Source of the DNA: an uncultured Prevotellaceae bacterium
GTDB lineage: Bacteria > Bacteroidota > Bacteroidia > Bacteroidales > Muribaculaceae
Length of the DNA stretch: 44,153 bases
Assembly: GCA_900318065.1 (NCBI GenBank)
Contig: ONIY01000025.1
Coordinates: forward strand, 1 to 44,153
Reading direction: 5' to 3'
In this document: positions 1 through 44,153 of the stretch, one piece after another
How the letters are laid out: the number at the start of each line of letters is the position of its first letter
How positions within the stretch are numbered: position 1 is the first letter of the stretch
Translations under genes and position numbers: made by a program
The notes under the pieces: generated by a model
The model's input: only the letters and a program-made list of their open reading frames with translations
Told to the model about the DNA's origin: nothing
The model's database searches: none

Positions 1-1
1 T

Positions 2-1819
2 TTTTTAGTATTATTTCTTTCATGGGCGCAAGCAGTTGCCAGCGATGACGTCGACACCACAAAGCACGACCCAGCCGAGTATTTGTCCAACACACTGCCT
101 GTATTGTACATCAACACCGAAAATGAGGCACCCATCGTGGACAAAGTAAACTATGTACAGGGAACTTACTACCTCGACGCCAACGGGTGCGGCGACTATG
201 AATCCATTGGCTCGCAAGAAAATCCACTACCTCTATCGATAAGGGGACGTGGCAATGCTACATGGAGACTGCCTAAAAAACCTTACCGATTAAAACTTGA
301 AACCAAAACATCGCTACTGGGAATGCCCAAGAGCAAGCACTGGATTTTGCTAGCAGCCTATGCCGACTGGCTTGCTCATGGAAGAAACTATCTCGCTTTT
401 AAAATCAGCGAGAAAATGGGAATGCCTTATACACCCGGATGTGTCCCTTGTGAGGTGGTTCTTAATGGAGATTACATTGGCATGTACTTCTTAACTGAAC
501 AAATCAGAATTGCAAAGGAGCGTGTCAACATTACCGAACAAGACGACGAAGAGACCGACAGCACTTTAATCACTGGTGGCTGGCTTCTTGAGATTGACAA
601 TTACACTGAAACTAACCAAATTAGATTTACCGATCCAGCCAAACCTAACAAAACAATGAAAGTGACATATCACGACCCCGAAGAATTGTCGGATGTGCAG
701 CTTAATTACTTAACTAATCTTATCCATAACGTTAATGAATGGGTTAACTGCGAAGACAAAAGCAGTAGAGAATGGGAAAAATATATCGACATCGATGCAC
801 TGGCAAGATTCTACATACTTGACGAGGCGCTTGACAATCAAGAAGCCTTCAGTGGAAGCTCATGGTTCTATAAAGACCGGGGAGATGACTCAAAACTGAT
901 TTGGGGACCTTTCTGGGATGCTGGCTCCACTCTTGGAAGCAGAAACAACGACGGTGGAACAACTAATTTCTTCTACAAGGATGAACCCGTTCATGCCTAC
1001 AATCACTGGATTGAAGAAATAGCAAAATTCCCTCGATTCCAGATTGCAACAAGGAAATGGTGGAAAAAATATCGCGATGAAGTGTTCCCCACCATGCAAG
1101 ACGAGGTAGATGCCTATGGCGTTTTGACCGAAGCGGCGCTAGCTGCCGATTATCTGAGATGGGGAGACAAATCGGCCACTCAACTACAGTATTACCGAAG
1201 GAAATACATTAGATGCCTTACCAATAAACTCGATTTCTTGATCTCACAATGGGATATGCCATCAAGCGACGATAATTGGGCAACTTACTATAGTGATGTT
1301 GACCTCACCTTGCCACAAGGTGTAAAAGCATTTGTTGTAAAGGACTTTCAAGATAATAATCTAATTTTATCCCCAGTAAAATATATTCCAGCTAATGTGG
1401 GGGTTCTGCTGTTTGGCATCACCGAGTTTGGCGAGATCAACACTGAACCTTATGCTGGTGAGACTCAAGAGATAAGTAGCATTTTAGCGGGCAGTGTTGA
1501 GCCACAAGTTGTTAATGATGGTTTTGTGCTTTACAACAACGATTTTGTTTTAGCACCCACTGGAGCACCCATAGAAGCTCATCGATGCTATATCCCTGTA
1601 AACAGTGACGACAGCACACCCACAATAGTCCATTTTGAGGCTTATGTCTATGGCGACGTGAACGGCGATGGAAATGTCACAGCTGCCGATGTGACTGCGC
1701 TTTACAACTACATCCTCAATGGCGATGACAGCAACATCACCAATGGCGACCTGAACAACGACGGCAACATCACCTCGGTCGACGTCACTATCGTTTACAA
1801 CATTCTGCTGGGAGAATAA
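2..1819 (+). CDS. CotH kinase family protein with C-terminal dockerin, copy 1 (5' end outside window)
   Basis: The reading frame is open to the left edge, so the start lies outside the window. The first visible residues (nt 2-40) are hydrophobic and end in an A-x-A-like site, which looks like the tail of a signal peptide, so the protein is probably exported. The body matches the CotH family, known as atypical protein kinases of spore coats and also found in bacterial surface proteins. Visible signatures are the VLNGDYIGMYFLTEQ block (nt 460-505) and a GPFWDAGSTLG block (nt 905-940), corresponding to the family's metal-binding WD motif. The C-terminus (nt 1650-1816) has two type I dockerin calcium loops, GDVNGDGNVTAADV and GDLNNDGNITSVDV. 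No cohesin or scaffoldin is in the window, so the dockerin's partner is unknown. It is a tandem paralogue of the next gene. The kinase substrate cannot be predicted. Confidence 0.85.
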   Translation, partial: FLVLFLSWAQAVASDDVDTTKHDPAEYLSNTLPVLYINTENEAPIVDKVNYVQGTYYLDANGCGDYESIGSQENPLPLSIRGRGNATWRLPKKPYRLKLETKTSLLGMPKSKHWILLAAYADWLAHGRNYLAFKISEKMGMPYTPGCVPCEVVLNGDYIGMYFLTEQIRIAKERVNITEQDDEETDSTLITGGWLLEIDNYTETNQIRFTDPAKPNKTMKVTYHDPEELSDVQLNYLTNLIHNVNEWVNCEDKSSREWEKYIDIDALARFYILDEALDNQEAFSGSSWFYKDRGDDSKLIWGPFWDAGSTLGSRNNDGGTTNFFYKDEPVHAYNHWIEEIAKFPRFQIATRKWWKKYRDEVFPTMQDEVDAYGVLTEAALAADYLRWGDKSATQLQYYRRKYIRCLTNKLDFLISQWDMPSSDDNWATYYSDVDLTLPQGVKAFVVKDFQDNNLILSPVKYIPANVGVLLFGITEFGEINTEPYAGETQEISSILAGSVEPQVVNDGFVLYNNDFVLAPTGAPIEAHRCYIPVNSDDSTPTIVHFEAYVYGDVNGDGNVTAADVTALYNYILNGDDSNITNGDLNNDGNITSVDVTIVYNILLGE

Positions 1820-1849
1820 TAACACTCACAGTCCCTATCACTCTAACAC

Positions 1850-1885
1850 AAGCCACCGCAACCACCAGCCTGGTCGCGGTGGCTT
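1850..1885 (+). terminator. Terminator hairpin after CotH copy 1
   Basis: A perfect 10-bp stem (AAGCCACCGC / GCGGTGGCTT) with a 16-nt loop starts 31 nt after the stop codon. A T-rich stretch follows about 20 nt later. Nearly the same hairpin follows the second CotH copy, so the terminator was duplicated with the gene. Confidence 0.7.
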
Positions 1886-1930
1886 GTGAGGTTTCATGAC
1901 TGCCTTTTTTATAGCTTTTTATAACCGAAA

Positions 1931-1962
1931 CTTGCCATTATTCAATAAATTGCTTAACTTTG
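1931..1962 (+). promoter_or_regulatory. Bacteroidota-type promoter for CotH copy 2
   Basis: TAACTTTG at 1955-1962 matches the -7 consensus TAnnTTTG. CTTG at 1931-1934 sits 20 nt upstream, where the -33 TTTG element is expected. The first ATG downstream is at 1997. Confidence 0.6.
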
Positions 1963-2031
1963 CAAAGAATAAGGACACTATAAAGTGATTGCCATTATGA
2001 AACATAAACCATTAGAATTTCCACACTGCCA

Positions 2032-3738
2032 GTGCTGTATATCAACACCATAGACGAGCAGCCCATCGTGGACAAGGAACATTATATCGACGGCTACTAC
2101 TACGTCGACGCCAATGGTTTTGAGGAATATGAATCTATAGGTTCGGTTGATGCGCCATTGCCACTAAAGATAAAAGGTCGCGGTAATGCGACATGGACTT
2201 TGCCCAAGAAACCTTATCGCCTTAAGCTCGACTCTAAGGCGTCGTTGCTTGGCATGCCCAAGAGCAAGCATTGGATTTTGCTCACCAGTTATGGCGACTG
2301 GCTGGCAGGGCATGGAAGGAACTATCTTTGTTTTAAAATCAGCGAGAAATTGGGGATGCCTTACACTCCAAGGAACGTGCCGTGTGAAGTGGTGCTCAAT
2401 GGTGACTACATAGGCATGTATTTCCTTACTGAGCAAATTAGAGTAGCAAAGGACAGGGTTAATATCACCGAGCAAGACGATGGTGAAACCAACCCATCCT
2501 TAATCACTGGCGGATGGCTGCTCGAACTTGACAATTATAATGACGACTGCCAAATAAGATTTACCGACAAAGGCACAGGCAGAATGATGAGAGTGACTTA
2601 TCATTCTCCTGAAGAACTCTCCGAAGAGCAGTATAACTATCTTGCTAATATAATTTTCTCAGTCAATGAGCTGGTTAACACTAAAGACTATACCAGTAGA
2701 GAATGGGAGCAATATATCGACATAGATGCTCTGGCACGTTTCTATATGATGCTGGAGGCGATAGACGACCAAGAGGGATTTAGTGGAAGCTGCTGGTTCT
2801 CTAAGGAAAGAGGCGAAGACACCAAACTCGTGTGGGGACCTTTCTGGGACTCGGGCTCAGCACTTGGGGGTCGCAACCAAACTGCCCCCGACTTCTTCTA
2901 TAACGACAAAGACAGTACCCGCCGTAATTGCTGGATACGTAATATTGTGAAATTCCCACGATTCCAGATTGCTTACCGCAAGTGGTGGGAGAAATATAGA
3001 GACGAAGTATTCCCCACAATGCAAGAAGAAGTGGATGCTTATGGACAACTCACCGAGCAGGCGCTCGCTGCCGATTATGCGCGGTGGGGGGACAAATCGG
3101 CAACTAATCCAGCCTACTACAGGCGTAAATTCATGAATGCCCTGGGCAACAGGGTGAACTTCTTGTCATCACAGTGGGATGTGCACCCCGAGGGGGTAAA
3201 ATGGTCAACCTATATTAGTGATGAGGATTTGGCTTTGCCCGAAGGATTAAAAGCCTACACCGTCAACATGGTTAACAACGGGAAAGCTTTTCTTACTGAG
3301 ATTAGTTATATTCCCTCGGGAGTTGGTGTTATGCTGTGTGGTGAAACTAATATAGACAGTGTTGCACATGTTCCTTACACTGGTGAGACCATAGAGTACA
3401 CGAGCATGTTGGTTGGCAATTCCGATACGCTGATGATTAACGATGGATATGTGCTGCACAACGACGTTTTAGTCCTGGTGCCTGGAGAGACTAAAGTTCC
3501 TGAGCACCATTGCTATCTGCCCTTCTCCAGCAATCAAGACTCTCCCACAATCATGGATATTGCTTATAAGGGTGATGTAAATGGTGATGGCAAGATATCC
3601 AGCAACGATATTACTGTGTTATATGATTACTTGCTCAACAACGATTTGTCTAATCTGGTTAATGCCGATGTAAACGGTGATGGCAACATCACCTCGGTCG
3701 ACGTCACTATCGTTTACAACATCCTGCTAGGAGAATAA
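2032..3738 (+). CDS. CotH kinase family protein with dockerin, copy 2, signal peptide lost
   Basis: This is a tandem paralogue of copy 1 with the same domain order: CotH-like core (VLNGDYIGMYFLTEQ around nt 2395-2440, GPFWDSGSALG around 2838-2870) and two C-terminal dockerin loops (GDVNGDGKISSNDI, ADVNGDGNITSVDV). The last dockerin loop is identical at DNA level to copy 1 over about 40 nt, suggesting recent duplication or gene conversion. The 5' end is odd. The ATG expected after the promoter (1997) leads into a different frame and stops at 2051-2053. The CotH frame has a stop at 2005-2007 and resumes just before VLYINT. The stretch encoding a signal peptide in copy 1 is missing. The GTG at 2032 is the first plausible start, and it would give a cytoplasmic protein. 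The gene may be decaying, or a sequencing error may have removed bases. Confidence 0.7.
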   Translation: MLYINTIDEQPIVDKEHYIDGYYYVDANGFEEYESIGSVDAPLPLKIKGRGNATWTLPKKPYRLKLDSKASLLGMPKSKHWILLTSYGDWLAGHGRNYLCFKISEKLGMPYTPRNVPCEVVLNGDYIGMYFLTEQIRVAKDRVNITEQDDGETNPSLITGGWLLELDNYNDDCQIRFTDKGTGRMMRVTYHSPEELSEEQYNYLANIIFSVNELVNTKDYTSREWEQYIDIDALARFYMMLEAIDDQEGFSGSCWFSKERGEDTKLVWGPFWDSGSALGGRNQTAPDFFYNDKDSTRRNCWIRNIVKFPRFQIAYRKWWEKYRDEVFPTMQEEVDAYGQLTEQALAADYARWGDKSATNPAYYRRKFMNALGNRVNFLSSQWDVHPEGVKWSTYISDEDLALPEGLKAYTVNMVNNGKAFLTEISYIPSGVGVMLCGETNIDSVAHVPYTGETIEYTSMLVGNSDTLMINDGYVLHNDVLVLVPGETKVPEHHCYLPFSSNQDSPTIMDIAYKGDVNGDGKISSNDITVLYDYLLNNDLSNLVNADVNGDGNITSVDVTIVYNILLGE

Positions 3739-3768
3739 TAACTCACACAAGCCCCATCATTCTCACAC

Positions 3769-3804
3769 AAGCCACCTCAACCACCAGCCTGGTCGCGGTG
3801 GCTT
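3769..3804 (+). terminator. Terminator hairpin after CotH copy 2
   Basis: The stem AAGCCACCTC / GCGGTGGCTT (one mismatch) is at the same distance after the stop codon, and has the same loop, as the terminator of copy 1. Confidence 0.65.
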
Positions 3805-3822
3805 GCGCGTTTATCAGGCAAC

Positions 3823-3978
3823 TGAGGCTGCCACAAAACTCCCAGAGTTCTCATTTGTAGGGACAAGGCCTTGTCCGCTGGGCGGGCAGATAGTTGAGAA
3901 TCAGTGTTTTCGATAGTTTCTGACAACGCGCGCGTTGTCCCTGCATTGACACTGTTTCAACCTTTTGCACAAGCCTCA
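3823..3978. repeat. 156-bp palindromic intergenic element, copy 1
   Basis: The block begins TGAGGCT and ends AGCCTCA. It contains two internal palindromes, GGACAAGGCCTTGTCC and GACAACGCGCGCGTTGTC. Read in reverse complement it aligns along its whole length with 27055-27210, which is also about 156 bp. Size, terminal inversion and dispersal resemble a MITE or other non-autonomous element. It has no coding capacity. Confidence 0.7.
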
Positions 3979-4038
3979 ATTCACTGCCTAAACTTGAGTT
4001 ATTAAACCATTAAAGCAATATTCTATCAAAATAATAGT

Positions 4039-4046
4039 TATCTTTG
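4039..4046 (+). promoter_or_regulatory. -7 promoter element for the beta-helix lipoprotein gene
   Basis: TATCTTTG matches TAnnTTTG and lies 20 nt before the ATG at 4067. No clear -33 element is visible. Confidence 0.5.
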
Positions 4047-4066
4047 CATGATAAAACATTGATATT

Positions 4067-5998
4067 ATGAAACGATTTCTACACACAGCATTAATGCTCA
4101 TAGTGGCAACAGCAATGATGAGTTGCGCAGCGCAGAATGCCAACTCGCTGCGGCAGGCTAATGCCACCCACACCATCTCCCGCACCATCAAGGGCGGAAC
4201 TATCAGCGTGGGCAACGGCAGCACTCTGGTGTTCAAAAAAGGCGGAAAAATTATCAACGCCACCATCACCGGCCGAAACATCAAGGTGGTGCCCTGTGGC
4301 AGCGATGTGGCGTTTGAGAACTGCAACTTGGCAGGACTGAACATCGTCAACTCGCAACTCATGGCCACCAACCTGGGTCTCGTGCCCAACATGACAAGTC
4401 GCAGCCACAGCTACACCTACAAGGGCATGCACATCAACACCACCCGCAATCAGGGCTCCGACAACACCCGCGCATTCCAGCAACTGGCGCAGCTGCTGAG
4501 CAACAGCTCGGGAGTGAAGATGACCTTCAACGGCAGCTTCTACAGCGGCGAGAAGGTGAAGGACGTGACCATTAGCGACGCCACTGGCTTGGAGCTGTGC
4601 AACGGAACCATGATTATGGGTCTGAAGCTTGCCAACTGCAACAACCTGAGCATCCACGACATCAAGTGGGTGGGCTATGAGGGCGCTCACGACTTTCCCC
4701 CCATCTTCACCAAGGGTGACCTCACCTTCAATGGCGTGAGATACAACACCAGCAATGCATTCCTGCTCAAGACCGACAAGATTGCCACCATGGGAGTGGC
4801 AGGATATTGCCTGTACATCTATATCGACAGCGACAACAAGCGCAGCGAGAACATCACCGTGCAGCGCTGCCGCTTCGAGATGCACCAGAGCGGGCTCCAC
4901 GTGGGCACTGCCCATAGCAAGCGCATCGTGCGAAACGTCACCTGCCTCGACTGCACCGCCAGCCACATCATCTATCAGCCACTGGGATTCCATGCCAGCA
5001 ACTGCCGAGTGAACAACATGGTGGCCGACTACTGCCTGCAAGGACTGGACATCTCTACCTGCAGCAATAACATCACTGTGACCAACAGCCGCTTCACCAG
5101 CTGCGCTACTGGTCCCAAGCAGCAGACGCAGGCCGAATTCATCTCCATGACCCACAACAACGTGATCGATGGCTGCTACTTTGGCATCAACGACGACTTC
5201 ATGCTACTCGATGGCTCTCAGTACATCCTCAACGTGAGCGAGGGTGCCAAGGGCGACGTGTTCACCGTGCGCAACACCACCTTCGACGTGAAAAAGAACC
5301 GCAGTTTTGGACCCATAAGAAACCTCACCAGCAAGGTGGTGATGGAGAATGTGACCATCAACATCGACAACCCTCTGCACCGCAGCAGCTCCGACAAGTG
5401 GTCGCTGCACGAGGTGTTCTCAATTCATGGCGGCACCAGCCAGACGCCCGTGTATGAGCTCAAGAACGTTAACGTCAACCTCTCGCGGGGCACCACTGTG
5501 AACATGCTGTGCTATCCTCACATTGGAGGCAAGGTGCTCAACATTAATGCTACCAATCTCAAAGTGGCTGGCAATGGCAGCATCGCCACCTATTTCCACA
5601 GCACTAATGAGGTGAAGATGAATGGCTGCAAGCTGGCTGTGCCTTCAACCACCGTGGCGCAGAAGGTGTCGCGGCTCGAGGCGTCGGGATGCGACATAGC
5701 ACAGAGCAAGTGCCTCTTCATCAACGACGACAACGGCATCCTCAAGCTCACTGGCAACACCATCAAGAGCGAGACTATCGTCAACTTCAAGTCAGCGCCC
5801 AAGCTCGTGGAGATGAGGGGCAACAACATCGAGATTTCAGGACGTGAGGCCTTTGCTGGTGCCGACAGCAATGGCCATCTCAACAGCAACAACTTCAAGG
5901 TCTCGGGCAACAACTTCACCCGCCGCACATCGGCAGCAAAACTCCTCCCTGCCAACAGCCGCTCCCTCAAGTTGCTCAACAACAACGTGGTCAAGTAA
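4067..5998 (+). CDS. Right-handed parallel beta-helix lipoprotein
   Basis: The 643-residue protein starts with a lipoprotein signal peptide; the lipobox ends in MMSC with Cys20 as the predicted acylation site. The body is rich in short Asn/Ser/Thr/Val repeats such as NITVQRCRFEM, RIVRNVTCLDC and NITVTNSRFTSC, the pattern of stacked coils in parallel beta-helix (pectate-lyase-like) folds. Such proteins usually bind or cleave polysaccharides, but no catalytic set could be recognised, so no substrate is assigned. Lys-rich coils continue to the end (FKVSGNNFTRR, LKLLNNNVVK). It has its own promoter and a strong terminator, so it is probably monocistronic. The nearby CotH genes also encode surface proteins, but no shared pathway can be shown. 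Confidence 0.75.
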   Translation: MKRFLHTALMLIVATAMMSCAAQNANSLRQANATHTISRTIKGGTISVGNGSTLVFKKGGKIINATITGRNIKVVPCGSDVAFENCNLAGLNIVNSQLMATNLGLVPNMTSRSHSYTYKGMHINTTRNQGSDNTRAFQQLAQLLSNSSGVKMTFNGSFYSGEKVKDVTISDATGLELCNGTMIMGLKLANCNNLSIHDIKWVGYEGAHDFPPIFTKGDLTFNGVRYNTSNAFLLKTDKIATMGVAGYCLYIYIDSDNKRSENITVQRCRFEMHQSGLHVGTAHSKRIVRNVTCLDCTASHIIYQPLGFHASNCRVNNMVADYCLQGLDISTCSNNITVTNSRFTSCATGPKQQTQAEFISMTHNNVIDGCYFGINDDFMLLDGSQYILNVSEGAKGDVFTVRNTTFDVKKNRSFGPIRNLTSKVVMENVTINIDNPLHRSSSDKWSLHEVFSIHGGTSQTPVYELKNVNVNLSRGTTVNMLCYPHIGGKVLNINATNLKVAGNGSIATYFHSTNEVKMNGCKLAVPSTTVAQKVSRLEASGCDIAQSKCLFINDDNGILKLTGNTIKSETIVNFKSAPKLVEMRGNNIEISGREAFAGADSNGHLNSNNFKVSGNNFTRRTSAAKLLPANSRSLKLLNNNVVK

Positions 5999-6026
5999 CA
6001 ACGGGGGTCACACCGCAAGAAAGCAA

Positions 6027-6062
6027 CAAGCCGAAGTTGAGTAGCTACTCGACTTCGGCTTG
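6027..6062. terminator. Bidirectional terminator between the beta-helix gene and rpsU
   Basis: The arms CAAGCCGAAGT and ACTTCGGCTTG flank a second palindrome, GAGTAGCTACTC, giving an almost continuous hairpin. The two flanking genes converge on it. Confidence 0.7.
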
Positions 6063-6125
6063 GCGTTTAGAAGTATCTAATAAGAGAAATTCTGTCGTGT
6101 TAATCGTTTATCGGCATAAATGCTA

Positions 6126-6320
6126 TTAGATCTCCTCGGCAGTGTGGAGGTGCTGTACATACACAGCCTTCATCATCTTCTTGCGGTTGATAACGCTGGG
6201 CTTCTCAAATTGCTGACGCTGGCGCAACTGCTTGATGATGCCTGTGCGCTCCGATTTTCTCTTAAATTTCTTCAAGGCGCGCTCGATGTTCTCGCCTTCT
6301 TTTACTGGAACGATAATCAT
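6126..6320 (-). CDS. rpsU: Small ribosomal subunit protein bS21
   Basis: The 64-residue basic protein begins MIIVPVKEGENIERALKKF and contains LRQRQQFEKPSV, both characteristic of bS21. The protein sits on the 30S platform near the 3' end of 16S rRNA. In Bacteroidota, bS21 with bS6 and bS18 is known to help sequester the anti-Shine-Dalgarno sequence, which fits the lack of Shine-Dalgarno sites across this window. The ATG at 6320 is preceded by an A/T-rich stretch and no Shine-Dalgarno. The nearest promoter is about 300 nt upstream, implying a long leader. The gene converges with the beta-helix gene and is probably monocistronic. Confidence 0.95.
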   Translation of the reverse strand: MIIVPVKEGENIERALKKFKRKSERTGIIKQLRQRQQFEKPSVINRKKMMKAVYVQHLHTAEEI

Positions 6321-6620
6321 AATGTTTTGTTTTTATTAAATTGTTATTAAAAAAATTTCGATTTTTTGCGGGGCGACACTCACTCCTGCCGCATCACTCC
6401 TGCCACGGAGCACTTGCGCAAGATGGTGAGAAATGGCCACTAAAGCCATGTCGCTATATTATTTTTTAAAAAGATTTTCCGCTTTATGGCAGTTGCCAGG
6501 CCCAATCATCGCTCGATTGTGCCAGCAACCAGGCAGTGCGGAGCTGCCTTAGAAAAAGGGTTATATGTCTGTTATTCAGCTATATTAAGTGGTTTAAACA
6601 AACCTCCTTTCAATTTTAAT
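6321..6620 (-). promoter_or_regulatory. Long structured leader of rpsU with Shine-Dalgarno-like sequences
   Basis: Between the promoter at 6626-6656 and the rpsU ATG lie about 300 nt without a gene. The RNA would begin near 6618. Within its first 20 nt it carries AAAGGAGGTT (plus-strand 6601-6610), a near-perfect complement of the 16S 3' end. No ATG, GTG or TTG lies at a workable distance. Further along are a stable stem (arms 6492-6496 and 6525-6529, with inner pairs CAATC/GATTG), a small hairpin ATGGC/GCCAT (6433-6449), and a direct repeat containing AGGAG twice (6381-6404). This suggests a regulatory leader, perhaps autogenous control by bS21. The function is inference. Confidence 0.5.
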
Positions 6621-6625
6621 GCCTG

Positions 6626-6656
6626 CAAAGGTAGTAATTTTTTTTTAATCACAAAA
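6626..6656 (-). promoter_or_regulatory. Promoter of the rpsU transcript
   Basis: On the minus strand, TACCTTTG (plus 6626-6633) is a consensus -7 box and TTTTG (plus 6652-6656) lies 18 nt upstream as the -33 element. This is one of the best promoter matches in the window. Confidence 0.65.
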
Positions 6657-6796
6657 CAATAATCACTCAAAAAACGCAATTTCCTGATTTTTATACACTT
6701 TCAGAACGAGTGACTTAAGACCTGACACCACCAGTGAGCAGGAAACTAGAAGTGCCACCAGTGGGGTCATGCTGTCGTTGCGACGAAAACAAGCGC

Positions 6797-6836
6797 ATAA
6801 AAAAGAGAAATGCGCCCCAATCACTTGGAAGCGCAT
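6797..6836 (-). terminator. Terminator of the 970-residue secreted protein gene
   Basis: On the minus strand, arms ATGCGC / GCGCAT, extended by G-T and G-C pairs, form a hairpin (plus 6810-6836) followed by a T-rich tract. It lies about 65 nt after the stop codon of the gene at 6903-9815. Confidence 0.7.
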
Positions 6837-6902
6837 CCCCTACTTGATTGAATGCAAAATCATTGTAAACAGGGAAATTCCCCTTTTGACCTTGGTGACG
6901 TA

Positions 6903-9815
6903 TTATTTAATCACCTTCTCTGTAGTGGTGGAACCGTCGCTATAACGGGTCACCACAATGTTCATGCCCTCATAAGGCCTATTGCTTGCAACACCCATCA
7001 TGTTGTAGTAGGTCACACCCTCAACATTAGAGTTAGAGTCGCTGTCAATGGTGCCTATTGCGGTGTAAGTTTGATTATCGAACGTTACTGTTATATTATT
7101 CTCAGCAATGAAGTAGTCACGTCCGCTACCATCAACCGACATAGTGTGGTGATCTATTTCTCCTTGCTGAGTTGGGGAAAGAACAGTTGCATAAAGTCGC
7201 ACGATATATTTCACCATCTTCGAACCATCAAAGGCCCAGTCAATGAAGATATCATTAACCGGCCAATAGTTCACTTGATCTGATCCATAGTCTGGATAGG
7301 TGAGGTAGAGGCAATCATAATCTTTCTCCCACTGGACATTGCCGTTATCATCATATCCTGCGTCATGGTCTTCCCTGTTGAGAAGCACTTCTTCTTCAAA
7401 CCTTGTGGGCGCACTTTTGCCGTCAATAACTCGCCACAAGCGATAGTAGTACACATAATTGATATCACTTTCGCTAGCAAGAGGTAAGACAGGCTGAATT
7501 TCCAAGTTCACAAGATAACCCATCAAGTCGCCACCATTGCCATAGAAGGGTTTGGTCTTCATAGTTTTCTTTGGGGCAAGTTCTACCTGCGGGTAACGCA
7601 CACGCTTGATGTCACAACCATAGGAGTTGGGTTTAGACACATCGCCGTTGAAATTGGTGTTGATTACTGGAACATAACTGCTAATTCGGTTGTTTGTCGA
7701 GCTATTTACATCATAGGCAGTAATTAAGCCACCCTCGGTACTAATTGACTCGGTACCCACCAGTTCGTTGAGCTGACCTTTGCTGTTGAGAGCATAGATG
7801 TAATACTGCCCGCTGTTTTGATAGTTCTCGGCCTTACCAACCTTGGTGTACTCCTTAAAGTTTTTTTGGCTAAGGCGGCGCACCTCATATTCCACAAGGT
7901 TGGCTGCAGGATTATTAATAGCACTAAAGGTAATGGTGTTGTCGGGGGTAGCCTTTGCGCTGTGATCCACGTCGGCAATCACCTCTTCTAGAGTGCGACC
8001 CGAGCCACTCACGTCGTTGGTAGTTTTGAAAACGGGCACCAGGAAGTCGTTACTGCGACTGTGGTCATCCTTCTCAAAGCGATAAAGATAACTTGCCGAC
8101 TGTCTATTGTATCTTGTCGATGCCAAGAATCGGTCCACAACATATATTGTTGAATTCTCAAAGCTCATCACGTCACCTTCGGTTGAAGGCAGGGGCTCTT
8201 GATCAAATGTGGTCTCAGTATTCTGCGATTCATCGTTATAAGTTATAACATAGTGAAAACCACCACTCTGGATAGGAGCGAAGTGCACACTTGCCACCAC
8301 AGCCTTGTTGCCGGCATCGTCGGTACGAGTCACGTTGTAAGTCTCATCCTCGATGTGCGAGTAATCGTCAGCCTCCATGGGGTGAATCGACATAGTGTTC
8401 TTATAAACATTGTATTGATTGGACTCGCCCTGAATCTCATAACGGCTGCGATACTCCAGCGCTTGAATGAAGAAAGGTATCGACAGTGGCGGAACGGTCA
8501 CTGTGCGAACAGGACTCTCGGCACTAATTGTGATGTAAGGCGTACCATCTTCGTTAAGCAGCATGTTGCCTTCGCTGTCATAATTGATGGGGTGGGCTGT
8601 TACAATGTAACTGAACTCCTGCATTTCCTCGGTTTGCTCAACAAGATAAGAATGAGTGCGAGCTTGAGTGGGCTGGTCTTCTACCGAGACAAGACGCACG
8701 CGATTATTACCGTCGACTAGATACACATAGAAATGCTGTGGCACGTCAACACCAAGATTCTCTTGTGTGAATGATGTACCCCAATCAAGAGTAATTTTAT
8801 AGTGGTCTTTCACCTCGGCAGGTTCGGCCTTTGCGTCGAGAGTGGCAGTATACATCAGCACCTTGGGGACAATAATAGGATCCCAGTCGGGTGAGGTGTC
8901 ATCACCGTTTCTTCCATAATTTTTATACACGCTAGAACTAGGGTCGGTATCACTTGCATTAACATTGGGATTGAGATTCTTCTCAAAGCGTCTGTCGGGC
9001 AAAAAAATAGAGAGATTGTTAAGACTATAGTTCTCTCCCGACTTATTGATTGTGAACCAGTGTCCTGATTGCAGAGTAAGCATTTCGGTACAATCGTGAT
9101 GACAGTAATAGGCATGTCCTGCTTTTATTTCATCGATGAAATTATCGGTCGCTTGCCCACCTTCGCCATAGTTCACAGGACTAATTTGCTCATAGGTCAT
9201 GTACAGAGGCTTTGTATAAGTAGCCCTGGGCTTACCCTTAGATATAAAGTAGAAGCGGTTGGTGCTAATACCGTCGACCGACAATAAATAACCGGGATTA
9301 TTCTCATCATTAACACGAGTGAAGTTCTTAACTAGCTTCACCGACTGAAAAGCAATATCAATAATCTGCTCAGGCGTTTTTCCAGCGGCATGAGTAGACC
9401 TGAAATCATCCTTCACTTGCACCAGCAGCATTGTCATGCCGTCCTCGTCAGGATTATCGATAACCCCAGTCTTTGTCCATGGAGTTCCCCTGTTGGCGTT
9501 AAATTCATAATTTAATTTCTTGCGCTGATAAGGGTTGCCGTCGGCGTCCTTAAAGGCATAAGCATAGCGTATACCGGGTATTGTTTTATCGGTATATACC
9601 TTCTCAAGGAGTGCAATAATCTGTTTCGCACTTGTAGCCTCGTCGGTGATGCTTGCTGTTTGTTCCACACCATTATCGTCAAGATAAGTATAGGTGTAGG
9701 GGGAATAATCGAAATATGTCACCTTGGTTGTGACATCATGGTGTACATCAGCACTCGCTACCAGCGTTACCATTGCAACCATCGTCATTGCTGTAATTAA
9801 TTTTTTTGCATTCAT
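6903..9815 (-). CDS. Large secreted protein of unknown function (970 residues)
   Basis: I do not recognise a family. The N-terminus MNAKKLITAMTMVAMVTLVASA is a clear signal peptide. The mature part is rich in Asp, Asn, Tyr and Thr, without long hydrophobic segments, and reads as a beta-rich extracellular protein. Phrases such as ITLDWGTSF, FHYVITYND and YYYRLWRVIDGKS resemble fibronectin-type strands, but no domain is certain. The last about 35 residues (VEGVTYYNMMGV through TEKVIK) resemble the short C-terminal sorting or beta-sandwich tail common on Bacteroidales secreted proteins. The protein is therefore probably on the surface or outside the cell. It is flanked by its own promoter and terminator, with no operon partner. 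Homologues are probably confined to Bacteroidales, which is inference. Confidence 0.75.
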   Translation of the reverse strand: MNAKKLITAMTMVAMVTLVASADVHHDVTTKVTYFDYSPYTYTYLDDNGVEQTASITDEATSAKQIIALLEKVYTDKTIPGIRYAYAFKDADGNPYQRKKLNYEFNANRGTPWTKTGVIDNPDEDGMTMLLVQVKDDFRSTHAAGKTPEQIIDIAFQSVKLVKNFTRVNDENNPGYLLSVDGISTNRFYFISKGKPRATYTKPLYMTYEQISPVNYGEGGQATDNFIDEIKAGHAYYCHHDCTEMLTLQSGHWFTINKSGENYSLNNLSIFLPDRRFEKNLNPNVNASDTDPSSSVYKNYGRNGDDTSPDWDPIIVPKVLMYTATLDAKAEPAEVKDHYKITLDWGTSFTQENLGVDVPQHFYVYLVDGNNRVRLVSVEDQPTQARTHSYLVEQTEEMQEFSYIVTAHPINYDSEGNMLLNEDGTPYITISAESPVRTVTVPPLSIPFFIQALEYRSRYEIQGESNQYNVYKNTMSIHPMEADDYSHIEDETYNVTRTDDAGNKAVVASVHFAPIQSGGFHYVITYNDESQNTETTFDQEPLPSTEGDVMSFENSTIYVVDRFLASTRYNRQSASYLYRFEKDDHSRSNDFLVPVFKTTNDVSGSGRTLEEVIADVDHSAKATPDNTITFSAINNPAANLVEYEVRRLSQKNFKEYTKVGKAENYQNSGQYYIYALNSKGQLNELVGTESISTEGGLITAYDVNSSTNNRISSYVPVINTNFNGDVSKPNSYGCDIKRVRYPQVELAPKKTMKTKPFYGNGGDLMGYLVNLEIQPVLPLASESDINYVYYYRLWRVIDGKSAPTRFEEEVLLNREDHDAGYDDNGNVQWEKDYDCLYLTYPDYGSDQVNYWPVNDIFIDWAFDGSKMVKYIVRLYATVLSPTQQGEIDHHTMSVDGSGRDYFIAENNITVTFDNQTYTAIGTIDSDSNSNVEGVTYYNMMGVASNRPYEGMNIVVTRYSDGSTTTEKVIK

Positions 9816-9884
9816 ATCAGTATATTCTCAGTTGTTTAATAGTTAAAAACGTGTCTCTCAATAGGAAAAAATTCTTTCACTATG

Positions 9885-9916
9885 CAAAATTATAGTATAT
9901 TTACAAAAAAAGCAAC
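9885..9916 (-). promoter_or_regulatory. Promoter of the 970-residue protein gene
   Basis: On the minus strand, TAATTTTG (plus 9885-9892) matches the -7 consensus. A weak GTTG lies 20 nt upstream (plus 9913-9916). The leader to the ATG at 9815 would be about 60 nt. Confidence 0.5.
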
Positions 9917-10224
9917 TTTTTGACTATTTTTTTGGTTAACGTTTATTGGCAACACAAAATTTTAGCAAAAAAAATCATTCCGACTAGCAAAATGATGTTT
10001 TATAGCATAATTATTATCAAATTTAAAACATTCTTGTAGCATTTTGCTAACAACGATTTTATCACATTCTCTTTTCTCCAAAAATGATTTCAAGCGCTCC
10101 CCATCGACCACGTTCATGACACTTGTCTATATATCAAAAGGATATAATTGCACATTAAATATATTATGCATGAAACAAGTTAAACATCCAGAACCAACAA
10201 GTTAATCAGAACAGTGAACACACA
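9917..10224. other. A/T-rich intergenic stretch, no gene seen
   Basis: About 300 nt of A/T-rich DNA lie between the promoter at 9885 and the tRNA terminator. No frame of useful length, convincing hairpin or shared repeat was found. The next transcript to the right ends at 10226. Confidence 0.6.
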
Positions 10225-10225
10225 A

Positions 10226-10263
10226 CAAAAAACAGACCGATAATCGCTTGATTATCAGTCTGT
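10226..10263 (-). terminator. Terminator of tRNA-Leu
   Basis: On the minus strand, ACAGACTGATAATC and GATTATCGGTCTGT form a 14-bp stem (one G-T pair) with a 4-nt loop, followed at once by a run of T. It is a textbook intrinsic terminator just after the tRNA. Confidence 0.85.
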
Positions 10264-10265
10264 CA

Positions 10266-10350
10266 TGGTGCCCAAGAAAGGACTCGAACCTTCACGCCTT
10301 GCGGCACACGCACCTGAAACGTGCGCGTCTACCAATTCCGCCACTTGGGC
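10266..10350 (-). tRNA. tRNA-Leu(CAG)
   Basis: The minus strand reads GCCCAAG at the 5' end and pairs with CTTGGGC near the 3' end, with an encoded CCA tail. The D arm contains GGCGGAATTGGTAGAC, typical of leucine tRNAs. The anticodon stem CACGT/GCGTG encloses loop TTCAGGT, giving anticodon CAG. A long variable arm (TGCCGCAAGGCGT) and T loop TTCGAGT follow. All class II features of tRNA-Leu are present. Confidence 0.95.
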
Positions 10351-10429
10351 ATTTTTGAATAAAATGCTCTCGCTCGGAAGACATCGCGCAAGCGCAGCCT
10401 TCACTCGCTTAATCGCATTTTTGCGGTTG

Positions 10430-10460
10430 CAAAGGTAGTGATTTTTTTTAAACTGGCAAT
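10430..10460 (-). promoter_or_regulatory. Promoter of tRNA-Leu
   Basis: On the minus strand, TACCTTTG (plus 10430-10437) is a consensus -7 box with ATTG 19 nt upstream. The transcript would start about 70-80 nt before the mature tRNA 5' end. Confidence 0.55.
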
Positions 10461-10542
10461 AGTTTTTGGAAAAAAACATGAAAAAAATCTCGCTTTCGCC
10501 ATTTTTTACCGCTATTATAAGCGAGATTGAGCAGAAAAGTAG

Positions 10543-10550
10543 TACCTTTG
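10543..10550 (+). promoter_or_regulatory. -7 promoter element of the suf operon
   Basis: TACCTTTG matches the -7 consensus 60 nt before the sufB ATG. A -33 element is not clear. No Fur- or IscR-like operator could be recognised. Confidence 0.5.
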
Positions 10551-10610
10551 TCGATTATTTCGGCTACTGTGCCACAACCATCACGGCAGCTGGAAATTTA
10601 AAAGACTAAT

Positions 10611-12080
10611 ATGAGCGAAGACAAAAACAAGAATAAAAAGAAACAAGACGAGGAGTCGATTATCAACCAGGCGGCCAGCGAGGAGTATCGCTATGGCTTC
10701 GTGAGCGACTTCGAGACCAGCGTCATCGACAAGGGACTCAACGAGGATGTGGTGCGACAAATCAGCGCCCTCAAGAACGAGCCCGAGTGGTTGCTCGACT
10801 TCAGGCTCAAGGCGTTCCGCCACTGGCAGAGCCTCGCCATGCCCAAGTGGGGCAAGGTGAACATGCCCGACATCGACTTCCAGGCTATCAGCTACTATGC
10901 CGCACCACGCACTGGCACCAACGAGAAGAAGGAAATCGACCCTGAGTTGAAGAAGACCTTCGACAAGCTGGGCATACCACTCGAGGAGCAGAAGCGACTG
11001 AGCGGTATGGCGGTCGACGCCGTGGTCGACAGCGTGAGCGTGCACACCAGCTACCGCGAGCGCCTCGCCGAGCTGGGAGTGATTTTCTGCTCCATTAGCG
11101 ATGCGGTGAAAGACTACCCCGACCTCGTGCGCAAGTACATGGGCACCGTGGTGCCTTACACCGACAACTACTTCGCCGCCCTGAACTCGGCAGTGTTCAG
11201 CGACGGGTCGTTTGTCTACATCCCCAAGGGAGTGAGATGCCCCATGGAGCTGTCGAGCTACTTCCGCATCAACGCGGCGCAGACGGGGCAGTTTGAACGC
11301 ACCCTCATCGTTGCCGACGACGACTCCTACGTGAGCTACCTCGAGGGCTGCACGGCTCCTATGCGCGACGAGAACCAGCTTCACGCTGCCATCGTCGAGA
11401 TTATCGTCGAGGAGCGTGCCGAGGTGAAATACAGCACCGTCCAGAACTGGTATCCTGGCGACAAAGACGGCCGTGGTGGCATCTACAACCTCGTCACCAA
11501 GCGCGGCATTTGCCGTGGCGACCACTCCAAGCTCTCCTGGACTCAGGTGGAGACTGGCAGCGCCATCACCTGGAAATATCCCAGCACCATTCTCAAGGGC
11601 AACAACACCGTGAGCGAGTTCTACAGCGTGGCTCTCACACGCAACTACCAAATGGCCGACACCGGCACCAAGATGATACACCTGGGCAAGAACTCCCGCT
11701 CCACCATCGTGAGCAAGGGCATCAGCGCAGGTCACAGCGAGAACAGCTACCGCGGCATGGTGAAGATAGCGCCCAGCGCTACCGGATGCCGCAACTACAC
11801 CCAGTGCGACAGCCTGCTGCTGAGCGACACCAGCGGAGCTCACACCTTCCCCGTGATTGAGGTGGGCAACGACTCGAGCATCGTCGAGCACGAGGCCACC
11901 ACAAGCAAGATCAACGAGGACCAGATCTTCTACTGCAACCAGCGCGGCATCAGCACCGAAGACGCCGTGGGACTCATCGTCAACGGCTACGCCCGCGACG
12001 TGATGAAGAAGCTGCCCATGGAGTTTGCCGTCGAGGCCCAGCGACTGCTAAGCGTCTCGCTCGAGGGCAGCGTGGGATAG
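10611..12080 (+). CDS. sufB: Fe-S cluster assembly scaffold SufB
   Basis: The 489-residue protein is the SufB subunit of the SufBCD scaffold, which assembles [Fe-S] clusters in the cytoplasm with sulfur delivered from SufS. Its length fits the family. Strong signatures are [19 protein letters not shown] (about 203-220), [15 protein letters not shown] (246-260) and the C-terminal block [20 protein letters not shown], in which Cys399 corresponds to the essential E. coli Cys405. [14 protein letters not shown] follows. The N-terminus is Lys/Glu-rich and variable. It is the first gene of sufBCDS. No SufA, SufE or SufU is encoded in the window. The ATG at 10611 has no Shine-Dalgarno. Confidence 0.97.
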
Positions 12081-12083
12081 TAT

Positions 12084-12153
12084 AATGCACAATGCATAAT
12101 TCACAATGCATAATTAAAATCTAGAATGTCTAGAACGTCTAGAAAATCTAGAA
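12084..12153 (+). repeat. Short-repeat spacer between sufB and sufC
   Basis: The spacer starts with two near copies of an AATGCATAATTCACAATGCA type unit (12084-12116). Four or five units of a TCTAGAACG type (12119-12153) follow. Both unit types recur in other spacers in the same order (see the gyrB/kinase spacer). The sufC start codon follows 22 nt later. Confidence 0.7.
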
Positions 12154-12174
12154 AAGAAATATAAATAAACGACA

Positions 12175-12936
12175 ATGCTAGTTATCAAAGATTTACATGC
12201 CTCTATCGAGGGCAAGGAGATATTGAAGGGAGTGAACCTCACCGTTAAGCCTGGCGAGGTGCATGCCATCATGGGACCTAACGGCAGCGGCAAGAGCACG
12301 CTCAGCGCTGTGCTCACTGGCAACCCTGCCTACACCGTCACCGGCGGCGAGGTGGAGTTCTACGGCAAGAACCTGCTGGAGCTGAGCCCCGAAGACCGCG
12401 CCCACGAGGGCATTTTCCTGAGTTTCCAGTATCCCGTGGAGATTCCTGGTGTGCTCATGAGCAACTTCATGCGCACCGCCATCAACGAGAAGCGCAAGTA
12501 TCAGGGGCTGGAGCCCATCAGTGCCTCGGAGTTCCTAAAACTCATGCGCGAGAAGCGCGCCGTGGTCGACCTCGACAACAAGCTCGCCTCGCGTGCCGTG
12601 AACGAGGGCTTCAGTGGCGGTGAGAAGAAGCGCAACGAGATTTTCCAGATGGCAATGCTCGAGCCACGACTCTCGATACTCGACGAGACCGACAGCGGAC
12701 TCGACATCGACGCGCTGCGAACCGTTGCCAGCGGCGTTAACCGCCTCAAGAGCAACCAGAACGCCACCATCGTCATCACCCACTACCAGCGCCTGCTCGA
12801 CTACATCAAGCCCGACCAGGTGCACGTGCTCTACAAGGGACGCATTGTGATGACTGGCGGACCCGAACTCGCCCTCGAGCTCGAGGAGAAAGGCTATGAC
12901 TGGATAAAGGAACAAGTTGACAACAACCAGCTATGA
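12175..12936 (+). CDS. sufC: Fe-S cluster assembly ATPase SufC
   Basis: The 253-residue ABC-type ATPase powers conformational change in the SufB-SufD scaffold; it is not a transporter subunit. Walker [10 protein letters not shown] is at 34-42, signature [10 protein letters not shown] at 146-155, Walker [13 protein letters not shown] around 166-177, and the switch His at 203 (ITHYQRLL). The DETDSGLD and GEKKRNE variants are specific to SufC. The gene overlaps sufD by the four bases ATGA, indicating translational coupling and equal expression. It is separated from sufB by a 94-nt repeat spacer. Confidence 0.97.
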
Positions 12937-14267
12937 ACAATTCGCTCAAGCAATACATCGACCTCCACGACGCCCATCTCGACGCCATTAACAGCCACTC
13001 GGCGCCGCAGCTCAATGCCCTAAGGCAAGAGGCGCGCAAGGCGCTCGACAATGCCGCATTGCCACGCAAGGGAAGCGACGACTATGAGGCAACCGACCTC
13101 AATGCCGTGCTTGCCTCCGACTATGGCGTGAACATCAACCACGTGGACCTATCGAGAGAGTCCACCACCCGCTTCCGCTGCGAGGTGCCCAACCTGAGCA
13201 CGTGTCTATACTATGTGTTTAACGACACTTTCAGACGCAGCGCCACTGCAGGTCAGAGCGGCGACAACGCCAGCGTGGAGTCGTTCCAGGCCACCAAGCA
13301 CCCACAGGTGCTGGCACAGCACTACGGCAGCGTGGCACGCCTCGACAACACCTGCACAGCACTCAACACCATGCTTGCTCAGGATGGAGTACTCATCTAT
13401 GTGCCCAAGGGGTCGGCGACCACCAAGCCCATTCAGCTCATCAACGTCTTTGACGCCAACGCCCGCCTCATGGCAGTGCGACGACTGCTCATTGTCCTCG
13501 AGGACGACGCGCAGGCACGAGTGCTCGTGTGCGACCACACCAAGGGCGACCAGCAGTACCTGAGCCTCGAGACGGTGGAGATAGTGGTGGGTCGCAACGC
13601 ACAGCTCGACTACTACCACATGGAGGAGAGCGACGAGCACACCACCCGCCTGTCGCAGATGTGGGTGCGCCAAAGCGAGGGCAGCAACGTGCTCATCGAC
13701 GGTATCACCCTCACCAATGGCTTCACCCGCAACGACTACCACATCGACGTCGACGGTGAGCATTGCAACACCCAGCTGCTGGGAATGGCAATCGCCACCG
13801 GTGAGCAGCACATCGACAACCACACGCTCATCAACCACAACGCACCGCGATGCCAGAGCAACGAGATGTTTAAATATGTGCTCAACGACAACGCTGTGGG
13901 GGCCTTCGCCGGGAAAATCCTCGTGAAGCCCAATTGCCCAAAGATCGACGCCTACCAGGGCAACCGCAACATCGTGGCAGCGCCCTCGGCTCGCATGTAC
14001 ACCAAGCCTCAACTCGAGATCTACACCGACGACGTGAAGTGTTCGCACGGCTCTACCGTGGGGCAGCTCGACCAGGATGCACTGTTCTACATGCAGACGC
14101 GCGGCATCTCGATGCCTGTAGCGCAAAAGCTGCTCATGCAGGCGTTCATGAGCGACGTCATCGACGGCGTGCGACTCGAGTCGCTGCGCGACCGCTTGCG
14201 CCACCTCGTGGAGATGCGCCTAAGCGGCGACCCCATGATGTGCGAGACCTGCAATCTTAATAGGTGA
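12933..14267 (+). CDS. sufD: Fe-S cluster assembly protein SufD
   Basis: The 444-residue SufB paralogue completes the SufBCD scaffold and is linked to iron entry. The C-terminal half holds the conserved beta-helix signature, [19 protein letters not shown] and [23 protein letters not shown]. His372 in CSHG corresponds to the functionally important His of E. coli SufD. The N-terminal half is divergent, as is usual. The start ATG overlaps the sufC stop. A 170-nt spacer made of four repeat families separates it from sufS. Confidence 0.95.
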
Positions 14268-14437
14268 GAGGACGAAGGACGAAGGACAAAGGACAAAGGA
14301 CAAAGGCCTCGACTGCTCGACCGCTCGACTACTCGAATGCTCGACCGCTCGATCCCCGGAACATCCAGAACATCCGGAACATCCGGAACACCTAGAACAC
14401 CCGTCAACTGATTACTGACTACTGATTACTAAAAACA
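14268..14437 (+). repeat. Four-module repeat spacer between sufD and sufS
   Basis: Four tandem-repeat blocks follow one another: GGACAAAGGAC-type units (14269-14306), CTCGACCG-type units (14307-14355), CCGGAACATC-type units (14356-14405) and ACTGATTACTG-type units (14406-14436). The last ends at the sufS ATG. The spacer before the CNNM gene (40685-40833) has the first, third and fourth blocks in the same order. Confidence 0.8.
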
Positions 14438-15646
14438 ATGAACATCTACGAAATACGTGACCAATATCCTATCCTGAACAGAAAAATCGACGGCAAGCCG
14501 CTCGTCTATCTCGACAATGCTGCCACGTCGCAGACACCGCGATGTGTGGTTGAGACCATCAACGACATGTACTTCAACCACAAGTCGAATGTTCACCGCG
14601 GGGTTCACACCATCTCGCAAGAGGCCACCAACATCATGGAGGCCACTCGAGATAAGGTGCGACAGTTCATCAACGCCAAGTCTACCAGCGAGATAGTGTT
14701 CACGCGTGGCACCACCGAGGCCATCAACCTCGTGGCATCATCCTATGGCGACAGCCTCTTCACTGGCGACGAGATAGTGCTCACCGTCATGGAGCACCAC
14801 AGCAACATCGTGCCTTGGCAACTGCTGCAGCGCAACAAGCGACTGAAGATCCACGTCGTGCCCATCGACAACAACGGCAACCTCGACATGAACGCCTATG
14901 AAGACCTCTTCACCGAGAACATTCGCTTTGTCGCTGTCACTCACGTGTCGAATGTGCTGGGAACCATCAATCCCGTCAAGGAGATGGTGCAGATTGCACA
15001 CCGCTATGGAGTGCCGGTGCTCATCGACGGCGCTCAGGCGGCTCCTCACATGAAGATCGACGTCCAGGACCTCGATGCCGACTTCTACTGCTTCTCGAGC
15101 CACAAGATGTATGGTCCCGCAGGAATTGGTGTGCTTTATGGCAAGGAGAAGATGCTCAATCGCATGGTGCCCTACCAGGGTGGCGGCGAGATGATTGGGA
15201 ATGTGACGTTTGAGAAGACAACTTTTGCCGAACTGCCGTTCAAATTTGAGGCTGGCACGCCCGACTTTGTGGGCATTGCCGCCTTTGGCGCAGCCATCGA
15301 CTATATCAACTCGCTGGGCATCGACAACATCGCCAGCCACGAGCAACTGCTGCTTGATGCTGCTACAAGCCAACTCATGGAGATTGAGGGCATGCGCATC
15401 TTTGGCACCAGCGACAACAAGGAGGGAGTGATCTCATTCCTCGTGGGCGACATCAACAGCTACGACATGGGATTGCTGCTCGACAAGCTGGGCATCGCCG
15501 TGCGCACCGGTCACCACTGCGCGCAACCGCTAATGAAACGCCTGGGCGTGACAGGTACCGTGCGAGCCTCGTTTGCCCTCTACAATACCCTTGAAGAGGT
15601 CACAGCCTTCACCCAAGCTGTAGCCCGCGTCGCCAAGATGTTTTGA
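14438..15646 (+). CDS. sufS: SufS-type cysteine desulfurase
   Basis: The 402-residue PLP enzyme takes sulfur from L-cysteine, releasing alanine, and supplies it as persulfide to the Suf scaffold. Lys223 in SSHKMYGPAGIGVLYG is the PLP-binding residue. His120 and His121 (MEHHSNIVPWQ) are in the usual positions. Cys361 in RTGHHCAQPLMKRLG is the persulfide cysteine on the short SufS-type loop. The N-terminus (YPIL, LVYLDNAATSQTP) fits group II desulfurases. It is the last gene of the operon and is followed by a strong terminator. Its usual activator SufE or SufU must be encoded elsewhere. Confidence 0.97.
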   Translation: MNIYEIRDQYPILNRKIDGKPLVYLDNAATSQTPRCVVETINDMYFNHKSNVHRGVHTISQEATNIMEATRDKVRQFINAKSTSEIVFTRGTTEAINLVASSYGDSLFTGDEIVLTVMEHHSNIVPWQLLQRNKRLKIHVVPIDNNGNLDMNAYEDLFTENIRFVAVTHVSNVLGTINPVKEMVQIAHRYGVPVLIDGAQAAPHMKIDVQDLDADFYCFSSHKMYGPAGIGVLYGKEKMLNRMVPYQGGGEMIGNVTFEKTTFAELPFKFEAGTPDFVGIAAFGAAIDYINSLGIDNIASHEQLLLDAATSQLMEIEGMRIFGTSDNKEGVISFLVGDINSYDMGLLLDKLGIAVRTGHHCAQPLMKRLGVTGTVRASFALYNTLEEVTAFTQAVARVAKMF

Positions 15647-15679
15647 GTTTTTTTAGAGATCGCTGAGATACAATAAAAG

Positions 15680-15716
15680 TAAGAGTGCTGGCAATCGCTA
15701 ACTGCCAGCACTCTTA
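15680..15716. terminator. Bidirectional terminator between sufS and the small secreted protein gene
   Basis: Arms TAAGAGTGCTGGCA and TGCCAGCACTCTTA form a perfect 14-bp stem with a 9-nt loop between two convergent genes. A-rich and T-rich flanks serve both directions. Confidence 0.85.
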
Positions 15717-15748
15717 TTCTTATGTGCTTCCATTTTGTGTATTATTTT

Positions 15749-16099
15749 TTACATATATCCAACTACGATGTAAACAAACCCGTTTGGTGTGCGAACCTCG
15801 CGATAGAGGACTCCACCGGCGAGCAACAGGCGCTCACGATTGTGGGTGATGAAGCGTCCATAGGCGGGACGGTGAATGAAGCGTGATCCCATGACTGGAC
15901 GATAAGCGTAACGAATTCTCTTGTCAAAGTGGCGTGGGCCTGGGTGACGGTCGAAGTGGCGGTTATCTATACGGCGCTCAATGTGGTGCCTGCTGCCACC
16001 CATGTCACGATGACGAACTCCCTGTGCGGTGGCAACGCTTGTGCCACTCATTAGCATTGCAGCTGCTGCAAATGCCGTGATAAGTAATCTTGTTTTCAT
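15749..16099 (-). CDS. Small secreted His/Arg-rich protein, unknown function
   Basis: I do not recognise the family. The chosen start MKTRLLITAFAAAAMLM gives a classic signal peptide with a cleavage site after ATAQ; an ATG seven codons upstream would only add a short polar extension. The mature part of about 90 residues is very rich in Arg, His and aromatics (HFDRHPGPRHFDKRIR). It ends in a small beta-like segment, VLYREVRTPNGFVYIVVGYM. It could be a periplasmic, metal- or anion-binding protein, but this is not shown. It is transcribed alone, opposite to suf, and shares suf's terminator. Confidence 0.6.
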   Translation of the reverse strand: MKTRLLITAFAAAAMLMSGTSVATAQGVRHRDMGGSRHHIERRIDNRHFDRHPGPRHFDKRIRYAYRPVMGSRFIHRPAYGRFITHNRERLLLAGGVLYREVRTPNGFVYIVVGYM

Positions 16100-16305
16100 A
16101 ATCTTATAATTTTGTGTCATGCGACCTATGAGCTGTCTGCCATGACTAGTGAAACATGTTGTTTAGTTCTCTTTGTCTTTTAGACTACCCTAAAAGGCGA
16201 AGGTTGAACGGCCGTTTCCCGTCAATATATTTTCACACCTTTTCCGCCGATTAACACCCTATTGTTATATATGAATAGGATTTTTGAATGTAAAGCGCGG
16301 GCCGG

Positions 16306-16665
16306 CTGGCCGTAGGCCAGGACGTCCCCGAAGAAGAGAGCTGCGAGGCTGGCTGGCCGTAGGCCAGGACGTCCCCAGCGGGGACGAAGTGAGCAACCTC
16401 ACGGCGCGTACCCCGGAGGGGTGAGTGGCGTGAGGGTTAAGCACATCCATCCCCCTGATGGGCCCCGAAGGGGGCCAACACTTGCTGGCATTGCTCCTCC
16501 CAAGAGTAATGGACTCACATGATGGATATTGTTGACCCTCTACGAGGCTCGGAATAAGGGAAAACGATACCGAAAACGATACCCTACGCCACGCACCCCT
16601 TCGGGGTACGCGCCGCAGGGTTGCATCATCTCGCCCCCTTCGGGGACGCTCTGGCCTACGGCCAG
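16306..16665. repeat. GC-rich block of nested palindromes with long inverted arms
   Basis: CTGGCCGTAGGCCAG occurs at 16306-16320 and 16353-16367, and its inverted form at 16651-16665. Between them are many short hairpins with 3-nt loops: GTCCCCAGCGGGGAC (16371-16385), ACCCCGGAGGGGT (16410-16422), GGCCCCGAAGGGGGCC (16461-16476) and ACCCCTTCGGGGT (16595-16607). At larger scale, 16353-16440 and the reverse complement of 16578-16665 are imperfect copies of each other, enclosing about 140 bp. The block is non-coding and sits between the small secreted gene and the gyrB terminator. The remaining stretch to 16857 shows nothing else. Confidence 0.65.
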
Positions 16666-16857
16666 CACCACATGCCACCTGCCAGTGACGAAACGACCAC
16701 ACAACAACCGCAACCACAAAACTGCCAACTTGCAATAGCCATGGTTGTGCGTTTTCATTATTTTTCGGACACTAATGATTTTCAATAGTTTTTAATCGTA
16801 CTTAATCGTTTGACAACTCAAGCCGGCACAAACATCACTTCATAAACTTGACTTAAT

Positions 16858-16893
16858 AATAAAGCCAGCGCCTTGAATGGGTGCTGGCTTTGT
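16858..16893 (-). terminator. gyrB terminator
   Basis: The stem AAAGCCAGC / GCTGGCTTT, with a partly paired interior, starts about 20 nt after the gyrB stop codon on the minus strand and ends in a T-rich stretch. Confidence 0.75.
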
Positions 16894-16914
16894 TTTGTTG
16901 CTGTGAACCGACTG

Positions 16915-18903
<1,989 letters not shown>

Positions 18904-19026
18904 TTATTTGCTTAACTCTTTTCACAAGGCACTTTCAAGCAGATGCAACATTTTGTCGCACAAGCCATTATTCACCTCACAAGTTGCTCAAAAAACAACT
19001 CCGAGACCCGTGCCCGTAAAAACATA

Positions 19027-19034
19027 CAAAGATA
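19027..19034 (-). promoter_or_regulatory. -7 promoter element of gyrB
   Basis: TATCTTTG on the minus strand, inside an A/T-rich region, about 140 nt before the gyrB start. No good -33 element is visible. Confidence 0.45.
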
Positions 19035-19126
19035 CAAAAAAATGGCAGAACAGCGATAGATTTAAATCATAAAAAAAGTAAATTTTTTCACATAAAATCA
19101 AAACCATTTTCTCGCAAAAAAATCCC

Positions 19127-19388
19127 AGAAAATCGGGAGCATCCACCCCACGTAAATCCCGGAACACCCGCCCCCCCCCGGAATACCCGGAATATCCGGA
19201 ATATCTGGAACTTCCGCAAGAAAAGGCACCCGCACATCACTGCACGGGCACCAAATTGTGCATTATGAATTATGCATTATGCATTAATTCAAGGCGCAGC
19301 CCAAATTGTGCATTATGAATTGTGCATTGTGCATTAATAAAATCACCCAACTTCCATAAACCATAAACCATAAACCATAAACCAAAGG
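19127..19388 (-). repeat. Multi-module repeat spacer between the nucleoside kinase gene and gyrB
   Basis: Read along the minus strand, the direction of both flanking genes, the spacer holds four GGTTTAT-type units (19354-19384), then two blocks of AATGCATAATTCATAATGCA type (19256-19338), then GTTCCAGATATTCCGG-type units (19180-19215). A 34-nt part (19304-19337) is identical, on the sense strand, to 38317-38350 near the outer-membrane protein gene. Confidence 0.75.
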
Positions 19389-19393
19389 GAGGA

Positions 19394-21088
19394 TTACTCC
19401 TGCCTGTTGGGATACTTGAAGCTTGATCCACCCAGGAACTCTCGCATAATGCTTGTGGGTGGTATCTCCTTGTCGTCGACGGGGATGAAGTAGTGGATGA
19501 ACTTGAGCAGGCGGTGAGCCTCGCTGTACTCAGGGCAGTTTTTGGGCACCGACGAGAGGATGAGCTCGGCATGCGGCCTGAGGACGGCAAACTCGATGTT
19601 GAGCGCCGAGTTAAACATCATGTCGGCATTCTCTTGGTAGGGTGCTATCCACTGTTCCTCCGAGAGGCACACGTTCCTCCACTGGCTGATGGTCTCGCGG
19701 GCGCTGAAGGCTCCCTTGTTGTAGTCGCGGATGATGCGACGCAGCAGGCGGTTGTCGCTGGTGGGCACCCAGTTGTGGTCGTCGAGCGAGATGCTGGTGA
19801 GGGTGGAGATATACACCTTGAACTTCTTGCTGTCGGGGATGCGCTCGGTGAGCATGGGGTTAAGGGCATGGATACCCTCGATGATGAGCACGGTGTCGTT
19901 CTTGAGCTTAAGCTTCTTGCCGTTGAACTCGCGCTTGCCGGTCACGAAGTTGAACTCTGGGATTTCCACCCTCTCACCATTCATCAGGCGGGTGAGGTGG
20001 TCCTCAAGCAGGTCGCAGTCCACCGCCTTGATATTGTCGAAGTCATAGTCGCCGTTGGGCAGCAACGGGGTGTCCTCGCGGTTGACGAAGTAATCGTCGG
20101 TAGAGAACGACAGGGGCCTGAGGCCGCAGGCGAGCAGCTGGATTGACAAGCGCTTGCAGAAGGTGGTCTTTCCCGAACTCGACGGACCGGTGATGAGCAC
20201 CAGGCGGATGGGGTTCTCCTTGTCACGGAAGCGACGGTTGATTTCCTCGGCAATCTGCACAATCTTCTTCTCCTGCAACGCCTCGCTCACCTGGATGAGC
20301 TCCGAGGCATGACCGTTGAGCACCGCCTTGTTCACGTCGCCGGCATTAGACTGGCGCATGATCACATCCCAGTGCACTTTCTCGGCAAACATCTCAAACG
20401 TGCGAGGCATGTCGTGCATGGGCGAGAGCTTGGTGGGGTCATGATGGTCGTGGGTGCGAAGCATCAAGCCGTCCTTGTAGCGCACCACATCCCACACCTT
20501 GATGTAGCCAGCCGAGGGCAGCAGCGGGCCATAGAAATAGTCGGCTACATCGTCGAGGGTGTAGTAGTCGCTGTAGATTTGTCCGCTCGACTCGAGCAGC
20601 TTCACCTTGTCGGCAAAACCACGCTCGGCAAACACCTTGATGGCGTCTTCGGTGGTAGCCTCATGGCGGTGGAACACCATGTCGGTGTCGATAATCTCCT
20701 TCATGCGCTGGCGAATGTTAACGATGTCCTCGTCGGTAACTGGCTCGCCACTCTTCTTGCGCAGGTTGCAGTAGTAGCCACCCGAGATGGGGTGCTCGAT
20801 AAAGAGTTTGCTGCCAGGGATCACATCGCTTGCCGCCTTGTAGAGCACAAAGCATAGCGAGCGCACATACACCCTGTAGCCCGACCCCCTGCGGGCGTCG
20901 AGAAATTCCACGTCACGGTTCTGGAACAGCCTGAACTTGAGGCCTTGTGAGGCGTTGTTAACCTTTGCCGACACCACAGGATACTTGAACTGCAGCTCAT
21001 CGGCAAATGCATTGTAGACTTCGAGCAGAGACGTCCCCTCGGGAAATTCTCGCGTCACATTGTTGTTTTTACATCGGATTTGAAGCAT
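19394..21088 (-). CDS. Nucleoside kinase with N-terminal TGS-like domain
   Basis: The 564-residue protein has an N-terminal TGS/ThrRS-editing-like region (1-about 230, including EFPEGTSLLEVYNAF and FRLFQNRDVEFLDA). It is fused to a uridine-kinase/phosphoribulokinase-type P-loop domain (about 290-500). Walker A is GPSSSGKTTF at 301-310 and the substrate-side motif is TDDYFVNRED at 330-339. FNFVTGKREF and IIEGIHALNP follow, as in uridine kinases. Family members are annotated as nucleoside kinases, presumably phosphorylating uridine or cytidine. The role of the TGS part is unknown. It is the last gene of the apparent parC operon, 25 nt after trmO. Confidence 0.85.
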   Translation of the reverse strand: MLQIRCKNNNVTREFPEGTSLLEVYNAFADELQFKYPVVSAKVNNASQGLKFRLFQNRDVEFLDARRGSGYRVYVRSLCFVLYKAASDVIPGSKLFIEHPISGGYYCNLRKKSGEPVTDEDIVNIRQRMKEIIDTDMVFHRHEATTEDAIKVFAERGFADKVKLLESSGQIYSDYYTLDDVADYFYGPLLPSAGYIKVWDVVRYKDGLMLRTHDHHDPTKLSPMHDMPRTFEMFAEKVHWDVIMRQSNAGDVNKAVLNGHASELIQVSEALQEKKIVQIAEEINRRFRDKENPIRLVLITGPSSSGKTTFCKRLSIQLLACGLRPLSFSTDDYFVNREDTPLLPNGDYDFDNIKAVDCDLLEDHLTRLMNGERVEIPEFNFVTGKREFNGKKLKLKNDTVLIIEGIHALNPMLTERIPDSKKFKVYISTLTSISLDDHNWVPTSDNRLLRRIIRDYNKGAFSARETISQWRNVCLSEEQWIAPYQENADMMFNSALNIEFAVLRPHAELILSSVPKNCPEYSEAHRLLKFIHYFIPVDDKEIPPTSIMREFLGGSSFKYPNRQE

Positions 21089-21113
21089 GGCTTGGAATGT
21101 TTTATTGTGTTAT

Positions 21114-21779
21114 TTATTTGATTACTTGTAATTTATCTCCATCAACGGTGAAATGCACATCTTTGCCCTCAAAGGTCATGCCATACACCTTGCTCACGCT
21201 GTTGTGGTAGTGCGGCCTGGGGTCGAGCGACAGCACCTGGCGCAGCGCCTGCAACTGCTGCTCGCTGAACTGCTGTGCAACCTCACTGGGGATGTCTACC
21301 TCAAGCTGTTTCCACTCGCTGGTGTCGACAAAGCCGCTGCGGGCGTCGGGGTGGGCGTCGGCATAGGCGACATAGGGCTTGATGTCGTAGATGGGGGTGC
21401 CATCCATCAGGTCGGCGCCTGTGACATGGAGCACGGGGCCTCGCTCGGAGTCCATCTCCACCTTCTCGAGCCTCACTGCCGAGAGCCCCAGGCGGTTAGT
21501 GCGGTAGGGCGAGCGCGTGGCATAGACGCCAATGCGTGTGTTCCCTCCCAGCCTGGGCGGTCGCACGGTGGCTCCCTGGGCGGCATGCTTGTTGGCCGAG
21601 AACTCCCAGATGAGCCATATGTAGTCAAAGTCTTCAAGTCCACGCACCGCGTCGGCATTGCGGAACTGTGGCAGGAACGTCACTTGCCCTTGCAGCGTCG
21701 TGACAAGCCCGCTCTGGCGCGGAATGCCAAACTTCTCCTTAAAAGGCGAGTGGAACGTTGCAATGGGCGTAATCTCCAT
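21114..21779 (-). CDS. trmO: tRNA t6A37 N6-methyltransferase TrmO
   Basis: The 221-residue protein matches the YaeB/TrmO family, which uses SAM to methylate N6-threonylcarbamoyladenosine at position 37 of threonine tRNAs. Family features are PIATFHSPFKEKFGIPRQSG at the start, LEDFDYIWLIWEFS, the block RPPRLGGNTRIGVYATRSPYR (about 75-95), LDGTP-like LMDGTPIYDIKPYVAYAD, and a C-terminal region with DPRPHYHN. Its start lies at the edge of a 29-bp sequence that is repeated at the 3' end of the S41 gene, with an insertion between the copies. Before the insertion the start was probably about 10 nt after the S41 stop. Confidence 0.93.
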   Translation of the reverse strand: MEITPIATFHSPFKEKFGIPRQSGLVTTLQGQVTFLPQFRNADAVRGLEDFDYIWLIWEFSANKHAAQGATVRPPRLGGNTRIGVYATRSPYRTNRLGLSAVRLEKVEMDSERGPVLHVTGADLMDGTPIYDIKPYVAYADAHPDARSGFVDTSEWKQLEVDIPSEVAQQFSEQQLQALRQVLSLDPRPHYHNSVSKVYGMTFEGKDVHFTVDGDKLQVIK

Positions 21780-22108
21780 AATTATAGTTAGTTATTTCGT
21801 TTTTTTATCGCAATGATAATAGTAGTTAAATTGCTGTGTCACAGCTCCCCCTCTAAGATAGAGGGGGATAAAGGGGGAGTATGACAACGTGCCAATTGAC
21901 GCTCTCTGGGCCATATCAAGGGAGCCTTTCATACTCCCCCCCGCCCGCTCTTTCAGCATCAATGGGCTGCGCCTCACCAATGCCAAAACAAGTTTTGCCG
22001 CTGGCTTCGGCTTGCGCCATTGGTCTATCTTAGAGGGGGAGTTTACAGCCTGATATTTAGCAGTTTGGCAAACCATTATCATAATTATAGTTAGTTATTT
22101 CGTTTTTT
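21777..22108. mobile_element. Palindromic insertion flanked by 29-bp direct repeats
   Basis: A 29-bp sequence at 21777-21805 is repeated exactly at 22080-22108. Both copies contain the same stop-to-start junction: the last codons of the S41 gene, its TAA, then an ATG. The 274 bp between them carry 18-bp inverted repeats CTCCCCCTCTAAGATAGA (21845-21862) and its complement (22024-22041), and a local hairpin around 21845-21880. A 96-codon frame runs through but shows no protein-like pattern. It looks like a non-autonomous element that entered the operon junction and duplicated it. The mechanism is inferred. Confidence 0.6.
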
Positions 22109-23107
22109 CTTTAGGATTTCAAAAGCTGTCTCGAGTATTGTGTCCTTGCCTAGGGCAGCATCGGCTTCGGTCATGTCGACCTTCACATCGGGCTCCACGC
22201 CAAACTCCGTGAGCTTGCCATCGGGCCCAGTGATGGGAGCCGACGAGAAGCGCACGCTCCACCCGTTGGGGAGCTCGCTGTTGAACGGCAGTCCGCAGCC
22301 ACCACCAGTAACATCGCCCACCACAGTGACATTGGGCAGCGACTTCATGATAGAGACGAAATTGTTGGTAGCACTGAACGAGCCACGGTTGGCAAGCACC
22401 ACCACAGGCTTGTTGTAGTGCACCCTGCCACGGGCAGGCTCAAAGTAGTAGTCATAGGGTTCAGAAAAATCGTTGTGCCCAGTTCCATTCTTGTGCTGGA
22501 TGGAACCGGCATAGGTTCGCTCGTCGATAAACCGCCCCACAAGAGTCTCGACGTTAGTGAGATAGCCACCGCCGTTGTTGCGCACGTCAATCACCAGACC
22601 GTCGCTGGTGGCGACGCCGTTGAGTATCACATCGAGGTTGCCGTCGCCTATCCCGTTGGCGAAGTCGCCGTAGTAGACGTAGGCAAAGTTGTTGCTCAGA
22701 ATCTGGTACTTGATTCCCGAGGCTCGACGGTAGTCGAAATGGAGGTAATGCTCGTCGATCAAGCGCTCGTCGTAGTTGATGGGATACTGCTCCCAAATCC
22801 AGTACCGCGACACGTCGAAGGTGGAGATGAGATTAGTGTGGCCGTCCTGCAACTCCTTGAGCATGTCGCTGCACAGGTCAAAGAGCTCTCGGCTCGAGAT
22901 GCCACCATGAATCTTGGCGCGATAGCGCTGTCGCACCTCTTGCCAGTCCACATTCTTGTAGGCAAAGAAGCAGTAGTGCTCGTCGAGGATGGTCCACAGA
23001 GCGTCGAAGTTGCCGTAGGGGTCGTTCTTCCACTCGGGCTGGTCGTGGCACGAGGCGAGCGGCAGCAGTGCCATCATCACAATCAATATGTTGACAAGGC
23101 GCTTCAT
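22091..23107 (-). CDS. S41 family peptidase-like lipoprotein
   Basis: The 338-residue protein begins with a lipoprotein signal peptide (MMALLPLASC, Cys20). The tail matches the S41 (C-terminal processing/tricorn) core: LVIDVRNNGGG, KPVVVLANRGSFSATNNF with the candidate nucleophile Ser, and VVGDVTGGGCGLPF. In Prc/CtpA enzymes the general base is a Lys in the last motif (TFGKG); here the motif is TGGGCG and the Lys is missing. The protein may use another base, as some Bacteroidota members appear to, or be non-catalytic. No PDZ domain is evident. The start ATG overlaps the DUF3316 stop by four bases. The substrate is unknown; location is the periplasm or outer membrane. Confidence 0.85.
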   Translation of the reverse strand: MKRLVNILIVMMALLPLASCHDQPEWKNDPYGNFDALWTILDEHYCFFAYKNVDWQEVRQRYRAKIHGGISSRELFDLCSDMLKELQDGHTNLISTFDVSRYWIWEQYPINYDERLIDEHYLHFDYRRASGIKYQILSNNFAYVYYGDFANGIGDGNLDVILNGVATSDGLVIDVRNNGGGYLTNVETLVGRFIDERTYAGSIQHKNGTGHNDFSEPYDYYFEPARGRVHYNKPVVVLANRGSFSATNNFVSIMKSLPNVTVVGDVTGGGCGLPFNSELPNGWSVRFSSAPITGPDGKLTEFGVEPDVKVDMTEADAALGKDTILETAFEILKKKRNN

Positions 23108-23994
23108 TGATAAACAGGCGATATTATGTTGTTATTCACTTTCTTGCTGTGCTTGGCACCCACATTGAGGAACTCGCCGCCAATGCCTATCACCACGTAG
23201 TGGTTCATCTCGCGGGTGCTGATGTGATTGATCCACGAGGTGGAGATGCGGTTGCGGTAGCCCACTCGCACGATGGTGTTACCCAGGTGCAGGTCGGCAC
23301 TGAGCATGTGGTCCAGGTCGAAGCGGTTGCCCCACCACCCCAGGTGGGCAAGGTTCTTGCGGTTGCCCAGGTAGATCTCGTAGTAGGCCTCGTCATAGTC
23401 GGGTGCAAAAAACACCCCCGCCACTGGCAAGGATGCTTGATATCGCAAGGTGATGGGCAGCCGCTTGATGCGGGTGTTGTAGATGGCCTGAGCCATGGCG
23501 CCCACATTCCAGTGGATGCGTGCCGACACCACATTGTTGCTGTTGTAGGCGTTATAGAGCACCCCACCACGAAACTGCGTCATGCCACCCACTTGGAACT
23601 GGAGGCTGGGCGTGAACACATCGCTCCACTTGTGCATCATTCCCCAGCGCGCGTCAACCATGAGCCCGTGCATCGAGTGGTTGCCAGCAGGGTTGTGGGT
23701 GTAGTCATAGTCCACCGCCAGGCTCAGCTGGCGCGTCCACCGCTCGGGGGCGAAGCCGGTGGCCTGCTGCGCCTCATAGCCCAGCGACATGGCATGGCCG
23801 CCATAGCGCACTGGCGAGAGGTAGGTGTCGAGCACCGACGCGTGACCATACTGTGCCGTGAACATCGTAGCCACTGGCCGCAAGGGCTTCTCGCTGGTGG
23901 CATCCTGCGTGGCATCCTGCGCCCAAGCGCACTGCCAGCCACATGCCACAAGTAGCATGAGAACGAGAATCCTTATTTGCGCCCTGAGTGTCAT
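23104..23994 (-). CDS. DUF3316-like outer-membrane beta-barrel protein
   Basis: The 296-residue protein has a signal peptide (VLMLLVACGWQCAWAQ). The rest shows alternating polar/aromatic strands such as RQLSLAVDYDYTHN, GLMVDARWGMMHKW and TIVRVGYRNRISTSWINH, the pattern of a beta-barrel. It resembles the DUF3316 family of Bacteroidales, whose role is unknown; this family call is from recall of its sequence pattern. The gene starts 3 nt after the parC stop and overlaps the S41 gene by ATGA, so the three are probably translated from one mRNA. Confidence 0.7.
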   Translation of the reverse strand: MTLRAQIRILVLMLLVACGWQCAWAQDATQDATSEKPLRPVATMFTAQYGHASVLDTYLSPVRYGGHAMSLGYEAQQATGFAPERWTRQLSLAVDYDYTHNPAGNHSMHGLMVDARWGMMHKWSDVFTPSLQFQVGGMTQFRGGVLYNAYNSNNVVSARIHWNVGAMAQAIYNTRIKRLPITLRYQASLPVAGVFFAPDYDEAYYEIYLGNRKNLAHLGWWGNRFDLDHMLSADLHLGNTIVRVGYRNRISTSWINHISTREMNHYVVIGIGGEFLNVGAKHSKKVNNNIISPVYQ

Positions 23995-23997
23995 GTT

Positions 23998-26895
23998 CTA
24001 AGTGTTGTTGTCGTCTTCGTTGATGTCTTCGTCGTCTTCAAAGAGGCGTGTCTGCCCGGTGAGCCTGTCGAGCACCTCCTGCTGGCTGATGGGAGCCTCG
24101 CCAGGGGTGGTGCTGGCGCCATCGCCTTGGGCCTCTTGAGGCTCTTCTTCCTCGACAATGCGCGGCTCAAGCTCGGTGACGGTGTCGACCTTATAGTTGG
24201 TGAGACGCTTGCCCTTGGCATGGAAACTCTTCACGGCAATGAACTCCTCGGCATCGACAATGAGGTTGTCGCGCACGCTGTCGTCGCCGCCAAATTTCAC
24301 CTCCAGCCTGGGGTATTTCTCGCAGGTGAGCAAGATGAGCGACGACTCGGGGTTGTCGCCTATCATGCGCTGCTTCTTGGTGTTGTCGTCGAGGGTGAAG
24401 CGCTTGAGATAGACATATCCCTGGTCGGCATCGTTGAGCACTGCCGTCCACACGAGGCTGGGGTCATACTTCATGATGCGCAGGATGCCCTCCTCGTAGT
24501 GGTTGGTGGCCTCGCTGCTGGTGGTGTAGAAGTCGCCGTTCTTCATGATGACCAAGATGCGGTCGTCGCCGGCAAACTTGCCCAGCGACACGCCGTGGCC
24601 CTCGTAGTTGATGCGCAGGATGTCCTGGTCAAACCACACCTCGCGGTCGCCCAGCGTGGAGCGGCCTTGCTCCTTGAGGGTGATGCGGTGCACCTCGTTC
24701 TTGGTCACGATGTTGCCGCGTGCCCCCTTGCCCTTGATGGCGAGGTCGGCAAGGTCGACGTCAAACTGCAGCACCCTCAAGTGCTTCTTGGGCTTGAGGG
24801 TTACTCGCAGCACCTCGGCCTCGCCGTTGGGGTTAACGGTGAACCACAGCACCTTAGAGCCTGGCTTGCCAGTTGTCACGTCATATTCCTTGTCGCGCGT
24901 GACGCCGGTGAGGGCAAATCGCTTCATGTAGGTGGTGCCGCCTCGGCCGTCGGTGTAGAGCACGTTGTAGATGGTGCGTGCGTCGTTGCGCTTGTACACG
25001 CCCACATACATCACGTTCTTTCCCACATAGATCTTCTCGGCAACCTTCACAATCTTGTACTTACCGTCCTTGTAGAAGACGATGATGTCGTCGATGTCGC
25101 TGCAGTTGCACACGTACTCGTCCTTCTTGAGCGCAGTGCCAATGAATCCCTCGGCGCGGTTGATGTAGAGTTTCTCGTTGGCCTCGGCAACCTTGCTGGC
25201 TACGATGGTGTCGAAGTCGCGAATGGTAGTGCGCCGTGGATGCAGGTGACCGTATTTCTTCTTCAGGTTCTCATACCAGTTGATGGTGTGCTCCACCAGG
25301 TGCGAGAGCTTGTAGTCGATGTCGGCAAGGCGCTCGTTGAGCATGGCGATGTAGTTGTCGGCTTTGTCGCTGTTGAACTTGACAATGCGCTTCATCTTTA
25401 TCTCCATCAGGCGCAGGATGTCGTCGCGAGTGATGGCGCGATAGAACTGTGGCTTGAAGGGCTCCAGGCGCTTGTCGATGTGAGCAACGGCGGCGTCCTC
25501 GTCCTTGGCCTGCTCGTAGCCGCGGTCCTTATAGATGCGCTCCTCGATGAAGATTTTCTCGAGAGAGGCAAAGAATAGCGACTCCATGGTCTCCTGTCGC
25601 TGAATCTCGAGTTCGCGGCGCAGGATTTCCTTGGTGTGGTCCACACTGAACTTGAGCAGGTGGGTAGCGGTGAGGAACTGTGGCTTCTCGTCCTTGATGA
25701 CGCAAATGTTGGGCGAGATGCTGGTCTCGCAGTCACTGAAGGCGTAGAGCGCGTCGATGGCCTTGTCGCTCGAGGTGCCAGGCTGCAAGGTGACGATAAT
25801 CTCGGCTGTCGACGAGGTGTTGTCCTCTACCTTGCGAATCTTTATCTTGCCCTTCTCGGCAGCACGCAGGATGGAGTCGATGAGGCTGCTGGTGGTCTTG
25901 CCATAGGGCAAGTCCTTGACAAGCAAGGTCTTGTTGTCGACCTTCTCAATCTTGGTGCGCACTCTCACGCTGCCGCCACGCTCGCCGTCGCGATAGTTGT
26001 TAACGTCGACATAGCCGCCAGTGGGGAAGTCGGGATAGAGGTGGAACTCCTCGCCCTTGAGGTAGCTCACGGCAGCGTCGAGTATCTCGTTGAAGTTGTG
26101 GGGCAATATTTTGCACGACAGACCCACGGCAATTCCCTCGGCACCCTGTGCCAGCAGCAACGGGAACTTCATGGGCAAGGTGATGGGCTCGCGGTTGCGG
26201 CCATCGTAGCTAAGGGTCCAGTCGGTGACCTTGCTGTCGAAGGCTACCTCGAGGGCAAACTCGCTGAGTCTCGCCTCGATGTAACGTGGAGCGGCAGCTC
26301 CGTCGCCAGTGAGGATGTTACCCCAGTTACCCTGGGTGTCGATGAGCAACTCCTTCTGGCCCAGCTGCACCAGCGCGTCGCCTATCGAGGCGTCGCCGTG
26401 GGGGTGGTAGTGCATGGTGTCGCCCACGATTCCTGCCACCTTGGTGTAATGGCCGTCGTCGCTCTCCTTCATCACGTGGAGGATGCGGCGCTGCACGGGC
26501 TTGAGGCCGTCCTCGATGTGCGGGATGGCGCGCTCCAGGATTACATAGCTGGCATAGTCGATGAACCAGTTCTCATACATCCCCGACAGCCTCAGGCGCT
26601 TGTCTTTCTTCACGCCATCGCCATGAGGATCGGGAACAGGATAACGAGAATCGGGAACCGATGACTCACCTGACTCACTTGACTCACTTGACTCACCTGA
26701 CTCACCTGACTCACCTGACTCAGCTGGTGTGCTTGGTGTGCTTGGTGTGCTTGGTGCGGCAGCATTTGCCTCATCGTCAACGTCTTGAGCCTGAGCGGGA
26801 GCAGCGTCACTTGTGCCAACAGCCTCAACAGAGTCCTCGCCACCGGTGGGAGCATCCTGGTTCAACTCTTCTTTATCTTTATTCTTGTCGCTCAT
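23998..26895 (-). CDS. parC: DNA topoisomerase IV subunit A, with a repeat-expanded N-terminal extension
   Basis: The 965-residue protein is a type IIA topoisomerase A subunit that cleaves and rejoins DNA. The core starts at about residue 101 (LRLSGMYENWFIDYASYVI). The catalytic Tyr205 lies in AAAPRYIEARL. HPHGDASIGDALVQ (164-177) is the quinolone-pocket helix, with Ala169 where E. coli ParC has Ser80. The sequence matches the Bacteroidota ParC type, and no GyrA box is present, so ParC is preferred over GyrA. Residues 1-100 are acidic and disordered, including three STP units and a run of ESG/ESS triplets made by 9-bp DNA repeats (26662-26760). The C-terminus is Glu/Asp-rich. It is the first gene of the apparent operon; parE is not in the window. 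Confidence 0.93.
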   Translation of the reverse strand: MSDKNKDKEELNQDAPTGGEDSVEAVGTSDAAPAQAQDVDDEANAAAPSTPSTPSTPAESGESGESGESSESSESGESSVPDSRYPVPDPHGDGVKKDKRLRLSGMYENWFIDYASYVILERAIPHIEDGLKPVQRRILHVMKESDDGHYTKVAGIVGDTMHYHPHGDASIGDALVQLGQKELLIDTQGNWGNILTGDGAAAPRYIEARLSEFALEVAFDSKVTDWTLSYDGRNREPITLPMKFPLLLAQGAEGIAVGLSCKILPHNFNEILDAAVSYLKGEEFHLYPDFPTGGYVDVNNYRDGERGGSVRVRTKIEKVDNKTLLVKDLPYGKTTSSLIDSILRAAEKGKIKIRKVEDNTSSTAEIIVTLQPGTSSDKAIDALYAFSDCETSISPNICVIKDEKPQFLTATHLLKFSVDHTKEILRRELEIQRQETMESLFFASLEKIFIEERIYKDRGYEQAKDEDAAVAHIDKRLEPFKPQFYRAITRDDILRLMEIKMKRIVKFNSDKADNYIAMLNERLADIDYKLSHLVEHTINWYENLKKKYGHLHPRRTTIRDFDTIVASKVAEANEKLYINRAEGFIGTALKKDEYVCNCSDIDDIIVFYKDGKYKIVKVAEKIYVGKNVMYVGVYKRNDARTIYNVLYTDGRGGTTYMKRFALTGVTRDKEYDVTTGKPGSKVLWFTVNPNGEAEVLRVTLKPKKHLRVLQFDVDLADLAIKGKGARGNIVTKNEVHRITLKEQGRSTLGDREVWFDQDILRINYEGHGVSLGKFAGDDRILVIMKNGDFYTTSSEATNHYEEGILRIMKYDPSLVWTAVLNDADQGYVYLKRFTLDDNTKKQRMIGDNPESSLILLTCEKYPRLEVKFGGDDSVRDNLIVDAEEFIAVKSFHAKGKRLTNYKVDTVTELEPRIVEEEEPQEAQGDGASTTPGEAPISQQEVLDRLTGQTRLFEDDEDINEDDNNT
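26662..26760. repeat. 9-bp tandem repeats inside parC
   Basis: Seven units of TGACTCACC type (26662-26724) are followed by four units of TGGTGTGCT type (26725-26760). They encode Ser/Glu/Gly and Ser/Thr/Pro triplets in the ParC N-terminal tail. Units of 9 bp keep the frame if their number changes. Confidence 0.85.
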
Positions 26896-26945
26896 ATATA
26901 TGCGTTATTTTTGTATATATATTGCCCAAAATAGCAATTAATCGA

Positions 26946-26953
26946 CAAAGTTA
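26946..26953 (-). promoter_or_regulatory. -7 promoter element of the parC operon
   Basis: TAACTTTG on the minus strand, about 50 nt before the parC start. A TTTTG (plus 26968-26972) lies 14 nt upstream, closer than the usual spacing. Confidence 0.5.
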
Positions 26954-27054
26954 GTAATTTTTGCCGACAAAAGCACTATTAAAAAAGGAAAAAGACGAAA
27001 AAAGTGGATTGGAGATGGGGGATCGGGGATGGGGGATCGGTGAGGAAACTGTAG

Positions 27055-27210
27055 GAGGGTGTTGCAAAAGACTGAAATTGCGTCAATGTAGGGACAACGC
27101 GTGCGTTGTCCGAAAACAGCGAAAGTGCTGATCACCAGATGTCTGCCCTAGCGGACAAGGCACGCCTTGTCCCTACAGAATGAGAATTCTGTGAGTTTTG
27201 CAACACCCTC
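27055..27210. repeat. 156-bp palindromic intergenic element, copy 2
   Basis: Perfect 15-bp terminal inverted repeats (GAGGGTGTTGCAAAA at 27055-27069; complement at 27196-27210) enclose two palindromes: GGACAACGCGTGCGTTGTCC and GGACAAGGCACGCCTTGTCC. The element is the inverted homologue of 3823-3978. A short GGGGATCGG-type tandem repeat (27003-27040) precedes it. It lies between the parC promoter region and the 3' end of the CDF transporter gene. Confidence 0.75.
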
Positions 27211-27236
27211 ACCTTAGTTTTCTCACCATATTAATG

Positions 27237-28127
27237 CTATTTGTTCTTAACAGGCTCCATGTGGATGGTGACGTGGGTGTCGTTGCCGAAGCGTTTTTTC
27301 AGTTTCTGCTCCACCTGTGTGGCGTGGTCGTGGGCTTCGCTTAGTGAGATGTCGCCATTCATGCGGATGTGCGCCTCGATAGCGATGCGGGTGCCAATGC
27401 GGCGGGTGCGCACGTTGTGTGGCTCGCACACGCCGTTCTCGGAGGTGATGATGTCTTCAATCTCTTGCTCCACGTCGCTGGGCAGCGAGCTCTCGGTGAG
27501 CTCGCCCACGCTCGACTTGAGCAGTTCCACTGCCACTTTCACCAGCACAACTCCCACCACCAGCGAGGCTATTGGGTCGAGCACCGTCCAGCGGTCGCCC
27601 AGGGCGATAGCGCCACCAATGCCTATTGCTGCTGCAACCGACGACAAGGCATCGCTGCGGTGATGCCAGGCATTGGCTACAACAGCTTGAGAATTAAACT
27701 GCTTGCCCTTGCGGGCAGTGTACTGATAGAGCACTTCCTTGACGGCTATCGACACCAGTGCTGCCCACAGTGCCATCTTGCCAGGCGGCTCCAAATGGGC
27801 TCCTCCCGCCCACTCCACGAGCGAGGTGATGCCAGTGATGATGATTCCCGTGGCGGCAGCCACCAGCGCCAGCCCAATGAAAAATGTGGCGATGGTCTCA
27901 AACTTGCCGTGGCCATAGTCGTGCGAGGCATCCTGCGGCTTGGCGCTCACGCTCACAAAGGCGAGGACTATCACATCGGTGACAAAGTCGGACACCGAGT
28001 GCACACCGTCGGCAATCATCGCCGAACTGTTGCCCAAGAAGCCCGCCATGAGTTTGAAGACCATTAGCACGACGTTGCCCAGGCATCCCACCAGGGTGAC
28101 CTTCTGTATTTCACGCTCTCGTGTCAT
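27237..28127 (-). CDS. Cation diffusion facilitator (CDF) metal transporter
   Basis: The protein is an inner-membrane antiporter that exports divalent metals such as Zn2+, Fe2+ or Mn2+ in exchange for protons. About six transmembrane segments fill the first 205 residues. Metal-site motifs are ADGVHSVSDFVTD in TM2 and AWHHRSDALSS in TM5; HDYGHGKFE follows TM2. The cytoplasmic C-terminal domain (about 210-295) ends in VTIHMEPV, typical of CDF dimerisation domains. The start MTREREIQKV is preferred because it fits the family's N-terminus; an ATG 13 codons upstream would overlap manC by 20 nt. It follows manC by 19 nt and is probably cotranscribed. The metal cannot be decided from sequence. Confidence 0.9.
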   Translation of the reverse strand: MTREREIQKVTLVGCLGNVVLMVFKLMAGFLGNSSAMIADGVHSVSDFVTDVIVLAFVSVSAKPQDASHDYGHGKFETIATFFIGLALVAAATGIIITGITSLVEWAGGAHLEPPGKMALWAALVSIAVKEVLYQYTARKGKQFNSQAVVANAWHHRSDALSSVAAAIGIGGAIALGDRWTVLDPIASLVVGVVLVKVAVELLKSSVGELTESSLPSDVEQEIEDIITSENGVCEPHNVRTRRIGTRIAIEAHIRMNGDISLSEAHDHATQVEQKLKKRFGNDTHVTIHMEPVKNK

Positions 28128-28146
28128 TGTCAATTGCGGTGGCTCC

Positions 28147-29229
28147 CTATAGGTATTTATCGCCAAAGTGGGTCTTTGCCTCGTTCACGTAGTTCTTGAT
28201 TTTCTGCTCATCGTTTTTTGGCACTATGAGCAAGGCGTCGGGGGTGTCGGCAACGATATATCCGTTCAATCCCGAGACCACCACGAGTTTGTCGCCCCGA
28301 GCGGCAATCACATTGTTGTTGCTCTCAAATGCCAGCACCCGGGTGCCAGGAGTGACGTTGCCGTCGCGGTTCTTGGGCGAGTTGTCATATACCGAGCCCC
28401 ATGTGCCCAGGTCGCTCCACCCAAAGTCAACCTTCTCGACAAAGACGCAAGGCGCTTTCTCCATCACGGCATAGTCGATAGAGATGTTAGGACACTCGAT
28501 ATAGTGCTCATTGATGAACTCCTGCTCCTGTGGTGTGCCATAGAACATGTTGGCGTGGTCGAAGAGGTCGGAAATCTCGGGGGCATACTCCCTCATGGCG
28601 TTGATGATAGTGTCCACTCCCCAAAAGAACATTCCCGAGTTCCAGTAGAACTCGCCCGTCTCAAGAAACACATTGGCGAGCTCCTTGTCGGGTTTCTCGG
28701 TGAAGGTCTTCACTTTAGAGAAAAACTCGTCAACATGAGTTCCTTCCTGAATGTAGCCGTAGCCAGTCTCGGGCCGGTTGGGCTTGACGCCAAAGGTGAC
28801 GATCGAGTTTTCGTTCTTCTCCAGAAACTCAAAAGCCCTCACCACGCTCGCCTTGAAGTCCTCGTGCTTGAGGATGAGGTGGTCACTGGGAGCAACCATA
28901 ATCTTGGCATCGGGGTTGAGCGACTTGATGTGCCAAGCCGCCCAGGCGTTGCACGGCGCGGTGTTGCGCCTCACGGGCTCGAGCAAGATTTGGTCGGGCT
29001 TGATTTGTGGCAACTGCTCTTGGACTATCGAGGAGTACTGCTCGTTGGTGAGCATTATGATATTTTCAGGAGGGACTATCCCTTCGAGACGGTCTACCGT
29101 GAGCTGCAGCAGGCTCCTGCCTGTTCCCAGGAAATCAATAAACTGTTTAGGCATCGCTTGGCGGCTGTAGGGCCAGAAGCGGCTGCCCACACCACCACAC
29201 ATTATTACACAAAAACGATTTTTCTCCAT
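28147..29229 (-). CDS. manC: Mannose-1-phosphate guanylyltransferase
   Basis: The 360-residue enzyme joins mannose-1-phosphate and GTP to GDP-mannose, a sugar donor for polysaccharides and for GDP-fucose synthesis. The nucleotidyltransferase signature is near the N-terminus, MCGGVGSRFWPYSRQAMPKQF (10-30). Other family blocks are LLQLTVDRLEGIVPPENI, VAPSDHLILKHEDF, GYGYIQEG, FTEKPDKELA, FYWNSGMFFW and VDFGWSDLGTWGSVYD. The C-terminal isomerase domain of bifunctional ManC is absent, as in other Bacteroidota enzymes of this length. It is upstream of the CDF gene. No clear promoter was seen in the 300 nt upstream. Confidence 0.93.
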   Translation of the reverse strand: MEKNRFCVIMCGGVGSRFWPYSRQAMPKQFIDFLGTGRSLLQLTVDRLEGIVPPENIIMLTNEQYSSIVQEQLPQIKPDQILLEPVRRNTAPCNAWAAWHIKSLNPDAKIMVAPSDHLILKHEDFKASVVRAFEFLEKNENSIVTFGVKPNRPETGYGYIQEGTHVDEFFSKVKTFTEKPDKELANVFLETGEFYWNSGMFFWGVDTIINAMREYAPEISDLFDHANMFYGTPQEQEFINEHYIECPNISIDYAVMEKAPCVFVEKVDFGWSDLGTWGSVYDNSPKNRDGNVTPGTRVLAFESNNNVIAARGDKLVVVSGLNGYIVADTPDALLIVPKNDEQKIKNYVNEAKTHFGDKYL

Positions 29230-29289
29230 CTTTTCAAGGTGAAAATTATAACTTAATATAGAACACCAAACTCTCTCTTTTTATTGTGT

Positions 29290-29469
29290 AGGTGGGTTCT
29301 ATAAATTCCTAAAATGTGAGTTTCTTGTTTCGGCCATATTTGGTTTCTTGTTGGCATCTTTTGTCTCAAATGCTTGAACTGTAGCCCGCTACTATTTCTT
29401 CGCATTTAAGCCAAAAAACTACACAACAATAAATCCAAAACTGACTCGAGCAATTTATAGAAACCACCT
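29290..29469. repeat. 180-bp element with 18-bp terminal inverted repeats
   Basis: AGGTGGGTTCTATAAATT (29290-29307) is the complement, with one mismatch, of 29452-29469. The 144 bp between have no gene. A short direct repeat (AAAATGTGAG at 29311-29320 and 29513-29522) runs from inside the element to the ruvB promoter region. The element fills most of the gap between divergent manC and ruvB and looks like a MITE or an old insertion. Confidence 0.55.
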
Positions 29470-29531
29470 GTAAAGATATAGATAAAAAACCAGTTGGCAA
29501 AGAAAAATGAGCAAAATGTGAGTTCTTCTTG

Positions 29532-29559
29532 TTGCTTTTAGGTTTTATTACTAATTTTG
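29532..29559 (+). promoter_or_regulatory. Promoter of ruvB
   Basis: TAATTTTG (29552-29559) matches the -7 box, with TTG at 29532-29534 spaced 17 nt upstream. The ATG is 24 nt further on. Confidence 0.6.
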
Positions 29560-29583
29560 CAGTCTCTGACTAACGAGTATATT

Positions 29584-30612
29584 ATGAACGACGACTTCGA
29601 CATAAGAGAAGAACGAACAGCAGTCGACCGCGATTTTGAGAAGGCTTTGAGGCCGGCGAGGTTTAGCGACTTTGCCGGGCAGGAAGGCATCATCAACAAT
29701 CTCAAGGTCTTTGTCGCTGCTGCACGACAGCGAGGCGAGGCACTCGACCACACGCTGTTCTATGGACCTCCAGGACTGGGAAAGACCACTCTGTCGAGCA
29801 TTATCGCCAACGAGATGGGAGTGGGATTTAAAGTGACCAGCGGGCCCGTGCTCGACAAGCCTGGCGACCTGGCGGGACTGCTCACCTCGCTCGAGGAGAA
29901 CGATGTGCTCTTCATCGACGAGATTCACCGCCTGAGCCCCATCGTGGAGGAATACCTCTACTCGGCAATGGAGGACTACCGCATCGACATCATGATTGAC
30001 AAGGGCCCCGGTGCACGCTCGGTGCAGCTCACCTTGTCGCCATTCACCCTCATTGGTGCCACCACTCGCAGCGGACTGCTCACAGCACCCTTGCGTGCAC
30101 GATTTGGCATCAACTGCCACCTGGAGTACTACAACCACGAGGTGCTCGAGGGCATCATCAAGCGCTCGGCACGGTTGCTCAATGTGCCCATTAGCGACGA
30201 CGCCGCCCACGAGATTGCCCTGCGCAGCCGCGGCACGCCACGTGTGGCAAACTCGCTGTTGCGCCGCGTGCGCGACTTCGCCCAGGTGATGGGAAGCGGC
30301 AAAATCGACACCGAGATAGCGAAATATGCTCTTGAGTCGCTCAACATCGACACGTGCGGCCTCGACGAGGTGGACCACAAACTGCTCACGACCATCATCG
30401 ACAAGTTTGGCGGCGGACCTGTGGGCCTCACCACCCTCGCCGCTGCGCTCAACGAGGATGCCGGCACTATCGAGGAGGTGTATGAGCCATTCCTCATCAA
30501 GGAAGGGTTTATCAAGCGCACTCCACGAGGCCGCGTAGCCACCGACCACGCCTTCACCCACCTCAACCGCCACCGCAAGACCTCCCCAGGCGAGCAAGCA
30601 AGCCTATTTTAA
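29584..30612 (+). CDS. ruvB: Holliday junction branch migration helicase RuvB
   Basis: The 342-residue AAA+ motor drives branch migration of Holliday junctions with RuvA. Walker A GPPGLGKT is at 61-68, Walker [11 protein letters not shown] at 108-117, sensor 1 IGATTRSG at 157-164, and the arginine-finger region LRARFG at 170-175. The C-terminal winged helix has [13 protein letters not shown]. The ATG at 29584 gives the usual RuvB N-terminus; an upstream TTG inside the promoter is unlikely. RuvA and RuvC are not nearby. A repeat spacer, then the flippase gene, follows. Confidence 0.97.
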
Positions 30613-30780
30613 GGGTTAAGTTGCGCCTGCGGCGCGGGGATCGTGGACAAAGGACGAAGGACGAAGGACAAAGGACAAAGGATCCTTATCCATTCCTATC
30701 CACTCCTCTCCACTCCTCTCCACTCCTCTCCACTCCTCTCCACTCCTCTCCACTCCTCTCCACTCCTCTCCTCTCCACTC
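30610..30780 (+). repeat. Repeat spacer between ruvB and the flippase gene
   Basis: From the ruvB stop codon the order is: one TAAGGGTTAAG unit, the palindrome GCGCCTGCGGCGC (30623-30635), GGACAAAGGAC-type units (30645-30682), and at least seven perfect 10-bp CACTCCTCTC units (30701-30770) with decayed flanks. The first two modules recur after the outer-membrane protein gene at 39835-39881. Confidence 0.85.
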
Positions 30781-30807
30781 CAATTCATTAATTGAAAAGA
30801 AATAAAC

Positions 30808-32319
30808 ATGGCTAACTTAAAGTCACTGGCAAAAGATACAGTTATTTATGGCTTCAGCAGTATAGTGGGGCGCTTTCTCAACTATCTGCTTGTGCCGCTC
30901 TACACTCAGAGCCTGAGTGCCGCCTCAGGCGGTTATGGCGTAATTACCAACATCTATGGCTATGTAGCCCTGCTGCTGGTAATTCTCACCTTTGGCATGG
31001 AGACAACGTTCTTCCGCTTTGCCAACAAGAGCGAGGAGAACCCTAACACCGTCTACTCCACCACGCTCATCGCCGTGGGAGTGGTGGCGCTGGCGTTTGT
31101 CGCCGCAGTGCTGGGATTCCTGCCGTGGATAGCACCCTGGATGGGCTATGCCGATCACCCCAGCTACGTGGGAGTGATGGCAGTGGTGGTGGCTATCGAC
31201 GCCTTCCAGGCAATTCCCTTTGCCTACCTGCGCTACAAGCACAGGCCCATCAAGTTTGCCGCGCTCAAACTGCTGTTCATCTTCATGAACATCATCCTCA
31301 ACCTGTTTTACTTCCTGTGGCTGCCGGCTCTATATGAGCAATACCCTAGCGTGATAGGGAAAATCTACGACCCCTCGGTGGGCGCAGGCTATGCCTTCTA
31401 TCTCAACCTGGTGTGCACCGGCACTATCACGTTCTTCTTCTGGAAGGAACTCACCGGCATTAAATATGTGCTCGACCGCAAGCTGCTCAAGCGCATGCTC
31501 AGCTACAGCTGGCCACTGCTGGTGCTGGGAATTGCAGGCATCCTCAACCAAACTGCCGACAAGATTCTCTACCCAAAGATTGACCCCACGCCCAACGGCC
31601 GCGTGCAGCTGGGAATCTATGGCGCAGCATGCAAGATTGCGATGATCATGGCGCTCATCACGCAGGCGTTCCGATATGCCTACGAGCCCTTCGTCTTTGG
31701 CAAGAGCCGCGACAAGGACAACAAGGAGACCTATGCCACAGCAATGAAGTATTTCATCATCTTCACCTTGCTGGCATTTCTCGTGGTAATCGCCTGGATC
31801 GACGTGATCAAGTATTTCATCGCCAGCGACTACTGGGAAGGCCTCAAGGTGGTGCCCATTGTCATGGCAGCCGAGATAATGATGGGCATTTACTTCAACC
31901 TGTCGTTCTGGTACAAACTCATCGACAAGACCATCTGGGGAGCCTATTTCTCGGGCATTGGCTGCGTGGTGCTCATCGCCATCAACTTCGCCTTCGTGCC
32001 CAAGTTTGGATACATGGCATGCGCCTGGGGTGGATTTGCTGGATATGGCATCTCCATGATTTTGAGCTACATCCTTGGCCAGAAGTACTACCCCATCAAC
32101 TATCCACTCAAGGACATTGGCATCTACACGGCAGTGGCAGCGGCAATCTTTGCAGCGTGCATGCTGGTGAAAATTGACGCCGCTTGGCTCAACATCGCCT
32201 ACCGCTCGGCTCTCGTGCTGATCTTCGTAGCGCTCATCTTCAAGCGCGAACACCTGGGCAAGATGCTCAACCGCCTGCCAGTAGTCAACGAAAAAAAAGG
32301 ACTAAGCACAACCGCTTAG
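30808..32319 (+). CDS. Polysaccharide/oligosaccharide flippase (MOP superfamily)
   Basis: The 503-residue integral membrane protein has about 12-14 hydrophobic segments. It begins MANLKSLAKDTVIYGFSSIVGRFLNYLLVPLYT, the hallmark start of Wzx-like lipopolysaccharide or capsule flippases. GMETTFFRFANKSE and SYSWPLLVLGIAGILNQTADK are further family blocks. The protein probably moves undecaprenyl-linked oligosaccharides, or a related lipid-linked substrate, across the inner membrane. No glycosyltransferase cluster is adjacent, so the substrate is open. Its last codons form the left arm of the terminator. A promoter is not evident in the repeat spacer, so readthrough from ruvB is possible. Confidence 0.88.
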   Translation: MANLKSLAKDTVIYGFSSIVGRFLNYLLVPLYTQSLSAASGGYGVITNIYGYVALLLVILTFGMETTFFRFANKSEENPNTVYSTTLIAVGVVALAFVAAVLGFLPWIAPWMGYADHPSYVGVMAVVVAIDAFQAIPFAYLRYKHRPIKFAALKLLFIFMNIILNLFYFLWLPALYEQYPSVIGKIYDPSVGAGYAFYLNLVCTGTITFFFWKELTGIKYVLDRKLLKRMLSYSWPLLVLGIAGILNQTADKILYPKIDPTPNGRVQLGIYGAACKIAMIMALITQAFRYAYEPFVFGKSRDKDNKETYATAMKYFIIFTLLAFLVVIAWIDVIKYFIASDYWEGLKVVPIVMAAEIMMGIYFNLSFWYKLIDKTIWGAYFSGIGCVVLIAINFAFVPKFGYMACAWGGFAGYGISMILSYILGQKYYPINYPLKDIGIYTAVAAAIFAACMLVKIDAAWLNIAYRSALVLIFVALIFKREHLGKMLNRLPVVNEKKGLSTTA

Positions 32320-32324
32320 TCCTT
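32297..32324 (+). terminator. Terminator overlapping the flippase stop codon
   Basis: AAGGACTAAGC and GCTTAGTCCTT form an 11-bp perfect stem with a 6-nt loop. The stop codon TAG lies in the right arm. A T-rich stretch follows. Confidence 0.8.
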
Positions 32325-32494
32325 AATATTTTAGTCCACTTAAAAAAGTCGTATTTTGTGCCTACTCAAGTTGTCAAACGATTAAGTACGATTAAAAACT
32401 ATTGAATATCAGCAAAATATATTTGGCGAAAAATGTTGAAAAATAGTGGTTTTTACTTTTTAAAGTGAACTTATATTTTTATACTTCGGCAAGC

Positions 32495-32646
32495 GGTCAC
32501 AGCAGGCTGTGTCCCTACAGTGCCATATCAATCCTCAATCCCCAATCTCAATCCTCGATCTTCGATCCTCAATTCTCGCGCCGAAGGTGTCACTTAACAC
32601 TTAACACTTAACCCTTAACACTTAACACTTAACACTTAACACTTAT
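32495..32646 (-). repeat. Repeat spacer after DUF4834
   Basis: In the minus-strand sense, directly after the DUF4834 stop codon: about eight TTAAGTG units (32586-32645), a GCGCC-containing segment, GATTGAGGATCG-type units (32528-32577), then GGGACACAGCCTGCTGTG (within 32495-32524). The same order of modules follows the outer-membrane protein gene at 39838-39942. The remaining gap (32325-32494) is A/T-rich with nothing recognised. Confidence 0.75.
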
Positions 32647-32991
32647 CTACCCTATTTCCTCAAACTCGGCGTCGCTCACCTCTTCCTCTTGATAGCGTGT
32701 GGTGGGGCCATTGTTCAGGGTGGTGTCGTCGCTCTCGGTGATGTGGCCCTCGAGTTCCTCAAAGTCGACATTCTCGGCAGTGGCGTCGCTGTAGCGGCGA
32801 TAGCGTTCCACTATCTCCTGCTGCTCCTCGCTGCGCTGCTTGCCTTGCGGAGCACTAGGACCTTGCTGGCCGCCGCTGTTCATGGTGCGGGTGTACTCGT
32901 CCTGGAAACGACGCACCTTGCGCCACACCTTAATAATGGGCGTGGCTATCCACACGAGAATAATAATTATTATGAGCCAAAAAAGCGACAT
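32647..32991 (-). CDS. DUF4834-like small membrane protein
   Basis: The 114-residue protein has one N-terminal transmembrane helix (LFWLIIIIILVWIATPIIKV) followed by a basic patch (WRKVRRFQDEYTR). A polar, acidic, probably disordered tail follows. This matches the DUF4834 pattern seen in Bacteroidales; the family call is from recall. The function is unknown. It lies 80 nt downstream of pssA on the same strand, so it may belong to the phospholipid operon. Confidence 0.7.
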   Translation of the reverse strand: MSLFWLIIIIILVWIATPIIKVWRKVRRFQDEYTRTMNSGGQQGPSAPQGKQRSEEQQEIVERYRRYSDATAENVDFEELEGHITESDDTTLNNGPTTRYQEEEVSDAEFEEIG

Positions 32992-33071
32992 ATCGTGTTA
33001 TTATCGATTTAGTTATTTATTGATCTCGGTATCACAATCATGCAATAACCGTGCCAAATGTTGAGAATAAA

Positions 33072-33785
33072 CTATTCCTTCTCCTTCAGGATGACCGACG
33101 CCAACACATAAAACGCTATCACACAAGCCAGTCCAGGAATGCCACCAAGCGCCACAAACAAGATTGACGCCACAATGAGCACATACTGGCGATAGCTCTC
33201 CTTGAGCGAGAAGCCATGCAGCTTGAGCGAGAACATGCGCAGGTTGCACACCATGAGCCATGACAGCAGCACAATAAGCGCCAGCACTACCCACTCGCTC
33301 ACAATGCGGTGATGATTGGCATAAAACGACACAAAGCCTATCCAGAAGATGGCGTTGGCGGGAATGGGAAGACCAGTGAAGGTGGTGGTCTGGTTGGTGT
33401 CGATGTTGAAACGCGCCAGGCGCAGAGCGCCAAACACCGGAATCAGCAGCGACATCAGGCACATCCACTGCTGGCAGCCTGCAGCCTGCATCACATTATA
33501 TAATATCATCGCCGGTGCCAGGCCAAAGCTCACGCAATCGCTCAGCGAGTCAAGTTCCTTGCCCAGCGGCGACACGGCATGAATCAGTCGAGCCACAAGG
33601 CCATCGAGGAAGTCGGCAAGCGCTGCCAGCGCTATGAATACAAACGCCAGCTCATAGCCCTGCAAGCCCCACAGCGATGTCTCGAATGGCTTGAACGACA
33701 CTATCACTGCCATCGCTCCAAAGAGCAGATTGCAGCAGGTGATAGCGTTGGGGATGTTGTTCTTTATGGCACTAAGCAGTTTCAT
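33072..33785 (-). CDS. pssA: CDP-diacylglycerol-serine O-phosphatidyltransferase
   Basis: The 237-residue membrane enzyme makes phosphatidylserine from CDP-diacylglycerol and L-serine. The CDP-alcohol phosphotransferase motif is complete: Asp58, Asp61-Gly62, Ala65-Arg66, Gly75, Asp79 and Asp83 (DFLDGLVARL, then GKELDSLSD). Several transmembrane helices follow. Its ATG overlaps the psd stop codon by four bases, so the two steps of phosphatidylethanolamine synthesis are translationally coupled. Confidence 0.95.
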   Translation of the reverse strand: MKLLSAIKNNIPNAITCCNLLFGAMAVIVSFKPFETSLWGLQGYELAFVFIALAALADFLDGLVARLIHAVSPLGKELDSLSDCVSFGLAPAMILYNVMQAAGCQQWMCLMSLLIPVFGALRLARFNIDTNQTTTFTGLPIPANAIFWIGFVSFYANHHRIVSEWVVLALIVLLSWLMVCNLRMFSLKLHGFSLKESYRQYVLIVASILFVALGGIPGLACVIAFYVLASVILKEKE

Positions 33786-34468
33786 TGGGCTGGTTTGCGG
33801 GGTTTTAGACGGGCAATGGGAGTGATGCCACCAGTGGTGATATCGCCCAGTTTCACAAGTATCTCACTGTCGAGCGGCAGATAGATGTCGACCCTCGAGC
33901 CAAATTTTATGAACCCTATGAAGTCGTCGATGTCGACCTGGTCGCCGCCTTCCACATAGGTGACGATGCGGCGAGCTATCGCGCCGGCAATCTGCCGCAC
34001 GAGCACGTCCTCACCGTTCTTGTCGCTCTCTATCACTATCGCCGAGCGCTCATTGTCGGTGCTAGACTTGGGAAGATAGGCGGCAAGGAAGCGACCGGCG
34101 TGGTGCTTCACATATTTCACCTTGCCCTTGAGGGGAACCCAGTTGGCGTGAACATTAAACACCGACATGAACACCGAGAGTTGAATAACATTCTTGTGAA
34201 GATATTCACCCTCATACACTTCCTCCAGAGCAACCACCTTGCCGTCAACACTCGACACCACCACGCCATCGCTGTCGCCCTTGAAGTGGCGCTGGGGAAG
34301 CCTGAAGAAATTGATCACCAGAGCAAAGGTGATTACACTGAGGGCTATCAGCACATAGGATATCCACTTCAACTCGATAAACAAGTAAGCGGAGATATTG
34401 ATTGCCAGCAGAATAAACAACAACACAAAGATGATATTCTGGCCTTCTCTATGTATTTTAACCTTCAT
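33782..34468 (-). CDS. psd: Phosphatidylserine decarboxylase (short, PSD-like type)
   Basis: The 228-residue protein converts phosphatidylserine to phosphatidylethanolamine. Two N-terminal transmembrane segments (about 12-52) are followed by the catalytic part with FFRLPQR, SSVDGKVV, FNVHANWVP (His107) and the autocleavage site FIKFGSRVD, where Gly190-Ser191 would yield the pyruvoyl group. The length fits the short archaeal/Bacteroidota form. It is first in the psd-pssA-DUF4834 unit, with a -7 box at 34498. Confidence 0.94.
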   Translation of the reverse strand: MKVKIHREGQNIIFVLLFILLAINISAYLFIELKWISYVLIALSVITFALVINFFRLPQRHFKGDSDGVVVSSVDGKVVALEEVYEGEYLHKNVIQLSVFMSVFNVHANWVPLKGKVKYVKHHAGRFLAAYLPKSSTDNERSAIVIESDKNGEDVLVRQIAGAIARRIVTYVEGGDQVDIDDFIGFIKFGSRVDIYLPLDSEILVKLGDITTGGITPIARLKPRKPAQ

Positions 34469-34497
34469 TATTTTTCAGTAATTTCGCTATCAATCGG

Positions 34498-34505
34498 CAA
34501 AGATA
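34498..34505 (-). promoter_or_regulatory. -7 promoter element of the psd-pssA operon
   Basis: TATCTTTG on the minus strand, 30 nt before the psd start. No convincing -33 element at the usual distance. Confidence 0.5.
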
Positions 34506-34563
34506 ACAATTTTACTCCAAAAACACCACATTTACTTACAAAAAACTTCTTTTTCACAAAAAT

Positions 34564-34680
34564 CGGACAAAAGGGACGGCATTCTTTTTGTCCGGTTTTC
34601 CATCATTTCCAGGAAAAACGGAAAAAGGGGTCGGTTCCTTTTTTCCGTTTTCGGAAAAAGGGGTCGGTTCTTTTTTTCCG
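34564..34680. repeat. Three tandem hairpins after the phosphoethanolamine-transferase-like gene
   Basis: CGGACAAAA...TTTTGTCCG (34564-34594) is followed by two near-identical hairpins at 34619-34647 and 34652-34680. Each has a CGGAAAAA arm, a GGGGTCGG centre and a TTTTTCCG arm; the two start 33 nt apart. They lie just downstream of the minus-strand gene ending at 34730 and could act as a tandem terminator. Confidence 0.6.
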
Positions 34681-34729
34681 ATTTTTGGGGGGGAAGGGGA
34701 AGTTTTGGTGCCTTTTCTTTGCGGCTCAA

Positions 34730-36538
34730 TTAACGGGCTTGGCGCACTATTTCGTCGTAGTCGTACTTGTCGAAGACGATGCGCTGCTGGGGCTGGTAGC
34801 TGGGGCTGGTGATGTCGCGCTCGGGGCGATAGTAGGGGGTGCTCACTCCCGCCAGGCGCAGAATCATCGTGCCCACGTCCTGCACCATGCCAGGCCGAGT
34901 GGCAGCTGCCTTGAGCTGGCTCACGAGTTGCTGGTGATGGGCGATGTAGTAGTCGCTGCACCACACCACCATGGGCACGTCGTTCTGGCATCGCAGCAGC
35001 TGGGCGTTGGGCTCAGCCACCTCTCCGCGGCCGCAGTGGTCGCGATAGTCGTAGGCCTCGTCGCCGTGGTCGGAGAAGTAGACCACCACTGCATTCTTGT
35101 CGCGCCACTTGTCGAAGATGCGCTTCATCACCGCGTCGTTGTAGAGCGTGGCGTTGTCATACTGCGCGATATAGGTGCGTTTCTCCTTGTTCAGATATGG
35201 TGCCTGGCTCTTCACGGAGTCGGCAGTAAAGCGGTCAAATCCTTTTTTCTTGGGATACCTGCCCACGGGGTGCACATGCTGCCCCATGAGGTGGAAGATA
35301 TAGAAATTATACTTTGCCGGCGGGAGCTGCGACTTTTTCTCGAAGTCGGCAATGAGATTGCCGTCGAAGGTGAGGCCAATGCTTGACGTCTCATCATAGC
35401 TCATGGGAGCGATGGTGCTGTTATAGATAAAGGCGTTGACGGTGATGGTAAACATCTCGGTCTTAGCATAGTTGCGCTGATTGTCCCAGAAGTAGACGTT
35501 GAATCCCGCATGCTTGAGCACCGTGGGCAGCATGGGCTTGTCATACCACATCTCGCCCGAGCCCTTGTCGTTGAGCGAGAACACGTTCTTCTGAACCTGC
35601 GAGGTGGCGTTGTAGGGCGTCACAACGTCGGTAAACACCACCAGGTTGCCCTTGTCGCGCTCGGCCTGCATAGCCGGAGTGGTGTTCAGGTAGTAGCCAT
35701 AGAGTGCCGCGTGGCTCTTGATATAGCTCTCGCCCATGACCATCACCACGTGGAGCGAGTCGGGCTCGGCAACCGCCACTTCGCTGGCGAGCACCGCCCG
35801 TGCCACCTGCTCGGCCTGGGCAATGTCGGCCTTGCTCACCCCCACGTAGCACATCGAGTAGAACGACGTGCTCAAGTGGTCGAGCGCATCGATGCCAAAG
35901 CCTTGCACCCACCGTGTGAGTTCCTTGGAATGCACGCAGCGCGCAAGGCTCACGTAGTTGTGGGCAAAGTACACTCCGCACACTATGAGCGGCAGCAGTA
36001 GCACTGCCAGCACGGCCTTCACCGCGCGTTTCGACGTCAACCGCTGCAGCCAGCGCTTCTTCCACTCAACCACGATTACTGCCGCTATTATCGCCACGTC
36101 AATGGCATAGGCCCACAGACTCTTGGCGCCAAGGAAATAGGTGCTCACAAACTCGCTCGCCTCCTTGGGATTAGTCTCGGCGAGCAGCACTAGGATGCGA
36201 GGGCCCAGGGGCATCTCAAAGTTCAACATCAGGAACACATACACCACTTGCAGCACCAGCAACACGCTGTAGCACACCGTCTTAAACACCACCCTTGCCC
36301 AGCGGGCACGCAGGCAGTGAAGCACTGCGGTGAGGGCATAGGCCACAGCGGTGCTCAGCGCCAGGCAGCGCAGCGCCTGACTCCAACTGTTGTCGGGATA
36401 CATGAAGCAGCCCACCAGGTAGCCCAGCGTGACGCTGCTGTTGATGAGCCACACCACCACAAAGAAGTTAAACTCCTGTGCCACAGGGCGCATGAGCCAA
36501 CTCACCAATCTCCGCAATTTGCCCCATATTTTCTTCAT
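34730..36538 (-). CDS. Phosphoethanolamine transferase-like membrane enzyme (EptA/sulfatase fold)
   Basis: Five or so N-terminal transmembrane helices (about 25-200) precede a periplasmic alkaline-phosphatase-fold domain (about 265-580). Metal-site signatures are VVMVMGESYIKSHAALYGY and VVYFSDHGDE. A Thr in TPYNATSQVQ is the likely nucleophile by position. The FHLMGQHVHPVGRYP block with conserved His residues is typical. The family moves phosphoethanolamine from phosphatidylethanolamine to lipid A or other envelope glycans, and can confer polymyxin resistance. The acceptor here is unknown. Start MKKIWGKLRR is preferred over an ATG six codons earlier. It lies beside psd-pssA, which make its likely donor. 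Confidence 0.88.
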   Translation of the reverse strand: MKKIWGKLRRLVSWLMRPVAQEFNFFVVVWLINSSVTLGYLVGCFMYPDNSWSQALRCLALSTAVAYALTAVLHCLRARWARVVFKTVCYSVLLVLQVVYVFLMLNFEMPLGPRILVLLAETNPKEASEFVSTYFLGAKSLWAYAIDVAIIAAVIVVEWKKRWLQRLTSKRAVKAVLAVLLLPLIVCGVYFAHNYVSLARCVHSKELTRWVQGFGIDALDHLSTSFYSMCYVGVSKADIAQAEQVARAVLASEVAVAEPDSLHVVMVMGESYIKSHAALYGYYLNTTPAMQAERDKGNLVVFTDVVTPYNATSQVQKNVFSLNDKGSGEMWYDKPMLPTVLKHAGFNVYFWDNQRNYAKTEMFTITVNAFIYNSTIAPMSYDETSSIGLTFDGNLIADFEKKSQLPPAKYNFYIFHLMGQHVHPVGRYPKKKGFDRFTADSVKSQAPYLNKEKRTYIAQYDNATLYNDAVMKRIFDKWRDKNAVVVYFSDHGDEAYDYRDHCGRGEVAEPNAQLLRCQNDVPMVVWCSDYYIAHHQQLVSQLKAAATRPGMVQDVGTMILRLAGVSTPYYRPERDITSPSYQPQQRIVFDKYDYDEIVRQAR

Positions 36539-36591
36539 AGTTTCGCCTCTCATCATCGATGTTGCTCTCTTCTTGAATGCAAAAAAACATG

Positions 36592-36599
36592 CAAAATTA
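36592..36599 (-). promoter_or_regulatory. -7 promoter element of the phosphoethanolamine-transferase-like gene
   Basis: TAATTTTG on the minus strand, about 55 nt before the start. No good -33 element. Confidence 0.5.
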
Positions 36600-36663
36600 G
36601 CAAATTATTGCATATCGGCGACTCTAACCCCACACAAAAAGTGAAAAATCCATTTTTTCTCAT

Positions 36664-36671
36664 TACCTTTG
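36664..36671 (+). promoter_or_regulatory. -7 promoter element of trmD
   Basis: TACCTTTG, about 80 nt before the trmD ATG, divergent from the promoter at 36592. Between it and the ATG is a short ACTAATAACTA-type repeat (36723-36749). Confidence 0.5.
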
Positions 36672-36752
36672 CGGTTGCATTCAGTACTGACCACAAAGTA
36701 GAGAGGCGCTGAGTGGAGAGGTACTAATAACTAAAAACTAATAACTAACCAC

Positions 36753-37424
36753 ATGCGTATAGACATACTCACAGTAATGCCCGAGGCGCTTGAGTCGCCA
36801 CTGCACTGCAGCATTGTGCAGCGAGCACAAGACAAGGGACTGGTGGAGATACACATCCACAACCTGCGCGACTGGTCGCTACGCAAGCACCGCAAGGTCG
36901 ACGACTACCCCTTTGGCGGAGAGGCAGGCATGGTGATGCAAATCGAGCCGGTGTTCCGATGCATCGAGCACCTCAAGAGCGAGCGCCATTACGATGAGAT
37001 CATCTTCACCTCGCCCGATGGCGAACTCCTGGACCAGCCCATCGCCAACCAACTCTCGCTGGCCCAGAACCTCATCATCCTGTGTGGCCACTACAAGGGC
37101 ATTGACTACCGCATCAGGGAGCACCTCGTCACACGCGAGATATCCATCGGCAACTATGTGCTCACGGGGGGCGAACTGCCGGCAGCAGTCATCGCCGATG
37201 CCGTGATAAGGCTCATACCAGGTGCCATTGGCGACGAGCAGAGCGCTCTCAACGACTCCTTCCAGGACAATCTGCTCGAGGCACCCGTCTACACCCGACC
37301 CGCCGAGTTCAACGGATGGAAGGTGCCCGACATCCTGCTCAGCGGCAATTTCGCCAAAATCGATGAGTGGAAGATGCAGCAAGCGCTCGAGCGCACCAAG
37401 CGTCTGCGACCCGACCTCCTATAG
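36753..37424 (+). CDS. trmD: tRNA (guanine-37-N1)-methyltransferase
   Basis: The 223-residue SPOUT-class enzyme methylates G37 of tRNAs with a G36pG37, preventing +1 frameshifts. The N-terminus [17 protein letters not shown], the loop [16 protein letters not shown], and the trefoil-knot SAM site ([27 protein letters not shown]) are all present. [19 protein letters not shown] is the substrate-side block. It is not in the usual ribosomal rpsP-rplS context. The divisome gene downstream has its own promoter. Confidence 0.96.
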
Positions 37425-37494
37425 TCTCTCGCCACGACGAAAAAATTCCACAAAAAAACCAACAACTAACAACTAATAACTAAAAACTTTTCAC

Positions 37495-37502
37495 TATCTT
37501 TG
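37495..37502 (+). promoter_or_regulatory. -7 promoter element of the FtsB/DivIC-like gene
   Basis: TATCTTTG, 37 nt before the ATG at 37540. It follows directly on an AACTAATAACTA-type repeat (37461-37488). Confidence 0.5.
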
Positions 37503-37539
37503 CATCCCCCTATAAAACGAGTATTATATTTTTACGACT

Positions 37540-37848
37540 ATGAAATTGAAAAAAATCACGCGGCCCAAGTGGATTCCGTTATGGCTCAGCATTCCATTTG
37601 TCCTCTTTATCGCCTTTATCGTCTTTCTGCTGTTCTTTGGCGAGAACAACTTCAGGGAAATCTCCAAGCAGCAAAAGGAGATTGACCACTACAAGGCAAT
37701 GATTCAAGAGCAGGAGGACTCGGCAAAGTACTACGAACGCAAAACGCAGGAACTCAACACCGACAAGGAGACTCTCGAGAAAATAGCACGGGAGCAGTAC
37801 AACATGAAACGCACCAACGAGGATGTCTATAAAACCGATATCCCCTAA
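37540..37848 (+). CDS. Septum formation initiator family protein (FtsB/DivIC-like)
   Basis: The 102-residue bitopic protein has a basic N-terminus, one transmembrane helix (about 12-35) and a periplasmic coiled coil (ISKQQKEIDHYKAMIQEQED). The conserved tail ETLEKIAREQYNMKR is the FtsB/DivIC motif. Such proteins form the FtsQLB complex that activates septal wall synthesis. Sequence alone does not separate FtsB from DivIC. It is followed after 23 nt by a small membrane protein gene, probably in the same mRNA. Confidence 0.88.
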   Translation: MKLKKITRPKWIPLWLSIPFVLFIAFIVFLLFFGENNFREISKQQKEIDHYKAMIQEQEDSAKYYERKTQELNTDKETLEKIAREQYNMKRTNEDVYKTDIP

Positions 37849-37871
37849 CCCACTCTAATCTACATTAAGTT

Positions 37872-38234
37872 ATGAAAAAGATGAACGAAAAAAACTCTGG
37901 TCTGTTGCTGTGCATCGCCATGCTGGTGATGCTGGGAGCAGCACTGGTGCCAATATTTGGAGTCAAACTGCCGTGGCTAAGGTACGTCTTCGCTGGCGGC
38001 GCTGTGCTAACACTCATCGCGCAAGTGCTCACACCAGCGCCAGCCAACACGCTAAGAGTGCGCCGACTCGCACGCATCAACGTGTGGGCAGCAGTGCTCT
38101 ACTGCGTAGCGGCAGCATGCCTCTTTATCAACGATGCCGCCATGCAGCGCAGCTGGATAGCCTTTCTCCTCGCCGGAGCAGTAATCCAAATCTACGCCAC
38201 ACTCATGCTTGCAAAACTCACTAAGAAGGCATAA
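37872..38234 (+). CDS. Small four-helix membrane protein, unknown function
   Basis: I do not recognise a family. The 120 residues contain four hydrophobic segments (about 10-30, 37-52, 68-86, 95-115) with short basic connectors (RVRRLARIN), so it is an integral inner-membrane protein. It is 23 nt downstream of the FtsB/DivIC-like gene, suggesting an envelope or division link, which is inference. The last 14 codons and the stop are duplicated in tandem just past the gene end. Confidence 0.65.
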   Translation: MKKMNEKNSGLLLCIAMLVMLGAALVPIFGVKLPWLRYVFAGGAVLTLIAQVLTPAPANTLRVRRLARINVWAAVLYCVAAACLFINDAAMQRSWIAFLLAGAVIQIYATLMLAKLTKKA

Positions 38235-38280
38235 TTCTACGCCACACTCATGCTTGCAAAACTCACTAAGAAGGCATAAT
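38191..38280 (+). repeat. Perfect 45-bp tandem duplication across a stop codon
   Basis: 38191-38235 and 38236-38280 are identical. The first copy contains the C-terminal codons and TAA of the small membrane protein; the second repeats them in frame after the stop. Perfect identity implies a very recent event. Confidence 0.95.
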
Positions 38281-38300
38281 TCATAAGGATATAAAATTGA

Positions 38301-38510
38301 GTGACTGCGCCTTTTTTTAATGCACAATGCACAATTCATAATGCACAATTAAGCCATCGATTGCTCGACTGCCCGAAAAATCGATGGCGCGACTGCTCGA
38401 GTTCCCATCCCTCGCCCCACACGCTGCAGGCGCACATTCCACGTTCCACATTCCACATTCCACATTCCACCTTCCACGCGCCGCAGGCGCACCTATACAC
38501 CTCTACATTA
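38301..38510 (+). repeat. Multi-module repeat spacer upstream of the outer-membrane protein gene
   Basis: Modules in order: an AATGCACAATTCATAATGCA-type block (38317-38350, identical over 34 nt to the sense strand of 19304-19337); CGACTGCTCGA-type units (38355-38402); GCAGGCGCAC segments (38425 and 38487); and ATTCCACATTCC-type units between them (38433-38478). An exact TTAGTGAAAAT direct repeat (38508-38528) leads into the promoter. Confidence 0.75.
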
Positions 38511-38539
38511 GTGAAAATTAGTGAAAATTCCTTGTTTGT

Positions 38540-38571
38540 TTTGCGCAAGTGGTGTGTATTTAGTAATTTTG
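38540..38571 (+). promoter_or_regulatory. Promoter of the outer-membrane protein gene
   Basis: TTTG (38540-38543) and TAATTTTG (38564-38571) are spaced by 20 nt, matching both parts of the Bacteroidota consensus. The ATG follows 24 nt later. Confidence 0.7.
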
Positions 38572-38595
38572 CAATTTGGAAAAAAATTCAATTAG

Positions 38596-39837
38596 ATGAA
38601 ACGCATAAAACACATAATATTAGCAGGTTTATTCGTTGCCGCCGGCACCGCAGTGGCACTGGCGCAATCGTCTACAAGCCCCTATTCACGACTGGGCTTC
38701 GGCATCCTTAACGACAACACCACTGGCACTCAGCGCTCAATGGGCGGTGTGGGATATGCCATGCAAAGCGGACGACAAATCAACGTCATGAACCCTGCCA
38801 GCTACTCGCAGGTGGACTCTCTCACATTCCTGTGGGACATAGGCATTGACCTGACTAACAACTGGTTGAAGGAAGGCGACAAGAGCGGATACAGCCTGGG
38901 CGGAGGACTCGACTACATCACCGCCGAGTTCAGACTTGCCAAGCACTTGGGTGCTGCTCTGGGACTGGTGCCCTTCTCGAGCGTGGGATACAGCTTTGGT
39001 GGAAACATCACCAGTGGCAAAGACTCCAAGGCCGGCTCAGGCGGACTGAACGAGCTCTTTGTGGGTTTGGGATATGAGCCCTTCAAGGGTCTGTCGATTG
39101 GCGCCAACTTCTCTTACCTCTTTGGCACTACGACCCACACCACCTCGTTGGCCTACCTCACCACCTCACAGTTCACCCGCAGCCTCGAAGTGAGAGACTG
39201 GAACGTGCGAGCTGGTCTGCAGTATGGTTTCAACATCTCACGCAAGAGCCGCGTGGTGCTGGGCGTTACCTATCAGCCCAAGAAAACCATGCACGGCACA
39301 GCAATGGGCACGATGTCGGACGTGTCGCAAGACACCAAAGTCGACACCGTGGCAAACATCTCGCTCAAGGGCAACTACGAGCTGCCCACCACCATTGGCG
39401 CCGGCATCAGTTACACCTACGACAACCGCCTCAACTTTGAGGTTGACTATACCTACCAGCAATGGTCGAAGGCTAAATACACTCCCATCAACTACTTTGA
39501 GGATCCAGATACCAAGTGGAACGACCGCTGGAAAGTGGCTGCTGGTGTGTCATATATGCCCAATCCTCGTGGCAGCTACCTCAAGCGCATGACCTACCGC
39601 CTGGGTGCCTTCTACAACAACGACTACACCAACGTGAGCGGCAACGATGTGCGCGACTACGGCGTCACTCTGGGTTTCTCTTTCCCTGCCCTCAACAGCA
39701 AGACACTGGTCAACCTGGGAGTGGAATGGAAACACCGCTACACTGCGCCCACCAATCTGCTCAAGGAAGACTACCTGAACATTACACTGAGCGTCAACTT
39801 CAACGAGATGTGGTTCTGGAAGAACAAGATTAGGTAA
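38596..39837 (+). CDS. Outer-membrane beta-barrel protein
   Basis: The 413-residue protein has a signal peptide (ILAGLFVAAGTAVALA) and then a conserved start, SSTSPYSRLGFGILND, seen in Bacteroidales barrel proteins. The rest alternates polar and aromatic residues in strands such as LNFEVDYTYQQWS, MTYRLGAFYNNDYTN and LNITLSVNFNEMWF, ending in a basic terminal KNKIR. The fold resembles the FadL/OmpP1-like class, but no substrate can be assigned. It lies upstream of lptC, so both may serve the outer membrane; cotranscription is plausible because no promoter was found before lptC. Confidence 0.75.
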   Translation: MKRIKHIILAGLFVAAGTAVALAQSSTSPYSRLGFGILNDNTTGTQRSMGGVGYAMQSGRQINVMNPASYSQVDSLTFLWDIGIDLTNNWLKEGDKSGYSLGGGLDYITAEFRLAKHLGAALGLVPFSSVGYSFGGNITSGKDSKAGSGGLNELFVGLGYEPFKGLSIGANFSYLFGTTTHTTSLAYLTTSQFTRSLEVRDWNVRAGLQYGFNISRKSRVVLGVTYQPKKTMHGTAMGTMSDVSQDTKVDTVANISLKGNYELPTTIGAGISYTYDNRLNFEVDYTYQQWSKAKYTPINYFEDPDTKWNDRWKVAAGVSYMPNPRGSYLKRMTYRLGAFYNNDYTNVSGNDVRDYGVTLGFSFPALNSKTLVNLGVEWKHRYTAPTNLLKEDYLNITLSVNFNEMWFWKNKIR

Positions 39838-39942
39838 GTGTTAAGGGTTAAGTGTTAAGGGTTAAGTTGCGCCTGCGGCGCTGTGGAACGTGAAACGTGG
39901 AACGTGAAACGCGTCAATGTAGGGACACAGCCTGCTGTGTCC
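39835..39942 (+). repeat. Repeat spacer after the outer-membrane protein gene
   Basis: From the stop codon on: four TTAAGGG/TTAAGTG units (39835-39866), palindrome GCGCCTGCGGCGC (39869-39881), GGAACGTGAAAC-type units (39884-39910), then a short copy of the dispersed palindrome, GGACACAGCCTGCTGTGTCC (39923-39942). Confidence 0.8.
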
Positions 39943-40009
39943 ACCTGGCGGCGCGGGAAACATGTCAACCTGGTGTTACCGCATTTTGTTTTGAGCACTG
40001 AATTTAATA

Positions 40010-40684
40010 ATGAAAGAAAGCCGATATTATTTCATAATAGCTATTCTCATAGTCATCTTGATAGCCAGTGGCTGTAAAGACGACGTCGCCACCACCTCCA
40101 AGACACATTTCGACCCCGAGAAGATGCCAACCATGGTGTCGCGTAACGTGCAGACGCTGCTCAGCGACTCGGGCGACACTAGATACCGCATCACCACCAA
40201 GACGTGGCTGGCGTTTGAGAACATGAACCACCCTCACTGGATTTTCCCCGACGGGCTCATCGCCGAAGAACTCGACTACACAACTCCCGACTTTAAAGTG
40301 AAGATGTCGATGAAATGCGACTCGGCACACTACGACCGAAACCAGCGTATGCTAACCCTCACCGGCAACGTCACTATTCACGACAACACCGGTGGCGAGA
40401 TAACATGCGACTCGGCCTACTATGACGAGGAGAAAGCGCTGTGGAGCCTCAACAGCATGGTAACTATCACTAACACCAACGGCGGGAAAATCGAGACCAA
40501 CCAAATGTACTGGGACCGAAAGGCCAACAAATACTACAGCGACTCGTTCATCAGGCTGCAGTCACAAGACAAGATTCTTGAGGGACACGGCTATGAGTCG
40601 AACGACCGCATCACCAACTACAAGGTGCGCAAGGTGCAGGCAATAGTCCCCGTGGGCAGCACCAGCCTGCCATCAATGCAATAA
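40010..40684 (+). CDS. lptC: LPS export protein LptC
   Basis: The 224-residue protein is the periplasmic bridge component that passes lipopolysaccharide from LptBFG to LptA. It has a lipoprotein-like signal (IVILIASGC, Cys22) instead of the plain anchor of E. coli LptC, as in other Bacteroidota. The beta-jellyroll shows CDSAHYDRNQRMLTLTGNV and CDSAYYDEEKALWSL repeats, and a terminal GHGYESNDRITNYKV. The upstream outer-membrane protein gene and the following CNNM gene are in the same direction. Confidence 0.85.
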   Translation: MKESRYYFIIAILIVILIASGCKDDVATTSKTHFDPEKMPTMVSRNVQTLLSDSGDTRYRITTKTWLAFENMNHPHWIFPDGLIAEELDYTTPDFKVKMSMKCDSAHYDRNQRMLTLTGNVTIHDNTGGEITCDSAYYDEEKALWSLNSMVTITNTNGGKIETNQMYWDRKANKYYSDSFIRLQSQDKILEGHGYESNDRITNYKVRKVQAIVPVGSTSLPSMQ

Positions 40685-40833
40685 AAGTACAAAGGACAAG
40701 GGGCTAAGTACAAAGGACGAAGTACAAAAGCCCGCCCCCGGAAAACCCGGAAAACCCGGAATATCCGGAACATCCAGCAACTGATAACTGAATAACTGAT
40801 AACTGACAACTGAATACTGACAACTGACAACCA
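40684..40833 (+). repeat. Three-module repeat spacer between lptC and the CNNM gene
   Basis: ACAAAGGAC-type units (40687-40729), then CCGGAATATC/CCGGAACATC units (40735-40777), then ACTGATAACTGACA-type units (40778-40832) running up to the ATG. These are the first, third and fourth modules of the sufD-sufS spacer, in the same order. Confidence 0.85.
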
Positions 40834-42135
40834 ATGGACCAGTTTATACCATATCTCGTTCTCACTATCGTGGCACTCGTGTTCTCGGCATTTTTCTCGG
40901 GAATGGAAATCGCTTTCATCTCACAAAACAAGGTGAGGGCCGAAATCGACATCAAGAAGGGAGGACTCGTGAGCCAGATACTCAACATCTTCTATGCTCA
41001 CCGCGAGACGTTTATCTCTACCATGCTAGTGGGAAACAACATCGTGAATGTGATATATGGCATTGGCATAGCATGGCTGCTTAAATCGCCTCTCGAGAAC
41101 TGGCTCGGGGGCAATGAGGCACTTGTGCTGCTGGTGCAAACTCTCATCTCCACTGCTATTGTGCTGGTCATGAGCGAGTTCTTGCCCAAGACCATCTTCC
41201 GCATCGATCCTAACCGCTCGCTGCGCATCTTTGCCGTGCCATTGCTCATGCTCTACCTGCTGCTCTACCCCATCTCGCAGTTCACCTCATGGCTGTCGGC
41301 ACTGCTCATGCGAGTGTTTGGCATCAAGAACGAGAAGAAAGAAATAAGGCTTATCTCGGTGGGCGAGCTCGACGACTATCTGCAGGAAAACATCGACAAG
41401 AGCGAAGACGAGAACCGAGAGGTGGAGCGCGAAGTCAAGCTCTTTGAGAACGCGCTCGACTTTAGCGACACGCGACTCCGAGACTGCATGATTCCACGCA
41501 ACGAGATAGTGGGAGTAGACATCGCCGAGACCACACGCGAGGAACTCAGCGCGCTGTTCACACGCTCGGGACTGTCGAAACTCGTGGTCTACCACGACGA
41601 CATCGACAACGTGCTGGGATTCATTCAGGTGAGCGAGATGTTCAGGCCGGCAAGCGTCAACTGGAAAGACCAGATAAAACCCGTGATCATGGCACCCGAG
41701 ACGATGCTCGCCAAGAAGATGATGCAAAACCTGCTCAAGGAAAAGAAGAGCATGGCGATTGTGGTCGACGAGTTTGGAGGCACTGCAGGAATGGTAACGC
41801 TCGAAGACCTGGTGGAAGAAATCTTTGGCGACATCGAGGACGAGCACGACCGCCGCAAGCTCGTGGCGCGACGCACAGGCGACAACACCTATGAGTTCTC
41901 GGGACGCATGGAGATTGAGCGCATCAACGAAATGTTTGACCTGGATCTACCTGAGAGCGACGACTACCAGACCATCGCCGGCTACATCGTCAACCGACTG
42001 GAGGTGATTCCTAACCAGGGCGAGGAGCACAACATCGACAATTTCACTATCCACATCAACAAGAAAACTGGGGCACGACTAGAGCTTATCACTCTCACAG
42101 TCAATGCCTCAGCCAGCCAGGAGGACAACAGCTAA
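40834..42135 (+). CDS. CNNM/CorC-type (hemolysin family) membrane protein, GldE-like
   Basis: The 433-residue protein has an N-terminal DUF21/CNNM transmembrane domain (about 1-175; SAFFSGMEIAFIS and LVGNNIVNVIYG are typical). A pair of CBS domains (about 200-330; MIPRNEIVGVDI, MAIVVDEFGGTAGMVTLEDLVEEIFGDI) and a C-terminal CorC/HlyC domain (about 345-420) follow. The family is linked to Mg2+ or Co2+ efflux. In Bacteroidota the same family includes GldE, a gliding protein, and no nearby gld gene allows a choice. It is preceded by a repeat spacer and converges with the AraC-family gene 19 nt away. Confidence 0.88.
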   Translation: MDQFIPYLVLTIVALVFSAFFSGMEIAFISQNKVRAEIDIKKGGLVSQILNIFYAHRETFISTMLVGNNIVNVIYGIGIAWLLKSPLENWLGGNEALVLLVQTLISTAIVLVMSEFLPKTIFRIDPNRSLRIFAVPLLMLYLLLYPISQFTSWLSALLMRVFGIKNEKKEIRLISVGELDDYLQENIDKSEDENREVEREVKLFENALDFSDTRLRDCMIPRNEIVGVDIAETTREELSALFTRSGLSKLVVYHDDIDNVLGFIQVSEMFRPASVNWKDQIKPVIMAPETMLAKKMMQNLLKEKKSMAIVVDEFGGTAGMVTLEDLVEEIFGDIEDEHDRRKLVARRTGDNTYEFSGRMEIERINEMFDLDLPESDDYQTIAGYIVNRLEVIPNQGEEHNIDNFTIHINKKTGARLELITLTVNASASQEDNS

Positions 42136-42154
42136 GCAGCTCTTGTCTCAGCAC

Positions 42155-43051
42155 CTATTTGCCATAGCCATTAAGCTTGCGGAAGTTGTTGGGCGAACTG
42201 CCCAAGTGCTTTTTCACATATTTCCCAAAGAACGACAGGTTGTCAAATCCCATCTTCAAGGCTATCTCCTTTATACTCAGCGAGCTAAACAACAGCAGCT
42301 GCTTGATTTGAGCAATCACATTCAGCGTGATGAGCTCGCTTGCCGTTTTGCCCTCAAGCTTGCGGCATATGCTGGTCAGGTACTTGGGTGATACACACAG
42401 TTCGTTGGCATAGTCCACAACACTGCGCTGTGTGCCGTCGTTCTTGGAAAGCAGCATGATGAAACGGTGGAAAATCTTGTCGCTCTGCCTCAAGATAGTA
42501 TTCTCCTCTTCGATGTTCAGGCGACCGTTGACAATGGCAATCATGTCGAGAAGGTAGGCCCTGAAAATGGTGCGCATGGTGGGCTTGTCTACCGACCCAA
42601 GCTCTGTGTGCTCCAGCTTGAAGAGAACCAGCTCATAATACTTGCTCAAGAGCTCCATCTCCTCTACCGTGAAGTGAACAACAGGCACCTGGCGCATGCT
42701 CATGAACGTCTCAAACACTGTCTTGGTCAAGAACGTGATTCCTCCCTCAAGCGACAAGAATATCACCTTGCAACTCATGTTATTATCATAGCTTATATCG
42801 CTCACCACGCTCTGCATGTCTATCAACAGGGCATCGTTCGACTCCAGTTCATACCTTATGGAGTTGACATTGATCGACAACTTGCCACCAGTGCAAAAGA
42901 TCATCGCGACAAAGTTCACCCTAAACACTTTGGAGAGTTTCACCACCAAGTGAATGTCGTCGGCAAACCCAACCTCGCCGTCAAAATACTTGACCTCACT
43001 GGCAAGATTTGGCACATCGCTAAAATTCAGTTGCTTTATTCCGTCGTTCAT
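42155..43051 (-). CDS. AraC-family transcriptional regulator
   Basis: The 298-residue protein has a variable N-terminal cupin-like sensor part (about 1-180; VVSDISYDNNMSCKVIFLSLEG). A C-terminal double helix-turn-helix (about 200-296) follows. Family residues appear in YANELCVSPKYLTSICRKLEGKTASELI and SIKEIALKMGFDNLSFFGKYVKKHLGSSPNNFRK, the usual P-x-x-FR end. The ligand and target genes are unknown; nothing adjacent is an obvious regulon member except the divergent slyD gene. Confidence 0.92.
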   Translation of the reverse strand: MNDGIKQLNFSDVPNLASEVKYFDGEVGFADDIHLVVKLSKVFRVNFVAMIFCTGGKLSINVNSIRYELESNDALLIDMQSVVSDISYDNNMSCKVIFLSLEGGITFLTKTVFETFMSMRQVPVVHFTVEEMELLSKYYELVLFKLEHTELGSVDKPTMRTIFRAYLLDMIAIVNGRLNIEEENTILRQSDKIFHRFIMLLSKNDGTQRSVVDYANELCVSPKYLTSICRKLEGKTASELITLNVIAQIKQLLLFSSLSIKEIALKMGFDNLSFFGKYVKKHLGSSPNNFRKLNGYGK

Positions 43052-43097
43052 AAGATTTGCTATTATTTCCCAATTGCTCGGGGAGGTTTATTCACTG

Positions 43098-43105
43098 CAA
43101 ATATA
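43098..43105 (-). promoter_or_regulatory. -7 promoter element of the AraC-family gene
   Basis: TATATTTG on the minus strand, about 47 nt before the start. The -33 element is weak. Confidence 0.4.
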
Positions 43106-43178
43106 CACACTAATTTGCTGCAAGCATCACATTTTTAGGTTAAATATTCTTTTTTTCGCCATTATAGTGCCCTTTGCT

Positions 43179-43210
43179 ATTGTGAATTGACCGATAAAGC
43201 AGTAATTTTG
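43179..43210 (+). promoter_or_regulatory. Promoter of slyD
   Basis: ATTG (43179-43182) and TAATTTTG (43203-43210) are spaced 20 nt apart. The ATG is 53 nt downstream. It is divergent from the AraC-family promoter about 75 nt away, so that regulator could act on both; this is inference. Confidence 0.6.
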
Positions 43211-43262
43211 TGACCTGAAATAACCACAATCAATAACCAAGCTATTTTTTATTACTCAAAAC

Positions 43263-43898
43263 ATGGAAACAATAGTTAGCGGAAAATACGTTGAGTTGGC
43301 CTATAAAATCTTTATCGTCGACAAAGAAGGCGACACAATGATCTTTGAGTTCAAGGAGGATAAACCAGACCACTTCGTCTTTGGCAACGAGCCAGGGATG
43401 CTGGAGTCTTTCACCAGTCATCTCGAGGGACTCAAGGCTGGCGATGAGTTCGACTTCATTCTCTCGCCCATCGAGGCATTTGGCGAGCGTGACCCCAATA
43501 TGGTTGCCGTTCTCGACAAGTCACTGTTCATCATCGACGGTGAGTTTGACAGCGAGCGCGTCTACGAGGGTGCTTTCGTGCCCATGATGACTGCCGAGGG
43601 CATGCGCATCGAGGGTATCGTCAAGGAGATTACCAGCGATAAGGTGACCGTCGACTTCAACCACCAGCTAGCTGGAGAGACCGTGAAGTATACCGGTAAA
43701 GTGCTCAACGTGCGTGAGGCAACCGACGAGGAAAAGAACCCTCCACACCACTGCGGTGGATGCGGCGGCGGTGACTGTGGCGGTTGCGGTGAGGGCGGCT
43801 GCGACAACAAAGAAGGTTGCGAAGGCCACCACGGCGACGGCGACTGCTGCCACAAGGATGGCAACAAAGACGGTGGCTGCTGCCACAAGGCAAAATAA
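43263..43898 (+). CDS. slyD: SlyD-type FKBP peptidyl-prolyl isomerase with Cys/His-rich tail
   Basis: The 211-residue protein has an FKBP domain (about 1-70 and 125-150) with the inserted chaperone flap (about 71-125), the SlyD arrangement. LSPIEAFGERDPNMV marks the FKBP-to-flap junction. The last about 50 residues hold 10 Cys and 6 His among Gly and Asp (HHCGGCGGGDCGGCG, DCCHKDGNKDGGCCHK), resembling the metal-binding tail of E. coli SlyD that binds Ni2+. Likely roles are folding help and metal storage or delivery. It has its own promoter and terminator. Confidence 0.93.
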   Translation: METIVSGKYVELAYKIFIVDKEGDTMIFEFKEDKPDHFVFGNEPGMLESFTSHLEGLKAGDEFDFILSPIEAFGERDPNMVAVLDKSLFIIDGEFDSERVYEGAFVPMMTAEGMRIEGIVKEITSDKVTVDFNHQLAGETVKYTGKVLNVREATDEEKNPPHHCGGCGGGDCGGCGEGGCDNKEGCEGHHGDGDCCHKDGNKDGGCCHKAK

Positions 43899-43941
43899 CA
43901 CCGCCAGCAAGCTATAGCACTCTATCACACAACACACTTAA

Positions 43942-43976
43942 TGGCCAGGAGGTTCATCACTTCCTGGCTATTTTTT
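43942..43976 (+). terminator. slyD terminator
   Basis: The stem GGCCAGGA / TCCTGGCT (with extra inner pairs) is followed at once by TTTTTT, about 45 nt after the slyD stop. Confidence 0.85.
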
Positions 43977-44035
43977 CAGCTTCGGTGCCGCGCGCTGTGC
44001 CCTCGGTTCGGTGCTGCGCTGTATCACAGCGCAGG

Positions 44036-44140
44036 GGAAAATGAAAAATGAAAAAAAGAAAGAAGGGGAAAGGAAAAAAGGGGAAAGGAAAAAGGAAAAG
44101 GGAAAAAAATGAAAAGGGAATAAAAAAAAGAGAGCCCGGG
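44036..44140. repeat. Purine-only tract near the window end
   Basis: About 100 nt contain almost only A and G in irregular GGGGAAAGGAAAAA-type units. No gene is present from 43977 to the window end. A short GC-rich inverted repeat (GCGCTGTG / CACAGCGC around 43990-44031) precedes the tract. Confidence 0.7.
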
Positions 44141-44153
44141 GATTTCTCCTCGA

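Follow-up and report, generated by a model that had tools for sequence, protein, structure and literature searches.

Unrelated spacers, one between sufD and sufS and one between lptC and CNNM, carry blocks of short tandem repeats in one and the same order in the genome of an uncultured Prevotellaceae bacterium, whose relatives are dwellers of the animal gut. What process can fill unconnected spacers alike is the question raised by the stretch of 44,153 nt analysed here (the window; contig ONIY01000025.1). A sequence-only reading had noticed this order, together with related blocks in further spacers, and had offered two explanations: unstructured A-rich leaders or a repeat-spreading process. 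Why 7-bp repeats fill bacterial spacers, mostly in one direction, is an old curiosity that has now become testable, the material being the many cases in this genome, the relatives whose corresponding spacers are short or empty, and phage contigs carrying the same unit.

Repeat arrays in the window

In ten spacers of the window, 2,287 bp in total, TRF identified 23 arrays (score at least 40, period 7-21); 100 dinucleotide shuffles gave 0.10 on average (maximum 2), and length-matched coding stretches 0.40 (maximum 2). The arrays named from the sequence are real, their coordinates agreeing with those given to within a few bases (Table 1). The three-block order reported for the two unrelated spacers, GGACAAA-type followed by CCGGAACAT-type and ACTGATA-type, was likewise borne out; the sufD-sufS spacer has an additional block of CTCGACTG 8-mers, unnamed in the sequence-only reading, and the first block of the lptC-CNNM spacer is degenerate. 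Two descriptions are to be corrected: the “gyrB” arrays (19178-19384), about 290-500 nt away from the start of that gene, begin beside the stop of the upstream gene on the minus strand, and the FtsB-like arrays (37457-37488) stop 51 nt short of the gene, the interval containing TATCTTTGC (37495-37503), a sequence similar to the Bacteroidetes promoter box. Units found elsewhere recur as reverse complements in several blocks (32528-32645, 38433-38477). Among ten window proteins, a set without the outer-membrane protein and SufB, Pfam agreed with the assignments of SufC (ABC), SufD, SufS (class-V aminotransferase), GyrB, TrmD, FtsB/DivIC, LptC and CNNM, while the “flippase” gave no match at E ≤1e-5. 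Rfam at gathering thresholds returned nothing in the window but a tRNA.

Table 1. Repeat arrays and linkers in the window, with positions counted from its first nucleotide.
Feature	Position	Strand	Context
AATGCAC/AATTCAC array	12084..12115	+	immediately 3' of sufB stop
TCTAGAA-type 9-mer array	12116..12155	+	5' of sufC
GGACAAA/GGACGAA array	14269..14306	+	3' of sufD stop
CTCGACTG 8-mer array	14308..14352	+	sufD-sufS spacer
CCGGAACAT 9-mer array	14355..14403	+	sufD-sufS spacer
ACTGATT/ACTGACT array	14407..14430	+	ends 7 nt 5' of sufS ATG
CCGGAATAT 9-mer array	19178..19216	+	antisense relative to minus-strand genes
Two AATGCAC arrays	19255..19335	-	minus-strand reading
GGTTTAT array	19354..19384	-	adjoins stop of 19394-21088 gene
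TTAAGGG/TTAAGTT units	30609..30622	+	take in stop codon of upstream gene
GCGCCTGCGGCGC hairpin linker (B)	30623..30635	+	52 genomic copies, counted together with TTAAGT
GGACAAA array	30645..30682	+	spacer 5' of 30808 gene
TCCACTCCTC 10-mer array	30689..30782	+	5' of 30808 gene
GGATTGA/GGATCGA array	32528..32577	-	convergent gap
TTAAGTG array	32591..32645	-	at stop of 32647 gene
ACTAATA array	36723..36748	+	5' of trmD
ACTAACA array	37457..37488	+	upstream of FtsB-like gene
AATGCAC array	38319..38349	+	
GTGGAAT array	38433..38477	-	
GCGCCTGCGGCGC hairpin	38478..38490	-	
TTAAGTG/TTAAGGG array	39835..39867	+	in register with stop codon
GCGCCTGCGGCGC hairpin linker	39869..39881	+	
GTGGAAC/GTGAAAC array	39883..39911	+	
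Degenerate GTACAAA/GGACAAG array	40684..40728	+	at lptC stop
CCGGAAAAC/CCGGAATAT 9-mer array	40737..40770	+	lptC-CNNM spacer
ACTGATA array	40778..40831	+	ends 2 nt 5' of CNNM ATG

Abundance, order and polarity in the genome

The modules extend well beyond the window: in a sample of 765 kb, about one quarter of the source genome, 286 arrays of 7-10 bp units were identified in 112 of 479 spacers (spacers <20 or >1500 bp being left out), at a density about 37-fold higher between genes than within them, genes having been called with a home-made hexamer caller whose start sites are approximate. About fifteen unit families were distinguished, ten of which have at least 10 intergenic arrays each; period 7 predominates (129 intergenic versus 17 coding arrays), and the ACTGATA family alone accounts for 40 intergenic and 2 coding arrays. 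The ACTGATA/TAACTGA-type repeat ACTGATAACTGA occurs 151 times in the source genome and 0 times in the backward control. Reversed sequence was a poor control for the families as a whole (116 matches versus 338 real) because reversed CACTTAA reads as the AATTCAC family, and the coding/intergenic contrast was therefore used instead. An assembly artefact was judged unlikely, since the modules are found on many contigs and in the records of relatives.

The fixed order proposed from the sequence proved non-random when tested against permutations, with unit families drawn from the tested sample itself: of 301 family pairs within a spacer, 255 follow the commonest arrangement of their own pair, against 146±5 (maximum 163) in 2000 permutations, and so do 118 of 134 adjacent pairs (73±3 permuted, maximum 85). 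Together with the shuffles, this rules out chance or low complexity as the source of the arrays. As also anticipated, the strands are unequal, with 149 sense and 64 antisense among the 213 arrays in co-directional spacers, and arrays are rare inside genes; convergent gaps, in contrast to what had been expected, are about as rich in modules (16/73) as co-directional ones (82/327; Fisher P 0.65).

Polarity is specific to the family. Many arrays are located at stops, where TTAAGTG (16/16), GGTTTAT (10/10) and GGATCGG (8/8) run sense, and ACTGATA arrays ending ≤25 nt from a start are all sense (21/21), often coming to an end only a few bases short of the ATG. For GGATCGG near starts there are three cases only, one antisense and two sense. 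Exceptions comprise, near starts, sense arrays of GTGGAAC (1), AATGCAC (2) and GGATCGG (2) and, near stops, two antisense AATGCAC arrays and one sense ACTGATA array. A purine-left/pyrimidine-right trend was weak in this genome (rho -0.31, P 4e-6, with non-independence among arrays within a spacer), appeared in G293 (rho -0.40, P 0.03) and was absent in G080, G015 and G320, with few arrays each; as a rule it was set aside, family-specific polarity being stronger.

Shared linkers and orthologous spacers

Arrays meet at junctions that have unique linkers in common, such as GGAAGACAGTGGCGAGATTA and TTGCGCCTGCGGCGCG, and composites at unrelated loci are 81-90% identical in BLASTN; in this they resemble modular dispersed repeats with variable-copy segments (BOX/STAR-like), whose numerous copies at unconnected loci have unique stretches in common. 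Copy number is limited to the species: linker B is present in 52 copies in the source genome and in none of 40 congeners, and linker A in 48 copies, with 4 in G001, 1 in G010 and 0 in the remaining 38. Outside the sample, seven of the nine linker-A copies examined (of 48) are followed by ACTGATA and all eight linker-B copies examined (of 52) by GTGGAAC or GGATCGG, always sense. As the linker queries take in a portion of the unit that precedes them, the presence of GGTTTAT ahead of linker A, and of TTAAGTG ahead of linker B, is partly by construction. In two linker-A copies outside the sample (L160, L161) a sense ACTGATA array also precedes GGTTTAT, a departure from the simple order. The hairpin GCGCCTGCGGCGC joins TTAAGTG to GTGGAAC or GGATCGG, and other composites have no hairpin. 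The pattern CGCAAGGCACGCCTTGCGA gave 1 match here and 2 in G173, most copies being missed because they carry one extra base. No exact match to linker B was found in the viral contigs searched.

The composites are absent at orthologous sites, where the relatives' spacers are in many cases short and empty or contain different modules. The lptC-CNNM spacer measures 149 bp here versus 34 (G010), 13 (G001) and 28 bp (G011), and in a further relative, less close than these three, it is 56 bp long; the sufD-sufS spacer measures 170 bp versus 23-87 bp in 14 relatives. Between sufB and sufC, the AATGCAC-type array has 0-13 units over 14 relatives, with at least 2 units in ten of them, and the TCTAGAA-type array before sufC has at least 2 units in 12 of 14, with other arrays instead in L006 and L018. 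In this comparison the L011 spacer was trimmed to its last part, its SufB frame ending early, and L008 is without SufB at the locus. Unit number thus varies at a fixed locus, between species rather than strains.

Origin of the composites

We consider it probable that the spacers consist of copies and remnants from one modular dispersed intergenic repeat family, and of the two explanations offered from the sequence, repeat spreading is the better supported, given the linkers in some fifty copies and the relatives' spacers without composites. A module is a short tandem array of a 7, 8, 9 or 10 bp unit, and modules follow each other in a set order, either directly or via short linkers of unique sequence, hairpins among them, for example (i) TTAAGTG, hairpin, GTGGAAC or GGATCGG; (ii) GGTTTAT, unique linker, GGTGAGA, CTACTCAA, ACTGATA; and (iii) AATGCAC, CTCGACTG, reverse-strand GGATCGG. 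Composites may be copied as DNA into new spacers, probably by recombination or template switching in which an array pairs with a like array elsewhere, and such copying would account for the fixed order. The arrays may afterwards grow and shrink via replication slippage, and coding sequence would fix their limits, so that they span from stop codon to start codon.

That the arrays are instead selected A-rich leaders replacing Shine-Dalgarno sites, with modules fixed by ribosome or S1 preference, appears doubtful. The near-start ACTGATA arrays agree with it in their sense orientation, their ends close to the ATG and their weak folding (-45 to +15, mean -2.3 kcal/mol, n=20, versus -3.9 with other arrays, n=39, and -6.8 without arrays, n=399, base composition uncorrected), and the consulted part of MacGregor 2015 (PMC4679880) suggests a translational role for TAACTGA. 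The frequency of modules in convergent gaps, however, rules out a leader role as the sole cause, many arrays adjoin stops or run antisense, array-rich spacers are no less folded than shuffles lead one to expect (mean z -1.25, n=44, compared with -2.05 for 45 array-free ones; P 0.07), and unique linkers in about 50 copies need copying. The leader idea accounts for a part only, and leader use, if any, may be secondary, the ACTGATA leaders being weakly folded. It is very improbable that the spacers serve as RNA hairpins or terminators formed by facing complementary arrays. In all eight spacers of phage contig L215 folding is much stronger than in shuffles (z between -4.0 and -14.9, mean -8.0), same-family arrays face each other in some of the genome's own spacers (e.g., GGTGAGA sense and antisense flanking CTCGACTG, C25:38259-38601), and three of seven window spacers folded reach z ≤ -2.4 (12081-12174, -4.9; 38235-38595, -2.6; 40685-40833, -2.5); yet array-rich spacers of this genome are, as a group, no more folded than array-free ones, so that a hairpin role is unsupported at that level, and facing arrays are mostly from different families.

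Movement of the composites as non-autonomous transposons of BIME/REPIN or MITE type, by a RAYT or another transposase of this genome, is unlikely in our judgement. The genome has six Y1-transposase (RAYT) matches, REP-like repeats lie close to four of five RAYT loci examined, some composites contain hairpin linkers, and the window holds a repeat with inverted ends. Against this, five of the six Y1_Tnp loci, inspected over about 1.5 kb per side where the contig allowed, bear other repeat families and no module except single 14-bp ACTAATA matches in two, and thus lend no support to RAYT as the mover. No terminal inverted repeats were found, the composite ends GGTTTAT and ACTGATA not being inverted copies of each other; no target-site duplication was seen, in relatives so diverged that orthologous spacer ends are not alignable by eye, and no clean empty site was found. 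The entire spacer seems to have been replaced rather than interrupted. That a polymerase preferring 7-bp units builds the arrays by replication slippage, independently in each spacer and from a few sequences favoured everywhere, is quite improbable: the predominance of period 7, the presence of the ACTGAYW unit in 26 of 140 genera and the polymerase idea of Mrazek 2007, as cited in the text seen of MacGregor (PMC4679880), are in favour of this, but slippage gives no fixed order of differing units, no fixed polarity and no shared unique linkers.

Copying within the source genome does not explain everything, since a search of 296 genomes in the phylum also found the ACTGAYW unit in 37 others (10/296 in the backward control), and viral contigs have it too. 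The negative results on inverted ends, target-site duplication, clean empty sites and the RAYT loci likewise weigh against the reading favoured here. G080 and G015 have units in common with the source genome and few arrays. Among 20 arrays from other genera, at least two ACTGATT arrays (L108, L109) run sense from the stop codon, contrary to the polarity seen here. The ACTGA arrays of a phage contig, which have the same polarity in eight of its eight longer spacers, were unexpected. A more speculative and rather improbable reading would make heptad spacers one general system across several phyla and phages, with spacers written from stop to start by a dedicated or recombination-driven process, from a small unit alphabet and with fixed polarity, and carried between lineages by phages.

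Comparison with known repeats

Pneumococcal BOX elements are modular, with three modules and a variable-copy middle, cyanobacterial STRR are heptanucleotide arrays in spacers described as single families, and Porphyromonas gingivalis, host of one element discussed below, belongs to the same order as the source bacterium. TAACTGA repeats are reported in the consulted part of MacGregor 2015 (PMC4679880) from Beggiatoaceae, Cyanobacteria and five Bacteroidetes as intergenic, mostly sense just 5' of start codons and at times together with other heptamers. ACTGATA is the same heptad rotated, and at least two intergenic direct repeats, sense near starts, are found here too; in the BOGUAY genome, however, other units are rare as repeats, a feature that does not strictly define the type, whereas fifteen families occur here, and that text presents mainly one unit, without an ordered many-unit set, conserved linkers or composite amplification. 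The GGGNATC heptads of Xanthomonas and Nostoc, in the portion seen of Rehm 2015 (PMC4692102), lie sense ≤50 bp after stops, overlapping stop codons, and antisense before starts, with few between divergent genes; the opener families here are largely alike in these respects, GGATCGG itself being sense at stops (8/8) and, near starts, antisense in one of only three cases. GGATCGG runs contain GGGGATC, while GGATCGA variants do not fit GGGNATC, which is described there as one G-quadruplex-forming unit whose loci are for the most part shared by two species, unlike the fifteen families found here, most of them not G-rich and arranged in species-limited composites.

BIMEs and REPINs with RAYTs are likewise mosaic dispersed intergenic repeats with short palindromes, as far as the parts seen go (PMC3116915, PMC2817692), but the elements here are mostly tandem arrays rather than REP pairs, and the RAYT loci examined bear other repeats. 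BrickBuilt, a MITE of P. gingivalis, is also an intergenic dispersed element with a tandem array, of one 23-bp unit with inverted-repeat ends in the excerpt consulted (PMC4596501), whereas the elements here have several units of 7-10 bp, and inverted ends were not found. The STAR elements of staphylococci share interspersed intergenic direct repeats, loci differing between species and array size changes at fixed loci, and appear in the text available (PMC3532100) as one repeat type without ordered multi-unit composites. In the literature covered, mostly titles and abstract openings, no description of an ordered multi-unit repeat set was found. The TAACTGA unit before starts and the GGGNATC boundary polarity are already published for other phyla; the two heptad repeat kinds reported separately there can belong together in a single ordered mosaic, and a common stock of modules can serve to rebuild unconnected spacers within one genome. 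The repeats of the source genome are best regarded as mosaic dispersed repeats built of heptad arrays.

Arrays in intergenic spacers

The arrays named in the sequence-only reading, which described spacers built from a shared and ordered set of short tandem repeats, are present in the window sequence: 23 arrays (short tandem runs of 7-10 bp units) were found in ten window spacers, where shuffling predicts 0.10 and coding DNA gives 0.40. The analysis was extended to a sample of the assembly to which the window belongs (the own genome; 2.985 Mb, 97 contigs), consisting of 764,703 bases in 27 pieces, window included, in which a simple hexamer model called 616 genes (82% coding). With the first gene set, period-7 arrays of the sample were intergenic in 129 cases and intragenic in 17. 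Fifteen unit families defined from the own genome were then used for a sample-wide scan, which located 301 arrays in non-coding DNA (136 kb) against 37 in coding DNA (629 kb), a density ratio of about 37-fold.

When spacers of 20-1500 bp were counted, 286 arrays lay on 112 of 479 sample spacers, comprising 82/327 co-directional, 16/73 convergent and 14/79 divergent ones; the array-bearing fraction of the latter two classes did not differ significantly from that of co-directional spacers (P 0.65 and 0.19, respectively). Arrays per kilobase amounted to 3.0-3.2 in co-directional, 2.2 in convergent and 1.0 in divergent spacers, and in the co-directional ones 149 arrays were sense and 64 antisense.

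Polarity at gene boundaries

Arrays of the own-genome sample lying within 25 nt of stop codons, and those near starts, showed a family-specific strand (see table). Among 81 arrays beginning near stops, the stop codon was contained in the array wholly in 19 and partly in 15.

Strand of arrays near stop and start codons, by unit family
Family	Near stops	Near starts
TTAAGTG	sense 16/16	antisense 9/9
GGTTTAT	sense 10/10	antisense 5/5
GGATCGG	sense 8/8	sense 2/3 (exceptions)
GTGGAAC	sense 8/8	one sense array (exception)
GGACAAA	sense 7/7	
GGTGAGA	sense 5/5	
AATGCAC	sense 10/12	antisense 6/8
ACTGATA	antisense 6/7	sense 21/21

One rule covers starts and stops: opener families, i.e. units typical after stops, point away from the gene, and ACTGATA points toward it. 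A directed composite (arrays joined in a set order) filling the spacer would produce such a pattern, and the boundary polarity is not in itself evidence of transcription.

Order of the modules and copied composites

Among 301 pairs of different families within one spacer of the sample, 255 were in the commonest arrangement of the pair, compared to 146±5 (maximum 163; 2000 permutations) when order and strand were shuffled and 188±5 (maximum 206) when order alone was. For neighbours at most 60 bp apart the figure was 118/134, against 73±3 permuted. Because the unit families had been defined on the tested sample, loci outside it were examined too, using two linkers. Linker A, which follows GGTTTAT arrays, was followed downstream by sense ACTGATA in seven of nine copies examined (48 in the genome), with GGTGAGA, GTGGAGA, CTACTCAA or CTCGACTG in between where such units were present; in two copies a further ACTGATA array also lay upstream. 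Linker B, a hairpin linker after TTAAGTG, had GTGGAAC or GGATCGG in sense downstream in all eight copies examined (52 in the genome).

Unique linkers of this kind occupy junctions between unit families in the own genome, and spacer-versus-spacer BLASTN revealed composites at unrelated loci that are 81-90% identical, with as much as 79 bp of non-tandem DNA within them. Linker B with TTAAGT, present in 52 copies, was absent from 40 other genomes of the genus; among these, linker A (48 own copies) occurred four times in G001, once in G010 and in none of the remaining 38. Of the four G001 copies, two lie amid units of this set and are followed by other modules; a scan for units of the set found none at the other two. 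CTACTCAA joins ACTGATA gaplessly in 11 of 15 cases, which would fit switching at the shared ACT core.

Orthologous spacers in relatives

When public genomes were scanned with SufD, 19 loci were obtained. The records of the 15 at 82-90% identity are titled, for instance, Muribaculaceae, Prevotellaceae, Porphyromonadaceae or Bacteroidales bacterium, and five of these titles mention forestomach samples. The sufD-sufS spacer measures 170 bp in the own genome versus 23-87 bp in 14 relatives, where other modules of the set were seen by eye at three loci (L006, L007, L012) and a short TCAGA run at L014; no clear array was apparent by eye in the remaining relatives. The lptC-CNNM spacer is 149 bp long in the own genome, compared with 34 bp in G010, 13 bp in G001 and 28 bp in G011; in G008, a more distant relative, it is 56 bp. 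Between sufC and sufD, GGTGAGA-like units occur in L007 and are lacking in the own genome. Between sufB and sufC, 10 of 14 relatives had an AATGCAC-type array of at least two units after the stop, and 12 of 14 had a TCTAGAA array before the start, the latter being replaced by AGTCACTCTT units in L006 and by ACTGATA in L018. These comparisons indicate that slots persist, while contents change and unit numbers vary.

ACTGA units in other bacteria and in phages

ACTGATAACTGA was counted 151 times in the own genome, 60 in G080 and 16 in G015, with 0-7 occurrences in each of the remaining 13 congeneric genomes compared; other genera of the family had at most 4, on par with backward-control counts. 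A longer pattern matched 38 of 296 phylum genomes (26 of 140 genera), and its backward control 10 of 296 (counted from the table), 17 times in one. At twenty longer-pattern places in other genera, tandem units of other kinds were nearby in some, and boundary polarity was not strict. A genome of the same class (G293; GC 0.32; L137-L147) has heptad and octad arrays with an alphabet of its own, complementary after stops and before starts in several spacers.

Viral contigs scanned with a 26-base ACTGAYW pattern gave at least 120 stretches, with 80 loci among the matches listed. ACTGATT-rich phage contigs (IMG/VR, GC 0.57-0.62) include L215, L195, L208, L174/L196 and L181; arrays in the first two are mostly facing, inverted, around an A/G-rich or T/C-rich linker. 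L215 (9,130 bp, GC 0.59) has genes for a head-tail adaptor, a Neck1-like protein and virion structural proteins, and all eight of its spacers of at least 30 bp run from stop through antisense ACTGA arrays, such a linker and sense ACTGA arrays to start. These spacers are strongly folded (mean z -8.0), whereas own-genome spacers as a group are not. In L195, 10 of 14 spacers of at least 30 bp carry arrays.

Other repeats in the window

The window also contains repeats of other kinds (see table). As CGGAAAAAGGGGTCGGTTCC also adjoins a Y1 transposase (RAYT) gene on contig C36, it is probably the REP of that transposase. With regard to the REP-like palindrome at 39919-39942 and its relative at 32498-32518, a "GTAG-tagged" REP class is reportedly known from the literature (PMC3733652).

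Further repeats of the window
Position	Feature	Related sequence
~16300-16665	Repeat block	common to C12, C7, C15; matches flanks of C15 (L064) Y1 transposase gene, BLASTN 79-94%
27057-27208	MITE-like; terminal inverted repeats GGGTGTTGCAAAA ... TTTTGCAACACCC, internal palindromes	similar copies on other contigs
~32334-32470	Dispersed repeat, ~135 bp (GTCCACTTAAAAAAGTCGTATTTTGTGCC...)	common to C14, C24, C7
34619-34685	Tandem CGGAAAAAGGGGTCGGTTCC	adjoins Y1 transposase gene on C36 (L065)
38191-38282	Perfect 45-bp tandem duplication	spans final codons and stop codon of the 37872-38234 gene
39919-39942	REP-like palindrome GTAGGGACACAGCCTGCTGTGTCC	reverse-strand relative at 32498-32518

Proposed mechanism and published systems

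The best reading is that composites would be copied to new spacers, a step that we infer, and that slippage would then act on the arrays, with coding sequence setting their bounds. The modules were not carried at the RAYT loci examined in the own genome, and no transposon ends were found. Use of ACTGATA blocks as leaders is possible as a secondary role. Literature searches found no description of an ordered multi-unit set with linkers. The TAACTGA unit, of which ACTGATA is a rotation, has already been published as occurring before starts (MacGregor 2015, PMC4679880), and boundary polarity has already been published for GGGNATC heptads (Rehm 2015, PMC4692102).
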